A stretch of DNA of 60,464 nucleotides, taken from Spirogloea muscicola. Its lineage: Eukaryota; Streptophyta; Zygnematophyceae; Spirogloeales; Spirogloeaceae. The notes beneath the pieces were generated by a model. The model was not told the DNA's origin. It searched no databases and saw only the letters and a program-made list of their open reading frames with translations. Position numbers and translations under genes: made by a program. The stretch lies in contig WELB01000320.1 in NCBI GenBank assembly GCA_009602725.1, positions 9,617 through 70,080 on the forward strand. Direction: 5' to 3'. Of this stretch, positions 1 to 60,464 are shown piece after piece (position 1 is the first letter of the stretch; each line of letters opens with the position of its first letter).

Positions 1-875
1 TGTGTGGCCAAGTACAGAGGCAAGCACATTGACAAAAGTACGTCACCTGCTGCTAAGCTGACCCGCTCAGTAACCACGAGTCAGCACATATAGGTCGCTA
101 ACTGATGCTCGAATACTGGTCGGCAATTGACAAGCTCTTGAGCTACCAGCTAAGGCTCGACCAGCTTTCTGTATGCAACGCATGAGCCTGCGCTTGCTGC
201 AGACAAGCTGCCACTCGAAACACAAAAATGACAAGCATGCTGCCGGCATGCTCATCTGAGCTGGAAGCATTTCCTCACGTCGGGCGTATCCCAAGCTTGC
301 AATATTGTGCAGTAAGGTGTAGAAGCGAGGGCCATGCAGCCAAAAGTGTCGATTGCCGCCAGTAGGAGGTGATCGCTGCGGAAGTAGTCCGAGTAGTGTC
401 GGGGCTTTCTCTGCTCAGCACCAACCACTGCGTGGCCAGCAGTGTGCGTCGAAGCGGAACTCTTGTATGCCACCGTCACCACCACATCCACCAAGGCGAG
501 TGGACCACCGCCAGGTTGTACACCCACAATGTCCAGGGTGCGACGGCGATGGCGTCCCTGGCAATCCGTGGTGATGGGCATTACATTGCTTACTTCCACA
601 ATGGCGCAGTAGCCGGCGTCGCGCATTAGGCCCGCCAGGGTGTCCTGTAGGAGCTTATGGACGCCCACCACCTCCGGGCCTGTGGGACACCGCAGCATGT
701 GGGTGGCAATTTCTCCGCCCTCTGCACGGAAGCCGCACTCACGCTGAGTTACTCCTATCAAGCAGGTCGGGGGAAGGCCGAGGAACAGCTGGAGAAGCGT
801 CCGGAATGCCTTGGGGCTGATTCTGAAAGCGTTGTGGATGGCGTGCGTTGTGAGCCAGTCCGTTGCCCTTCTTCT
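1..875 (-). mobile_element. Non-LTR retrotransposon family A, 5'-truncated 3' fragment
   Basis: Reading leftward from about 875, the frame encodes the C-terminal half of a non-LTR retrotransposon polyprotein that closely matches the copy at 17290-18707 (shared stretches GFRAEG, HMLRCPTGPEVVG, RTLDIVGVQPGGGP). This part holds the Cys/His knuckle and the restriction-enzyme-like endonuclease. The first knuckle cysteine is replaced (QREC instead of QCEC). The frame shifts near 290 and resumes to end in the family signature LTRGY before a stop at about 67. The 3' UTR continues past the left edge of the window. The reverse transcriptase is absent, as expected for a 5'-truncated copy made by target-primed reverse transcription. 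The 5' end abuts an LRR exon donor at about 880. It is a dead copy. Confidence 0.85.
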
Positions 876-3800
876 CATGTTACCTATTGTTGCTTGCCCA
901 AAAGATGACGAGAGGCAGCTCCCCAAACTCTTGCGGTACTCCTCCAACAAGCCTGCCATATCCAACATGCAGAGTGCCACCTCAGAACCAGTTGAGGTAT
1001 ATGTTGGAAATAATGTGGACAAATAGAATCCTGAGAGGCTGCACTGAGAGCAGACATACTTAGAGCCGCATACACATGCCTTGACTTCAGATATTTTCAG
1101 ACTTGCATGATACGCCAAACGATCGACATGGCCAAGCCCTTACAAGTTGGAGATTAGGCTCATGTGCGTGAGCTTTTTGCACTTGCTTAGCTGCTTCGGT
1201 ATGTTGCCCGATAATCTGTTATTGAGAAAGGAGAAAGAGCTCTCAAACATGCTATGGCAGATAACTCTAACGATTCTGTGACCTCGCTTTATGGGGGCAG
1301 CATGGAAACAGTCAGTCAAGGCTCGAAGCCATCAATGCCGTTATGATAACCAACAACATAGGAGTACTGCCCACTTGTTGGAGTTCAAGAAGAGATGTGA
1401 CAACTTAGCCAAGTTGCCATACGATGAAGGGATGGGCCCACTGAGACTGTGGAAACGGATAAGGAGAGACTGTAAGCATCATTGTCACAGGTCCCATAAG
1501 CACAAACAGAGGAGTATACAGTACAGTACTTCAGCAGAGCCAAATAATTTGTGACAGACTTCTACTACTGCAGAATCAGAGTATGAGTCACAATGTGCCT
1601 GTCTCGTTACTTTCTTGCTAAAACCACAAACACATGAAGTGTCTAGAAGGCTTGAGCAGAGCCGCACTGTTCGTGGCAGACTTACGTTACTGCAGGCTTT
1701 AGCAGTGAGCGACGATATGTCTATCAAATTGCATAGACGAGGCAGTCACATGCCAAATAAGTTGGACACTGACAGCTGGTCTTGAGATGGTGAAGAACAA
1801 AGATATCCGGATATAGCACCTTTTGGGCTAGATGAAGAGTACCTGTTGCTCTGAAGATCAAGCGCGTCCAGTGACCTACAGTGGCTGAGCTCGGTTGGGA
1901 GGCTACCTGTTAAGCTGCGCAAGACATCATACAAACGCATGGCCGTTTATTTGGTCTACTTGGAGGTCCTGTCACTCCTTGTTACGTGGCTTCACATGCA
2001 CGTGCTATTGAAAGACAGGTTAGTCCCCTGAATCTCGACTGCAGTAGTTCTTGTACTCTGTCAATCAGCATACCTGTTATTGGCTGCCAGGAATGACTTC
2101 ATGCTGGTAAGGTTTCCATATCCCGGCGGAATCGGACCAGTAATGCTGTTGAAATAGCACAATCACACAAGTTAGCTTCTCGAGATGGCACAAGCTGCAT
2201 AAGTCAGAATGGAGCTTGACGTGCAGCATATCTGACATAAAGTAGAAGAGAAAAGGCAGCAGGACTGCACACTTGTTGTCATTAAGCTCCAAATCCGTGA
2301 GATTATGGCAATTGCCAATTGCTGATGGAAGGGAGCCTGTCAGCCTGTTCAGGCATGTGTCAGAATCAGTGTTTTTCCCGACAGACAGTCATTAAGCTGA
2401 CCTCGATCTGCAAGGAAGCGCTCTTTATGGAAACAAAAACACAACACAAGTGCCAGCCACACCATCACAATAGCTTCAAGAGGAGTGTAATATTCTGTGT
2501 ACTTGTTTCGGGAAACAAAAAGTTGGGTGAGAGAGCCACTCATCCCAAGCTCGGCGGGCAGGCTTCCAGATATACTGCATGGCGGCAGCAAGTAGGAAAA
2601 TATTAGGGGTTAACAAAAGGTTGGCTTGGACTTTGACATAACTGACTGTTGCAGACGACAAACAGTCCAGTGTGTACGTGGTCACTTACCGATTGCTCGA
2701 AATAGAGAGGACCTGTAAGAGGGGCAATCTTGCCAACGAAGCGGGGTACTCTCCGCTTAATCTGCAGTAAGTTGGAAGGCTTGTCCGTTAAGATGCACCA
2801 TTCAGCAGTGTTGCATGGATCTTTACATCGCAATGCGACTCTCTGAGAGTAGTAAATCCAGTGTGGCCAGCACTCAGGCTCTTATGTGCACATATAGCAG
2901 TCAGCTCCCTCTAGACTGGGAGCCGTTGCATGAGATGACCTGGACGGAGATTAAAGACAGGAGACATTGTTCTAGGACATCCTAAGGTCGAACAACTATG
3001 GACAGCAAAGTAGTAGTCTATGGCTGACATTTGGGCAAAAGGCAACTTGGAGTCTACTGGTTGTCATTGACATGGAGGTTGCTGAGATTGGCGCAGTTTC
3101 CCAACTCCGATGGTAAGGGTCCAGTAAGGCTGCATGCAACGAAGAGCTTCAACAATTGTCCACCTTCTCCATAGCTTCATGACCAATGACCACTCCATCA
3201 ATCAGACACACTCGTAATGACTTGATGTTGTCAGGCTCACTCTGTGCCAGAGATAATACTTGCAATGAGGCCTTGATGCGCTACGCATGACAACATTTGC
3301 TAGGAGTGTCATGCTCATACTTACTTATTGATCCCCAAACCTAACGTATTCAACATCCGAAGATTGCCAATGCTTGAAGGTATGACTCCCGTCAACCTGA
3401 ACGCAAGACAACTACAGGGCATTGGCATACGTGCCTCTTGGCCCATGAATGAATGCAGGCTACCTGTTAAGCTGCGCAAGAAATCATAAAAACGTATGGC
3501 CGTTTGTTTGATCTGCCTGGAGGTCCTGTCACTCCTTGGTACGTGGCTTCACATGCACATGCTACTGTGGAACAGGCTTACTCCCCTGAAACTCCACTGC
3601 ATAGTTCTTGTACTACTCTGTCAATCAGAATACCTGTTATTGGCTGCCAGGAAAACGACCATGCTGGTAAGGTTGCCATATCCTGGCGGAATCGGACCAG
3701 TGATGCTGTTGGTCAAGCACAAATCACACGATTTAGCTTCTCAAGATGGCACAATCTGCTGATTATTTAGGGTTGAGCTTGATGAGCAGCATATGTGACA

Positions 3801-5007
3801 TAAAGTAGAAGAGCAAAAGCAGCAGGGCTGCGCACTTGTTGTTGTCAAGCTCAACGTATGTCAAATATTGGCAATTGCCAATTGCTGGTGGCAGGGAGCC
3901 TGTCAGCCTGTTCGGGCATGTGTCAGAATCAGTGTTGTCCCCGACAGACAGTCATTAAGCTGACCTCAATATGCAGGGAAGCGCTTGTTATGGAAACAAA
4001 AACACAACGCAAGTGCCAGCCACACCATCACACTAGCTTCAAGAGGAGTGTAATAGTCTGTGTACTTGTTTTGGGAAACAGAAAGTTGGGTAAGAGAGCC
4101 ACTCATCCCAAGCTCGGCGGGCAGGCGTCCAAACATACTGCATGCCGGGAGCAAGCAGGGATGACATCAGGGGTTTAAATTAGGTTGGCTTGGACTTCAA
4201 GTTTTCTGCCTGTTGCAGACAACAAACAGTCCGAATGTGTATGTGGTCACTTACGGATTATTCGAGATAGAGAGGACCTGTAGGAGGGGCAATCTTGCCA
4301 GCGAAGCGGGGAACTCTCCGCTTAATCTGCACTACGTTGGAAGGCTTGTCTGTTAAGGTGCACACTTCAGCAGTGTTGCATGGACTTCTCGAAATTGCCA
4401 TAGGACTCTCTGAGAGTAGCAAAGCCAATGTGGCCAGCACTCAGGCTCTTATGTGCACAAGCAGTCGTCGTCAGCTCGATCTACACTGGGAGCTGTTGCT
4501 TGGGATGACGCACACATGGACAGCAGAGTAGGTCTATGTGGCTGAAATCTGGGCACAAGCAACTTGGAGCTTACTGGTTGTTATTGACATAGAGATAGCT
4601 GAGATTGCCACAGTTTCCTATCTCCGATGGTAAGGGACCAGTTAGGCTGCATCACAACAAATAGCTTTACAACTGTCCACCTTCTCCATAGCTTCAGAGC
4701 CGATGACCACTATCAATCAGACAACCTCGCAATGAGTTGATATTGTCAAGCTCACCGTGTCTCAAGGACACTCCTTGCAATGATGCCTTGATGCGCTACT
4801 CACGACACAATTCTGCTGGGAGTGTCTTGCTCAAACTAAACTGTTGTTCGCCAGAAATAAGCTACTCAGCATTCGAAGGTTGTCAATGCTTGAAGGTATG
4901 ACTCCCGTCAAGCTGAATGCAAGACAAGAACAGGGCATTGGCATACATGCCTCTTGGTCCATGAATGATTGCCTTGAACTTGATAACGCCTTGATATGCT
5001 ATGGCAC
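876..5007 (-). pseudogene. Partial inverted copy of the LRR receptor-like kinase gene
   Basis: On the minus strand this region repeats, exon by exon and in the same order, the part of the plus-strand RLK gene at about 41650-44134. Recognisable single-LRR exons lie at about 4838-4913 (TGVIPSSI), 4567-4655 (GPLPSEIGNC), 4250-4330, 4090-4150 (PAELGMSGSL), 3850-3920 (PPAIGNC), 3640-3720, then again at 3350-3410, 3040-3130, 2690-2770, 2510-2590, 2280-2350 and 2080-2160. The last three are 1843-1914 (GSLPTELSHC), 1137-1208 (GNIPKQLSKC) and 884-952 (GGVPQEFGELP). Exons are about 72 nt and keep AG/GT junctions. No signal peptide, LRRNT, membrane segment or kinase is present within the window. It ends at a family A insertion on the left and at a composite repeat on the right. 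The missing kinase half might lie left of the window. Called a pseudogene because it is incomplete; a longer gene running off the edge is possible. Confidence 0.8.
1908..4985 (-). repeat. Internal tandem duplication in the inverted LRR copy
   Basis: Two direct units of about 1.55 kb, about 1908-3453 and 3454-4985, carry the same six or so LRR exons and introns. Matching landmarks are the boundary sequence GCTACCTGTTAAGCTGCGCA at 1903-1922 and again at 3454 onward, the exons at 2510-2590 and 4090-4150, and GGCATTGGCATAC-like sequence near 3420 and 4936. The plus-strand gene has this segment once in this form. Units differ by scattered substitutions and small indels. Confidence 0.75.
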
Positions 5008-6272
5008 AGCACGCGCGAGCACGGAAAAAATTGACAAGGTCCAAAGGGGCTGAAAATATGCTGAAGCACATAACCAAGTCAGCATGTGGAAAGCCAGCCC
5101 GAAACTAACTGACGTCACCCCAAGGGGCCGACAAGTGTTGAAATACATAAATAAGCACGTACCATGCAGGGTAATTAATCACTTATTACATTCCTCCTCA
5201 GCAGCCGCAAGTCAGAAAAATAGCCCCCAGAAAGCGGTCCCTTGATGTAAGTGAGGCTACAGCTAGAGCACGGCCAGCACGTAGGTGCGAGGCGTGAGCT
5301 GTAGTGACCCGACCCCTCTACACAGGCAAATGGGCGGTCAAGTCCTGATTGGGTTCGGACGTAGGGATCAAGAAGCAAACCCTTACACCGTGAAGCTCAT
5401 GAGTATCGCCCAGCGGAAGTCCTGCCCTGTGACGCTGCCGTCAGGCGGCCTCTCCACTTCCCAGGCAACAGCCCGCAGCTAGCCCACCAAGGGCCGGTGT
5501 CGTGCTATATCCCGTCGACGGCCTATTTGTGCTGATCTGACTCGGACAGTTGACCTGGCTTGACACATGGCTTCCTGGGCTGGGTCAAACACTTATGTGT
5601 GCTAAGGATGGAGGACCACTATTCTCTCATTGCTTCCTAGGCTGGGTCATACACTTTTGGGTGTGATTCAAGCTTAAGGATGGAGGACCACTTCTCTCCT
5701 CTTTCTCTCTCTCCCACCCTCTTTCTCTCGGCGACCGCTCATCAAATTCGAACGACAACAATGACTGCTCATCAAATGCGGACAACAGCAACAACGGAGC
5801 GATCACAAGGGCCAAAGAAGAAAGCGCGGCCAGATTAACTGATGGCTGGGAAAGGCCAGCCCAAAGAATGGACAAGGTCTGAAGGAACTGGAGTGCGACG
5901 CGGTGGCTGGGCGATTGGGGAACGAACGGCCGAAGATGACCATTGTATGGTCGAGTCGGCCACTGAGACGGTGACGACGGTCCACGACAGCCGGCCATCC
6001 AGCTTAGCCAACCACTCGTAGCCAACGGCCGAACCTGACCTATCAGACAGCGCTAGGACATTCGCCGCGCCCGGCCCAAGCCGGGGCGAACGGCCTCTGC
6101 GTCGAGTCCGCTTCGCAACGTCTACCCTCTTGCCACGAGCCACGCCTACGCCAACGCCGCGCCATAGAAGCGTAGAGCCTAGGGCAGGAGCCGCAGCAGC
6201 CAGAGAATCTTCGCACGGACCTGCTGCGCGATTTCGAGAAGTCGTGGTGATTCTGCGGTGAGCAGCTTTGAA
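5008..6272 (+). repeat. Composite dispersed repeat, copy 1 (pair of 47236-48566)
   Basis: This 1.26-kb block is nearly identical in order and sequence to 47236-48566; both start at GCGCGAGCACGGAAA and end near GAGCAGCTTTGAAA. Its first part (5008-5215) is, on the minus strand, a non-LTR 3' UTR plus a coding remnant resembling the family C terminus (SDLRLL). The middle holds two degenerate units with a GGATGGAGGACCACT motif (about 5605 and 5680). At about 5835-5880 is a retroelement 3'-tail hairpin. I see no convincing host gene; open frames of about 100-130 codons on the minus strand have no recognisable domain. Confidence 0.8.
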
Positions 6273-6716
6273 AATTGTGCTGCGTATGGCAAGCTTTACA
6301 CTGGTTTGAGCACCAGTTGTGACATCTCTGCTCTAATCACACAGTTAGAGTCAGAATGTCCTGGTTTGGATTCGAGCATAGGGTGTTTTGGAGACAACCC
6401 TCATACAGGAGAACGCCAAACGCACATACGCGCACAGAGCGCAGCGGGAGTCTTACCCTGAGGCACCGCCCTAGAGCGGTGACTCTACCAATAGATTACA
6501 GAGAGCCGGCAGGGCCCGCAGCGATGAGCTGCGGCGACGGGCTGGCAGCAACCGGCAGCAGCAGAGCTGTGGCGGCGGCGGCAGCAGCAGGCAGTAGCGG
6601 GGCTGGCTAGGCAGCACCAGGGCTGTGTCTCTCTCGGGCGTTGGCCGACTCCTGGAGTCTGACCAAGGCCCACTACTTATAGCGGTTCTCCTGCCACCCC
6701 TCCCCCTGAGTCGGCT
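6273..6716. other. No gene seen; GC-rich low-complexity stretch with a TATA-like motif
   Basis: No credible coding region. The stretch 6530-6605 is rich in GCAGC/GGC triplets. A TATAAGTAG-like motif lies on the minus strand at about 6675-6685. It could belong to an undefined retroelement promoter or LTR, but I see no second copy to prove that. Confidence 0.3.
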
Positions 6717-7051
6717 TTTCACAGCCGATTCTTTCATATCAGCAGCCGCTTCCTGAGGGTGTGACGAGGGTCGCCCCCAAGGCCCTCCCTGGAGGGGCGG
6801 GCCTGACAAGGGGACACGACAAATACAAGAGGCTGGCACACAGGGGCCAGTGGCCTTTAGCACGAGTCCAAGGGACTAGCGCCAAGAGGCCGGCGCGCGA
6901 GTCCAAGGGACTGGCGCGCTGGACAGTGACTAGCGCCAAGGAGGTGGCGCGCCAGGCCAATAGCCTGGCTCACGGGGTCAAGGGACTGAGGCCATGCAGC
7001 CATGAGGACTGGAAGAAAGCGGCTGCTGATATGAAAGAATCGGCTGTGAAA
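6717..7051. repeat. Facing inverted arms made of retroelement 3' tails
   Basis: A 35-nt arm at 6717-6751 is the reverse complement of 7017-7051 (core ACAGCCGATTCTTTCATATC). It resembles a terminal inverted repeat, but the right arm is the 3' terminal hairpin and tail of the family B element, and the left arm is an oppositely oriented copy of that tail. Between the arms (about 6855-6960) are degenerate repeats built on GAGTCCAAGGGACT and GGCGCGC. No transposase is encoded. Confidence 0.7.
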
Positions 7052-10000
7052 TGCCAGCCAGATGCATACAGGTGTTCATGACGGAGCCAAAGGCTAGGCA
7101 GACAGGGCGCCCTCAATACCCCCGTGTCAGCAGTAGGAAGTCAGATGAGCTGAGGGGAGGAAGAGCAACCCCGCTGCGCAAGCCAGAGGCTGCTGCAAGG
7201 GCGCGACCAGCGCGGCGGTGCAAAGCAAGCGCTTGGGAGCGCTGCAGGGACATAGACAGTCGCATACGGTAGCAGGACACCAGACCCAAAGGCACCGAGC
7301 CACCGGGAAGGGCAGCACCCTGCTCCCGGCGCCGCTGGTCAGCTTGAGAGGCCAGCAGCGAAAGTAACGAGGACCACCGACCCCCGTAACACCCATGGAT
7401 GTCCATGGCCAGGGGGTAAAAGGTATCACCCGCCGGGTGGTCCTTGTACTTGTGCAGCTTCTTCCGTTCGGCTACCTTCACAGCGTAGCCGGTCTCAGAA
7501 GTAATGGGGCCCTTCGTCCGGAAGCTGTCGGTGAGGACAACGTCCATGAGGAGCCGCTTGCCACCTCCCAGGGGGACGCCGACCAGATCGACACGCCTCG
7601 TCCGAGGGACCCCATTGCGGAGGAGGATGGGCATCACCCCAGTGCTCTCCAACGCCACTTGATATCCCGCCTCCTTGACGATGCCATACATGGCGTCACG
7701 TAGGAGGTTGTGGGAGCCCGTGCGCTCACTGCCTTTGGCACACCTGAGCATGTGGTCACCCATGAGCAATGCATCATGCTCAATAAGCCCACATTCACAT
7801 TGGGTCACCCCTGCCAAGCACAGGGATGGCAAGCCAAGACGGCGGCGCATAGCATCGCAAAACAAAGCATTCTCCATCCGCAAGCCCGCATGCAAAGGCA
7901 AAGCGCGGAGCCACTCAGACGCTCCCAGAGACGAAACAGATAGGAGCCGAGCCTGGCCTCGAGCATCTCCTTGGAGGAGACTCCGGAGATGCTCCAGTGG
8001 TTGCTCGTCTGCAGCACGGGTAAACCGCGATTGAGCCTTGACATCAGAAACGTCAGCCCAGGCAGCAAAACTAACAGGCTCATTTACCAGAGGCGGGTAT
8101 GCGGCAAAGAGGTCCTGTTGGCATGCTTTGAGAGTCACTTGGAAAGGCAGACTCCCCTGAACCACGGTACTGATGTGAGGCGCCAACACACGTTGTTGCC
8201 CAAGGAGGAATCGTCCAGATATGGACGAAGCCACCTGGGCCCAGCAGCCAAGGTACGCTGGTCTGCACAAGCGGACCAAGGGGCGACAACCAAGCCCACC
8301 GAGACGGATGGGCAGCGTACATTGCACCAGTGCTGCTGGGGACTGCTCTAGAAGTGGGTGAGCAATCATGTCAGCTAGGCATCGTTGGAGCCTGACATCT
8401 ATGGATGCATAGACCTCATCCATGGTAACCGAAGGTGGGACCGTTCTTAAGAGGTAACACGGCCGCTGTGCCACACTCCTGGTCAAAATGGCCACTGCCA
8501 ACTGAGAGTCCCCGAGGGTGGGGAGCTCTGGCAGGACCTGCATATATCCTTGGAGACGAGCAAGGACAGCACCCTCCGAGAAAGACGGGTCCCCTACAGG
8601 CACTCCCAAGATCTTCAAACCGCCCTCTGGTGTCTGACAAGATGTAGGCAACGAGGGAAGGAGGGAAAGAGGGATGCCATTGGGGGACCAGGCAGAGCAC
8701 TTGGCAGTACTTATCCCAAGCCCGATGAGCTGGAGCTGGTGCTGAAGCGTGCCAAAAGCTCGCAGCACCTCCTCTGGGGGGCCGAGGAGCGTAGTATCAT
8801 CCGCGTAACTCGGGAGGAGAACGCCAGGGTGAGCGCTCGCCGTGTTGCGCAAAGCACGGTGATGCGCCAGAGCAAAGAGAAAACCACCCATGGGATCACC
8901 TTGACGTGTCCCCGTCTTTGACTGCAAAACAGCCAAAGAAGTCCCTGCCCCCCACAACAATGCAGATGGCGAGCCATACATGCAGCGGAAGTGAGGGAGG
9001 AGGGTGGGAAAGTACTGCCTTAGCTCCTCGGCGATAACCTGCCGATCCACGGAGTTGAAGGCGTTCTGTACGTCCACGCTCAGGGCCAGCCAATGGGGGT
9101 TTACATCCAGTGCCGCTCGTACCCCGTGCACCAGGGTCTCAGCGCCAGCACGCATCCCAGCCCCAAACTGGTGGGGATGGAAGTGCGCCTGGGCATCGTC
9201 CTGGATCTGCATGATTAGGGTGCGCCCCACAAGGCGCGCCAGAACCTCCCCCATCGAGATAGGACGCACTCCGCCGTTGTCCTTCTGCAAAGCAATGAGA
9301 TTGCTTGTGCAGAGGACTGCGCCTACACGATGGGTGAGGTGCCCACGCGCAACATGTTGCGCGACCCTATGCAACAGATCGAAATCCTCCGAGTCCTCCT
9401 CCCCATATAACTCCCGCAAGTGCTCAAAGAGCATGCCAGATGGACCCCCGGCGACTGCCTTGCGGCTACTCACAATCGCCCGACGGAAGACAGCCGGGTC
9501 CAGGTCCACCGGTTCAGCAGGCATGAAGCTCTCCATCCATGTATCTAATCTTCGCGGGGCCGAAGGATGGAGCTGCTCGAGTGCGGCCAAGGTTGCCGCA
9601 TCATGCGGTGCTGGTGTTGAGGGCTCCAAGGCTTGGGCAGCCCTGCCAAGGTCGCCGGCTCGCCCATATCGGATGGCACGTCGTTTGCCCGCCTCCTTAA
9701 TATCGGATTCCGACGTGGTGGGCCGATAGTTGGCTTGCGCAAGTTGCGCAGCCGCTTGGTGCTTTGCAAGTAGCAGCTGCCACTCTCCACCTTCAAACAG
9801 GTGGAGGCGCAACAGCAGCTCCGTGCGACCTGCCTTCCCCTGCGGCAGGCGACCAAGCAAGAGTCGCGGAAACAACACAAACACAGCCCATGCAGCCTCA
9901 TCCTCGCTGTCACGAGCCAGACGTGTCAGGAGGGGCCGAAGGGCTCTCCGTATGTGGGGCCGGGCCCAATACGGGATGTGTCGTAGGAGCTGCGCGTTGG

Positions 10001-11150
10001 TCGTCCGCAGGATCTCGGAGACGTCCACGCTCTCCGCCCACCGCCAGTGTTCTGCCGTAGGCCCTGGTGGTGGTGGTGGCATCGCCCCTCTTGTAGGGGC
10101 TCTGCGAGCCCGAGCGGTGGCGGATGCCTCTGCCTGCTGCGCCTCTCTGTTAGCCAAACGCACGCAGGCCCGCTCGTGCGAGCTCAAACCCACCTTGTTG
10201 GCACATCGCCGCCGGCAGAGCCGGCAGCGGAGCTCAACAGGCGGGCAAGAGGTTGCCTCCGCAGGGGGCCGGAGGTCCTCTTGGCCCTGCTCCCCTTCCC
10301 CAGGTGCAGCTGATACAGCGGCATCGCCAGCCACGGGCCCGTCAGCATCACCAGCGCCACTGCCACCACTCGCCGAACCCATGGCGACAACCACTTCCAA
10401 GCGCCGCCTGGCTCCTCCGCTGCGGCGACCTCCCCTCCAAGATGCAGGGGGGTTTGCGGAAGCCGCCTGCCCTGCAGACGCGGGAGAGGTGCACGGCGTT
10501 GGTTGTGGGTGGGGCTCGAAGCCCGTGAGTAGAGCAGCATGAGAAGCAGTGGGAGAGGATACTGGGGGAGGGGGTCCTGTGCCCCTCTCCATGTTGTCCT
10601 CCTCCATGGCAATCTCGGATGATGTTGGGGCCGTGGTTGGGACAGCCGTCTCGTCCATCCCTGGGCCTGGTGGGGCCTGGGATGAGCGCGTAGCGCAGCA
10701 GCTCCTGGAGCTCCGGTGCACTGCTCTCGCAATGGCCGCCAGTGCGGTTGCCTCCCCGGCACAAGTGAGCCGAGGGTTTGATCGCAGCCGGCCGCGCCAG
10801 CTTGTGGGCTGGGCAGCCGGACCCATGTCCCCCGCACGAGGCTGTGCAAGCTGCCTAGGTGCCGTATCCTCCCTCGCCACCGCCGTGGCCGCCGCGGCGC
10901 ACGGCGTGGCATGAGGGACCCCGCCAGCTGGGGGCCGCGCTGCGGGCGGCACTGTGCGCGGCGAGCTCCGAGGAGCGCGCCGCGCAGGTGCGCGCCGTGC
11001 CTTGGCAGGCGGCGGCATGCGCGCCCAGCGACGCTCAGGCGCTCGAGCGCCCCGGGGGGTTGGCAAGGCGCCGCAGCGCCCGGGGGGGCGGCGGCGCCGG
11101 CGGCGAGCTAGGGAGCCGTTGGGTCGGTCAGTGGAGGGCGCCGAGGACTG
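7013..11150 (-). mobile_element. Non-LTR retrotransposon family B, apparently full-length coding
   Basis: The element runs from an undefined 5' end near 11.1 kb to a 3' tail ending in TTTCTTC at about 7013. It has one long ORF (7113-11066), then a roughly 100-nt 3' UTR with a GGCTGGCATTTCACAGCC stem-loop. A family C 3' tail lies just upstream (11200-11275), so the 5' boundary cannot be placed exactly. The intact frame makes this the best candidate in the window for a recently active autonomous element. Confidence 0.8.
7113..11066 (-). CDS. Non-LTR retrotransposon polyprotein: zinc finger, reverse transcriptase, restriction-like endonuclease
   Basis: This 1317-residue protein would copy element RNA into the genome by target-primed reverse transcription. 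The N-terminal 280 residues are basic and Pro/Ala-rich. A CxxC-x12-H-x4-C zinc finger lies near residue 285 (CRLCRRRC...SSHERAC). Reverse transcriptase motifs follow: SVDVQNAFNSVD near 655, TRQGDP near 717 and the catalytic YADD near 754. The C-terminal third has a CxC-x12-H-x3-C knuckle near 1088 and then RRVDLVG and LLMDVVLTD near 1160-1175, with downstream lysines. This fits a PD-(D/E)xK endonuclease such as those of R2-like elements. It ends in LLTRGY. No apurinic-type endonuclease is seen. The start is the first Met of the open frame, and a later Met is possible. The reverse-strand frames here are shadows. Activity is inferred only from the intact frame. Confidence 0.88.
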   Translation of the reverse strand: MPTPRGARAPERRWARMPPPAKARRAPARRAPRSSPRTVPPAARPPAGGVPHATPCAAAATAVAREDTAPRQLAQPRAGDMGPAAQPTSWRGRLRSNPRLTCAGEATALAAIARAVHRSSRSCCATRSSQAPPGPGMDETAVPTTAPTSSEIAMEEDNMERGTGPPPPVSSPTASHAALLTGFEPHPQPTPCTSPASAGQAASANPPASWRGGRRSGGARRRLEVVVAMGSASGGSGAGDADGPVAGDAAVSAAPGEGEQGQEDLRPPAEATSCPPVELRCRLCRRRCANKVGLSSHERACVRLANREAQQAEASATARARRAPTRGAMPPPPPGPTAEHWRWAESVDVSEILRTTNAQLLRHIPYWARPHIRRALRPLLTRLARDSEDEAAWAVFVLFPRLLLGRLPQGKAGRTELLLRLHLFEGGEWQLLLAKHQAAAQLAQANYRPTTSESDIKEAGKRRAIRYGRAGDLGRAAQALEPSTPAPHDAATLAALEQLHPSAPRRLDTWMESFMPAEPVDLDPAVFRRAIVSSRKAVAGGPSGMLFEHLRELYGEEDSEDFDLLHRVAQHVARGHLTHRVGAVLCTSNLIALQKDNGGVRPISMGEVLARLVGRTLIMQIQDDAQAHFHPHQFGAGMRAGAETLVHGVRAALDVNPHWLALSVDVQNAFNSVDRQVIAEELRQYFPTLLPHFRCMYGSPSALLWGAGTSLAVLQSKTGTRQGDPMGGFLFALAHHRALRNTASAHPGVLLPSYADDTTLLGPPEEVLRAFGTLQHQLQLIGLGISTAKCSAWSPNGIPLSLLPSLPTSCQTPEGGLKILGVPVGDPSFSEGAVLARLQGYMQVLPELPTLGDSQLAVAILTRSVAQRPCYLLRTVPPSVTMDEVYASIDVRLQRCLADMIAHPLLEQSPAALVQCTLPIRLGGLGCRPLVRLCRPAYLGCWAQVASSISGRFLLGQQRVLAPHISTVVQGSLPFQVTLKACQQDLFAAYPPLVNEPVSFAAWADVSDVKAQSRFTRAADEQPLEHLRSLLQGDARGQARLLSVSSLGASEWLRALPLHAGLRMENALFCDAMRRRLGLPSLCLAGVTQCECGLIEHDALLMGDHMLRCAKGSERTGSHNLLRDAMYGIVKEAGYQVALESTGVMPILLRNGVPRTRRVDLVGVPLGGGKRLLMDVVLTDSFRTKGPITSETGYAVKVAERKKLHKYKDHPAGDTFYPLAMDIHGCYGGRWSSLLSLLASQADQRRREQGAALPGGSVPLGLVSCYRMRLSMSLQRSQALALHRRAGRALAAASGLRSGVALPPLSSSDFLLLTRGY

Positions 11151-11199
11151 GAGAGCTGGTCAATCCGGTCGGCCCGCGGGGCGCCGGCCTGAGGGAGAA

Positions 11200-11275
11200 G
11201 AAAGTGCTCGCCCATTGAGAATAGGGGCTGGAACAACCAGCCCGAAAAAGAATGAACAGAGTAGAAAAGGGGGAG
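11200..11275 (-). mobile_element. Non-LTR family C 3' tail (hairpin) copy
   Basis: Minus-strand 3' terminus of family C: GTGCTCGCCCATTGAGAA, then the stem-loop GGGCTGGAACAACCAGCCC. It is the same as the tails at 25130, 32240 and 48580. No coding sequence is attached, so it is a minimal truncated insertion. Confidence 0.8.
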
Positions 11276-11960
11276 AGCTGACCCACCCGGCCGGCCTGCA
11301 GGGCGTGAGCCCGAGGCGTGCCGACAGGGTACGGAGCCCGGGACCCTCGAACCGTACTTAGCTACACGGAGTGCAGCCAAGCTACCCGCACCGTTTGGGA
11401 CTCCAAACGGTAGATACGTTACGCTCATGTAAGGTTATCGCGCGCCGTTGGCACCTTCAAACGGCGGAAACGTTACACCAGTTCTCAGATCGCATCAGTC
11501 AAGGCTGTGCGTTGAGGTTCTAGTAGCATCATCATCGATTGGCGTTCACTGACCTTGAACCATTTATCATCCTGCGGACAAGGTACTTCATAATTGCTTG
11601 TATGTTTGCTTCTTGATATTGCTCGCATTTCCAGATACAATGGTCTGCTTGCATCGCACTATTGGACCGGCAGACAGTCGCCACGAGTCGCTTAATCCTG
11701 GATAACAGTATAGAAACTACTCAATAGACAGTCCAGTGCCTTTTAGTTAAGCTACAGGGTCTGATTCAAACCGTTTTAAGGTCCTGTCTTTATTTGAGAG
11801 GCTGTTAGAATTGTCAATGTTGGCGTCTCTTCAGACTGTATTCTAGTCAGCCCGGCCAACGGGACCGACGATTCCATTCGGTTTGTGAATTGTGTAGTCT
11901 AGCACGTCAGTATTTGTTGATACCTAGACTAATTAACATCATTGCACAATTGACGCCCTC
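11276..11960. other. No gene seen; hairpin-rich spacer, possible start of a Ty3 LTR
   Basis: No coding evidence. Two related palindromic motifs, CCGTTTGGGACTCCAAACGG (about 11390) and CCGTTGG...CAAACGG (about 11450), are each followed by ACGTTAC. TGTTAGAATTG at about 11803 is a typical plant LTR start and could mark the beginning of the Ty3 5' LTR, but no second LTR exists here to test that. Confidence 0.3.
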
Positions 11961-11964
11961 GCGC

Positions 11965-12250
11965 TTGACACTCCCCAAAGTAGGAAAGATAGACAAGTGG
12001 CTCTCCCAAAAAAGACGTTTTCCAAAGTGACAGCAGTGGCTATCCCAAAGGGGGCAATGGCTGTGAACAGGCAGCCGGAAAGAAGCGACAAGGTCCAAAG
12101 GGGCCGCAAAAAAACAGCTCGTCCAAAGTACGGCAGTGGCTGTGAGAGGCCAGCCCAAAGATTTGTGCAAAGAGGCCAGCTCAGAAGAGACTTGCTCGCC
12201 CGCAGGGGGTACGGCTCGTAAAGGCCAGTTCTGTACAAGGTCTGTAGGTC
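11965..12250 (-). repeat. Cluster of degenerate retroelement 3'-tail units
   Basis: Several minus-oriented tail units lie head to tail: GTGGCT(A/G)T...CCCAAAG near 11997-12060, then GACAAGGTCCAAAGGGGC near 12090, then a GGCTGTGAGAGGCCAGCCC stem-loop near 12140. They match the 3' UTR motifs of the non-LTR families and contain no gene. Confidence 0.6.
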
Positions 12251-12537
12251 CATTTATGCGTAAAATGTAGGATAATGATATTCACGACAACAAACCTGGT
12301 TACCGTCCGAGTCCCTATACTTGGTGCGAAACTGGTTACCTTCCGAAGTCCCTATACTTGGGCGCGAAACTGAATACTGTCCGTTGATTCCGTTACTACT
12401 CAAGGATCGATACTGTCATTGTTGCTAGTACTGTGACGGTTACTGGATATCGATTCCGGATCTGGCCCCTGCATCACTGTTGCTCGCTTGGTGTTTCCGT
12501 CGCTTATACTGGACCGAGCAAGACTCGTCTGATTGTG

Positions 12538-12549
12538 TGGTATCAAGCG
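12538..12549 (+). promoter_or_regulatory. Putative primer binding site (initiator Met tRNA 3' end) of the Ty3 element
   Basis: TGGTATCAAGCG matches the common plant LTR-element primer site TGGTATCAGAGC except for one missing G. It lies 26 nt before the gag-like Met at 12564, the expected position just inside a 5' LTR. Confidence 0.6.
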
Positions 12550-12563
12550 AGTCATAACAGTGC

Positions 12564-13620
12564 ATGGACTTGAGATCTGGCAGAACCATTGAGTCTGTGA
12601 TTGAATCTTCAGACGTTGTTGAGCCTGCAGGTGACTCTCCAGACATTGCTGCTGTGGTTGGTCCCATTGCAGACGACATGGAAGTTCCTCGTAGCAAGCT
12701 TCGCCATATCAAGATGTCGAATGCAGACAGGCCTACATTTCGAGGTATGCCCGGTAGTCACTCTCTGGCAGAGGTCAAGGTCCACTTTGATGCGGAGATC
12801 ACGCACCTTCGCATCTCAGGGGGCATTATTAATCGTGAGGATCGTCTGATGTTTCTGGGACGTTAAATTACAAAACAAGCAGCTGATGTCTATTGGAGTC
12901 AGAAAGACAGTGTTTCAAATATGACAAGGCCTACTACGCATAATGCATCCGAACAACAAAGAGCATTAGGTCCTCAATATATAGAGGATACGGTGGGGGA
13001 GATGCTATCCAGATTGGCACGTCATTTCCCTGTAAAGACAGCTAAGTACAAGCAAGCATTAATGAGGTTCAATCGTACACCAGAAGATGCCATAACTGCT
13101 TGTTATTACAGATTCAAACCTCATTGAGCAATCAGAGACCAAGAGAAGTCAGAAGGAATTAGCTGTCCACTTTCTGAGGGTTGTGGCAGGCAGATCTATG
13201 TATCAGATACAAACTTTATTTTTGGTGCGCCGCCAACTTCTTCAGAAATATGATTATGACCTAGAAGACGTACATCAGGTCTTAATCAACAAAGGGAATG
13301 ATAACTTTACCCTCCTCACAGTAAATGAACGTTTTGCAGGCATCGGACGTCCAACGGCATAATCTTTAATCAAGTTACCAGGAGGTAATGCCAGGACACA
13401 TGTTGTCACACCAATTTCCCCACTTCCTGTCAAGTCATCTTCTTCTCAGAACCCTTCTACTCCACAGTGTCTGCATTGCGGGAAACGGGGGCACGTTGGA
13501 GCAATTTGCAGGTCTCTACATCAACCTTCGGGTGCTGTATGCTCGTTCTGCTCTAGACTCGGTCATACAGACTCCCATTGCTGGCAGAAACTCCCAGACA
13601 AAATGCCTGGTTCTTTAAAG
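12564..13620 (+). pseudogene. Ty3/gypsy gag remnant with two CCHC zinc knuckles
   Basis: The reading starts at MDLRSGRTIES (12564) and runs 100 codons to a stop at 12864-12866. It resumes in other frames (12921-13127, 13388-13618). Two nucleocapsid knuckles are visible: 13469-13510 (CLHCGKRGHVGAIC) and 13541-13582 (CSFCSRLGHTDSHC), both CxxCxxxGHxxxxC or close. Such proteins package element RNA. At least three interruptions make it non-functional. Confidence 0.75.
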
Positions 13621-14307
13621 GACAAGTATGGTAAAGAAAGGGGTTCTAATCAGGCTACTTAGTCCATCGGTTCTAGCCGTACTGAAGTTGACCACATGGC
13701 AAAACAAATTGAAACTTTGACAAAAATAACTAGCAATCGGTAGAGGGCAGGCCACGGCTAAAATGGTTGCATGGCCACATCCAGATGTCCGAGAAGATGA
13801 GGATTCTTACCCCGGACAGCACAATCCCCACAATTGTGATGGCTATAATGCTCATCACCGTCATGCTTATGTTTTATTTCTGCCCAGTCGTACTCTCTTA
13901 AGCGGGGGGAAAACGAACTGCAGCAAAGTGCTCGATCTGGCAATTCTCATTACCCGGCGAATTTTAGGTTAAAGGACGTTGAAGTTGACAACCTACCCCG
14001 CCACATCAAGCCTGTATCACCCAAGCCAATTAGCGACACAGTCCCTATCAGTTGCTCTGTGTCAGCTGAAGTACTACTGCACAAAATGTACTCAACTCCT
14101 ATTGTGAGCTTTAGAGACCTTGGCCTGACAAAGGCTCAGTTGGGGGAACACATACAAGCCTCTGATAGTTCTAGTCAAATAGTCACGATGCAAGTGACAG
14201 ATTCACCTGCAGTGAAGACCGCAGCAGCCTTACAAGTCCTGTTGTAACTGGCTGTTAACAACATTTCATGCAGGCCACCAATTGCACGAACCGAGCAGCC
14301 TGCTGCT

Positions 14308-14625
14308 GTGGCCATGCTGGACAATTCGGACGGAGCCATTCAGGTCTCCACCAAGGATGCAACAGAAGCACCTGTACATGCCCTTTTGGATACAGGTGCA
14401 CAACCAATCCTGCTTAATTCTTGGTTTGCCAAGTTGTTAAGCACTGGGAAAGATGATCTCATCCGCAACCAGGTCAAGGTAACCACAGCAACTGGCACCA
14501 TGGATAAGGTTATTGGAGTTAACAAACGCCCGTTGCCGATCACCTTAAATGGTCATGACACTGAGAAGCGTACATCTTTTTCATCCATATGCATGATAAG
14601 CAAAGCCACAACCTATGATTTATAA
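14308..14625 (+). pseudogene. Ty3/gypsy aspartic protease remnant
   Basis: A 105-codon frame contains ALLDTGAQP near 14380-14400, the active-site D-T/S-G motif of retroviral-type aspartic proteases that cleave Gag-Pol. It follows gag with a broken spacer and ends at a stop before the RT remnant. Confidence 0.75.
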
Positions 14626-14792
14626 TTGGGTACTGAAATTCTGGTGCCATTGGGGTTTGGGCTATATTACTATGCTGAAGTTGCATGATCTCAACCCGAT
14701 TGGAGATCGTCAGGTACTAAAAAAGTCATGTGTAGCCTCTATTAAAGGGGTCAATTTCGAATAACACATCAGCTAATACTGCTACTGTCACA

Positions 14793-15080
14793 GTGGATAC
14801 AGATCAGGAGGCAGGAAAGCAGCCAATTGGAACTCCACTCGAGCAGGAAGCAACCAATCCGAAGCAGCATCCACCTGCCACAGTTTCAGAGCAGCCACCT
14901 CCTGCAGGAGGTCAAAAGCAGCTGCCACCTGCAACCGATCCGGAGAAGCCGCCGCCTGCGACCAATTCGCAGCAACCTCCGCCAGCATCCAGTAAGGAGC
15001 AACTTGCTCTTGCATCCACCTCCACCAAACGAGATCTGCCTATGTCCGACAATCTCGAGAATCAAACCAGCATTCCGCTA
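14793..15080 (+). other. Pro/Gln/Ala-rich low-complexity coding linker in the Ty3 element
   Basis: An open frame with repeated PPAT/PPPA motifs (a degenerate pattern of about 10 residues) sits where the N-terminal part of reverse transcriptase should be. It has no recognisable domain. Confidence 0.5.
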
Positions 15081-15225
15081 GATTTTACCCATGTCCAGTG
15101 CGGGCATATCAGCGGCAGATCTGGAACAATTGGAGCATGCCAAGCATTGGGATCGATTTCAGGCAGCTCGCATAAGTTTCCCTGTCATTGGGCACTACCG
15201 CGCTGCCGAGGCGTTGTCTCCTGCC

Positions 15226-15603
15226 CCATTTGACACACAGGTGCAGCCCAGGAAATCCAACGTTGGTTCTACTATGGTGAATTTAATCGGTATTTTATAT
15301 GATGGTGTGATAGAGTGGAACCTACCTGAAGCTGGACTCAGATGCCACCCGGCAAATGTCGTTTTGGCATGATTGAATCTGACTATTTGGATCACCAGAT
15401 ATCGGACACCTGCCACATTTGACACACAGGTGCAGCCCAGGAAATCCAACGTTGGTTCTACCATGGTGGAATCAATTGGAATTCTATATGAAGGTGTGAT
15501 AAAGTGGACCCTACCTGAAGCTGGACTCAAATGCCATCCAGGCAAATGTCGTTTTGGCCTGACTGGAGCTGACTATTTGGTCACCAAATATCGGACAAGG
15601 GAT
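15226..15603 (+). repeat. 190-bp tandem duplication of the Ty3 RT terminus
   Basis: The segment starting at TTTGACACACAGGTGCAGCC (about 15228) recurs about 190 bp later (about 15417). Each copy encodes a short version of the distal RT thumb region (PEAGLKCHPGKCRFG in the second copy; the first is mutated after RCHP). The two units differ at several bases. It is a duplication within a dead element. Confidence 0.8.
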
Positions 15604-15719
15604 TGTCACCGCAAGCTGCTGAAGTGCAAGCAGTTCTTAGCAGTTCTGACAATTCTGAGCCAGCAAATGTCAAATCACTACGATCGTTCCTTGCTTTGGC
15701 TAGTTAACAAAAGCGTTTC

Positions 15720-16250
15720 ATTCAGGAATTCAATTCCATAGCTCTGATTCAGTTCCTCTGAATGATCTGTCGAAAGAGGACGTAAACTGGCAGTGGACGC
15801 CTTCCCGTCATCAGGCGTATCATCAGCTTGAACATGCTCTTACTCCAGCTCCAGTTCTACGACATCCCTTTATACAATGCAATTTTGCTTACATGCTGAT
15901 TGGAGCAAAGTGGGCATGGGTGCTGTTTCAATTCAGAGTAATGAGGACAACCACCACTATGTTATCGCTTATGCTAGTTGCCTTAACAATTCTGCACAAC
16001 AAAATTATCCTGCGTATCATTGGGAATGTCTGGCTGCCAGCCTTCAATAAATTCCGACCGTATCCACATGGACGCTCGTTTCAATTGAGTACTAATTATC
16101 AGCCACTACAGTAGCTTGAAGCACTAATTAATTTACAGGAAAGTGAGCTCGCTGGGCTCTTCAACTGCAAGAGTATGATTTTACAATAGTTTATCGTCCT
16201 GGTCTCCAAATTATGGATGCTGATGCTCTCAGTCGTCACCCAACTTCACA
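15720..16250 (+). pseudogene. Ty3/gypsy RNase H remnant
   Basis: Split frames encode the RT-RNase H linker (NWQWTPSRHQAYHQLEHAL near 15790), then DWSKVGMGAV, YVIAYAS, ECLAAS, and the connection motif [10 protein letters not shown]...DADALSRHP near 16170-16240. These motifs are diagnostic for Ty3/gypsy polymerases. Stops at about 16050 and 16110 break the frame. Confidence 0.75.
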
Positions 16251-16564
16251 TGCTATTTCGATCAGTTTGCTCACATGATCATTTGTCATGACCCCATCTT
16301 TCGCTGTCGATTGGCTCATGCTCTTACGACATCTACACATGATGATCATTCGCTCTTGAAATGTCTAATTTTGAGTTCTTCTCCAAAGAAGTCTGGATGG
16401 ATGCACCAGTTCTACAATATCTCCAAACTGGTACGTATCCTGTTGGTTCCACCACCATGCAGAAGGATCGAATTAAACACCAAACCCGAAGTTAAGTATG
16501 AAAGGATTTCCAGCTCATTTAACCTGATATTGAACACGAAAATCAGATTGTTCCACCTCCAGCG

Positions 16565-17285
16565 GTGCGACACAAATCAGTGCATGATGTCCATACATCA
16601 CTCGGACACCACGGAATCAAGAAAACTATCGGTTCGTTGGTCACTAAAACCTGGTGGTCAGGTCTCACAGATGTGGTTAAACACGTTCTATGCGAGGAAT
16701 GTGCTAGGATTCGTAACACATTCTCGTTGAAGTCACCTCAACTTCACCCGTTACCTATACAAGGATTGTTCTATCGATGGAGTTTGGACGTAGCTGGTCC
16801 CCTAAAAGGGGGTCAAACACGACCTTATACACTCATCATGATAGAGCACTCCTCCAAATTGGTGGAAGAGGTCGTTATTCCTAACAAATCCAGCATACAT
16901 CTCAATGAAGCTCTCTTGGAGCAGGTGTTGTCACGATTCGGGGCTTGTGCCGAAGTACTCACCGACCAGGGAACTGAATATCAAGGTGAATTCCAACGTC
17001 TCTTGGATCAGACTTTCATTGATCATCCGCTTACATCCAGGACCATACCCAAGCTGATGGCTTAGCAGAATGTATGGTCCAAACTATCAAACGTGGCCTA
17101 ACCACGTACGCTCTCCGCAAAGGTCAAGACAGGTGGGTCCGATTATTACTATGGCTTATAATGGGTTACCGGATGTCCAAACAGACTTCTCTATCAGCTT
17201 ATAGTCCGTATTTCCTTCTCTATGGACGTCATCCAGTGATCCCTATGGTACACCAGCTCACGTGGCGGTGGACTTGCGGGAACGC
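16565..17285 (+). pseudogene. Ty3/gypsy integrase remnant
   Basis: The H-H-C-C zinc domain (HDVHTSLGHHG...CEEC, 16580-16700) is followed by the first catalytic Asp (WSLDVAGP, about 16785) and the second (LTDQGTEYQG, about 16960). A stop at 17063 separates this from the continuation at 17074 (MVQTIKRGLTTYALR...YGRHPVIP). The frame is then overrun by a family A non-LTR sequence at about 17290. Confidence 0.8.
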
Positions 17286-18707
17286 CTTCACAAACACCTC
17301 GCCCCCCTCCCTTCCCTTCCCCTCCTTGGGGACACGCAGCTGGCGTTGGCCATCCTCACCCGCTGCATCGGCCAACGGGCTTGCTATCTGCAATGGACAA
17401 TCGCCCCATTGGGCATGGTGGCGGAGCTCTACAAGGAATATGATGACTTCCTTCAGCAGTCCCTGGCTTCCCTTCTACATTCTTCATCTTTCCCCTCAGC
17501 TTCAGCTTCCCTCCAGGCCTCCCTCCCTACTCGCATGGGCGGCCTTGGCTGCCGGTCGTTGGAGCAGACGGCGCAAGCAGCCTTCCTGGGCTGCTGGCAC
17601 CAGATCGCCTCCCTGCTCCCCATGCGCTTCCCTTGCCTCCACGACCCTGTACGCAATGTGGAGGAAGGCTCCTTCCCCTTCCAAGCGGATCTGAGGAGCA
17701 TCCGCGACTCAGCCATCAGCTCTTTCCCCTCTCTCCAACCCCTACTCACGCCATTCTCCACCCTCGCCCAAGCTTCTGATAGAGGGGCACAATCCAGACT
17801 GGTTACGGCAGTGGAAGACGAACGCCGCAGAAGGTTGAGGAGGCTGCCAGAGATTCAGAACAATCCGAGGAGCTTGGCAAGACTCACTTCTCTGGCCACA
17901 CCTGGTGCCACTGACTGGATCACCTCTCCCCCCGTCGCCAACGCCTTCAGCATCAGCTCCGAGGCCTTTCGGACATCGCTTCAACTCTTCCTCGGCCTCC
18001 CACCTAATTGCCTGATTGGGGTGCGCCAGTGCGAGTGCGGCTTCCGTGCAGAGGGTGCTGTGCTCGCCACTCACATGCTGAGATGCCCCACTGGACCAGA
18101 AGTGGTGGGCATTCACAACCTCCTTCGCGATGCCCTGGCGGGCTTGATGCGCGACGCCGGCTACCGTGCGGTCGTGGAAGTCAACAATATCATGCCTATC
18201 ACCACGGACGCCCAGGGACGTCATCATCGCCGCACACTTGACATTGTGGGCGTGCAACCTGGTGGAGGACCACGGGCCCTGGTCGACGTTGTTGTTACGG
18301 AGGCATATAAAGGCCCAGCATCAACACACATTGCTGGGCACGCAGTGGGCGGAGCAGAGCAAAGAAAACTGCGGCATTACTCCGATTACCCCCAATGCGA
18401 TCAACTCCTGCCAGCTGCAATCGACATCTTTGGCTGTCTGGGTCCTCGCTTCCACACTCTGCTTCAAAACATTGCCAATCTAGGCTACACTCGACGCGCA
18501 GATGTGTTTCCGGCTGAGATGGGCTTGCCAGCTGCATATCTGTCGCTCTTGCGACGTCGAGTTTCGGCCTGTTTGCAGCGTGCTCAGGCTAGTGCCTTGC
18601 ACCAGAAAGCTGGGCGAGCTCTAGTTGGTGGCAGAAGGGCTCCGTTTCTGGCATCTAGTATTCATGCATCGATCAGTGACCTTTATTTTTTGACCCGTGG
18701 TTACTGA
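17262..18707 (+). CDS. Truncated non-LTR polyprotein, endonuclease half (family A)
   Basis: An open frame of 481 codons, whose first 10 or so codons may be Ty3-derived. It carries the linker after reverse transcriptase, the Cys/His knuckle QCECG...HMLRC near 18030-18090, and the endonuclease-like block RTLDIVG...ALVDVVVTEAY near 18230-18305 with downstream Lys and HYSDYP. It ends in FLTRGY. There is no reverse transcriptase, so it cannot act alone. It is the best-preserved family A frame here and the reference for the fragments at 1-875, 21110-21385 and 33720-34680. Confidence 0.8.
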   Translation: MAVDLRERLHKHLAPLPSLPLLGDTQLALAILTRCIGQRACYLQWTIAPLGMVAELYKEYDDFLQQSLASLLHSSSFPSASASLQASLPTRMGGLGCRSLEQTAQAAFLGCWHQIASLLPMRFPCLHDPVRNVEEGSFPFQADLRSIRDSAISSFPSLQPLLTPFSTLAQASDRGAQSRLVTAVEDERRRRLRRLPEIQNNPRSLARLTSLATPGATDWITSPPVANAFSISSEAFRTSLQLFLGLPPNCLIGVRQCECGFRAEGAVLATHMLRCPTGPEVVGIHNLLRDALAGLMRDAGYRAVVEVNNIMPITTDAQGRHHRRTLDIVGVQPGGGPRALVDVVVTEAYKGPASTHIAGHAVGGAEQRKLRHYSDYPQCDQLLPAAIDIFGCLGPRFHTLLQNIANLGYTRRADVFPAEMGLPAAYLSLLRRRVSACLQRAQASALHQKAGRALVGGRRAPFLASSIHASISDLYFLTRGY

Positions 18708-18860
18708 GCGGGTCAATCTGCTGTAGGATATGTAGATCTTCAGATGTGCTTGCTTGGGTACTTGGCCTTTTGGCCTACATTTGTTTCATATACACGGAAT
18801 GTCTTCTCTATGGGCGAGCACTTTCTTCTTTCTTCTTATGCCATTGCCTTGCATTGGAAA
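17290..18860 (+). mobile_element. Non-LTR family A, 5'-truncated copy inserted in the Ty3 element
   Basis: Starts abruptly inside a non-LTR polyprotein (LPLLGDTQLALAILTR, aligned to the region after RT in family B) and ends with a 3' UTR. The UTR has a TTGGCCTTTTGGCC hairpin and the tail GGGCGAGCACTTTCTTCTTT at about 18817. It is 5'-truncated and 3'-complete, as expected for target-primed insertion. Confidence 0.85.
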
Positions 18861-20930
18861 CAAATAATTGGAATAGCTGTGTCTTGCTTGCTGGGAGGAA
18901 GCAGGTGCGCGCGGCCTCCGTGATTGCGTTGACCCCGCGATGTCAGGCGGCCGCCTCGGCTGCGGCGCCAGCCTTGCCGCAAATCGCGGCATTGTAGTCA
19001 TGCCACTGTGTGTCGGCTGCCATTTGACGTCGATAAAATCATTCGGTACATTAGAAGGGGGTACGCGTCGCAACTCACGTGGCTGGCAAAGCGAGATAAA
19101 GCAAGGGTGAATGTGAGAAGTGGAAGTGTAGAGGATAGCTTGCACAGAAGCATAACATAGACATACGATAAGTTGCTTGGCTAATACTTGTTTGCGATAG
19201 CCTGGATATTGATGTAAAATTCAGCTTGGACAAGCAGGATGCACATTCAACTCAAGACAGTGCAGTAAGTCGAGTACATAGCCAATGAGGCCAGAGGGCT
19301 CTCTGAGAGGATTCCAGCACCAAGTAACGATCTCGTATCTCGATGGGACAGCCCAACGGTCCAGTCATTTGTGTGTGGTCCAAGCGCAGCTATCTGGTGA
19401 GGTTCGTGGTCAAGCCCAGCGAAATAATGGGATCTGTGGCCAAGCCCAGCTATCTATGCCGTTCGATAGATCACCAAAAGTCTCCGGAGTGCCAATTACA
19501 AATTGCGATCGAATTGCGAATAATGTGGCAGGCAAGCAAGGTATCGATGTAACAATTGTATGCGACAGCCTTCAAGTGCTCGAGACAGAGTTCGATAGCT
19601 GATTTTTGCTACACGAGTTGACAACCCCCTTGCTTACCAGTTGCGACCCAGTCTTTAGCGACTGGCTGCCGAGTCCCTCGGAGTAGGCTCTCGAGCGACT
19701 GGTCCGTCAGGTGTCCACGCGCGTGCCATCTTTGCACGGCCCGCAATGCGCGCTCGACGCCAACGGACAGAGCAGCGTCGGCAGCGGTGGAGCGGCAGCA
19801 GCAGTGTCACAAGGTCAGCAATCAGGCAGAGTAAGAGATTGGGCTAGTAGACTGCCCGGCTCCGGCCCTCACACCATTACGTTCTTTAGGCAAACAACCA
19901 CATGTCACTTGCTTGCTGCCTCGCAACATCTACTCTGGAGCTCCCTTCAACCTTTGTTGACCAGGCAATTTTGCCGATAGGCGGGGTGTGGTTGCGGCGT
20001 GGCTGTGGCTATGCTATTTCGAACTTGCAACTCATCTACCTAAGTGAAACACAGAGCTCTGCAGAGAAGCCAGACTACGGAATACAGCATTTGCTAGAAT
20101 GCTGTATTCAGCTTGACCTTTTTATGCTAATTGAGCTGACCAATGTCAAGCCTCAATGTCCCCTTAGAGAGAGCCCCTCGCATTTGCCCCCTTACTAAGT
20201 CAAAGGTGCTACTTCACCTTCTCTCCTCCAATGTGCGCGCCTGCTCCTTAAATCGCAACTTGCAGAGGAGCTACTCCGACTCTGCTGCACCGTCGACCGA
20301 ACGGTGGGTAGAATTTCTTGAACCTGATCATGCTTCTTGGACCTTTCACACCCCCTTTCGATGTTGCTTCTTCTGTTCAGTCTGGACTTTGCAAACACCG
20401 CCTCTCACTGGTGAAGCAGCTTCTTCTTATGGCCGGCCATCAGGAGGAGCCAACCAGTGCTCGCGGCCTGGAGAGCGGGCCTGCTGCACAGCCAGCCTTC
20501 TCGCCTGGCGCCGCTGCTTCATTTCTTCTGCCCCATTGGGGTGACGGCTACTTGAAACCATGGCCGCTGCGCCAAGCCAGCTCCCCCCCCCCCCACGGTT
20601 TCCCCACGTAGATACGTGCTCACAGGGGATCTGGAGTATTAGTTCAGTAGCAGGCAAGTTAGCTCATCCAATCGGGCGAGGGCTGTGAGAAGCCAGCCCG
20701 AAAAGAACAGATAAGGTTGTGTATTCAATGTACCTTTAGCCTGTCATTAACTTCAGTTGTTCTTCTCACTCTGTACTGGCTTGCTTTGGCCTTCCTCTCA
20801 TGTGCACTGCACGCCTTCTCTCTTTCGTTCAGCACTTTCCGGCCCCTTCGGACACTGTCGATTTCTTTCAGGCTGGCTTCTCATAGCCCTTGCGCCCCCT
20901 TCAGATGAGCTTACTTCTCTACGGCTGCCA
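18861..20930. other. No gene recognised; intergenic with minor repeats
   Basis: No frame with recognisable domains. At about 19375-19455 a GTGGTCAAGC(G/C)CAGC motif repeats three times in degenerate form. A GC-rich stretch with GGCAGC repeats lies at 19760-19810. A C10 run occurs at 20585-20594. A minus-oriented retroelement tail (GGGCTGTGAGAAGCCAGCCC) lies at about 20683-20705. Confidence 0.4.
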
Positions 20931-21385
20931 AAGAAGTGAGCTCTTCCCCTTTGCCCCTCCATCACTCAACACACACTCCACTCCTTTGAAAAGAGCTAAC
21001 TTCTCTTTCCAAAGAAGGAATGATTTTTGTGTTGAATGATGGAGGGCCTGAGTGGCCAAGTACAACAGCAAGCACATCGACAAATGTACATCACCTGCTG
21101 CTGAACTGACCCGATCAGTAACCAGGAGTTAGCACATAGAGGTCGCTAACTGATGCTCGAATACCGGACGGCAATTGAGAAGCCCTTGTGCCACCAGCGA
21201 AGGCTCGACCAGCGCTCTGGAGAAAAGCTTGAGCCTGAGCTCGCTGCAAACAGGCCGACGCACGACGCCGCAATAAACGAGCAGGCTGCCGGCATGCCCA
21301 TCTCGGCTGGAATCATATCGCTACGTCGTGCATATCCTAAACCTGCGATATTCTCAAGTAGGGTATGGCAAACAGTTCACATGCA
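20931..21385 (-). mobile_element. Non-LTR family A, short 3' fragment
   Basis: The minus-strand frame at about 21110-21340 matches the last 70 or so residues of family A (MGMPAAC, SSISDLYVLTPGY), followed by a 3' UTR extending down to about 20931. GCACTTCT-like and GAAGAGCT motifs near 20935-21010 form imperfect inverted repeats. It is severely 5'-truncated. Confidence 0.75.
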
Positions 21386-21389
21386 GCCG

Positions 21390-21770
21390 AAGGGGCGGGA
21401 GCTGTGTCAAGCCAGCCCAGAAAGATATATGTACGGTCATTCGAAGGGGGCGAGGGCTGTGAAAAGAACAGCGCTTCCAACATGAGGCAAGTGGCTGTGA
21501 AAGGCCAGCCCAAAAGGAATGTACGAGGGTTGTGTAAAATAGAAAGAAAAAAAAGTGTGGAAGAATGGAAGTAAATGGCTGTGAAACCCGGTGGACAACC
21601 GGTCACTGGTCCCACGAAGGGCCGGCCAACCAGCTTAGCCAACGGCCGAAAGTGACCTATTAGGCAGCACTAGGATCTCGCCGCAACCGGCCCAGAAAGT
21701 TCTCGTATATTTGAACAAACAAAGGCCAAAGTGGCCGAGTCCAAAGGCAAGCACATCTGATGACGTACAT
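21390..21770 (-). repeat. Degenerate retroelement 3'-tail cluster
   Basis: Minus-oriented tail units: GGGCTGTGTCAAGCCAGCCC-like near 21390-21420, then GGGCGAGGGCTGTGAAAAG near 21450, and a GTGGCTGTGAAAGGCCAGCCC-like stem-loop near 21490-21510. A part resembling the 6020-6070 segment of the composite repeat follows (about 21640-21690). Confidence 0.55.
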
Positions 21771-21799
21771 AAGTGCGCCCAAGCCGGGGCGAGCAGCCG

Positions 21800-22440
21800 A
21801 GCAGTCCGCTTCGCAAGTTTCTTGCCGCGAGCCATGCCTACGCCGGAGGTCCCCGTATCATTGCTGATGTGATGATTGCAGATTGCGTTGATTCGGCCAA
21901 CCCCGCGAAGTCGGCGACGCTCGTCGGGCACGCGGTCACTTTGGCGGCTCGGAGTAAGGAGCGCAAGTACTCTGACCACCCTCCAGGCGATGTCTTCGCG
22001 GCACTAGCCATTGACGTACACGGGGCCTTCGGCAGTGGCTGGTTGGATCTTCTCCAGCGGCTTGCCCGGGAGGCCATCGAGCGGCGGCAGGGCTCGCCAG
22101 ATCCCTATGCTGCCGGCTCCCTCTCGCAGGTCTTTCGGATGAGGCTGGCGGTCTCGCTACAGCGCTCTTTGGCTCATGCTGTCCACGCGCGGGCTGGCCG
22201 TGCTATGGCTGCTGCTTCCGGGTCTCGACAAAGTGCCGCTTTTCCTGCTTCGAGTTACTCTGATCTGCTGTTGCTCACACGTGGATACTGAGCATCCATC
22301 TGCATCTCCCTCCGCACCATCTCGTGCTTTGTAGTGGTCCTTTTCCGGCACTTTTTTCTTTGGCTTTTGACATTGTCCATTCTTTTTGAGTTGGCTTTGC
22401 CAGCCCCTCTTTCCTACGGGCGAGCTCTTCTCTACGCCGA
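21800..22440 (+). mobile_element. Non-LTR family D, 3' fragment
   Basis: The frame to 22291 encodes the endonuclease end of a fourth family (GHAVTLAARSKERKYSDHP, FAALAIDVHG, FRMRLAVSLQRSLAHAV) and ends in LLLTRGY. The 3' UTR contains a TGTCCATTCTTTTTGAG motif and a TTGGCTTTGCCAGCC hairpin at about 22395. Upstream reading is lost before about 21835, so it is a 5'-truncated copy. The relative at 31725-32024 lies in the copia LTR. Confidence 0.75.
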
Positions 22441-22579
22441 CGCCGCACCATGAAGCGTGGAAAAAAGTACAGCACTTCCAATATGAAGCACGAGCTGCAA
22501 AAATCCAGCCCAAAGGAGAAACGAGCGCGCGGGCGAGCACTTTCTTCTGAAACGAGGCACCCCGACGTGACCCACAAGC

Positions 22580-23355
22580 AGCAGGCTTAGCGCGGCATCG
22601 GCGGATTCTCTTGCTGCAGCCTCCGGCTTTCGTCAGGGGGATAGTTTTCCCGGCTACTTAGCAGGGGTTACTGAGTAATCCATAGCTGCTTTGTTTCTGT
22701 GTGCTTGATTTTCTTAGCGCTTCCCCTGGCCCCCTTCTCGTCCTTCGTTGAACTTTTTTGGGCTGGCTTTTCCAGCCCCTATTCTCAATGGGCGAGCACT
22801 TTCTTCTTTTTCCCGTCGCTTCTATGGGGAGCTAGTAGACTTTCCTGCAGCCGGGTCGCTGGCTCAAGTGTTCCGTATGCGCCTGGCCGTCTCGCTGCAG
22901 AGGTCTATGGCCCGCGCGCTGCACCATCGTGCCGGCAGAGCCCTCGCCACACCATCGCCCGTCGCTTCCATGGGGAGCCGGTAAACTTTCCTGCAGCCGG
23001 GTCGCTGTTGCAAGTGTATCGTATGTGCCTGGCCGTCTCGCTGCAGAGGTCTATGGCCCGGGCGCTGCACCTTCGTGCCGGCAGAGCCCTCGGTGCTGCC
23101 TCTGGCTCTGGCCAGGGGACCCACTTCCACGAGCCAAGCATCTCCGACCTGGGGCTGCTTAGCAGAGGTTACTGAGTGATTTGTAGCTGCTTTGTTTCTC
23201 TGTGTGCTTGTTTTTCCTAGCGCTTCCCCTGGCCCCCTTCTCCTACTCTGTTCATTCTTTTTTGGGCTGGCTTTTCCAGCCCCTATTCTCAATGGGCGAG
23301 CCCTTTCTTCCTCGCTGCTGCCTCTGGCTCTGGCCAGGGGACCCACTTCCAGGAG
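22580..23355 (+). mobile_element. Tandem array of truncated family C 3' ends
   Basis: At least three 5'-truncated copies lie head to tail, each starting where the previous 3' tail ends: one ending at about 22812 (tail CAATGGGCGAGCACTTTCTT), one of about 22813-23312 with an internal 150-bp repeat (22813-22949 and about 22965-23100), and a short piece from 23313. The coding remnants are FPAAGSLAQVFRMRLAVSL and SISDLGLLSRGY. Stem-loops of GGGCTGGCTTTTCCAGCCC sit at 22766 and 23262. New copies seem to have landed at or next to older 3' tails. Confidence 0.75.
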
Positions 23356-23922
23356 CCTGTTGAGCTTTGAGCTCTGCCATCTGTGCTGGTGTTCAAAGAC
23401 GAAGCGCACAGGGAATTGCTGCAAGCTGCAGCCGCCACTGTCACGCCTTGCGGGGATTTGCAGCAGCTTCCGTGTGAAGCTGCTGCCGCCGCCGCCGCTG
23501 TCGCTGCCGCTGCCGCTGCGGCTGCTGCTGGAAACCTCACTACGCGACCCCTGTACTGCCGCGCTTGCAGTGCGCTCTGCTGAGCCGGCGGGGATCGGTG
23601 GCGTACGCCCTAGTGAGTGCAAGGGAGCAAAGCCCTCCAGCCCCTCAAACCCTGAACCCGGCGGCACGCCCTAGCGCTGCCAGCCTGGATCTCACGGGTC
23701 GGCGCCAACCCCAACGGTGGAGATCCAATCGATCCACCAACCGCTGAGACCACCGGACTCCCTAGCTCAGGGATAAACCCTGAGCCCCTCAGTACCCCGC
23801 CAACACTTCACTGTGTGTGGGCCTTATAATGCACGCATGGAGGTGGTACCGCGCGGCTCCACACACAGTTCTAGAACCTAGATCATACGAGCTAGCAAGA
23901 GTTTCATAGATTTCTCACAACA
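23356..23922. other. No gene recognised; GCC/GCT triplet-rich stretch
   Basis: 23445-23530 is rich in GCTGCC repeats on one strand, so frames there give poly-Ala-like products without domains. A palindromic CTCAGGGATAAACCCTGAG lies at about 23766. Nothing here supports a gene. Confidence 0.4.
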
Positions 23923-24356
23923 TGCAGCCAGCCCTCCTTGGGCCCTCGGCGGGCTGACCCGCCGGGACCCACTGTGCCCATGTGATTTTGCGTTCTTTCT
24001 ATGTAGGCAAAAGGGGGTCGAGTGAGCTCAAGCTCTCTCTCTAACAGGAGCCACTGTCCTCCTTTTGCCCACCGCTCCTCCTTGCTTGCCAGCGCCCACG
24101 CCACCTGCCTTGAGCTTGCTGCCGGCGTGCTTCCTACCGGACCCTGCCGTCATCACCGCCATGGACAAGAAGGCTGTCTTTGCCGTGGGCAAGAAGGCGA
24201 GGAAGGAGCGCGGCGCTCCCTTCAAGAGCACCGCGTCCTCGTCGCCTGACCCTCAAGCTTCTTCGTTGCCTGAGCCTCAACCGAGTGTGGTGAGACTCTG
24301 GGTCCTGGGCATCCGGTTAGCCCGAATGTGGCACTAATCAACAGCCCAGCTTTACA
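23923..24356 (+). mobile_element. Copia LTR, 5'-truncated copy
   Basis: Matches the distal two thirds of the LTRs at 26069-26702 and 24866-25889, starting at GCAGCCAGCCCTCC and ending at the LTR terminus CCCAGCTTTACA (24356). It contains the same MDKKAVFAVGKKARKERGAP-coding stretch (24163 onward) found in every LTR copy, which therefore is not a separate host gene. Confidence 0.75.
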
Positions 24357-24450
24357 TTTGGCAGCAGAAGGTAGGCGTCGCAGGACGTTGAGGAGGATGC
24401 CGGAGGTTGAGAGCGTTCGGAGGGATTTGGGCAAGATCCATCTTCCTCAG
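24357..24450 (+). mobile_element. Tiny family A coding fragment
   Basis: EGRRRRTLRRMPEVE (about 24367-24412) matches family A residues between RT and the knuckle (RRRLRRLPEI). Adjacent sequence on either side is unrelated, so this is a scrap of an insertion next to an LTR. Confidence 0.45.
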
Positions 24451-24865
24451 CACACCAGAATTTACAACTTCGGGTCTCTAAGCACGCCCTTGTTACGCGA
24501 TATCCCGTCGGTGGCTCGTACCTGTAAATTGACAAGGATGGTGACGGGCTGCACGCGTGGACAGATAAGGGAACTCATACTTTGGTCTAGCGTTGAAGAA
24601 ACAGACACGTAGTAAGTCTTCCAAAGGGGGCAAGGTGTGAAAAGCCCGAAACAGTAGACAAGGTCCGAAAGGGCCAGAAATCAGAGAAAAGTCGTAAGCA
24701 CGGCACCTCCATCAAGGCACATGCCCTATCTGCCAGTGCCACAGATGGCATCGGTGCACAGAACCATCCTGCCGTCGCTCAGAAGAGAAGCCCACGAAGT
24801 AGCCGAAACGTCCAGAAGCCGGCTCCAAGGGGTGTGACCCACTTGACAAGTTGTCGTGAATCGGG

Positions 24866-25889
24866 TGTTAGAATATATGCATCAGCTCCTTCCATTTCGC
24901 CTTCATATTACTTGAGTGTCCCACTTATGGAAGCGCCTGTCGCTTCCAGAGGCGGCTTGCCCGGACCATTAGGGTGACACGTAGGCAGATCACACGTGTG
25001 AGATTGCGCCTCACGCCTGTGCCTCACACCGTGCCCGACTAGCTTAACGGACACCTCGGGCCGGCTCTGCAGCCGGGCCCCCCTGGGGCCCCGCTGCTGC
25101 CTCTGGCTCTGGCCAGGAGAAGAAAGTGCTCGCCCATTGAGAATAGGGGCTGGAACAACCAGCCCGAAAAAGAATGAACAGAGTACGAGAAGGGGGCCAG
25201 GGGAAGCGCTAAGTAACAGAAACAAAGCTGCTACGAGACACTCAGTAACCCCTGCTAAGCAGCCGCAGATCAGAGATGCTGCGCTCCTGGAAGTGGGTCC
25301 CCTGGCCAGAGCCAGAGGCAGCAGCGAGGGCCAGGGGACCCACTTCCAGGAGCCCAGCATCTCTGATCTGCGGCTGCTTAGCAGGGGTTACTGAGTGTCT
25401 CGTAGCAGCTTTGTTTCTGTTACTTAGCGCTTCCCCTGGCCCCCTTCTCGTACTCTGTTCATTCTTTTTCGGGCTGGTTGTTCCAGCCCCTATTCTCAAT
25501 GGGCGAGCACTTTCTGGGGCCCCCGGAGGGCGGACCCGCCGGGACCCACTGTGCTCCGTGATATTGTTTGTTTCTTTCAACCAATAAAGGGGGTGGGTCA
25601 GTGGGCATAAGCTCACACTGCCAACAGGCGCCACCGAGCTCCTTTCCCCCACTGCTGCTTGCTTGCCAGCGCCCACGCCACCTGCCTTCAGTCAGCTGCC
25701 GGCCTGCTTCCTGCCGGACCCTGCCGCCGTCACCACCGTGGGCAAGAAGGCGAGGAAGGAGCGCTACACTCCCTCCAAGAGCGCCGCTTCACTATCGCTC
25801 GAGCCCCAACTGAGTGATGACGGTAATGTTCCGTGTGATAGGCTTTCGGTTAGCCCCAAGTGGGTACTGACGAATGGCCCAGCTCAACA
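24866..25889 (+). mobile_element. Solo copia LTR interrupted by a palindromic insertion
   Basis: Begins TGTTAGAATAT and ends CAGCTCAACA, with flanks TCGGG (24861-24865) and TCGGT (25890-25894), an imperfect 5-bp target duplication. Without the 431-bp insertion the LTR would be about 593 bp, comparable with the 634-bp LTR at 26069-26702. No internal region follows, so it is a solo LTR left by recombination. Confidence 0.8.
25093..25513. mobile_element. Palindromic family C double 3'-end insertion
   Basis: A 28-nt family C scrap is followed by two oppositely oriented copies of the family C 3' terminus: arms of about 187 bp (25121-25307 and 25329-25515) around a 21-nt spacer, with only about one mismatch. 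The insertion is bounded by CTGGGGCCCC at 25083-25092 and 25514-25523. The uninterrupted LTR copies lack it. Both arms carry the coding end SISDLRLLSRGY, the stop, the 3' UTR and the hairpin. Confidence 0.85.
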
Positions 25890-26068
25890 TCGGTGTCATG
25901 CCCGAGGGCGTAGCGTCGTCGTAGCGTCGGCTAGCGGACGGTTGGGCGAAGCCGAGCAGGGCTAACCCTGGTCGGATATCTCAGGTAGAAAGGTGGTATA
26001 GGGAACCTCAGCGGGGGTAACCCGTGGGGTGCCTCGCTGGGTAGGGCGCAACCCGTATGGGCAGCCGG

Positions 26069-26702
26069 TGTAAAGCTGGGCTATCCGTTAGTGCCGTATT
26101 AGGGCTAACCGGATGCCCAGGACCCAGAGTCTGACCATCACTCGGTTGGGGCTCAGGCGGCGAAGAAGCTTGAGGCTCAGGCGATGAGGACGCGGTGCTC
26201 TTGATGGGAGCGCCGCGCTCCTTCCTCGCCTTCTTGCCCACGGCAAAGACAGCCTTCTTGCCCATGGCGGTGATGGCGGCAGGTGTCCGGCAGGAAGCAG
26301 GCCGGCAGCAACTCAAGGCAGGTGGCGAGGGTGCTGGCAAGCAAGGAGGAGCGGTGGGCAAAAGGAGGCCGGTGGCTCCTGTTAGAGTGAGAGAGCTTGA
26401 GCTCACTGGACTCCCTTTTGCCTACGTAGCAAAATCCCATGGGCACAGTGGGTCCTGGCGGGTCAGCCCGCCGGGGGCCCAAGGAGGGCTGGCTGCAGAG
26501 CCGGCCCGAGGTGTCCTTTAAGCTAGTCGGGCAGGGGCCTGCTGCAGAGTCGGCCCTAGGTGTCCGTTAAGCTAATGAGTCCACAGGTGTGAGGCACATA
26601 CTCACACGTCTGATCTGTCTACGTGTCACCCTGATGATCCAGGCAAGCCGCCCCTGGAAGCGACAGGTGCTTCCGAAAGGAGCTAATGCCTATATTCTAC
26701 CA
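26069..26702 (-). repeat. Copia 3' LTR (uninterrupted)
   Basis: 634 bp, from TGGTAGAATATAGGC to CCCAGCTTTACA. It provides the empty-site sequence for the two insertions in the 5' LTR and the one in the solo LTR. It contains an in-frame coding stretch (MGKKAVFAVGKKARKERGAP, 26276 downward) shared with the other LTRs. Confidence 0.85.
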
Positions 26703-26711
26703 CTCCCTCTC
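26703..26711 (-). promoter_or_regulatory. Polypurine tract of the copia element
   Basis: GAGAGGGAG on the minus strand lies directly before the TG of the 3' LTR, where plus-strand DNA synthesis starts in LTR elements. Confidence 0.7.
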
Positions 26712-26744
26712 ATGAGCTCCTCGATTACAGAAGCCCTATCTCCG

Positions 26745-29700
26745 TCCTGCATTTTATGAACTTCACAGTGGAGAGAGCTTTAGTAAAGATGTCATCAGTC
26801 ATATCTGATGTACTGACATACTCAAATGTGAATTCTCCACTCTCAACTTTTTCACGTGCTAAGTGTTGTTGAATTGCAATGTGTGTAGTTCGAGCATGAT
26901 GAACTGGGTTCTTTATTAATGCTAAGGACCCTTAATTATCGCTGAATGTCAGAGTAGGGTTAGAGATACTGAATCCGAAGTCGTGGTAGGAACGCCAAAG
27001 CCAAATAGCTTCCTTCATGGCTTGTGTCGCTGCCATATATTCTGCCTCGGTTGTGGAGAGCGCCACCGTTGCTTGTCTCTTGCTGCTCCAAGTGATGGCA
27101 CCTCCTCCAAGAAAAAATACATAGCCAGTTGTTGACTTCATCGTCTTCTTATCTCCATCCCAATCTGCGTCACAATAGCCAGTGAAAGTGAGCCCATGTT
27201 CATCTGCCTTGTACACGAGTTGCATAGATTTTGTTCCTTGCATATATCTTAGAACGCGCTTGACAGCTGTCCAGTGAGTCAGGCCAGGTTTATGCATGAA
27301 TTGGCTCACTGTTCCAACAGCTGCTGCAAGGTCTGGCCTAGTTCCAACCATTGCATACATCAAGGAGCCTACAGCCTGACAGTAGGGAAGGGAATGGAAA
27401 GAAAGGTTCTCTGTTTCGGTGTGTGGCTCCTCCTTGGAGAGTTTCATGTTGACATCTAGAGGAGTTGACGCACTGTTGCAGCCATCCATCTTGATTTTCT
27501 GCAATACATCAGACACAAATTCGCACTGGCTTAGTGAAATGCTTCTCTTGCTTCGATCTGTCTGGACTTGAATACCCAAACAATAGCTCAACTCTCCTAA
27601 GTCCTTCATATCAAATGCAGAAGAAAGTTGAGCTTTCAAGAGGGTCAAGTCATGGAGATGTTTGCTAACAATAATCAGATCATCGCCGTATAGTGCAGTT
27701 ACGATGAGAGTGTCTGCACGCCTAAGAATGTAGACACTGGAATCTGCAGAAGACCTCTTAAACCCTATCTCCTGCAGGAAAGTGTCAAATTTCTGATACC
27801 AAGCTCTAGGAGCTTGTTTCAGACCATACAAGGATTTCTGCAATTTGCATACAAGCTGGTCAGAATTCACTCCCTGATGGACATAGCCTTCAGGCTGGTC
27901 CATATATAGATTCCTTCATCAAGTTCGCCAGTGAGGAAGGCGGTTTTCACATCCATCTGATGAAGCTCAAAGTTCTCCGATGCTGCAATAGCCAGTAAAA
28001 CACGAAATGAAGTAAATCTCGCGACTTGAGCAAAGGTTTCAAAGAAGTCTACTCCCTCTATTTGCGAGTACCCTTTTGCTACCAAACAAGCCTTGAATCT
28101 ATCCACGCTACTGTCTGCATTTCTCTTAATACGTAACACCCACTTACAATCAATACTATTTCTACCAGGAGGAAGAGAAGTGAGCTGCCAGGTTTTATCT
28201 TTGATGAGAGATGCATATTCGGCATCAGCAGCTTCCTGCCACAAAAGAGCATCATCAGACGCAAGAGCTTGAGCAAGAGAGGAAGGGTCCCCCTGCAATG
28301 CCATGAAGGCATGTTCAGTTGCGAGCGAGACTGTTGAAGTTGTGGCAGTTGGAGGTGGCTCAGCATGTGCAGATACTTGTACTCCAACAGACTTCAGAGG
28401 TTGTTGGTTAGTGGGGTTAGTACCTACTCCCTCTAATTCAGAGAACAACACATCTCTTCTTACATCCTTTAACTGTAAGTCCCAAAGACGATATGCCTTC
28501 TGATGCAAGCTGTATCTGACAAACAAGCATTTGGACGACTTGGCATCCACCTTGTTACGTACAGGATTGTAAGCATTTGCTAAGCAGCCAAATACTCGGA
28601 GAAGAGATACATTGGGTTTGAGTCCAGTCCAAACCTCATAAGATATTTTCAGCTCAACAGCGACAGTAGGACTCCTATTTTTCAAGTACACTGCTGTAGA
28701 GACTGACACCGCCCATCGGATATGGGCAAGATCGTTATCATGTAGCATAGCTCTGGCAGACTCAAAGATGGTTCTGTTTGCTCTCTCAGCTACGCCGTTT
28801 TGCTGAGGTGTGTGAGGGGTACTAACGTGCTGAACAATTCCATGAGACTTGCAATAAATCTGGAATTCAGCTCCATGGTACTCACCTCCACAATCACTTC
28901 TTAGCACCTTGAGCTTCTTACCTGTCTGCCTTTCTGCCATGACATGGAACTCTTGAAATTTGGAGAAGACTTCATACTTGTGCTTCAGAAAATAAGCAAA
29001 CGTCATCCTAGGCTTATCATCGATGAGGGTAACAAAAAACCTTGCTACCCCCAGCAGAAGCATCGTCAATCGGTCCACACACATCACTGTGAACCAACTC
29101 AACAACTCTGCAGCTCTGGTTACATTTCCCTTGGGAAGGGTAACCTATGCTGCTTGCCGAGAGCACAACCTTCGCAAAATACTTCAGGCTAATGCTTGGG
29201 TAAAAGCATGCCTCTCACCATATCCCGTGAGAAGAGCTGTTCGAGGTTGTCGTGGCCATACCGGCGATGCCAAAGATCTCTGCCTGGCCTTGATATGGAC
29301 CCGGCAGCAAAAGCACGGACTAGTGGTTGCTGTGTAGTATGGTGCATTGCAAGTGATACATTTCACCTCGCGGAATGCCAGCAGCCACGATGTCCCCGGT
29401 GGCAACATTGGAAATTGCACACACATCTGCAGAGAATCTTACCTCCCTGCCAGGTATTGTTGCTTTGAAAACAGAGAAGAGATTGTGTTTCATGCATGGG
29501 ACATAAAGCACTTCCCGCAGAATGCATGGGATGATTCTGCTACCAACTTGACAGTGGATTTTGACAGTACCTTTACCAACAGCATAGCCAACAATTTCAT
29601 CTGCATATGTAATTGCAAGAGGCAAAGTACTGTGGTAGGTAACAAACCATGTCTTGTGGCAGCAAAGATGCTGAGAGGCCCCAGAGTCTATCCACCACAC

Positions 29701-29805
29701 TTCGCCTTCTCCACCATTAGTAGTATAAGTCTTAGGGACAGCCATAAAAGCTTCCTCTGGGGATACTGACTCTCTTGGAGTAGGTTTCAGGTGACGGGGT
29801 TTCAA
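26745..29805 (-). pseudogene. Copia pol: protease, integrase, reverse transcriptase, RNase H
   Basis: The aspartic protease motif WWIDSGAS lies near 29690. The integrase zinc domain is WHRRYGHDN...CEGCALGKQ near 29250-29130. Catalytic residues are HSDVCGP near 29085, RSDCGGEY near 28895 and GVAERAN near 28785. Reverse transcriptase shows VDFFETFAQVARFTS near 28020 and YGDDLI near 27685. RNase H shows GYCDADWDGD near 27165, STTEAEYMA near 27045 and a tail of NPVHHARTTHIAIQHH type near 26890. Breaks: a stop near 29180, one extra T in a T6 run near 29030, an extra TA near 27897, and a stop in the DNQ motif at 26932. All other landmarks are intact, so the element decayed recently or the sequence has errors. 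Confidence 0.85.
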
Positions 29806-30537
29806 GTTTGGATGTTTCTTCCAGCAAGTTGCTTCTGTGTGTCGAGGTTTTTACAAAAGGAGCAGATGGGAGACCCTTTCGAACCGGTAGAGCTGAGAAG
29901 TGCCAAAGCATCATGGGGACTACTGCTAGACGCCTTCTCCTTCCGCTTGGTCTCTTCCTACAGAAGCCTGGATATGACTTGAGACAGCGACGGAGCTGGT
30001 TCTCTCCCTTCAAGAGAGGTCACTACCAGCTCAAAGGATGCAGGCAAGCTAGACAAAAGATATGAGGCCATGTGCTTGTCTGGAACCGGAGCCCCTGTAA
30101 TTGCAAGCTGGTTCCCTAAGCCCTTCATAGCATCTACATGTGTTAGTAGAGACGCTCCCTCTGTCATACGGAGACCAAGTAATTTCCTGAACAAAAACAT
30201 CTCGTTGGCAGGCAATTTGGGCAGATAGAGCTCTACGAGCCTGTCCCAAACAGGCCTTTGCAGAGTTCAAGAGCTCAATGTAATGCAGCTGATTGTTCTC
30301 TAGATTTAGGACAATCACAGCCCTTGCCTGGTAGTCCATGCTACGCCAGAATGCAAAGTCTGACGAAGTATGATGAGGCTGGTCAAGACTCCCGTCAAAG
30401 AGACCCCACAATCCAATGGCTTGCAGAGCAGTGGTCACCTTCAGACTCCAGATAGACTCCCCGCCCAACCTCATACCGTCAGCTTGGACGGAGCTCAAAG
30501 GGTTACCTGAGAGTGCTGCGGTCCGTCGGCCCATAAC
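29806..30537 (-). pseudogene. Copia gag (UBN2-like) with CCHC knuckle
   Basis: Reads MGRRTAALSG...SIWSLKVTTALQAIGLWG, then LPANEMFLFRKLLGLRM, then a CSFC...RHTEATC knuckle near 29865, typical for copia nucleocapsid. The frame needs one T removed near 30243 and one A added in an A5 run near 29850. It is open upstream through the primer site into the 5' LTR, where MGKKAVF (30738) could be an alternative start. Confidence 0.75.
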
Positions 30538-30538
30538 C
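30528..30538 (-). promoter_or_regulatory. Half-tRNA type primer binding site of the copia element
   Basis: GGTTATGGGCC on the minus strand directly follows the LTR terminus TTTACA. It is complementary to an initiator-Met tRNA anticodon arm (GGCCCATAACC, CAT anticodon), the kind of site known from Drosophila copia, which is primed by a cleaved tRNA half. The ATG inside it is in frame with gag. Confidence 0.7.
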
Positions 30539-30976
30539 TGTAAAGCTGGGCTATTCGGTAGTGCCGTATTAGGGCTAACCGAATGCCCAGGACCCAGAGT
30601 CTGACCATCACTCGGTTGGGGCTCAGGCGGCGAAGAAGCTTGAGGCTCAGGCGATGAGGACGCGGTGCTCTTGATGGGAGCGCCGCGCTCCTTCCTCGCC
30701 TTCTTGCCCACGGCAAAGACAGCCTTCTTGCCCATGGCGGTGATGGCGGCAGGTGTCCGGCAGGAAGCAGGCCGGCAGCAACTCAAGGCAGGTGGCGAGG
30801 GTGCTGGCAAGCAAGGAGGAGCGGTGGGCAAAAGGAGGACGGTGGCTCCTGTTAGAGTGAGAGAGCTTGAGCTCACTCGACTCCCTTTTGCCTACGTAGA
30901 AAGAATGCAAAATCCCATGGGCACAGTGGGTCCCGGCGGGTCAGCCCGCCGGGGGCCCAAGGAGGGCTGGCTGCAG

Positions 30977-31469
30977 AAGAAAGGGCTCGCCCATTGAGGA
31001 TAGGGGCTGGACAAGCCAGCCCAAAAAAGAATGAACAAAGAACGAGAAGGGGGCCAGAGGAAGCCAGAGGAAGCGCTAAGAAACCAAAGCACACAAAGAA
31101 AGAAAGCAGCTACAAATTACTCAGTAACCCCTGCTAAGCAGCCGCAAATCAGAGAGGCTAGGGTCCTGGAAGTGGGTCCCCTACACAGAGCCAGAGGCAG
31201 CAGCGAGGGCTCTCCCGGCACGAAGGTGCAGCGCACGGGCCATGGACCTCTGCAGCGAGACGGCCAAGCGCATGCGATACACTTGCGCCAGCGACCCGGC
31301 TGCAGGAAAGTCTACCGGTTCACCATGGAAGCGATGGGCGATTGCGTGGCGGGCGAGCTGGTTAAGTAGCTCAAGCCACCGAGCGCCCAGTGCCCCATGG
31401 ATGTCAATTGCCAACGGGAAGAACTCGTCTTCCGGTGGATGGTCGGCGTACTTGATCTCTTTTGCCCGA
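30977..31469 (-). mobile_element. Family C non-LTR copy inserted in the copia 5' LTR
   Basis: 493 bp, 5'-truncated within KYADHP and 3'-complete with hairpin (about 31005) and tail GAAAGGGCTCGCCC. The duplicated target GCTGCAG flanks it (30970-30976 and 31470-31476). The 3' LTR shows the empty site at about 26485-26500. Coding remnant: FPLAIDIHGALGARWLELLNQ and FRMRL-type block, a premature stop near 31182, ending LLSRGY. Confidence 0.9.
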
Positions 31470-31710
31470 GCTGCAGAGCCGGCCCGAGGTGTCCGTTAAG
31501 CTAGTCGGGCAGGGGCCTGCTGCAGAGCCGGCCCTAGGTGTCCGTTAAGCTAATGAGTTCGCAGGTGTGAGGCACATACTCACACGTGTAATCTGTCTAC
31601 GTGTCACCCTGATGATCCGGGACAAGCCGCCCCTGGAAGAGACAGGTGCTTCTGTAAGTGAGACACTTAATAATATGAAGAATAACGAAAGGAGCTAATG
31701 CCTATATGCG

Positions 31711-32024
31711 GAAGAAGAAGAAGCGCGGCCAGATTGACTGGTGGCTGGGAAAAGCCAGCCCAAAGGAATGGACAAGGTCTGAGGGAGCCTGAGTGCGAAC
31801 GACTAGGACTAAGACATCAGCCAGGGAGCGCTCAGTAAACTCTAGTCAGGAGATGCAAGTCCGAGTAGCTAGCTGGCGGAAAGCCGTCGCCCTGACGGAA
31901 GCCGAAGGCCGCCGCCAAAGCTTGGCCTGCGCGCAAGTGAATCGCGAAGGCAAGGGACCGCTGCATCGAGACGGCCAAACGCATACGGAAGACTTGAGCG
32001 AGGGACCCGGCGACGTTAAAGCTG
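31711..32024 (-). mobile_element. Family D non-LTR copy inserted near the start of the copia 5' LTR
   Basis: Coding remnant AGSLAQVFRMRLAVSMQRSLAFAIHLRAG ends in SYSDLHLLTRVY at about 31835. A 3' UTR then carries GACCTTGTCCATTCCTTTGG, a GGCTGGCTTTTCCCAGCC hairpin and the tail GGCCGCGCTTCTTCTTC at 31711. The LTR is split between GAATA and ATATAGG, giving a possible short ATA duplication. This 3' end is the source type of the 58-bp insertion at 48429. Confidence 0.75.
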
Positions 32025-32040
32025 TATTCTAACACCACAA

Positions 32041-32230
32041 GCTTAGCTCGTGCCCCTTGTACGTCTTGCTCGCGTGGTCAACGCCGCCTAGATTGGCGGT
32101 GCGGCCACCGCCGCACGAAGTGGCGGCCCGGCAGCCTGCGTCAACGGGGCCCACGCGGCCAGGAGTACCCGGCACAGCCGCCTTAACGCGTGATCACCCC
32201 CTTTCTCCTTTTCGATTCCTCGCTGCCAGC
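32041..32230. other. No feature recognised
   Basis: A GC-rich spacer between the copia element and a retroelement tail. No coding or repeat evidence beyond GGCGGT/GCCGCC content. Confidence 0.3.
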
Positions 32231-32231
32231 C

Positions 32232-32335
32232 GCAGAAGAAAGTGCTCGCCCATTGAGAATAGGGGCTGGAACAACCAGCCCGAAAAAGAATGAACAGAGT
32301 ACGAGAAGGGGGCCAGGGGAAGCAGAGGCTGCTCT
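32232..32335 (-). mobile_element. Family C 3' tail copy
   Basis: Minus-oriented GAAGAAAGTGCTCGCCC and a GGGCTGGAACAACCAGCCC hairpin, then the UTR to about 32322. It equals the tail at 48580-48660. Coding sequence is absent. Confidence 0.75.
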
Positions 32336-32339
32336 TTGT

Positions 32340-32900
32340 GGTCCTTCTCCTCAAGGTCCTGAAAGTTCCCATATTGCGCGCTTTCGACTTGCGGCTGCTG
32401 ACTTAAGAGTACTATGTTTGTCCTATATGGTACTTGCACCTCTTGCTGGCGTCTTGGAGACTAGTATCCTGCTTTTTGCGCAATTCGGCCCTTTCAGACG
32501 TCAGCAAGTGGGCGCTCAATAACCTATGCACTCTGGTCAGCACATGCAAGTCAGAAGAATTGGAGAGTAGGAAAGCGCCGCCGTGATGAACCCGGGGGCA
32601 GCAGCCAAGGCGCGGCCTGCACGCAAGTGGACGGCAAAAGCTAAGGACCGCTGCAGGGAGAAGGCGTGCGGAGCGCATGAACTAAAGAAGAAGGGCTCGC
32701 CCATTGAGGATAGGGGCTGAGAAAGCCAGCCCAAAAAAGAATGTACAAAGTACGAGAAGGGGGCCAGAGAATAAAGGGAGGCCAATACAAGCCAATACAT
32801 TGTTAAGGAGATGGCAAGGCGCATCCTGTACACTTGAGCAAGCGACCCGACTGTCTTGGAGACTACTATCCTGCTTTTGGCGCCATCCGGCCATTTCAGA
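32340..32900 (-). mobile_element. Fragments of family C/D 3' ends
   Basis: Contains a minus-strand coding scrap ending in SNSSDLHVLTRV at about 32525-32570, preceded by RSLAFAVHLRAGRALAA (about 32600-32650). A tail unit with GGGGCTGAGAAAGCCAGCCC lies at about 32714-32735, and another scrap TVGSLAQVYRMRLAI at about 32815-32860. At least two insertions are juxtaposed. Confidence 0.6.
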
Positions 32901-33640
32901 CCTTGTAACATTCCTCTGGGCTGACTCTCACAGCCATTGCCGTAAATTGGAAGAGCTAATTCTTCTTCTTCTTCAGACCTTGTCCACGCCTTTGGGCTGG
33001 CCTCTCACTGCCATTGCTGTGATTTGGAAGAGCTTATTCCTTGCCTATCTGTCTCAGCCCTTTTTGGCCCCTTCGGACCTTGTCATTCACGTCGGGCTGG
33101 CTTTTCACATTGTAACCTTTAGTAACCTTCTCACAGCCCTCGCCCTCTTTGGTCCTCTTGGCCACTCAGGCCCTCCATCACTTATTAGACACTCCATTTT
33201 GCTTTGGAAGAGCTCACCTCTTATTGTGCGTCCATTTGCAGAAGCACTAGCTCACAGGATTCACGGAGAAAACTTACAATAATTTGCGCCCTTCGGCCAT
33301 CCCAGCCCTTGTTCAGTCCTTCTGGGCCTCACTCAGTGGGTACTGAGCTTCCCTCTGCGCCGTCTCTTGTCTAGCTGTGTCTGTCCGTTCATTTTGGGCT
33401 GGCCTTCTTTCTCCATGGGCGAGCCTCTTCTTTTGGGCCGGCCACTCAGCCCTCACAGCCCTCAGAGCTTCTTCTTGGGCTGGGCCAGTCAACATCAAGA
33501 AAGAACAGTTCTTCCAAGTTGTCAGGAGTGGCTGTGAGAGACCAGCCCAAAGGAATGGACAAGGTCTCGAACATCGCCCTTCACTGAACAAGGTATTGTT
33601 TTGTTACTTCTGTCGGGCTGGCCTTTCACATTGATAGGCT
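32900..33640 (+). repeat. Array of plus-oriented retroelement 3' UTR units
   Basis: Successive units share CAGACCTTGTC, then a GGGCTGGC...CACAGCCATTGCC stem-loop, then a TTGGAAGAGCT end: about 32905-32957, 32970-33035, 33045-33215, 33300-33440 and 33590-33625, in various truncations. GGCGAGCCTCTTCTT at about 33418 is a tail end. A minus-oriented unit (about 33520-33560) interrupts. No gene. Confidence 0.7.
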
Positions 33641-33649
33641 TTTGTGTAT

Positions 33650-34680
33650 TTGAAACAAACAAAGGGCACAATGGCCAAGCACAAAGGCAAGCACATCTAA
33701 TAACGTACATCACCTACAGCAGATTGACCCCCTCAGTAACCACGGGTCATTACATAAAGGTTGCTAATCAATGCTTGAATACCAGATGGCAGACTCGAAT
33801 CCCTTCTGCCACCAACTAGAGCTCGCCCAGCTTTCTGGTGCAAAGCATTAGCCTGAGCACGCTGCAAGCAGGCCGAAAATTGTCGTCGCAAGAACCAAAG
33901 ATATGCAGCTGGCAAGCCCATCTTAGCCGGAAACATATCTGCACGTCGTGCATAGCCTAGATTGGCAACATCCTGAAGAAGAGTGTGGAAGCAAGGACCT
34001 AAATAGCCAAAGATATCGACTGCAGCTGGCAGGAGCTGATCGTACTGGGGGTAAACGAAGTAATGCAGCAGATTTCTGTGTACTGCACTGCCCACTGCGT
34101 GGCCAGCGGTGCGTTGATGCTGGACCTTCATAAGCCTCCATAACAACAACATCAACCAAGGCCCGTGGTAATCCACCCGATTGCACGCACACCATGTGAA
34201 AGGTGCGGCGATGATGACGTCCCTGGGCATCCGTGGTGATAGGCATGATGTTGTTCTTTTTCACGACCGCACGGTCACCTGCGTCGCGCATCAAACTGGC
34301 CAGGGCATCGCGGCAGAGGTTGTGGATGCCCACCACTTCCGGTCCAGTGGGGCATCGCAGCATGTGAATGGCGAGCTCAGCACCCTCGGCACGGAAGCCA
34401 CAGTCACACTGGCGCACGCAAATCAGACAGGTAGGAGGCCGAGGAAGAGTTGATATAGCGTCCGCAAGGCCTCGGAGCTGATGCTGGAAGAATTGGCAAC
34501 GGCGTGTGAGGTAACCCAGTCGGTAGCCCCAGGTGTGACCTGAGAAGTAAGTCTTGTCAGGCTCCTTGGATTGTTCTGAATCTCTGGCAGCCTCCTCAAC
34601 CTTCTTCGGCGCTCAACTTTCTCTGCCGCGACCAGTCTGGACTGTGCCCTTCTAAGAATGGAAGAGTATTTCTGTTTCAC
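33650..34680 (-). mobile_element. Non-LTR family A, 3' fragment with frameshifts
   Basis: Matches the last 330 or so residues of family A. Blocks: RRRRLRRLPEIQNNPRSL (about 34600), GATDWVTSHAVANSS, CDCGFRAEGAELAIHMLRC (about 34400), MPITTDAQGRHHRRTFHMV, then HQRTAGHAVGSAVHRN and ISNLYVMTRGY ending at about 33733. The frame changes near 34425 and near 34180-34110. The 3' UTR runs to about 33650. Confidence 0.8.
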
Positions 34681-34744
34681 AGCCCTCGCCCCCTTTGGAA
34701 GAGCTCACTCTCTTTCACAGCCCTCGCCCCATTCAAAGAGTCCG

Positions 34745-35215
34745 TTTCATTCACTCACAGCAAAAGGAAGTACTCACTCGTAGAGGATAGGGGCTGGGAA
34801 AAGCCAGCCCAAAAAGAAATAACCAAGTTCAAAGGGGCCAGGGGAAGCGCTAAAGCTAGCACAAAGGGAATCAAGCAGCTATTAACCACTCTAAACCCTA
34901 AACCCCTGCTAAGCAGCCGCAGGTCAGAGAAACTGGGCTCCTGGTAGCGGGTCCTCTGGCTAGGGCCGGAAGGCAGCAGCGAGGGCACGACCGGCACGCA
35001 GATGCAGCGCGCGAGCCATGGACCTCTGCAGCGAGACGGACAAACGCATGCGGTACACCTGCGCGAGCGAGCCTGCTGCATGGAAATCTCACCAGCTCCC
35101 TATGGTATCGGCGGGAGATGGCGTGAGAGCCGGTTGAGCAGCTCGAGCCACCGAGCGCTCAATGCCCCGTGGGTGTTGATGGCGAGCGGGAAGAACTCGT
35201 CTTCCGTCGCCCCCT
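34745..35215 (-). mobile_element. Non-LTR family C, 3' fragment
   Basis: A remnant of FFPLAINTHGALSARWLELLNR at about 35140-35205, then shifted frames to FSDLRLLSRG at about 34925. The 3' UTR has a GGGGCTGGGAAAAGCCAGCCC-like hairpin at about 34790 and tail sequence near 34760. Several indels are present. Confidence 0.7.
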
Positions 35216-35570
35216 CCATATTTTATACATTGCCTGACAATCGGAGTAGCTGTGCCTTCCTTCTCACAGCCACTGCTGTCAATTTGTGAAGAGCTCTTTC
35301 AATTCTGCTCACAGCCCTCGTCCCCTCGGAAGAGCTTTCACGGAGTGCCTCGTGGCCACTTGAGCCACTGTGTGTTGTTTAAGCGCTTTTGTGTGGCCCC
35401 TTCGGACTGTATTCAGTCGTTTTTCAGGACTGGCCACTAATAGTCATCGCCCTCTACTGGAAGCGTCTTTCGTCTTCAATCCTCTCCGCCAATTCTTTTC
35501 TGACTTTTCTTCGCCTTGTCTTGTCTCGGAAAGAGAGAAGGCGCGCGGGGCGCATGAATTGAAAGGGAGG
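35216..35570 (+). repeat. Degenerate plus-oriented retroelement 3'-tail units
   Basis: Repeats of CTCACAGCC(A/C)(C/T)TGC...GAAGAGCT at about 35265-35340, plus TGGCCCCTTCGGACTGTATTC at about 35392. These match the 32900-33640 units. No gene is supported. Confidence 0.5.
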
Positions 35571-35745
35571 CCAATTCAAGCCAATACATTGTTCAGGAAA
35601 GCGAACAACCACGCTCGCCGCCACCCAATCCCTCGCCGCCGCCTGGGAGGGGCAATCGCGGCCCGCCGTGGACGAGCCTCCAGCAGCGCCTCCGCCCAGC
35701 TGCCGGCTGCTGGCAGCACGGCCTGCGTAGCCGCGATCGTCGAGC

Positions 35746-38700
35746 ATGGCAGCCATGGCAGCCGCCACCCCATTGCTTGTTGCCGTCGCTTTGCTGACTT
35801 GTGTCGGCTTCACCGTGGGGGGCCTCGCGTAAGCAGTCCCCTCTTACTCTGTCACCCTCTGTATGCATTTAGCTGGCGATTACAGCCGCTCTTTCAATAA
35901 TAGCAGCCGCGTTCCATTCTGCCACAATTGCTGCTGGGCTACTGCAGCAGCATGCATTCCATCACCATGCCCGGGGTGTGTGGCCTGCATACAGCCCCGC
36001 CCGCTGACTGCCATCGTTCCTCCATTGCGCAGCTCCGACAAGGTCTGGCTGCAGGCCTTCAAGGCCGGCATAAGCAGTGACCCATTTGGCGCGCTTGACA
36101 ATTGGCGCCCAGCCGACCACACACCGTGCAGCTGGTACGGCGTTGTGTGCGATGCCACGGCACCTGGCGGCCACAGGCAAGAGCTTTGACCATCGCAGTT
36201 AACGCGGGAGCTTGCTTGCGATGTATCAAGCAACCGGCACAAGCTTGGTAGCCCTGCGGCAGCCGCTGTTTAGGTCGTGGCCATGCAAGGGCCGCAGCCT
36301 TTGCGGCCTCTCGCCATGGCCAACGGCAATGGCTGCCTGTGGGGCTCGGCGGAGGGCTTGTCGTGGCAAGCTCACTGGGAGGCTCTGCTATGGGTCAAGC
36401 ATTCAGTAAGCTCAGCTTCCTGCACAGCTGGCCACTGGTGCCTACGTGCAGGCAAGTGATTGGGCTCAATGTATCTGATGTGCGGCTGGAAGGCACGCTG
36501 GCACCGGAGCTCGGCAACATTGACAGCCTGCTCTATATTATCTTCGACGACAATCTGCTCACGGGCTCCATTCCAGCGGCGCTCGGCAGCCTCCCTAATC
36601 TTGGAGTCCTCTCCCTCGGAAACAACAGGTTAGCAAGCTTAAGTTGCTTGACTCGTTTCACATCTCAGGCTGTTGTCAGACAGAAGGTGAGGTGACCGAA
36701 AAAGATTCCATTCTTTCTTGATCTCACCTCTCCTTTCGGCAGGGTTTCAGGTTCCATGCCAGAGGAGCTCCGGAACCTCTCTGCCTTGCGGGGCCTCTTC
36801 CTCTACAGTAACACGTATGAATGCACACCGATTTTGCATGCTGGAGACACCGCATGCTGTTCGCAAGTGACATAACAGCGACTTTGCTCTGCATGACGAT
36901 CAATGGCCAACCGTTTGAGCAAGCTCAACAAGCCTCTGAAGCCTGAATTGAGCCTGGCCTTGCTATGGAGTCAAGCTGCTACGAAGCTTCGTCAACTGTC
37001 GAGGTTCTTGCAGCCTGGTCCAACGGCTTTGATGCTTGCATTGACATTCTAGACAGCGACCACTATGCCACCTGTCATTGTGCAGATTGACAGGCCCCAT
37101 ACCTCTCGGCCTTGCTAGGCTTCCGCTCCTGGAGTCGCTATACTTGACAAGCAACAGGTCCCTGTAGATCCTTGTTTTCAAGTTGGAGATGAGCTTGTGG
37201 AAATCGTGATGGGCACACTGCCTTCTGCTCATGCTGCTTCCATTTCACGAGTTTGAGTTCTGACAAGGCCAAATGTGCAGCCTCACGGGAGAAGTGCCTG
37301 AGGAATTTGGAAGATCTCTGAGCCTACAAATATTTTACCTGGATTCCCATAGGTGGGTTGCCAAGATCATTGTTTGTCTGCAAGAGTTGGTGAGTGCATT
37401 GGCTGAGTGATGCTTCTCTGTCTTGTCTCCTATTCAATGATACTGCCGACGCGTTCAATGCAGTGTCAGCTGATAACACAAGGCAGCTACAGCAAGCAGC
37501 TGGCTGGTTGCTCAAGAGTAGTCGTTGCTGTTGATGTCAGGCTTACAGGTCATATTCCTGCTCAGCTTGGCCAGAACGAGGCCCTCCAGTACATGTCCCT
37601 CGCAGACAATCAGTAAGTATGATAGTAGAGGGAAGGCAAATCGTGAGGTTGCCTCAAGATTGCGGCCGCTCTGCGTCGTCAAATATCTGTCTAGTGAAGA
37701 GCCAACAGATGTTATATGTCTCGTTGGTGCTGTTATCTCTCCAGCAAATCATTGTGCTACTGCACCTACTACCATTGCAGTGTGTTGTCGTCAGCAATAA
37801 AGTGAAGGCATGCAGGGGTTAGCACATGCAACTTGCATCTTACTGTCAGCCGTAACACCATTTGCAAATATTGGTGACTATCCTTCCTGTCCAGGCTATG
37901 AGAAGGCTTACCATCTGCGCTCGGAAACTGCTCGCAGCTCCTTGGTCTCAACGTCTCCTTAAACAGGTGCACTGTAGAGCATGAAAGAGTTATGGTCACT
38001 TCGGATACACTGCAAGGTTATGGTGGCTTGCATATTTTGGTGAATGTCCTTCTTGTCCAGGCTGTCAGGAAGCATACCATCTGCGCTTGGAAATTGCTCG
38101 CAGCTCCTTGCTCTCGACATCTCCTTCAACAGGTGTGCTGCAGTGCATGGAAGACTATTGGTCACTCTGCATTCTCTGCATGGTCCGGTGGCTTCGCAGC
38201 ATCCATCTTGGTAGAGGAGGATGACAAGCGTTGTAGCTACACCTTGTTTTCTGTGTCCTCACCTTGGCATTCTCCAGTACAGTTGCTCTTTGACATTGCT
38301 TGACGCTGGTCTAGGTTGGTTGGGGCCATGCCTGTGGAGCTTGCGATGAGTCAGATCGAGTTCCTCTATTTCAAGAACAACAGGTTCATACTTGCAAAAT
38401 GTTTGCCACTCTACAATCAAGATGCCAGTCCCGTTGCCAGCTTGCTGCACACTTCCCTTCCTGAGGCTGCATCTGTGATGTGTTTGCTTGTGTGGCACTG
38501 CGGATTCCCAGCCTGATAGGACCTATTCCGAAGGACTTTGGTCAGCTAGTCAATCTCAGTCCTCTCTGCATACAACAACAAGTATGCAACCTTTCTTGCA
38601 GAACATGCTGAGTCTCGATTGCACCGTCTGATCTAGCACAGGCAAATCACGCTATAATTGGCATTGCCAAGACCCTGAAGCACCTGATGGTGCAGATGAC

Positions 38701-41700
38701 GCAAGCGCTGTGCCTGTAAGCGAGTTGCTGTGCCATTTCAATGACGATGTGATAGTGATGGATTCTGTATGTTTCCAGCCTGACAGGCACTGTACCTGCT
38801 GAACTGGGAAGGACCTCCCTGACCCTTTTGAGCCTCTACAGTAATTCGTATGTTTCTGATAGACCTCTGTAGATGCATTTATGCTGATTGAGGATGTCGT
38901 CAGCTGAAGTTCCCTGTAGTAAACTTAGCACACGGTGAAAGTATGCATCATGCAGCCTCGATCAAAGCAGCTGGATCCAACCTTCGGTTGCAAATGCTAT
39001 CTGCTCATGACATGATCTTACCAGGTTGGAAGGCATGATTCCTCCTGAACTGTGTGGCCCGGGTAACAGATTGACTCATCTGTTACTCGTGGACAATGGG
39101 TGAGGTCATATGGGCTGGCCGTCAATGTTTCCACCCTTCTCATGCTGCTACTGGCTGTTGATTTAACAGTCGAATTGCTCTATTGTGTATCTCCAAGGCA
39201 ATGTGTTGTGTGAATCCGTCAATGTGACTCCTTTTTGATTTTCGGGCCCACTTCCAGCAACAATAGGGGACTGCACATCTCTCACCTCGTTATTCTTGAG
39301 TGACAACAGGTGAGGCCACGTGCTCTTCTTTCCTTTTATCCTCCACTTAATACCCTCTCACTTCACTACATTCAAAGACTCGTCTGAATGGATGTGATGC
39401 AAGGCTTCAATGAGAACCGAATGGATTGTTGCAGCTTTTCTGGTGGACTCCAAGCTTAAGTAGTTGTCTTGCATCCAGATTGACGGGAGTCATACCTTCA
39501 AGCATTGGCAATCTTCGGATGTTGACTTTCTTAGATTTGGGGAGCAATAAGTAGGTATGAGCAAGACATTCCTAGCAGACTTGTGCCGTGCATAGCAATT
39601 TGAAGCATCATTGCAAGGAGTGTCCTTGAGCCACGGTGTGCTTGACAACATCAGCTTATTGCGAGTGTGTCGGATTTAAAGAAGTAGTCATCGGTCACGA
39701 AGCTATGAGAAGGTGGACAGTATTGAAAGCTCTTCGCTGTGATGCAGCCTTACTGGTCCCATACCATCAGAATTGGGAAACTGCAAAAGTCTCAGATACC
39801 TCTATGTCAATGACAACCAGTAAGCTCCAATATGCATTTTGCCCAAGTTTCAGCATGTAGGCCTGCTCTGTTGTCCCTACGTGGAGGTCATTTTGTGCAA
39901 TAAGCTCCCAGTTCATGAGGGAGTTAACTGCTACCTACTACCATTGCAGTGTGTTGTCGTCAGCAATAAAGTGAAGGCATGCAGGGGTTAGCACATGCAA
40001 CTTGCATCTTACTGTCAGCTGTAACACCACTTGCAAATATTGGTGACAATCCTTCCTGTCCAGGCTATCAGGAAGCTTACCATCTGCGCTCGGAAACTGC
40101 TTGCAGCTCCTTGGTCTCAACATCTCCTTAAACAGGTGCACTGTAGAGCATGAAAGAGTTATGGTCACTTTGGATACACTGCAAGGTTATGGTGGCTTGC
40201 ATATTTTGGTGAATGTCCTACTTGTCCAGGCTGTCAGGAAGCATACCATCTGCGCTCGGAAATTGCTCGCAGCTCCTTGATCTCGACATCTCCTTCAACA
40301 GGTGTGCTGCAGTGCATGGAAGACTATTGGTCACTCTGCGTTCTCTGCATGGTCCGGTGGCTTCGCAGCATCCATCTTGGTAGAGGAGGATGACAAGCGT
40401 TGTAGCTACACCTTGTTTTCTGTGTCCTCTCCTTGGCATTCTTCAGTACGGTTGCTCTTTGACATTGCTTGACGCTGGTCTAGGTTGGTTGGGGCCATGC
40501 CTGTGGAGCTTGCGATGAGTCAGATCGAGTCTCTCAATTTCGAGAACAACAGGTTCATACTTGCAAAATGTTTGCCACTCTACAATCAAGATGCCAGTCC
40601 CGTTGCCAGCTTGCTGCACACTTCGCTTCCTGAGGCTGCATCTGTGACGTGTTTGCTTGTGTGGCACTGCGGATTCCCAGCCTGATAGGACCTATTCCGA
40701 AGGAGTTTGGTCAGCTAGTCAATCTCACAGTCCTCTCTGCATACAATAACAAGTATGCAACCTTTCTTGCAGAACATGCTGAGTCTCGATTGCACCGTCT
40801 GATCTAGCACAGGCAAATCACGCTATAATTGGCATTGCCAAGACCCTGAAGCCCCTGATGGTGCAGATGACACAAGCGCTGTGCCTGTAAGAGCGTTGCT
40901 GTGCCATTCCAATGATGATGTGATAGTGATGTCCTCTGTGTGTTTCCAGCCTGACAGTCACTATACCTGCTGAACTGGGAAGGACCTCCCTGACCCGTTT
41001 GAGCCTCCACAATAACTCGTGTGTTTCTGATAGACCTCTGTAGATGCAATTATACTGATTGAGGATGTCGTCAGCTGAAGTTCCCTGTAATAAGCACACG
41101 GTGAAAGTATGCATCATGCAGCCTCGATCAAAGCAGCTGGATCCAACCTTTGGTTGCAAATGCCATCTGCTCATGACATGATCTTACCAGGTTGGAAGGC
41201 ATGATTCCTCCTGAACTGTGTGGCCCGGGTAACAGATTGACTCGTCTGTTACTCGCGGACAATGGGTGAGGTCATATGGGCTGGCCGTCAATGTTTTCAC
41301 CCTTCTCATGCTGCTACTGGCTGTTAATTTAGAAAGTTGAATTGCTCTATTGTGTATCTCCAAGGCAATGTGTTGTGTGAATCCGTCAATGTGACTCCTT
41401 TTTGGCCAAGGTTTTCGGGCCCACTTCCAGCAATAATGGGGGACTGCACATCTCTCACCTCGTTATTCTTGCGTGACAACAGGTGAGGCACGTGCTCTTC
41501 TTTCTCTTCCAGTCAATACCCTCTTAATTTATTAGATTCAAAGACTCAGGAATCTGAATGGATATTGTGCAAGGCTTCAATGAGAACCGGATGAATTGTT
41601 GCAGCTTTTCTGGTTGAAGTCCAAGCTCAAGTAGTTGTCTTGCATCCAGATTGACGGGAGTCATACCTTCAAGCATTGGCAATCTTCGGATGTTGGATTA

Positions 41701-44700
41701 CTTAGATTTGGGGAGCAACAAGTAAGTATGAGCAAGACTTTCCTAGCAGACTTGTGCCGTGCATAGTGAATTGAGGCATCATTGCAAGGAGTGTCCTTGA
41801 GACACGGTGAGCTTGACAACATCAACTCATTGCGAGTGTGTCTGATTTGATGAAGTAGTCATCGGTTGCGAAGCTATAGAGAAGGTGAACAGTTGCTGAA
41901 GCTCCTCGTTGTGATGCAGCCTTACTGGTCCCGTACCATTGGAGATAGGAAACTGCAAAAGTCTCAGATACCTCTATGTCAATGACAACCAGTAAGCTCC
42001 AATATGCATTTTGCCCAAGTTTCAGGCATGAGGGCCTGCTCTGCTGTCCCCACGTGCAGGTCATCTCGTGCAACAAGCTCCCAGTTCATGAGGGAGTTGA
42101 CTGCTATTTGTGCACATAAGAGCCAGAGTGCTGGCGACATTGAATTTGCTGCTCTCAGAGAGTTGCATTGCATTGTTGCATCGAAGCTGATGCAAATCTG
42201 CTGTGCATCTCAGTGGCAAGCCTCACAACATGTTGCAGGTTAAGCGGGGATTTCCCCGCTTCACTAGCAAACCTGTCCCTTTTACAGGTCCTTTTCATTT
42301 CGAATAACGGGTAAGTGACCACATACAAGCGTGGCAAGTATCTTCCTGATGGTCGTCTGCAACAACACAGAGAAGTCAAACTCTAAGCCAACCAATCATG
42401 ACAACTCCTGATGTTATCTCTCCTTGCTGCCACCATGCAGTATATCTGGAAGCCTGCCCGCCGAGCTTGGACTAAGTGGAACTCTCACTGAGCTTCTCCT
42501 CTACAACAATAAGTACTCTCAATACTGCACTTCTCCTCAAAGTAGTGTGATGGTGTGGTTGGCACACAGCAGTATGCCTAACTTTTCTATGAAGTCTGCT
42601 CCCGTGCATATTGAGGTCTGCTTGATGCACGTTGTCTGGGAAAATTTTGATCCGACACATACCTGCACAGGCTGACAGGCTCCCTGCCACCAGCAATTGG
42701 CAATTGTCAGAATCTGACAAACCTTGAGCTTAATTATAACAGGTGCGCAGTCCTGCACCTTTTCTCTTCAACTTTATGTCATATATGCTGCACATCAAGC
42801 ACAGCCCTAAAATATCATGCAGCTTGTGCCATCTCGAGAAGCTGATGTCATGTGACTGGGCTTGATCAACAGCATTACTGGTACATTTCCGCCTGGATAT
42901 GGCAATCTTACCAGCATGTACGCCTTCTTGGCACAAGGTAACAGGTATGACTAGCTCTGCTGATTGACAGAATACAAGAAGTATGCAATCAAGACCTTGC
43001 AATCTATGACTTGGATGTAACACTAGCTTGTGGACCCGAAGCAATTTACCAAGGAGGCACAGGACCGCCAAGCAGATGTTTCAAGCGGCCATGCGTTTCC
43101 ATGATCTCTTCCGCAGCTTAAGTGGTAGCCTCCCACCAGAGCTCAGTTACTGCAAGTCACTTGGCCAGCTCGACCTTCAGAGAAACAGGTAGCCACAGAA
43201 ACTGCTCCTGCAGAGGTCTTCCCTTCTATCATCTCACGACCAGCTGTCAGTGTCCAACTTATCTGGCATGTAACTATCCCTCTTGTGTGCAATGTGTATT
43301 GAGTGAATATTTCACTGTCTATGCCTGCAGTCTTGGAAGTGTGTCAGAAACAGTGGGGCTCTGCTGCAGTGTTGTATTGATACCCCGTGTGTTCACTCTT
43401 TTGACTAAGAAAACCATGAGACAAACATGTTGCACTTCTCCTACTGATTCTGCAAATATAGAATTATGTCACAAATAGTGGGGCTTTGCAGAAGTGAAAT
43501 ACTGTATATCACATTCTTCGCGCTTGTGGACCTATTAACATGCTGCTCACAGTCTCTCCAACCTTTTCCACAGACTCAGCGGGCCCATCCCTCCATCATA
43601 TGGCAACTTGGCTAATTTGAACAGCCTCTTCTTGTATTCCAACAAGTGGGTATCACTCCTTTGTTGTCGACTGGTTGTTTAGAATTGAAGAAGCTTGGAC
43701 CTGACACTTTCCATTCTACCTTCCATTAGATCAGGATTACGAATCATCATAGTCAGAAGCCACGGCATGGTTTTACAGAGCCCTTCCTCCTGTACCAATT
43801 CCAGATTATCGGGCCACATACCAAAGCAGCTAAGCAAGTGCAAAAAGCTCCGGCACCTGAGCCTGAGCGACAACTTGTAAGGGGTTCCTTGCCGCCCGTG
43901 TCAACTGCTTGGTTGACTTGCAAGAAGCCAGTTTCTCACGTCAAGGCATGTTTATGTGGCTCCAAATCCCACTCTCGGTGTAGCCTTCCGAGATCTCAAT
44001 CGTCCACAGTTTGTTCAACACCAACCCTAATGAGGTGGCAGTCTGCATATCAAACATGGCAGGCTTGTTGGAGGGGTACCGAAAGATTTTGGGGAGCTGC
44101 CTAATCTCCTCGACTTCCAGGCAAGCAACAACAGGTGATAGAAGCAAAAACAGACTTCGGCAGCGTATCACAGCAAGTGACTGTGCATATTTATGATCGC
44201 TTATGATTTCATCACGCCTGCAGTGAAAGGCCAACTAGATATGTGCTATTTCAGGCTGTGCTATGTATTAGGTTGACTTTGCAGGTGTCAGATCACCCAT
44301 CATCAATTGCTCGTTTGGTGTCAGCTTGGAGGGTGGAGTGCCACCAGAGCTTGCAAATTGCAGGGAAATGGTCAACCTGGACCTGAGCTACAACAGGTGC
44401 TGAGCTAGGACTGCGTCTCCATTGGAGCCAATGCTTGCCTTCACCATGTCAGCAGATACATAAACTGCAGAAGAGTCACAGCTGGCATTGTCACTTAGCG
44501 GCTCGCTCGCCCTTACTGGCAGATTAAGTGGCTTTGTGCCGCCTCGATTGGGGACACTTCTGCTGCTCAACGGGCTCTACCTTACTGGCAACAGCCTCTC
44601 AGGACCGATTCCGACAACCTTTCTCCAACCTGGAGAACTTGCAAGAGCTGGTAGTGGAAATGAATAATTTCTCTGGCCCATTCCCACAGTGGCTTGGCAA

Positions 44701-46616
44701 CCTAAGCAGAGCATTGGTTATTCGTCTAGGTCACAACAGCTTGACCGGCGGAGTACCTGCGAGCATTCAAAGTCTGCAAAACGTTCAATATCTTGACATC
44801 TCCAACAACCGCCTAACCGGCAGTCTCCCCCCCGGAAATTGGAGATTTAAGCAAGCTCAATACATTTTCGGCTGCAAGCAACTCATTAAGCGGGCCCATA
44901 CCGGAGCATATTGGCAAGTTGCCGAGTCACCTATCTCGATCTCTCCAACAATCATCTCAATGGCAGCATCCCGGCGTCCTTTGCTAATTTGAGTCTTACT
45001 CGCTTCTTTAACATCTCAAACAACAACCTCAGTGGGCCCGTTCCTGGCGGTTCTATTGGTCAGTACGGCAGCAGCTCCTTCTCCGGCAATGCCGCCTTGT
45101 GTGGCGGCCCTTATGTGGCCTGCAAGACTGCTCCCCCACCTCGTTCTCGTCCTCTTTCCCCATCACCTCCGGAGCACAAGTCGTCGAGCCTATCAGGGGG
45201 GGCAATTGCTGGTATAGTTGTTGGGGCTGTTGTCCTCCTTCTCCTACTGTTGCTGGGACTTCTCCTGCTGTGTTGCTTAGCTCGGAAGAAGGACAAAACT
45301 AAGACAGAGAAGGAGCGGAGCATCGAGAGCTTCTGCTCCGAGATGTCCATCACCAAAGACAGACTCGAAGGTCCCTTCACCTACCAGGAGCTCATGGACG
45401 CAACTGAGGATTTCAATGACAACAACGTAATTGGATCGGGCGGCTTTGGGAAAGTCTATGGGTACGTACATTGCCCTGCTTGCAAGCGGTACTTATACTT
45501 GGTGCTTATTGTGCCGGTCTCTTCTTATCCATGGCTCTTCCATTTTCCATGGTGAATTCTCACCACGATGCGAAAGCTGAGCAGTGCGCAGATGAAGAAC
45601 GGGCAAAAGTATGCAGTGAAGAAGCTAGCCCCAGATAACAAGCAAGGACTGAGATCGGTGAAAGCTGAGGTGGAGGTATTGAGTCGTATCCATCACCGCA
45701 ATCTGGTCCCACTAAAGGGCTGGTACATCCCTAAGGACAGCGACGTGGACATGCTACTCATCTATCCATTCTTACCAGGCGGAAATCTTGACCAACTGGT
45801 ACACGGGGCAGTTGGCGTGCCTCCAAAGGCAGAAAGGTTTGATCACTGGGCTGCACGTAAGAAGGTTTTGTTGGGTGCAGCAATTGGGCTGAAGTACCTA
45901 CATCACGAGTGCAAACCTCAGGTGCTGCATAGGGACGTCAAGCCCAGCAACACCTTACTGGATGAACATGGTGAAGGGCACATGGCGGATTTTGGGCTTG
46001 CACGAACCTTTCAGGCACATGACACGCACGTGTCAACCATGGCTGCAGGTAGTTCCCAATGCCCTCCAATGTCTGTTGAGCTGTATCGTAGGCCTCTCTG
46101 GTGTCGAGCAAGAAGGATCTTTAAGCACATGCTGGTCGAGGCACCTCAGACTGCCTGGCAATGATTAGGGGTCATCTTTCTTGCAACTCATGACGCGTCA
46201 CAATATGCGCGTTGACAGGCACGGTCGGGTATATCGGTCCAGACTGCGCCTTAGGCCAACTGACCACATACAGCGATGTCTTCAGTTTTGGAGTGATGCT
46301 TCTCGAGACTGTTACTGGCAAACGGCCTGTTGACCCTTTCTTTCAGATCGAAATTGCGACTGGTGGCAACTTAATTTCGTGGGTGAGATCCTGCCTTCGC
46401 CACGAGAAGCCTTTGGAGTGCGTTGATATGGCGCTAGCTCCATTCGTCCCCCAGAAAGTGGACGATATTCGGGGCGCCTTGAGATTGGGGCTAATTTGCT
46501 GCTCTGATATCCCAAAACCAATGCCAACAATGGTTGACGTGGTTGAGATGCTCCAGAATCTCGGAGCATTTGGTGCTGGGTCGACGTTTCCTAGAATAAT
46601 CGTTGCCACCGAGTGA
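35746..46616 (+). CDS. LRR receptor-like protein kinase (multi-exon; contains apparent frameshifts)
   Basis: A predicted cell-surface receptor Ser/Thr kinase. Exon 1 (35746-35828) encodes a signal peptide (MAAMAAATPLLVAVALLTC). Exon 2 (36033-36176) is the LRRNT cap (KVWLQAFKAG, CSWYGVVCD). Exon 3 is 36452-36628. Single-LRR exons of 69-75 nt, all in the same phase, follow: 36743-36814, 37086-37157, 37281-37352, 37541-37612, two tandem sets of nine (37895-39819 and 40064-41991), then 42239-42310, 42441-42512, 42671-42742, 42873-42944, 43117-43188, 43574-43645, 43805-43876, 44063-44134, 44325-44396. Exon 44523-45461 holds the last LRRs, a Pro-rich stalk, a membrane span (45201-45285) and GSGGFGKVYG. 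Kinase exons 45585-46048 and 46219-46616 carry AVKK, HRDVKPSN and DFGLA; the APE motif reads GPD. Exon 44523-45461 has three apparent +1 indels (near 44611, 44827, 44923). The ligand is unknown. Confidence 0.85.
37764..42105 (+). repeat. 2.17-kb tandem duplication of nine LRR exons
   Basis: Unit 1 is about 37764-39932 and unit 2 about 39933-42105, offset 2169 bp, with all nine exons and introns collinear. Unit 1 is damaged: a stop in the first exon (CTATGA at about 37896 where unit 2 has CTATCA), a 2-nt deletion near 38557 (exon 70 instead of 72 nt), and loss of the AG acceptor before the exon at about 39240. Unit 2 is clean at these points. Confidence 0.9.
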
Positions 46617-47235
46617 TTTGGATCTAGTCACCTCCTGCGTATCCCTCTCTTGGCACTATACCAGTGCCCTACATGATACTCCTGGAGGTCGAGACTTGAT
46701 GCTGCAAAGGACAATTTCTACGACAGGCCTATGTTGGTGCACTGGCCCGTCACTCCGTTTGCCCGTCTGACCGTGGTGTCGGGTATGTAGCACGAGTAGT
46801 GTGATAGTGCGAGGAGAGGAAGAGGCAGAGGAGAGCTAGAGTGATTACCGAGCTTGACCGGAGAGAGAGGCGACAGAGAATGAAGGAAAGGGCGAGAGGG
46901 AAAGGAGCAGGAGAAAGTGAGGGTGAAGGAAGAAAAGAAGTGAAAAGGTGGCCAGCCTCTTAGGCTGGGCAGCGTCCCATGAGCGTCCCAGTAGCATTGT
47001 GGTCAGTGGAATGCAGTTGAGCTTTGCCCGTCCTGCAGTGGTGGCAAGGACAGCCATAATGTACATATTTTTAAGTATGGTCGTCACAGTGGTGAGAGTG
47101 CAAGTATGGCACATAGAATTGACCGCTTGTGAATGCTCATCGGTGTAGAAAAAGAATGAGGCAACAGAGACAGATGACAGAGAGGAGATGTGAGGAGAGG
47201 AACTATGGTTCAATCTCAAGAAGTGACCCTCCCAA
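46617..47235. other. RLK 3' flank; purine-rich, no gene seen
   Basis: Follows the RLK stop at 46614-46616. 46800-46950 is strongly purine-rich (GAGAGAGAGGCGACAGAGAA and similar). No coding evidence. The RLK 3' UTR must lie here, but no clear polyadenylation signal stands out. Confidence 0.4.
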
Positions 47236-48566
47236 AGTGCGCGAGCACGGAAAGATTGACAAGGTCCAAAGGGGCTGATAATATGCTGAAGCACATAACC
47301 AAGTCAGCATGTGAAAAGCCAGCCCGAAACTAACTGACGTCACCCCAAGGGGCTGACAAGTGTTGAAATACATAAATAAGCACGTGCCATGCAGGGTAAT
47401 CGCTTACTACATTCCTCCTCAGTAGCCGCAAGTCAGAAAAATAGCCCCCAGAAAGCGGTCCCTTGATGTGAGTGAGAGGCTACAGCTAGAGCACGGCCAG
47501 CACGTAGGTGCGAGGCGTGAGCTGTAGTGACCCGACCCCTCTACACAGGCAAATGGGCGGTCTAGTCCTGATTGGGTTCGGACGTAGGGATCAAGAAGCA
47601 AACCCTTACACCGTGAAGCTCATGAGTATCGCCAAGCGGAAGTCTTGCCCTGTGACGCTGCCGTCAGGCGGCCTCTCCACTTCCCAGGCAACAGCCCGCA
47701 GCTAGCCCACCAAGGGCCGGTGTCGTGCTACATCCCGTCGACGGCCTATTTGTGCTGTCTGACTAGGACAATTGACCTGGCTTGACACATGGCTTCCTTG
47801 GCTGGGTCATACACTTTTGTGTGCTAAGGATGGAGGACCACTATTCTCTCAATGCTTCCTAGGCTGGGTCATACACTTTTGGGTGGGATACAAGCTGAGG
47901 ATGGAGGACCACTTCTCTCCTCTTTCACTCTCTCCCTTCCTCTTTCTCCCGGCGACCGCTCATCAAATGCGAACGACAACAATGACCGCTCATCAAATGC
48001 GGACCACACCAACAACGGAGCGATGACAAGGGCCAAAGAAGAAAGCGCGGCCAGATTGACTGGTGGCTGGGAAATTCCAGCCCAAAGAAATGGACAAGGT
48101 CTGAACGAGCCGGGGTGCGACGCGGTGGCTGGGCGATGGTGGAACGAACGGCCGAAGATGACCATTGTATGATCAAGTCGGCCACTGAGACGGGTGACGA
48201 CGGTCCACGACAGCCGGCCATCCAGCTTAGCCAACCACCGCAGCCAACGGCCGAACCTGACCTATCAGACAGCGCTGGAATCTTCGCCGCGCCAGGCCCA
48301 AGTCGGGGCGAGCGGCCTCTGCGACGAGTCCGCTTCGCAAGGTTTACCCTCCTGCCACGAGCCACGCCTGCGCCAACGCCGCGCCATAGAAGCGTAGAGC
48401 CTAGGGCAGGAGCCGCAGCAGCTAGAAAGAAGAAGCGCGGCCAGATTGACTGGTGGCTGGGAAAGGCCAGCTCAAAGGAATGGACAAGCTAGAAAACCTT
48501 CGCACGGACCCGCTGCGCGACTTCGAGAAGTCGTGGTGATTCTGCGGTGAGCAGCTTTGAAATTAG
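47236..48566 (+). repeat. Composite dispersed repeat, copy 2 (pair of 5008-6272)
   Basis: Same order and orientation as 5008-6272. The minus-strand coding scrap with CGYF-like end at about 47430, the GGATGGAGGACCACT pairs and the CGCGGCCAGATTGACTGGT tail (about 48046) all recur. It differs by small indels and by a 58-bp insertion at 48429-48486. The two copies bracket the region holding both LRR loci and most of the retroelements. Confidence 0.8.
48429..48486 (-). mobile_element. 58-bp hairpin-tail retroposon with 9-bp target duplication
   Basis: The insertion is flanked by AGCTAGAAA at 48420-48428 and 48487-48495. The paralogous site at about 6192-6205 is empty. The inserted sequence is the family D-type 3' terminus (on the minus strand CATTCCTTTGAGCTGGCC..., ending CGCGCTTCTTC). 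It has essentially only the stem-loop and tail. Confidence 0.85.
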
Positions 48567-48574
48567 AAGAAGAA

Positions 48575-50132
48575 AGAAAGTGCTCGCCCATTGAGAATAG
48601 GGGCTGGAACAACCAGCCCGAAAAAGAATGAACAGAGTACGAGAAGGGGGCCAGGGGAAGCGCTAAGTAACAGAAACAAAGCTGCTACGAGACACTCAGT
48701 AACCCCTGCTAAGCTGCCGCAGATCAGAGATGCTGGGCTCCTGGAAGTGGGTCCCCTGGCCAGAGCCAGAGGCAGCAGCGAGGGCTCTGCCGGCACGAAG
48801 GTGCAGCGCCCGGGCCATGGACCTCTGCAGCGAGACGGCCAGGCGCATTCGATACACTTGCGCCAGCGACCCGGCTGCAGGGAAGTCAACCGGCTCCCCA
48901 TGGAAGCGCCGGGCGATGGTGTGGCGGGCGAGCTGGGTGAGCAGCTCGAGCCACCGAGCGCCCAGCGCCCCATGTGTGTCGATGGCCAACGGGAAGAACT
49001 CGTCTTCCCGCGGATGATCCGCGTACTTCAGCTCTTTGGCCCGAGCAGCGCAGGCGACCGCATACCCAGCCGTGGTGGCACATTTGGCTGGGTGTGAGCG
49101 GTCATAGGCATCAGTAGTCACCACGTCCAGGAGAAGACGTGGCCCGCCGGCCTGTCGGGTGGCCACCAGGTCTACACGCCTGGCATGGAGACCGTCGGCC
49201 CTGTGCTGGATTGGCATGATTCCGGAGTGCTCTGCTGCCACGGAGAAACCAGCCTCCAACAGGATGCCATGCATTACGTCGCGGAGGCGGTCGTGGGCCG
49301 CTGTCCGCTCTCCGCCGTGGGAACAGCGCAGAACATGAGCAGCCAGCTCTCCAGGCTCGGTCCCGCGCTCGCCACACTCACATTGACGCACACCCTGGAG
49401 ACATGGCGGCAGTAGGCCCAGGAGCCGGTGGACGGCACTTCGGAATACCTCGTCCGGGAGGGTGAGGGCGTCGTAGAGGGGGAGGGCCTGGAGCCACGCC
49501 GCAGCCCCCGGGGAAGAGGCCGAGTGGAGTCTCGCGCGCCCGCGCAAGTCGGCCTCGGGGAGCTGGAGCACGGCGGTGGTGTAGGCGGCCTTGTCGACCA
49601 CTGCCGCGATGCGCGCTTGGACGCGCAAGTCGGCGGTGTGCGCGAGGTGCGCAAAGGATACCGCCTGGCCGGCCAGGTCCGGGTGCGCCGCGAGCAGCTC
49701 CTGGTGGGCGGAGCGAAGCGACACCTGGAACGGCAGCGGGCCCATGTCGACCTCCGCCACCGCCTGCTCCAGTGCCCGCCGGCCGTGGACCAAGAAGCGC
49801 TGGGCCACGGAGGCGGCAGTCTGCGCCCAGCTGCCGAGGTATGCCGCCCGGCAAGAACGAGCGAGCGGGCGCAGGCCGAGACCACCGTGGCTGAGGGGTA
49901 GCGCCGCCTGGTGGATAGCTGCTGGCGACTGGAGGAAGCCCTGGTGGCGGACCAGGGCCGCCAAGCTCGCCACCATGCTTGCATCGAAATCTGCATACGC
50001 TGCCAACGCCCCAGGGGACGGCGGAGTGGCCCGCGTCAGGTACTGGGGCCGCTGCCCAATGGCCCTGGTCAACATGGCCAGCGATAGTTGCATGTCGTCC
50101 AGCTCGGGAAGCCGGGCCGCAGGATAGCACAT
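48575..50132 (-). mobile_element. Non-LTR family C, best-preserved 5'-truncated copy
   Basis: From the 3' tail (GAAAGTGCTCGCCC at about 48577) and hairpin (about 48600-48618), through the 3' UTR and an open frame, to an abrupt 5' end near 50132. No clear flanking duplication. It inserted right at the end of the composite repeat. Confidence 0.85.
48696..50132 (-). CDS. Truncated non-LTR polyprotein, endonuclease half (family C)
   Basis: 478 codons, open. Begins after the reverse transcriptase (LPELDDMQLSLAMLTRAIGQ aligns with families A and B). It carries QCECG...HVLRC near 49390-49320, the endonuclease-like RRVDLVA and LLLDVVTTDAY near 49170-49110, KELKYADHP near 49030, then LAVSLQRSMARALHLRAG, and ends QLSRGY. 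There is no RT domain, so it could not move alone, but its 3' end is the reference for the many family C fragments. Confidence 0.8.
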   Translation of the reverse strand: MCYPAARLPELDDMQLSLAMLTRAIGQRPQYLTRATPPSPGALAAYADFDASMVASLAALVRHQGFLQSPAAIHQAALPLSHGGLGLRPLARSCRAAYLGSWAQTAASVAQRFLVHGRRALEQAVAEVDMGPLPFQVSLRSAHQELLAAHPDLAGQAVSFAHLAHTADLRVQARIAAVVDKAAYTTAVLQLPEADLRGRARLHSASSPGAAAWLQALPLYDALTLPDEVFRSAVHRLLGLLPPCLQGVRQCECGERGTEPGELAAHVLRCSHGGERTAAHDRLRDVMHGILLEAGFSVAAEHSGIMPIQHRADGLHARRVDLVATRQAGGPRLLLDVVTTDAYDRSHPAKCATTAGYAVACAARAKELKYADHPREDEFFPLAIDTHGALGARWLELLTQLARHTIARRFHGEPVDFPAAGSLAQVYRMRLAVSLQRSMARALHLRAGRALAAASGSGQGTHFQEPSISDLRQLSRGY

Positions 50133-51778
50133 TTACTTATGCAGCCCTCCATAGACAACTTGGACACGGTTGATGCACATTAGCAAATCCACACAAGCCA
50201 GCGAAGTAGACCAGTTTGACACGATAAAGCACGCAAGATTTTGAGCTCCTGGTAGCCTCTTGGTCATACACTTTCCAGGGAGGAAGTATCAAGCATTGCT
50301 TTTCTTTTTGCTTTCTCTTTGGTGCAAGCCATACGCCCTTGATCCACTCCTACGCATGACCACACAGTTGGCCCCAAAGTTTCGGAGTCCTTCAGTAGAA
50401 GACCTTGAGCTGCAACAGTTCACCGTTGCTGCTTCTGCCATGCTTGCACCATGCCGCAGCTCATGGACAAGGACTTGGATGGCGGCTCGATGCGCTTTCG
50501 GCAGCTGATACTGCAGTGGAACAACCTTTGCCTCGTCCGCATATTGCTCAGCGGCCTGTCCTTCGGCGCCTTCGCCCTCCTCCAGTGACAGTTACGCACT
50601 TAAAGCTCCGCGACATCTGTGCGGATTTTCTTCTGTTGCTTTCTTTTGGCTTTTCCCAGCAAAGCAAGCCAGCTTTTTCGCTTGCTCACCATCAACTCGC
50701 ACTGGCTCCATACAATTTCTGGGACCAGGTTGATCCTGAGATGCGTGCTGTCTATCTTTTGTGGCCTTCTTCTGCATACTCTTACTGCAAGATAATGCAG
50801 TGGAAGTGCATCTCTACATTCTTCGGGATCTTTAGCCTGCTCATACATTTCGATTGCTCACAATCACCTGAATGACCATTTATACAGTGTTGCTCCGTGC
50901 AACAAAGTGGCATAACCTCGAATTGAGGAATCAGCTGAATGACTTATGATGACTGCCAAATGTCATCACAACAAGACAGGAGATGAAGTAATTGCTTGTG
51001 AAGGGCTTTAGGAAGCAGTGAGGAAAGACAAACAGGCTTGAGATAAGGCCCGCGTCTTTGTACCTGCTCCTTGGCCTCTGATTCCTGTCTCGGCATCTAA
51101 GGCCTGCGCGGGCAACTAAGCCGAGAATAGCGACCACGTAAAGCACCCTATGACATGGAAGATTTCCAGTGACCTGGGATCCTCCAACCAGATATCACTG
51201 CATTGACTGCACACTCACAGTGGCTACCTAATTGACCTGCCATGGGAAATTTCTCAGTAGAAAGAGTCTGGCATTCATTGGCTTTAAGTCAAGAAACAGG
51301 AACCCAGTGTAGACTGCAGGTAATTGAGTCCACCAGTATCAGGTGGGTCGCATGTTCAAGCGCGTGAGATGAAGAAACTCAGCAGTCACAGTAAAGCCAA
51401 CAAAGAATCGGGGCAAGGGTTGCAGTTTGAAACTTCAGGCATTCTTGCCATATGTGCCACAGCTAATTGTAGCACCTAATCATCAGTAGATTGTCTGCAG
51501 AATTACTCCACTAGACATGCCATGAGCTGCTGGGCAATGTCCTGGACGCTGTCTAACATCATTTGGTTTCTATGTGGGGCTCTCAATGCTACTGTTTGAT
51601 CCACAGCCGACTCAGCATCTAACCAAGATGCTGTTACCTCGCACGACCTACAGCTACTCTGTACATGACTATTCTCGTATGGTCACCAAAAGACTGCTAT
51701 AATGAAAGAATGCTACTAGCACAAGAGCCTAGCTTGACCTTGACATAAATTGCCGCTAAGCAGAGTCTTAGCCCATTG
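50133..51778. other. Intergenic; no confident gene
   Basis: A short plus-strand frame at 50451-50588 (MPQLMDKDLDGGSMRFRQLI..., 45 residues, hydrophobic C-terminal half) might be an exon of an unrecognised gene, but I see no supporting neighbours. The rest (50600-51778) shows no domain, repeat or RNA gene. RPA2 3' UTR is expected just below 51779. Confidence 0.35.
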
Positions 51779-54700
51779 TCATTGAGAGAGGCCCAGCGTG
51801 ACCTTGATGTTCATTGCCGCTAGTTCTGCACCGAGGTACCGGAAGACATACGGTATTGCCACACGCTCAATGCTGCGCTTACTCTTGCACAAATTGCACA
51901 CAACAGTCCGGCCCTTGGCTGCGCCCAGCGCAGCGCCGCTGCCGGCCATGTCCCGCGCCGCCGGCTGGAGCGTCGGCGACAGCAGGCTCCCGCAGGCGGC
52001 GCAGACGTCCGCAATGTGGTAGTCCGAGCAAGTGTGCAGGCGGTCGTGTAGCAGGTACGCTGCGCCGTGTGACAGCAGCGAGTCCCGCTCCATCTCCCCG
52101 AAGCGGATGCCGCCCCCGAACTTGCGCCCCTTGACCGGCTGCTGCGTCAGCTGATTCACAGGCCCTGTGGACCTCACCTGCTCGAGAAGCTCACAAGTGG
52201 GCTCTGGTCAAGCCAGAGCCAAGAAAATGGCTAGCAGACTTGGTCAAGCTAATGCTCCACTAGTTGTGTATACCCCTTAAACTGGCCCATGGTAATCTAC
52301 ATCATGATACACAGTTTATGCAGTCATTGGTCGCCTATGACCCAGCAGCATTGAGGCTGATAGCACTGAGTATTTGAGGCTGATGAGCATCATTACTGTC
52401 ACCAATTACAGCTTACCTGGAACTTGTCAGACACCATGTGCCGTAGACGCTGGTAGTAGACGACGCCGATGTAGATCTCGCATGTGAGCTCCGTACCCAG
52501 CACGCCGCTGCACATCACCTCTGTGCCGTGGCGGCTGAAGCCCTTCTCCACGAGCTTTCTGCCAGCAATCTCCATCACCGATGACCTGCCCTTCCCCCCT
52601 CATCCTCGTCATCACCAGTGTCGTGCTCGCTGGGCACCCGTTCGACAGACTCCTGCTTTGACTTGAAGACCGAAGTGTTTGCTCCAATGCCTTTTACCAG
52701 ACAGCCCCGAAATGGCGTGGCATCCACAAACTGGCCGTGCAAAGCTCCAGCCTGTAACAGCGCTCAGGATTTTAGCAAGCAAAGCATTAGCTGGGCCCAG
52801 ACATAAGAACGACTTGTTCCTAACAGAGCTAAAAAACTTGGTGTAACATGCATAGCTGACTGTGTGAAGTTCTAGACCAGGATGCTCTGGTATTGCAATT
52901 GACTTTATCTCATGGACAGGTGAACATTCTTATAACAAGATCCCCAATACGCTTTTCGAACCCCAGTCCCCTTTCTTCTTTTTCCTTGGTGTGAGCAGCC
53001 GATGTCAGAGAGGATAAGGGCAAAGGGTCGGACCTTGGCAGCCATGGACTCAACGAGCATGCCGATGGTCATCCGCGAGGGAAAGGCATGAGGATTGATG
53101 ATGATGTCGGGCCGCATGCCCGTCACTACGGAGAAGGGCATGTCCACGTCCGGCCAGAGCTGTGACAGGACGCCCTTCTGCCCGTGACGGCTGCTGAACT
53201 TGTCGCCGATGACCGGGTTCCTTCCATGCCGCATGCGGATAGCAACCTGCAGTTACCATGGTGCATAATGTGAGTATGTTGTTACATGCGATCAATTATC
53301 TCTGTGCAGTAGCCCTCCATGAACAACCTCTGTGCCTTCTGTCAACTAGTAGCAATTCTTGTGTCCTCGTGAGGTAATACACTCAAAGACTAACCAAGTT
53401 GAGAATCATTGCCCCATCGTTTCAGTCCAAAGAAAAAGCTATGTCACCTTCTGTAGCGCGTCCTTGCCATTCCCAACCAGAGTCACCTTGTCCACGACAG
53501 CATTCTCAGTTCCCTTGAGCTTGGTCACCTTAGCCACTCCGCTAAGAGCGTTCAAAACGCTGCAATACGGAGAGTCCTCCTTCAGAGTCTGCATAGATGC
53601 AGCCACAAGACGTGAGGCCGTATCCTTTCTTCCTCACAGTGCTTGGGCATGGCGTTTCTTCTCTTGCAAAGTCTTTCTCGATATCAAATGTTTTATTTCA
53701 TGTATATAGACAATGTGTATGACCACAAACAAACCTGGCCAATATGCGGAAGGCCATCAGCATCCACGGTCTTGCTGAGAGTTGCTGGATTAGCACCAAC
53801 CACCCTCTCCTTGGTTCCCATTGGTCTTTTAAAGATCTCAGTAATGCCCTCGCCCTTTTTCCGACTCTCACCAAGGTCGATCTCCGTTGTCTGTATATGT
53901 GGAACAAGAGTATAGGCTGGGTCAAAGCATTTCAATAAAAGTCCGCTAAGTGCTTTTCAACCAACTTGCCTTCAACTTGGAATCTCAATCGGTGCCCAAA
54001 TTTCAGCTACCTTGTACAGTTGGCCGTGTGCAAAGCCGCGCTCCATTGAAGACTTGTTGATGATCATGGCATCCTCCATGTCGTACCTGAAGTCCGCCAA
54101 TGGCATGAACCCCAACAATCACGACACGGCCTTATCATCCATGCAGTCAGTGAAGCAATCAACCATGGCCTCAGCAAACTCCCTTTCAGAAGCTGTGATC
54201 TAAGATGCAATTGCTGCAGTTATTCAATTAGAGCTTAAGCTCACCCAGTGTATGCCAGGACAGCCACAACCGCATTGGTGCCAGTAGGGAAGTCATCCAT
54301 GTGGTACTGCTCCCAGGCGCCTGTCCTCGCAAGGGGTGTCTGAGGAGTCTGCAAGTAAACAGTGGAGTAACAGAACAAAACAGCTCAACTCCTGTCCGAA
54401 ACCGCATGACTACAAAGACTGTTGCATATCCAAATATACTATGGCTGAATTTGGCAGTTCTCCAATCCAGATTTTCAACAAGGAGGACACCCTCATGCTG
54501 CTTCTACTTGAAAATAAGCTTGAAAAGCAGGGAGGATGGCTGACTTGCAGTCGGTATAATTTGTTGTCGTCCCTGTAAGGGAAGGGCTTGCAAAGGCATG
54601 CCCATCGTCTGCTTTCCCACCTGCCAGCGCCCACTTCCAAAAGTGTGTCAAATATCTATATATTCTCATGACATGCACTACACGATTGACATGCTGAGAC

Positions 54701-57700
54701 CTCTCTCAGCAGATTCTGTAGCACACATTGTAATACACAGGTTTGCAAGAGCTCGCCAGAAGCGGAGTGGCTGGCTGATGGACCTGGCATTGGAACATGT
54801 TTCGTGGTGACTGGTTGAAGTCCGACCACGGTGTGAGGTTGGCGACCACGCTGAGCATGGCAATGGGGCTGAGCTCCTCGTGCGAGGCCCGGAGCTCCCC
54901 ACCTTCCCAGCGAGCGGGCGCCTTGTTGTCTGAGCCGTCCGGGCACCTCACATCCATGTACACCTGCAGTCATCAAGCAGCCACTTGCAAGAGAAACTGG
55001 ATTATGTCGTTAAAAGGGGGAAAGCTTTGTAAGTGATTGTATCCATATTGCCACAGACGTTGAGAGTCAGGGCAAAGTCCATGGCATTTAAGTTAGTCAA
55101 AGACCCTACTCAATCATAATAGCACCTACACAATGGCCTCTGATAGCGTGATTGTCCTCTGTGAAGGCCTACCTGCTCCAGCGGCCCAATCAATTCTGTG
55201 GGGGCCTGCTCGTCAGCCGCGTTGGATAGCTGCCTGACGGGCCGTGACATCCGGCCCTGCGTCAGGAATAGGAACAGACCCGGGAAGGTCCCCATGTGCG
55301 TAAATGGCACATAACCAATCTCCAAGTCAGGAGGGATCTGCAAAAGCAACAGCCGATGATCTGCAATCACTCATAAGCTTGATAATTGCTGATTGACATC
55401 TTGATGACACGCTCCTCCACATTGCTTAGGCTTGAGGATCTTCACACCAATGACAGATCTCAATATCAACATGCGCGATACCACCATCTTGCTATTTCAC
55501 CCAACAGAAGCCACTGGAGATTCAAGTGCAGATTTCACAAACTCGAATAGCTAATCCAAGTCCAAATTCCTAGCTGCAGCAAGGTTGCTGCAGGATAAGA
55601 GGATGGAGCGCACCCCAAAATCTGGCTTGACCTTGAGCGTCCGGAGGTGACAGCTGCGGCCGCATTTGAGGTCGGCATGTAGCCAATAATGCAGCCGTCC
55701 AGCAGGACTGTGAGCCACTTGGGTGGAGCCTGTGGCGGCAGGCCGGACGCTGTGGGCTGCATGCCGAGGGCCGACATCACACGCAGGATGGCCCGCTGGA
55801 GCTGCTCAGCCACCTTTGGCACGCCGGACCTGTTGAGGTCGGTAGTGACCTCTTTATGGACCGCAAGCAAATGGACAAGGTGAGCAGGAAATCCACAACG
55901 GCTTTTGCAACTCTCTATTGAAGATTGCTTGTAACAGAGTCATGTAGTCTGTATACTTCAAGTGAAGGCACAGTACTATCTGCTATCCTTGCAGTCATTG
56001 ATAAGGACAATTGCAATACTGATTGCAGAGCACCATGTGCTGAGGAGAGTTGTACTAGGCACTACCAGTCAGAAATGGTACACTGACGGATAACGATACA
56101 AGCCACTACGCTACTAGGTGGCAAAATTGACTAGAGATCCCACTTACGGCAATTCATGGTGAGGTGATTGAGAAGCCCGCACGGAGACCCATCCGGAGTG
56201 TGCACGGGGCACATGAAGCCCCAGGACCTGACGGCCAGGCGCAGAAGGACCTCAAGTTCATCAGCTAATGATTGGAAATACTAATATGGGTCCTGCAGTG
56301 CTTAATGAGAATTACGTGATGCCTACTGATCTACAGACGCTTACTCTGGCAGAAGCTTCCGGACACTTGTAGTCCTCTGGGTGGCAAAGAACGCGCCTCG
56401 GTGCACAGAGCGGAAATGAGAAAGGTACCGCAGGTAATTCAGCTTCTCGGCAACAATCGTGAAGCCTGTGGCCTGCAGATAACAGCTGTGTGTAAGCAAT
56501 GTAGTATGACGTGATACTCTGGGTCAGACGATCAGGCGCAAGTAACCCCCGTATCACCATGTTGAACATTGGGCAGAAAGCAAGCTTGAATGAAATGTGA
56601 GGCAAAGATGCTGCATGCAAGCATACTGCCATGAAGACCTGATCCCTACTAGCAACACCTTCTTGTGCATATGGTGTTTCTTTAGTTATTTGTCAAATTT
56701 AAGAACCTGCTGCAGGTCCAGGCCAGTCCTGCTGTTGACATTGCCGGTGTTGAGCAGGTATGTGACCATCTGCCCAATGTTGGAGTCCACCTTGTCCATG
56801 GTCCTCTTCAGATAATTGCCTGAATGATGTGCAGATGAAACGCCGTCAGCCTCTATCTGGGCCTCTACCAGAACTCTAGGTTATGATAGACCAACTCTAG
56901 CGAGTTCCAACACTGGGAATGGCATGTGCACGAGCACTTATGGTTCTCTCTTGCAGAGCAGGTGCATGACGCACTATCTCTGAGGTTGACTTGCGCCGGC
57001 CTCTCTTTGACGTCCTTCTGTATCAGCACCTGCACCTTGACCAGCCACTCCTGAAGCCTCTCCTGTTTCGCAGATCAAGTATATTAGGCAATCATAAGCC
57101 TTTATCCTAACCCACATGAAAGCTAGGCATGAAAGCTGCAACCCACGAAAGCGACTTCAATTTGCTGGCTTTATAGTTATGAGATGCAAATGAGATGAAT
57201 ATCATGCAGAGCACTTGAGCTGTGCATAAGGATACTATCAAAGTAACATGCAGGCTTGACATATAAGGCCACATATCCTGTCTATGTAACAGAAGCCGAC
57301 CTTGATGAAGATGTTGAGCAGCGCCCCGGCAGTCAATAGGTCGTGGTGTTGCAGTGTGTCAGGGCTGTCCTCCTGGGCCATGCCATCGACAAATGCGTAC
57401 AGCTTCTGGAGCATGAATCTGCGGGTCTCATAACAAGTACAGTCGCGACTCTCATGTCACTGATTTCTGCTGATTTCGAAGGTCCAGCATCTTAAAGGAG
57501 GTCAGCCTTTACACAGCCTTTGACAGCTCAACCCTACAAAATGACTTTTAAATGCATTTGATCAACGAGCAACAGGCAGCCCAGAAGTAAAGGGCAGCAA
57601 GAATACCGTGTCCTGTGGCGAATAAAGTTTGTAACTTAGAGGTATCTTAACCCTGGCTCATCCAGTTGTGGATCAACACCAGTACCAAGGAAACCAGGGC

Positions 57701-60464
57701 CATGTGTCTGCTTTGGACTCAAATTGCAGGCAGAGAAGGCTGGCAAGAGAAACTTGCATGATACTGCAGGTGCACTCACATGAGGAGGTTGAACTTGTCG
57801 CTGGGCTTCTCAAGGTGCACGAGCACGCATTGGCGCAGGACCTTGTCACCAACCTGCCAACAGACCAGCCGGTTATGGAGGTGGCTACCAGACCACAGAC
57901 TCGGATAAAGATGATGTTGTCAATATCCTAGTGAGTAGTGGGTATCCACTACTCAGTAAGTCAATAGTGAATGCCTCATCCTTATCTCAGCACTGGGCTT
58001 CCAGGCCCCTCTTTTGGGCAGAATGTTTAAAATTTGAGCACACTCAGCCAATATCTTTGTTTCACGGTGAATTGAATACAAGCAGTGAAGTTGTTACCAT
58101 AGAGTCTGGACCATAGAGACTGCCTCAAGCAGCTAGTGGCTCCTAAGGTGGCTCACCCAGGCATCCGACCGCCGTGCTGGCACATCAAGGATGGAGCGAA
58201 ACTTCTCGCCTGCCACGAGCGAGTCCATGCTTTGTTGGTGAGCTCTCATACAATGACAAAGAACAGCTGCCGTAAGCTCGCACAATCTTTCCCCCAGAGG
58301 CTGTGAGCACCGAGCACTGCTCCACATTGCATTGGCATGTCAAATTGGAATAAAATATTATTGACTTTAACGCCAGCGTTGCAGCCATTAGGCTGATCTT
58401 TATTAAGCGCTGCAACACGCCTTATCTTTCAGATGACTAACCAAGGTAGGCAAGGCACTGTGTGCGCGTGAAGAGGTTGAGCACACGTGCTTGCTGGAGT
58501 GCCACGAGCGCGCGGTCGCGGACAAAGTGCGTGCCGACGCCGCTGGCTCCGTCGTCCGCCGGCGCGACAGCCGTCAGCCGCTGGTAGATCTCGTGGTCAC
58601 TGACCTCGGCCAGCGCCTGGGCCAGCTTGAGACCGGGAGTGCCTTGCGATGATGTCAAGGCAGGCATTGGTTGCTCAGCCACTGCAACGATAGATCCCGC
58701 AAGAGTAGCGAGCTAAAGCGAGACTGCATCGGACAGAGCGCAGAGCTGCAAGTCAGAGCCTCACCTTGAGGATGATGCCGACTGGGATGAAGAACTCGTT
58801 TTTCCGCAGCCTGCACAGAGCACGCTCATGCATAACTGTCAAGCAGTCCGCCCACTGAACGATATGTTGCCTGAAGACCCAAATCAAGAGGTTGCAACAT
58901 GCGCTTCTCTATCAAGCTTAGACATGCCCATATACACGTCAGAGATGTCAGACAACATCTCTGTGGGGGTTTGGGAGGGGTGGCAGGGGCGTGCATCGCA
59001 CGAAAAGTTGAGGTTGGCGCTGCCGTCGGCGAGGTAGATGACGCGGTTGGTCACGGCTGACTGGTCCGGCCGCACGCATCTGCAGCAGGCGGAAATGGAG
59101 GTGCCGCAGACTGGCCCCTGTCAGAGTTAATCCTGGCCTAAATTGCTGAACGTTAAGCCTGCTGAGAGCTTAATTGCTGAAGGCCTTCTGCAGGTTCTGT
59201 GGTATTTTATTAATCTATCTCACTAATCGTGCAGCTCGGACTGGACAGTGACCTCTATCAAAAGGCCTGATTTCTAGTCACCAAGTCGAGCTGATATGTG
59301 AGGGTCAGTCGAGGCGGCGGAGCAAGACAGCGACAAGGGTGTGTGCTGGCCGACCGGATCTGGACGGCCTTGTCTGTGTAGCCGAGGCCCTTGCGCAGGA
59401 AGGAGCTGCGAGCCACCGCCATTGCCTGAAGCAGCCAAGCAGCATGCATTCTCAATTTAGTCTCACATCAGCCGCCAACTACGGTGCTGAAGCCCGGGAG
59501 GTATATATTATCAAGTTCTACGTCGATCTGGACATAAGGATAAGGATCAGTGGGGTTGACGACTCAGCTCACATAGTTCGCCTTGGGAAGGATGAGCAGG
59601 CGCACGACGCGCTCAATGCCATTGCAGATGAAGTAGCTGCGAGGCAGGGGATGTAGACATGCGCACGGCTGCCCACAATCAGATGGGCAGTGCATGTACA
59701 GCCTGCGCACTGAGCCGCCGCAAAATTGGAGCAAGCGCGCAGCGGCAGCATGGAGAGACGCACCCTCCAGCCTCGTGCGCCTCCTCCTTGCGAGCCACAA
59801 GCTCAGCCTGCTTCAGGTTGCGGAGGTGGCAGAGGCTCGACTGCGCCGCCGCCGCGCTACCGTGACGTTCAGTGGCTGCCCTCTTGGAGATGAAGTATTG
59901 TAGTCAGAAGCATCTATTGGAATAGGAAACCCTTGACAATGAAACCTCCCTTGAGAGGGGACAGAATGTTTCTGAGAATACTCTTGACATTCTGGCTTTC
60001 ATCTTTTCTTCTGAGCTCTTATATCCTCAGGTAGGACTCAGGCGAGCACTTCATTCAATCACAGACCGCCGAGAGGTTCTCGCTGCCGGCGGACGGGCGC
60101 CAAGAAGGAATGGCAGCCCTTTTCTTAAATCTTCAACCCTTAAACCCTTGCCCGAGTTCCTCGAGTCGCAGCCCTGGACCTCGGTCCTAGAACTTGGGTC
60201 ACCGTCAACTTTGAGCGAATGCCGTCTATTTGAGGGCTGACTACCTTGACCATGATGGGGAGGCGGCCGAAGCTCAGGCTGTGGCGCACGACGGGCCCCT
60301 CGTCACCGAGCCGCGCGTTAACGTCCGCCCGCAGCTCGCCTCGGTACGTCAGGCCCGCTTCGCGGCACTGCGGCGGCGGCGACTGCGGAGGGGTAAGTGG
60401 CAATGGAGTGAGCGGCGGCGTCGGCGGCGGCGGCGGCGGCGGCGGAGGCGGCGGCGGCGGCGGA
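51779..60464 (-). CDS. RPA2: DNA-directed RNA polymerase I subunit 2 (5' end beyond window)
   Basis: The second-largest catalytic subunit of RNA polymerase I, which transcribes 35S-type rRNA in the nucleolus. 25 exons can be placed: 60464-60245 (partial), 59840-59764, 59636-59573, 59425-59355, 59079-59002, 58810-58765, 58616-58442, 58209-58157, 57853-57780, 57418-57301, 57062-56975, 56819-56707, 56472-56345, 56227-56148, 55851-55632, 55337-55173, 54963-54784, 54620-54545, 54348-54245, 54086-54011, 53890-53735, 53588-53448, 53246-53034, 52751-52417, 52177-51779. Hallmarks: GGYF(I)[120 protein letters not shown], a terminal CxxC...CxxC zinc site. [25 protein letters not shown] and [10 protein letters not shown]-type ends point to Pol I, not II or III. 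Three exons have apparent 1-nt indels. Confidence 0.93.
60405..60464. repeat. GGC/GGA triplet repeat at the window edge
   Basis: About 60 bases of (CGG)n with a GGA interruption. On the RPA2 strand it would read as poly-Ala or poly-Pro depending on frame. It lies just upstream of the first recognisable RPA2 exon sequence and may be coding N-terminal low complexity or 5' UTR. Confidence 0.7.

Follow-up and report, generated by a model that had tools for sequence, protein, structure and literature searches.

The window analysed here, a stretch of 60,464 nucleotides from the 153-Mb genome of Spirogloea muscicola, is rich in R2-like non-LTR retrotransposons and raises the question of why families with clearly different ORFs end in the same short 3′ sequence. 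The original prediction held that a 3′ stem-loop and a TTTCTTC-type tail form a reverse transcriptase (RT) recognition site, which is conserved or exchanged between families and spawns tiny nonautonomous copies. Seven ORF families (A, B, C, D, E, F, and H) were told apart, with C-terminal amino acid identities between families of 37 to 72%. In the ORF tree, which was built without family E and without named R4, NeSL/Utopia, HERO, or CRE references, D grouped with H (97/96), A grouped with C and F (98/99), and B was separate. The full-length family D element (7013-11142, minus strand) has a stop-to-stop frame at 7113-11159 of 1,348 amino acids with RT and RLE-like domains and is flanked by a 9-bp target-site duplication (TSD; CCAGTCCTC, 11143-11151 and 7004-7012). 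The family D ORF gave an RVT_1 match of 63 bits, and other D copies are 99 to 100% identical in amino acids to this element. C-terminal parts of other ORFs were found for family B (17205-18707, plus strand, 500 amino acids), family F (21773-22291, plus strand, an open frame of 172 amino acids), and family A (48696-50132, minus strand, 478 amino acids).

The RT matches R2 and LINE-1 RTs both by sequence and by fold, and the structures closest to the predicted RT and RLE fold were those of R2 (R2Bm and R2Tg), with alignments of 839 to 870 columns. Across 11 C-terminal sequences, the residues C, C, H, C, then D, then K are invariant, which we take to be a CCHC knuckle followed by a PD-(D/E)xK-like endonuclease. 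Both 5′ truncation and TSDs are present, as for RLE-type elements, and in 4 of 21 family D loci no shared flank string of at least 5 was found. Judged from sequence and predicted structure, the families appear to be RLE-encoding non-LTR retrotransposons of the R2 group in the broad sense, with a predicted endonuclease. The R2 clade proper is tied to one 28S rDNA site, whereas the listed D copies have differing flanks.

The 3′ end of every family is a module of about 60 nt that consists of a GGCY..RGCC hairpin, a spacer of about 20 nt, and a pyrimidine tail. This module is alignable across all seven families, and its conservation covers the spacer and tail in addition to the hairpin, so that a common 3′ end behind differing ORFs was correctly predicted. 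Thirty ends from families A, C, D, E, and F served to train a covariance model; B and H were left out because MAFFT misplaces their 3′ arms, and two of the training ends, both of family C, lie in the window itself (31715 and 48037), so that their matches are built in. In the window the model gave 33 matches at a threshold of E ≤ 1, of which 27 pass E ≤ 0.01, in line with the earlier estimate of roughly 20 or more copies, and 17 of the 27 fall within 22580-48660. A recognisable ORF C-terminus lies upstream of at least 8 of the 27 matches, and a search upstream of the other 19 found none, which agrees with the statement that many copies have no coding sequence. The hairpin strings quoted earlier are also present: GGGCTGGCTTTTCCAGCCC at 22760 and 23264 (plus strand), GCCGCGCTTCTTC at 31729 and 48441 (minus strand), and, outside the interval 22580-48660 in which they had been placed, GGCTGGCATTTCACAGCC at 7059 (minus strand) and TTGGCCTTTTGGCC at 18762 (plus strand).

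Family A modules on the plus strand are located at 22748-22805 (70.8 bits), at 23252-23309 behind an ORF end at 23175 (79.4 bits), and at 25459-25515 behind an ORF end at 25394, with the tail cut at TTTCT (67.6 bits). On the minus strand, family A modules are located at 11198-11255 (71.1 bits; a copy of about 76 to 80 nt), 25120-25177 (71.1 bits), 30977-31034 (74.7 bits; behind an ORF end at 31121), 32236-32293 (71.1 bits; whole copy about 88 to 90 nt), 32687-32744 (66.5 bits; no upstream ORF end recognised), 34764-34822 (60.6 bits; diverged), and 48574-48631 (71.1 bits; belonging to the 478-amino-acid copy). Family C modules, all on the minus strand, are located at 5816-5874 (46.5 bits) and, as the two training copies, at 31715-31773 (55.9 bits; behind an ORF end at 31832) and 48037-48095 (49.6 bits). 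The family F module is at 22376-22433 (plus strand, 55.6 bits). The family D module (7013-7072, minus strand, 56.9 bits) comprises the hairpin GGCTGGCATTTCACAGCC (7042-7059), the spacer, and a TTTCTT tail. Weak E-type modules were found at 32906-32964 and 32982-33041 (plus strand, 21.7 and 21.3 bits) and at 33500-33560 (minus strand, 20.9 bits).

We consider it likely that a clade of R2-like (RT plus RLE) LINEs uses the module as the 3′ end at which the template is recognised and priming takes place. The element protein would bind the hairpin and the conserved spacer and nick the target DNA, and the U/C-rich tail (UUUCUUC and variants) would be where the nicked strand primes reverse transcription. 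Tiny 5′-truncated copies, some of module length only, would result when synthesis stops early. Recognition by the RT is suggested by analogy with R2 and by the hybrid elements described below, and priming presumably takes place on the pyrimidine tail.

The tail was examined by string counts. The window contains 6 copies of the pattern GGGCGAGCACTTTCTTC and the genome 2,468, compared with 0 of the reversed pattern. With overlapping strings counted singly, a GC-rich stem of at least 5 bp lies 8 to 35 nt upstream of 48 of the 128 TTCTTC-type strings in the window, compared with 14 of 142 in reversed sequences and 585 of 4,000 random positions. The other 80 strings have no such stem, indicating that bare TTCTTC is nonspecific; the longer GGGCGAGC tail is specific, and the expectation that tails mark element ends holds for this longer form. 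The tail could alternatively be target DNA, wholly or in part (TTC-like sites), with the element consisting of the hairpin and spacer only. Family D tails do vary after CCGC (TT, TTTCT, TTTCTTC, or TTTCTTCTTCT), two D ends (L015 and L024) lack a tail, and several strings common to both flanks are pyrimidine-rich (TTCCGGGT, CTTTTCTCC, and CCAGTCCTC). However, most of the copies read have a pyrimidine tail after the spacer at unrelated sites, and we regard a target-derived tail as unlikely.

Pairing in the stem was counted with arms anchored by hand, since MAFFT fails to align the 3′ arms of B and H. Pairs p1 and p2 were paired in 42 of 42 sequences, p3 in 41 of 42, p4 in 42 of 42 (U-A 30, C-G 8, and U.G 4), and p5 in 33 of 38, while p0 (24/42) and p6 (20/30) were weak. 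True partners were paired in 200 of 206 cases, compared with at most 119 of 206 for shifted partners. The shuffle test was uninformative for p3 (2,000/2,000), and the p4 covariation signal rests on few family-level changes. Within families A, C, D, E, and F, both bases have changed at the outer pair alone (G-C to U-G), and true double changes, at two stem pairs, appear only once B and H are included. Compensatory change in the stem is modest, and the original prediction, which its absence would have refuted, passes this check only in part. A second hairpin within the spacer (CTC..GAG in A) was considered and rejected, as it is broken by GCGCGC variants.

The hairpin might instead serve transcript 3′-end formation or stability, and the nearly constant distance between hairpin and tail (20 to 23 nt in A, C, and D copies) is what a processing signal would show. 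This explanation is improbable, because conservation runs on through the spacer and tail, and because a module-only copy of 59 nt has been inserted with a TSD. Moreover, in R2Bm a 43-nt 3′ RNA core, similar in size to the module, was demonstrated to suffice for target-primed reverse transcription (PMC10499050).

The 59-nt copy belongs to family C (48429-48487, minus strand), consists of the module alone, and has an 8-bp TSD (TTTCTAGC, 48488-48495 and 48421-48428); the empty homologous site is found as a repeat without the insert at 6191-6209 (minus strand). Among 164 copies, 76 are 100 nt or shorter, lengths are continuous, and the smallest copies consist of the module. The short copies look like 5′-truncated insertions, so the tiny copies of the original prediction are real but form a continuum rather than a separate family. 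The high share of short copies would also be expected of true SINEs with their own promoter and a LINE tail in common. We rejected this very improbable reading on the length continuum and on the window containing neither a tRNA nor an Rfam family at gathering scores.

The positions of modules relative to one another were counted for the 95 of 126 copies with regex-located ends (31 were dropped, including 15 D copies whose context was missed). In 19 of 95 copies the 3′ end directly adjoins another module, compared with 13 of 94 at 60 nt further out (P = 0.33) and 108 of 4,000 random window places. The first 60 nt of the flank contain a module in 30 of 95 copies and the following 60 nt in 27 of 94, compared with 141 of 2,000 random window 60-mers. 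Site-specific self-targeting was rejected on the abutment comparison; modules are clustered, and nothing beyond clustering is claimed.

Next to its proposed role in priming, exchange of the module between families was assessed. In five of the six pairs among A, C, E, and F, the module has a higher identity than the last 300 nt of coding sequence, with values of 80% versus 64% for A-F, 71% versus 66% for A-C, 74% versus 68% for A-E, 75% versus 72% for C-F, and 74% versus 67% for E-F; the exception is C-E (68% versus 69%). Pairs with D showed no clear excess (64 to 69% versus 64 to 68%), and in pairs with B, some of them badly aligned, the module was at or under the coding value. The UTR between stop and module is 71% identical in A-F (shuffled, 45 ± 12) and, inconsistently with this, 32% identical in A-E (shuffled, 53 ± 14). 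As a separate observation, H is the ORF sister of D, yet its hairpin resembles that of B; we do not press this as evidence of exchange.

Two hybrid lineages were found. F-type 3′ ends are joined to C-family ORF ends at no fewer than 30 dispersed places and to A-family ORF ends at no fewer than 40, scored over matches spanning the junction for 40 places per lineage. Ten loci of each set were fetched for junction reading; in both the C/F and the A/F lineage, 12 of 12 loci that were read have the junction in common, while flanks differ wherever read. One C/F hybrid with 116 readable amino acids is 90% identical to C and 76% to F. Locus L148 contains, in order, C UTR, an F-type copy of about 115 nt, resumed C UTR, and the C module, and the F-type copy is flanked by a 12-bp direct repeat (TTAGTCCTAGTC, 64-75 and 192-203); this is the arrangement expected of a founder of the C/F lineage. 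Nesting was also seen in F UTRs, with inserts of 57 nt from C and 128 nt from E, and in a C UTR, with an insert of 70 nt from H. Resumption of the parent UTR behind the insert was seen in none of the 12 A/F loci, so that recombination or template switching is also possible there, although nesting may have been the route to this lineage too. The amplified hybrids with common junctions and varied flanks, together with L148, indicate that 3′ ends were exchanged, as had been proposed, and that the composites still move. Pure vertical descent, with the module as an old conserved 3′ end and 3′ likeness mirroring ORF descent, fits A, C, E, and F being nearest by ORF and having the most similar modules, but it is hardly credible, barring assembly artefacts, given that A-ORF and C-ORF copies carry either their own or an F-type module with sharp common junctions at many loci.

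With the module as template-recognition end, a short copy landing in another family's 3′ UTR would yield a composite transcript with two usable 3′ ends. Starting from the newly acquired one, reverse transcription would combine one family's ORF with the other family's module, and such a hybrid could then spread. By extension, the module of about 60 nt might be a portable retrotransposition tag, self-mobilising as near-minimal insertions, inserting into the 3′ UTRs of rival families, and becoming their new 3′ end, such that several RT lineages draw on one circulating pool of tags and any of these RTs is able to copy RNAs that bear another family's tag; we hold the arguments for and against this extension to be evenly balanced.

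UnaL2 and plant L1 LINEs carry an APE endonuclease. As in stringent LINEs, a 3′ stem-loop is common to autonomous and short copies here. UnaL2 and maize/sorghum L1/SINE elements of the stringent type likewise have a 3′ stem-loop and conserved flanks common to autonomous and non-autonomous copies, and compensatory changes are reported in the 3′ stem of the plant L1 group (PMC3747384). Those LINEs share their tail with SINEs, whereas autonomous RLE-type LINE families share and exchange the module here. R2 inserts site-specifically in 28S rDNA, in contrast to the dispersed families of the window. The R2 3′ core has two stems where one short hairpin was seen here, and the part of the R2 account available does not mention 3′-end swaps among families of one genome, which were found here (PMC10499050). 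LINE-1 chimeric insertions also join LINE RNA with other RNAs, but here hybrid lineages with new 3′ ends reached tens of copies (PMC13174262). NeSL/Utopia and HERO-type elements encode an RLE as well, and some of them target microsatellites (PMC4640811), whereas no strict target was seen here. In the literature searched, with most subscription journals outside its scope, no report of RLE LINEs or 3′-end hybrids in Zygnematophyceae was found.

How a LINE protein chooses its own RNA is a long-standing question. The natural hybrids are ready-made swap experiments, which suggest which stretch of about 60 nt suffices and that specificity is common across families. They also point to a route for LINE 3′-end replacement, of which the genome retains a founder-type copy. 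The system is R2-like, occurs outside animals, and has tags comparable in shortness to the engineered R2 tag.

Family B differs from its earlier description in its tail. The element ends (18762-18806, plus strand) with its own hairpin, GGCC-TTTT-GGCC (18762-18775), and its own tail ACACGGAATGTCTTC (18792-18806). The GGGCGAGCAC string assigned to it at 18807-18828 (plus strand) comes from an A/F 3′ end and lies just past B's own end; it is an A/F module remnant (TCTATGGGCGAGCACTTTCTTC) that adjoins the B end and had been read as B's tail. Of the 19 B copies that are readable elsewhere, just 2 have GGGCGAGC within 130 nt of the stop, and each time the piece corresponds to an A or F end adjoining the B end. 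We read the GGGCGAGCAC string beside B as an older A/F end into which B inserted. The hairpin quoted for B is indeed B's own and, in a looser alignment, is homologous to those of the other families.

Scanning for a common ORF end (of the type S-D-L-x-L-L-T/S-R-G-Y-stop) found 49 distinct ORF ends, among which seven families of R2-like non-LTR retrotransposons were recognized (A, B, C, D, E, F, and H). In the genome searched (153.1 Mb, 471 contigs), matches to the family C termini numbered at least 89 for A, at least 87 for B, and at least 150 each for F, H, E, and C. The C-terminal amino acid identities were 64 to 65% for A-C, 64% for A-F, 70% for C-F, and 67 to 72% for E to A, C, and F (full-length references, over just 108 aa). 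D and H were 55% identical to each other and 47 to 49% identical to A, C, and F, and B showed 39 to 42% identity to A, C, D, F, and H and 37% to E. An ML tree built without E supported D+H (97/96) and A+C+F (98/99), with B separate. The family D element of the window (7013-11142, minus strand) has a 9-bp TSD at its ends and a stop-to-stop frame of 1348 aa (7113-11159, minus strand) with an RVT_1 domain. In the C-terminal part of this frame, the positions C, C, H, C, D, and K were invariant among 11 relatives, and for a structure model of the last 795 residues (pLDDT 83, pTM 0.80), the top seven Foldseek matches were all R2 structures (TMq 0.49 to 0.60). More D copies with open frames and 99 to 100% amino acid identity are present in the genome, as are further copies of A and B with open frames; the copy counts for D, A, and B are lower bounds because the best candidates alone were scored. 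Thus, these families were active recently.

The 3' ends were selected through protein matches, with the hairpin not used as a criterion, from 40 of 89 A places, 20 of 87 B, 11 of 150 F, 9 of 150 H, 10 of 150 E, and 10 of 150 C, and the D loci were added. An alignment of 42 ends, hand-picked for variant coverage (30 A/C/D/E/F, 7 B, and 5 H), showed a shared GGCY..RGCC stem, followed by a spacer that includes a T-C-A-A-T-like block, by a GC-rich segment, and by a tail of pyrimidines. The stem-to-tail distance of the A, C, and D copies in the window was 20 to 23 nt. This 3' module was more similar than the last 300 coding nt in five of the six pairs among A, C, E, and F, the exception being C-E (68% versus 69%). 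Pairs involving D were roughly equal in both, and in pairs involving B, some of which aligned poorly, the module likeness was at or below the coding value.

With the hairpin arms of the 42 ends anchored by hand, the stem pairs p1 and p2 were G-C in 42/42, p3 was paired in 41/42, p5 in 33/38, the outer p0 in 24/42, and the inner p6 in 20/30. Pair p4 was formed in 42/42, as U-A in 30, C-G in 8 (all seven B and one H), and U.G in 4 (three H and one D). In 2000 shuffles of the 3' letters, a test inflated by the relatedness of the sequences, the p4 value was never reached, the p5 value was reached 21 times, and the p3 value always. Sliding the partners by 1 to 4 positions left at most 119/206 paired, versus 200/206 unslid. 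Without B and H, the stem was near-invariant, with 92.4% of cells paired versus at most 62.9% when slid. Compensatory changes, which the original prediction set as a test, were few: they affected two stem pairs, and only once B and H were included; among the other five families, the sole both-sided change was that of the outer pair from G-C to U-G. Overall, the hairpin thus has good support as a conserved sequence and modest support from covariation. One H copy (L117) carries GGCTTG..CAAGCC, possibly a restored stem, in place of the weaker GGCT..GGCC stem found in other copies of this family.

Compared with the family references, 32 of 120 3' UTRs contained foreign-family pieces within 185 nt of the stop, most of them nested or neighboring copies. 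Upstream of the host module, 57 nt of C was nested inside an F UTR and 70 nt of H inside a C UTR; a second F UTR contained 128 nt of E, downstream of which just 18 nt matched F. In two cases, C/F and A/F, the host 3' end is replaced by the foreign end. In the C/F hybrid, a C ORF end carries about 33 nt of C UTR and then passes into an F-type UTR with its module; this hybrid occurs at 40 or more genomic places, each matching at least 169/180 nt at 93 to 100% identity. Ten of the 40 scored places lie in one tandem array of head-to-tail 882-bp units (G000:C353:50004-58120); therefore, at least 30 are dispersed, on at least 26 contigs. At one C/F place, where an 818-aa open frame ends, the readable 116 aa showed 90% identity to C versus 76% to F. 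The A/F hybrid joins an A ORF end with GTGATTC to an F-type (81% subfamily) UTR and module at 40 or more places, each matching at least 126/141 nt at 94 to 100% identity; the ORF of one (L078) was 93% identical to A. The junction was present in 12/12 C/F and 12/12 A/F loci read, bar a few substitutions, and the flanks differed where read. By global identity, the modules of seven of eight hybrids were nearest F; L136 was equally close to F and A, since a hybrid stands among the A references, and L134 was not parsed.

One C/F locus of the 12, L148, has further C UTR past the F-type module, leading to a C module (94.6% over 56 nt); the insert is flanked on both sides by TTAGTCCTAGTC (L148 64-75 and 192-203). 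Such a layout would be expected if TPRT had placed an F-type copy, 5'-truncated to about 115 nt, inside a C element. The remaining 11 loci share this left junction but stop with the F-type tail. L148 could be either the founder itself or a later copy made using the C end; no founder-like parent arrangement was found in the 12 A/F loci read. For composites that reached tens of dispersed copies, a protein normally using another family's module probably started copying at the new tail, so the module likely suffices for recognition across A, C, and F. For R2Bm, a 43-nt 3' core is described as enough for priming (PMC10499050), which makes a tag of the module's size plausible.

A covariance model of the A, C, D, E, and F ends, two of whose training ends were window copies, detected 27 modules in the window (E ≤ 0.01) and 120 in 203.5 kb of loci picked for tails or D copies. 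Among 164 3'-anchored copies from the window and loci, of which 42 were D copies selected by ORF, 76 were 100 nt or shorter, lengths being underestimated where the upstream UTR diverged or the locus ended. A 59-nt family C copy (48429-48487, minus strand) is exactly the module, with the TSD TTTCTAGC, and a homologous repeat at 6191-6209 lacks this insert. Several strings common to both flanks suggest a possible target preference for pyrimidine runs; a shared flank string was absent in 4 of 21 D loci, and many others were short. Opposite-orientation module pairs lie directly end to end in the window (25118-25515) and in three other loci (L047, L060, and L122), apparently as insertions into the same or neighboring modules.

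The original prediction took GGGCGAGCACTTTCTTC as the tail of family B, which did not hold, as other B copies finish in forms like CACGATCTCTTTCC or CACGCATTTTC. GGGCGAGC was found within 130 nt of the stop in just 2 of 19 B copies, and the tail string at 18807-18828 is a piece of an A/F module behind B's own end. Directly upstream of the B copy lies a fragment with an integrase core and zinc-binding domain (16523-17065). A Copia-type LTR element (26069-30977; RVT_2, rve, and gag), whose LTRs of about 430 bp each (26069-26499 and 30539-30977) are 96.8% identical, adjoins an A-copy tail at its right end, and an LTR-like piece (25503-25890) adjoins the A copy at 25459-25515. A kinase encoded in the window matched the EukProt protein SM000002S05509 with 91% identity over 79% of the query, and the best match of the D element outside this genome carries a number of the same type. 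Such numbers are those of Spirogloea muscicola, an alga of the Zygnematophyceae, and the genome is probably from this species or a relative. A tandem duplication of about 2.2 kb (37724-42106), with copies at 37724-39933 and 39892-42106 that are 92.9% identical, contains 166-bp repeats.
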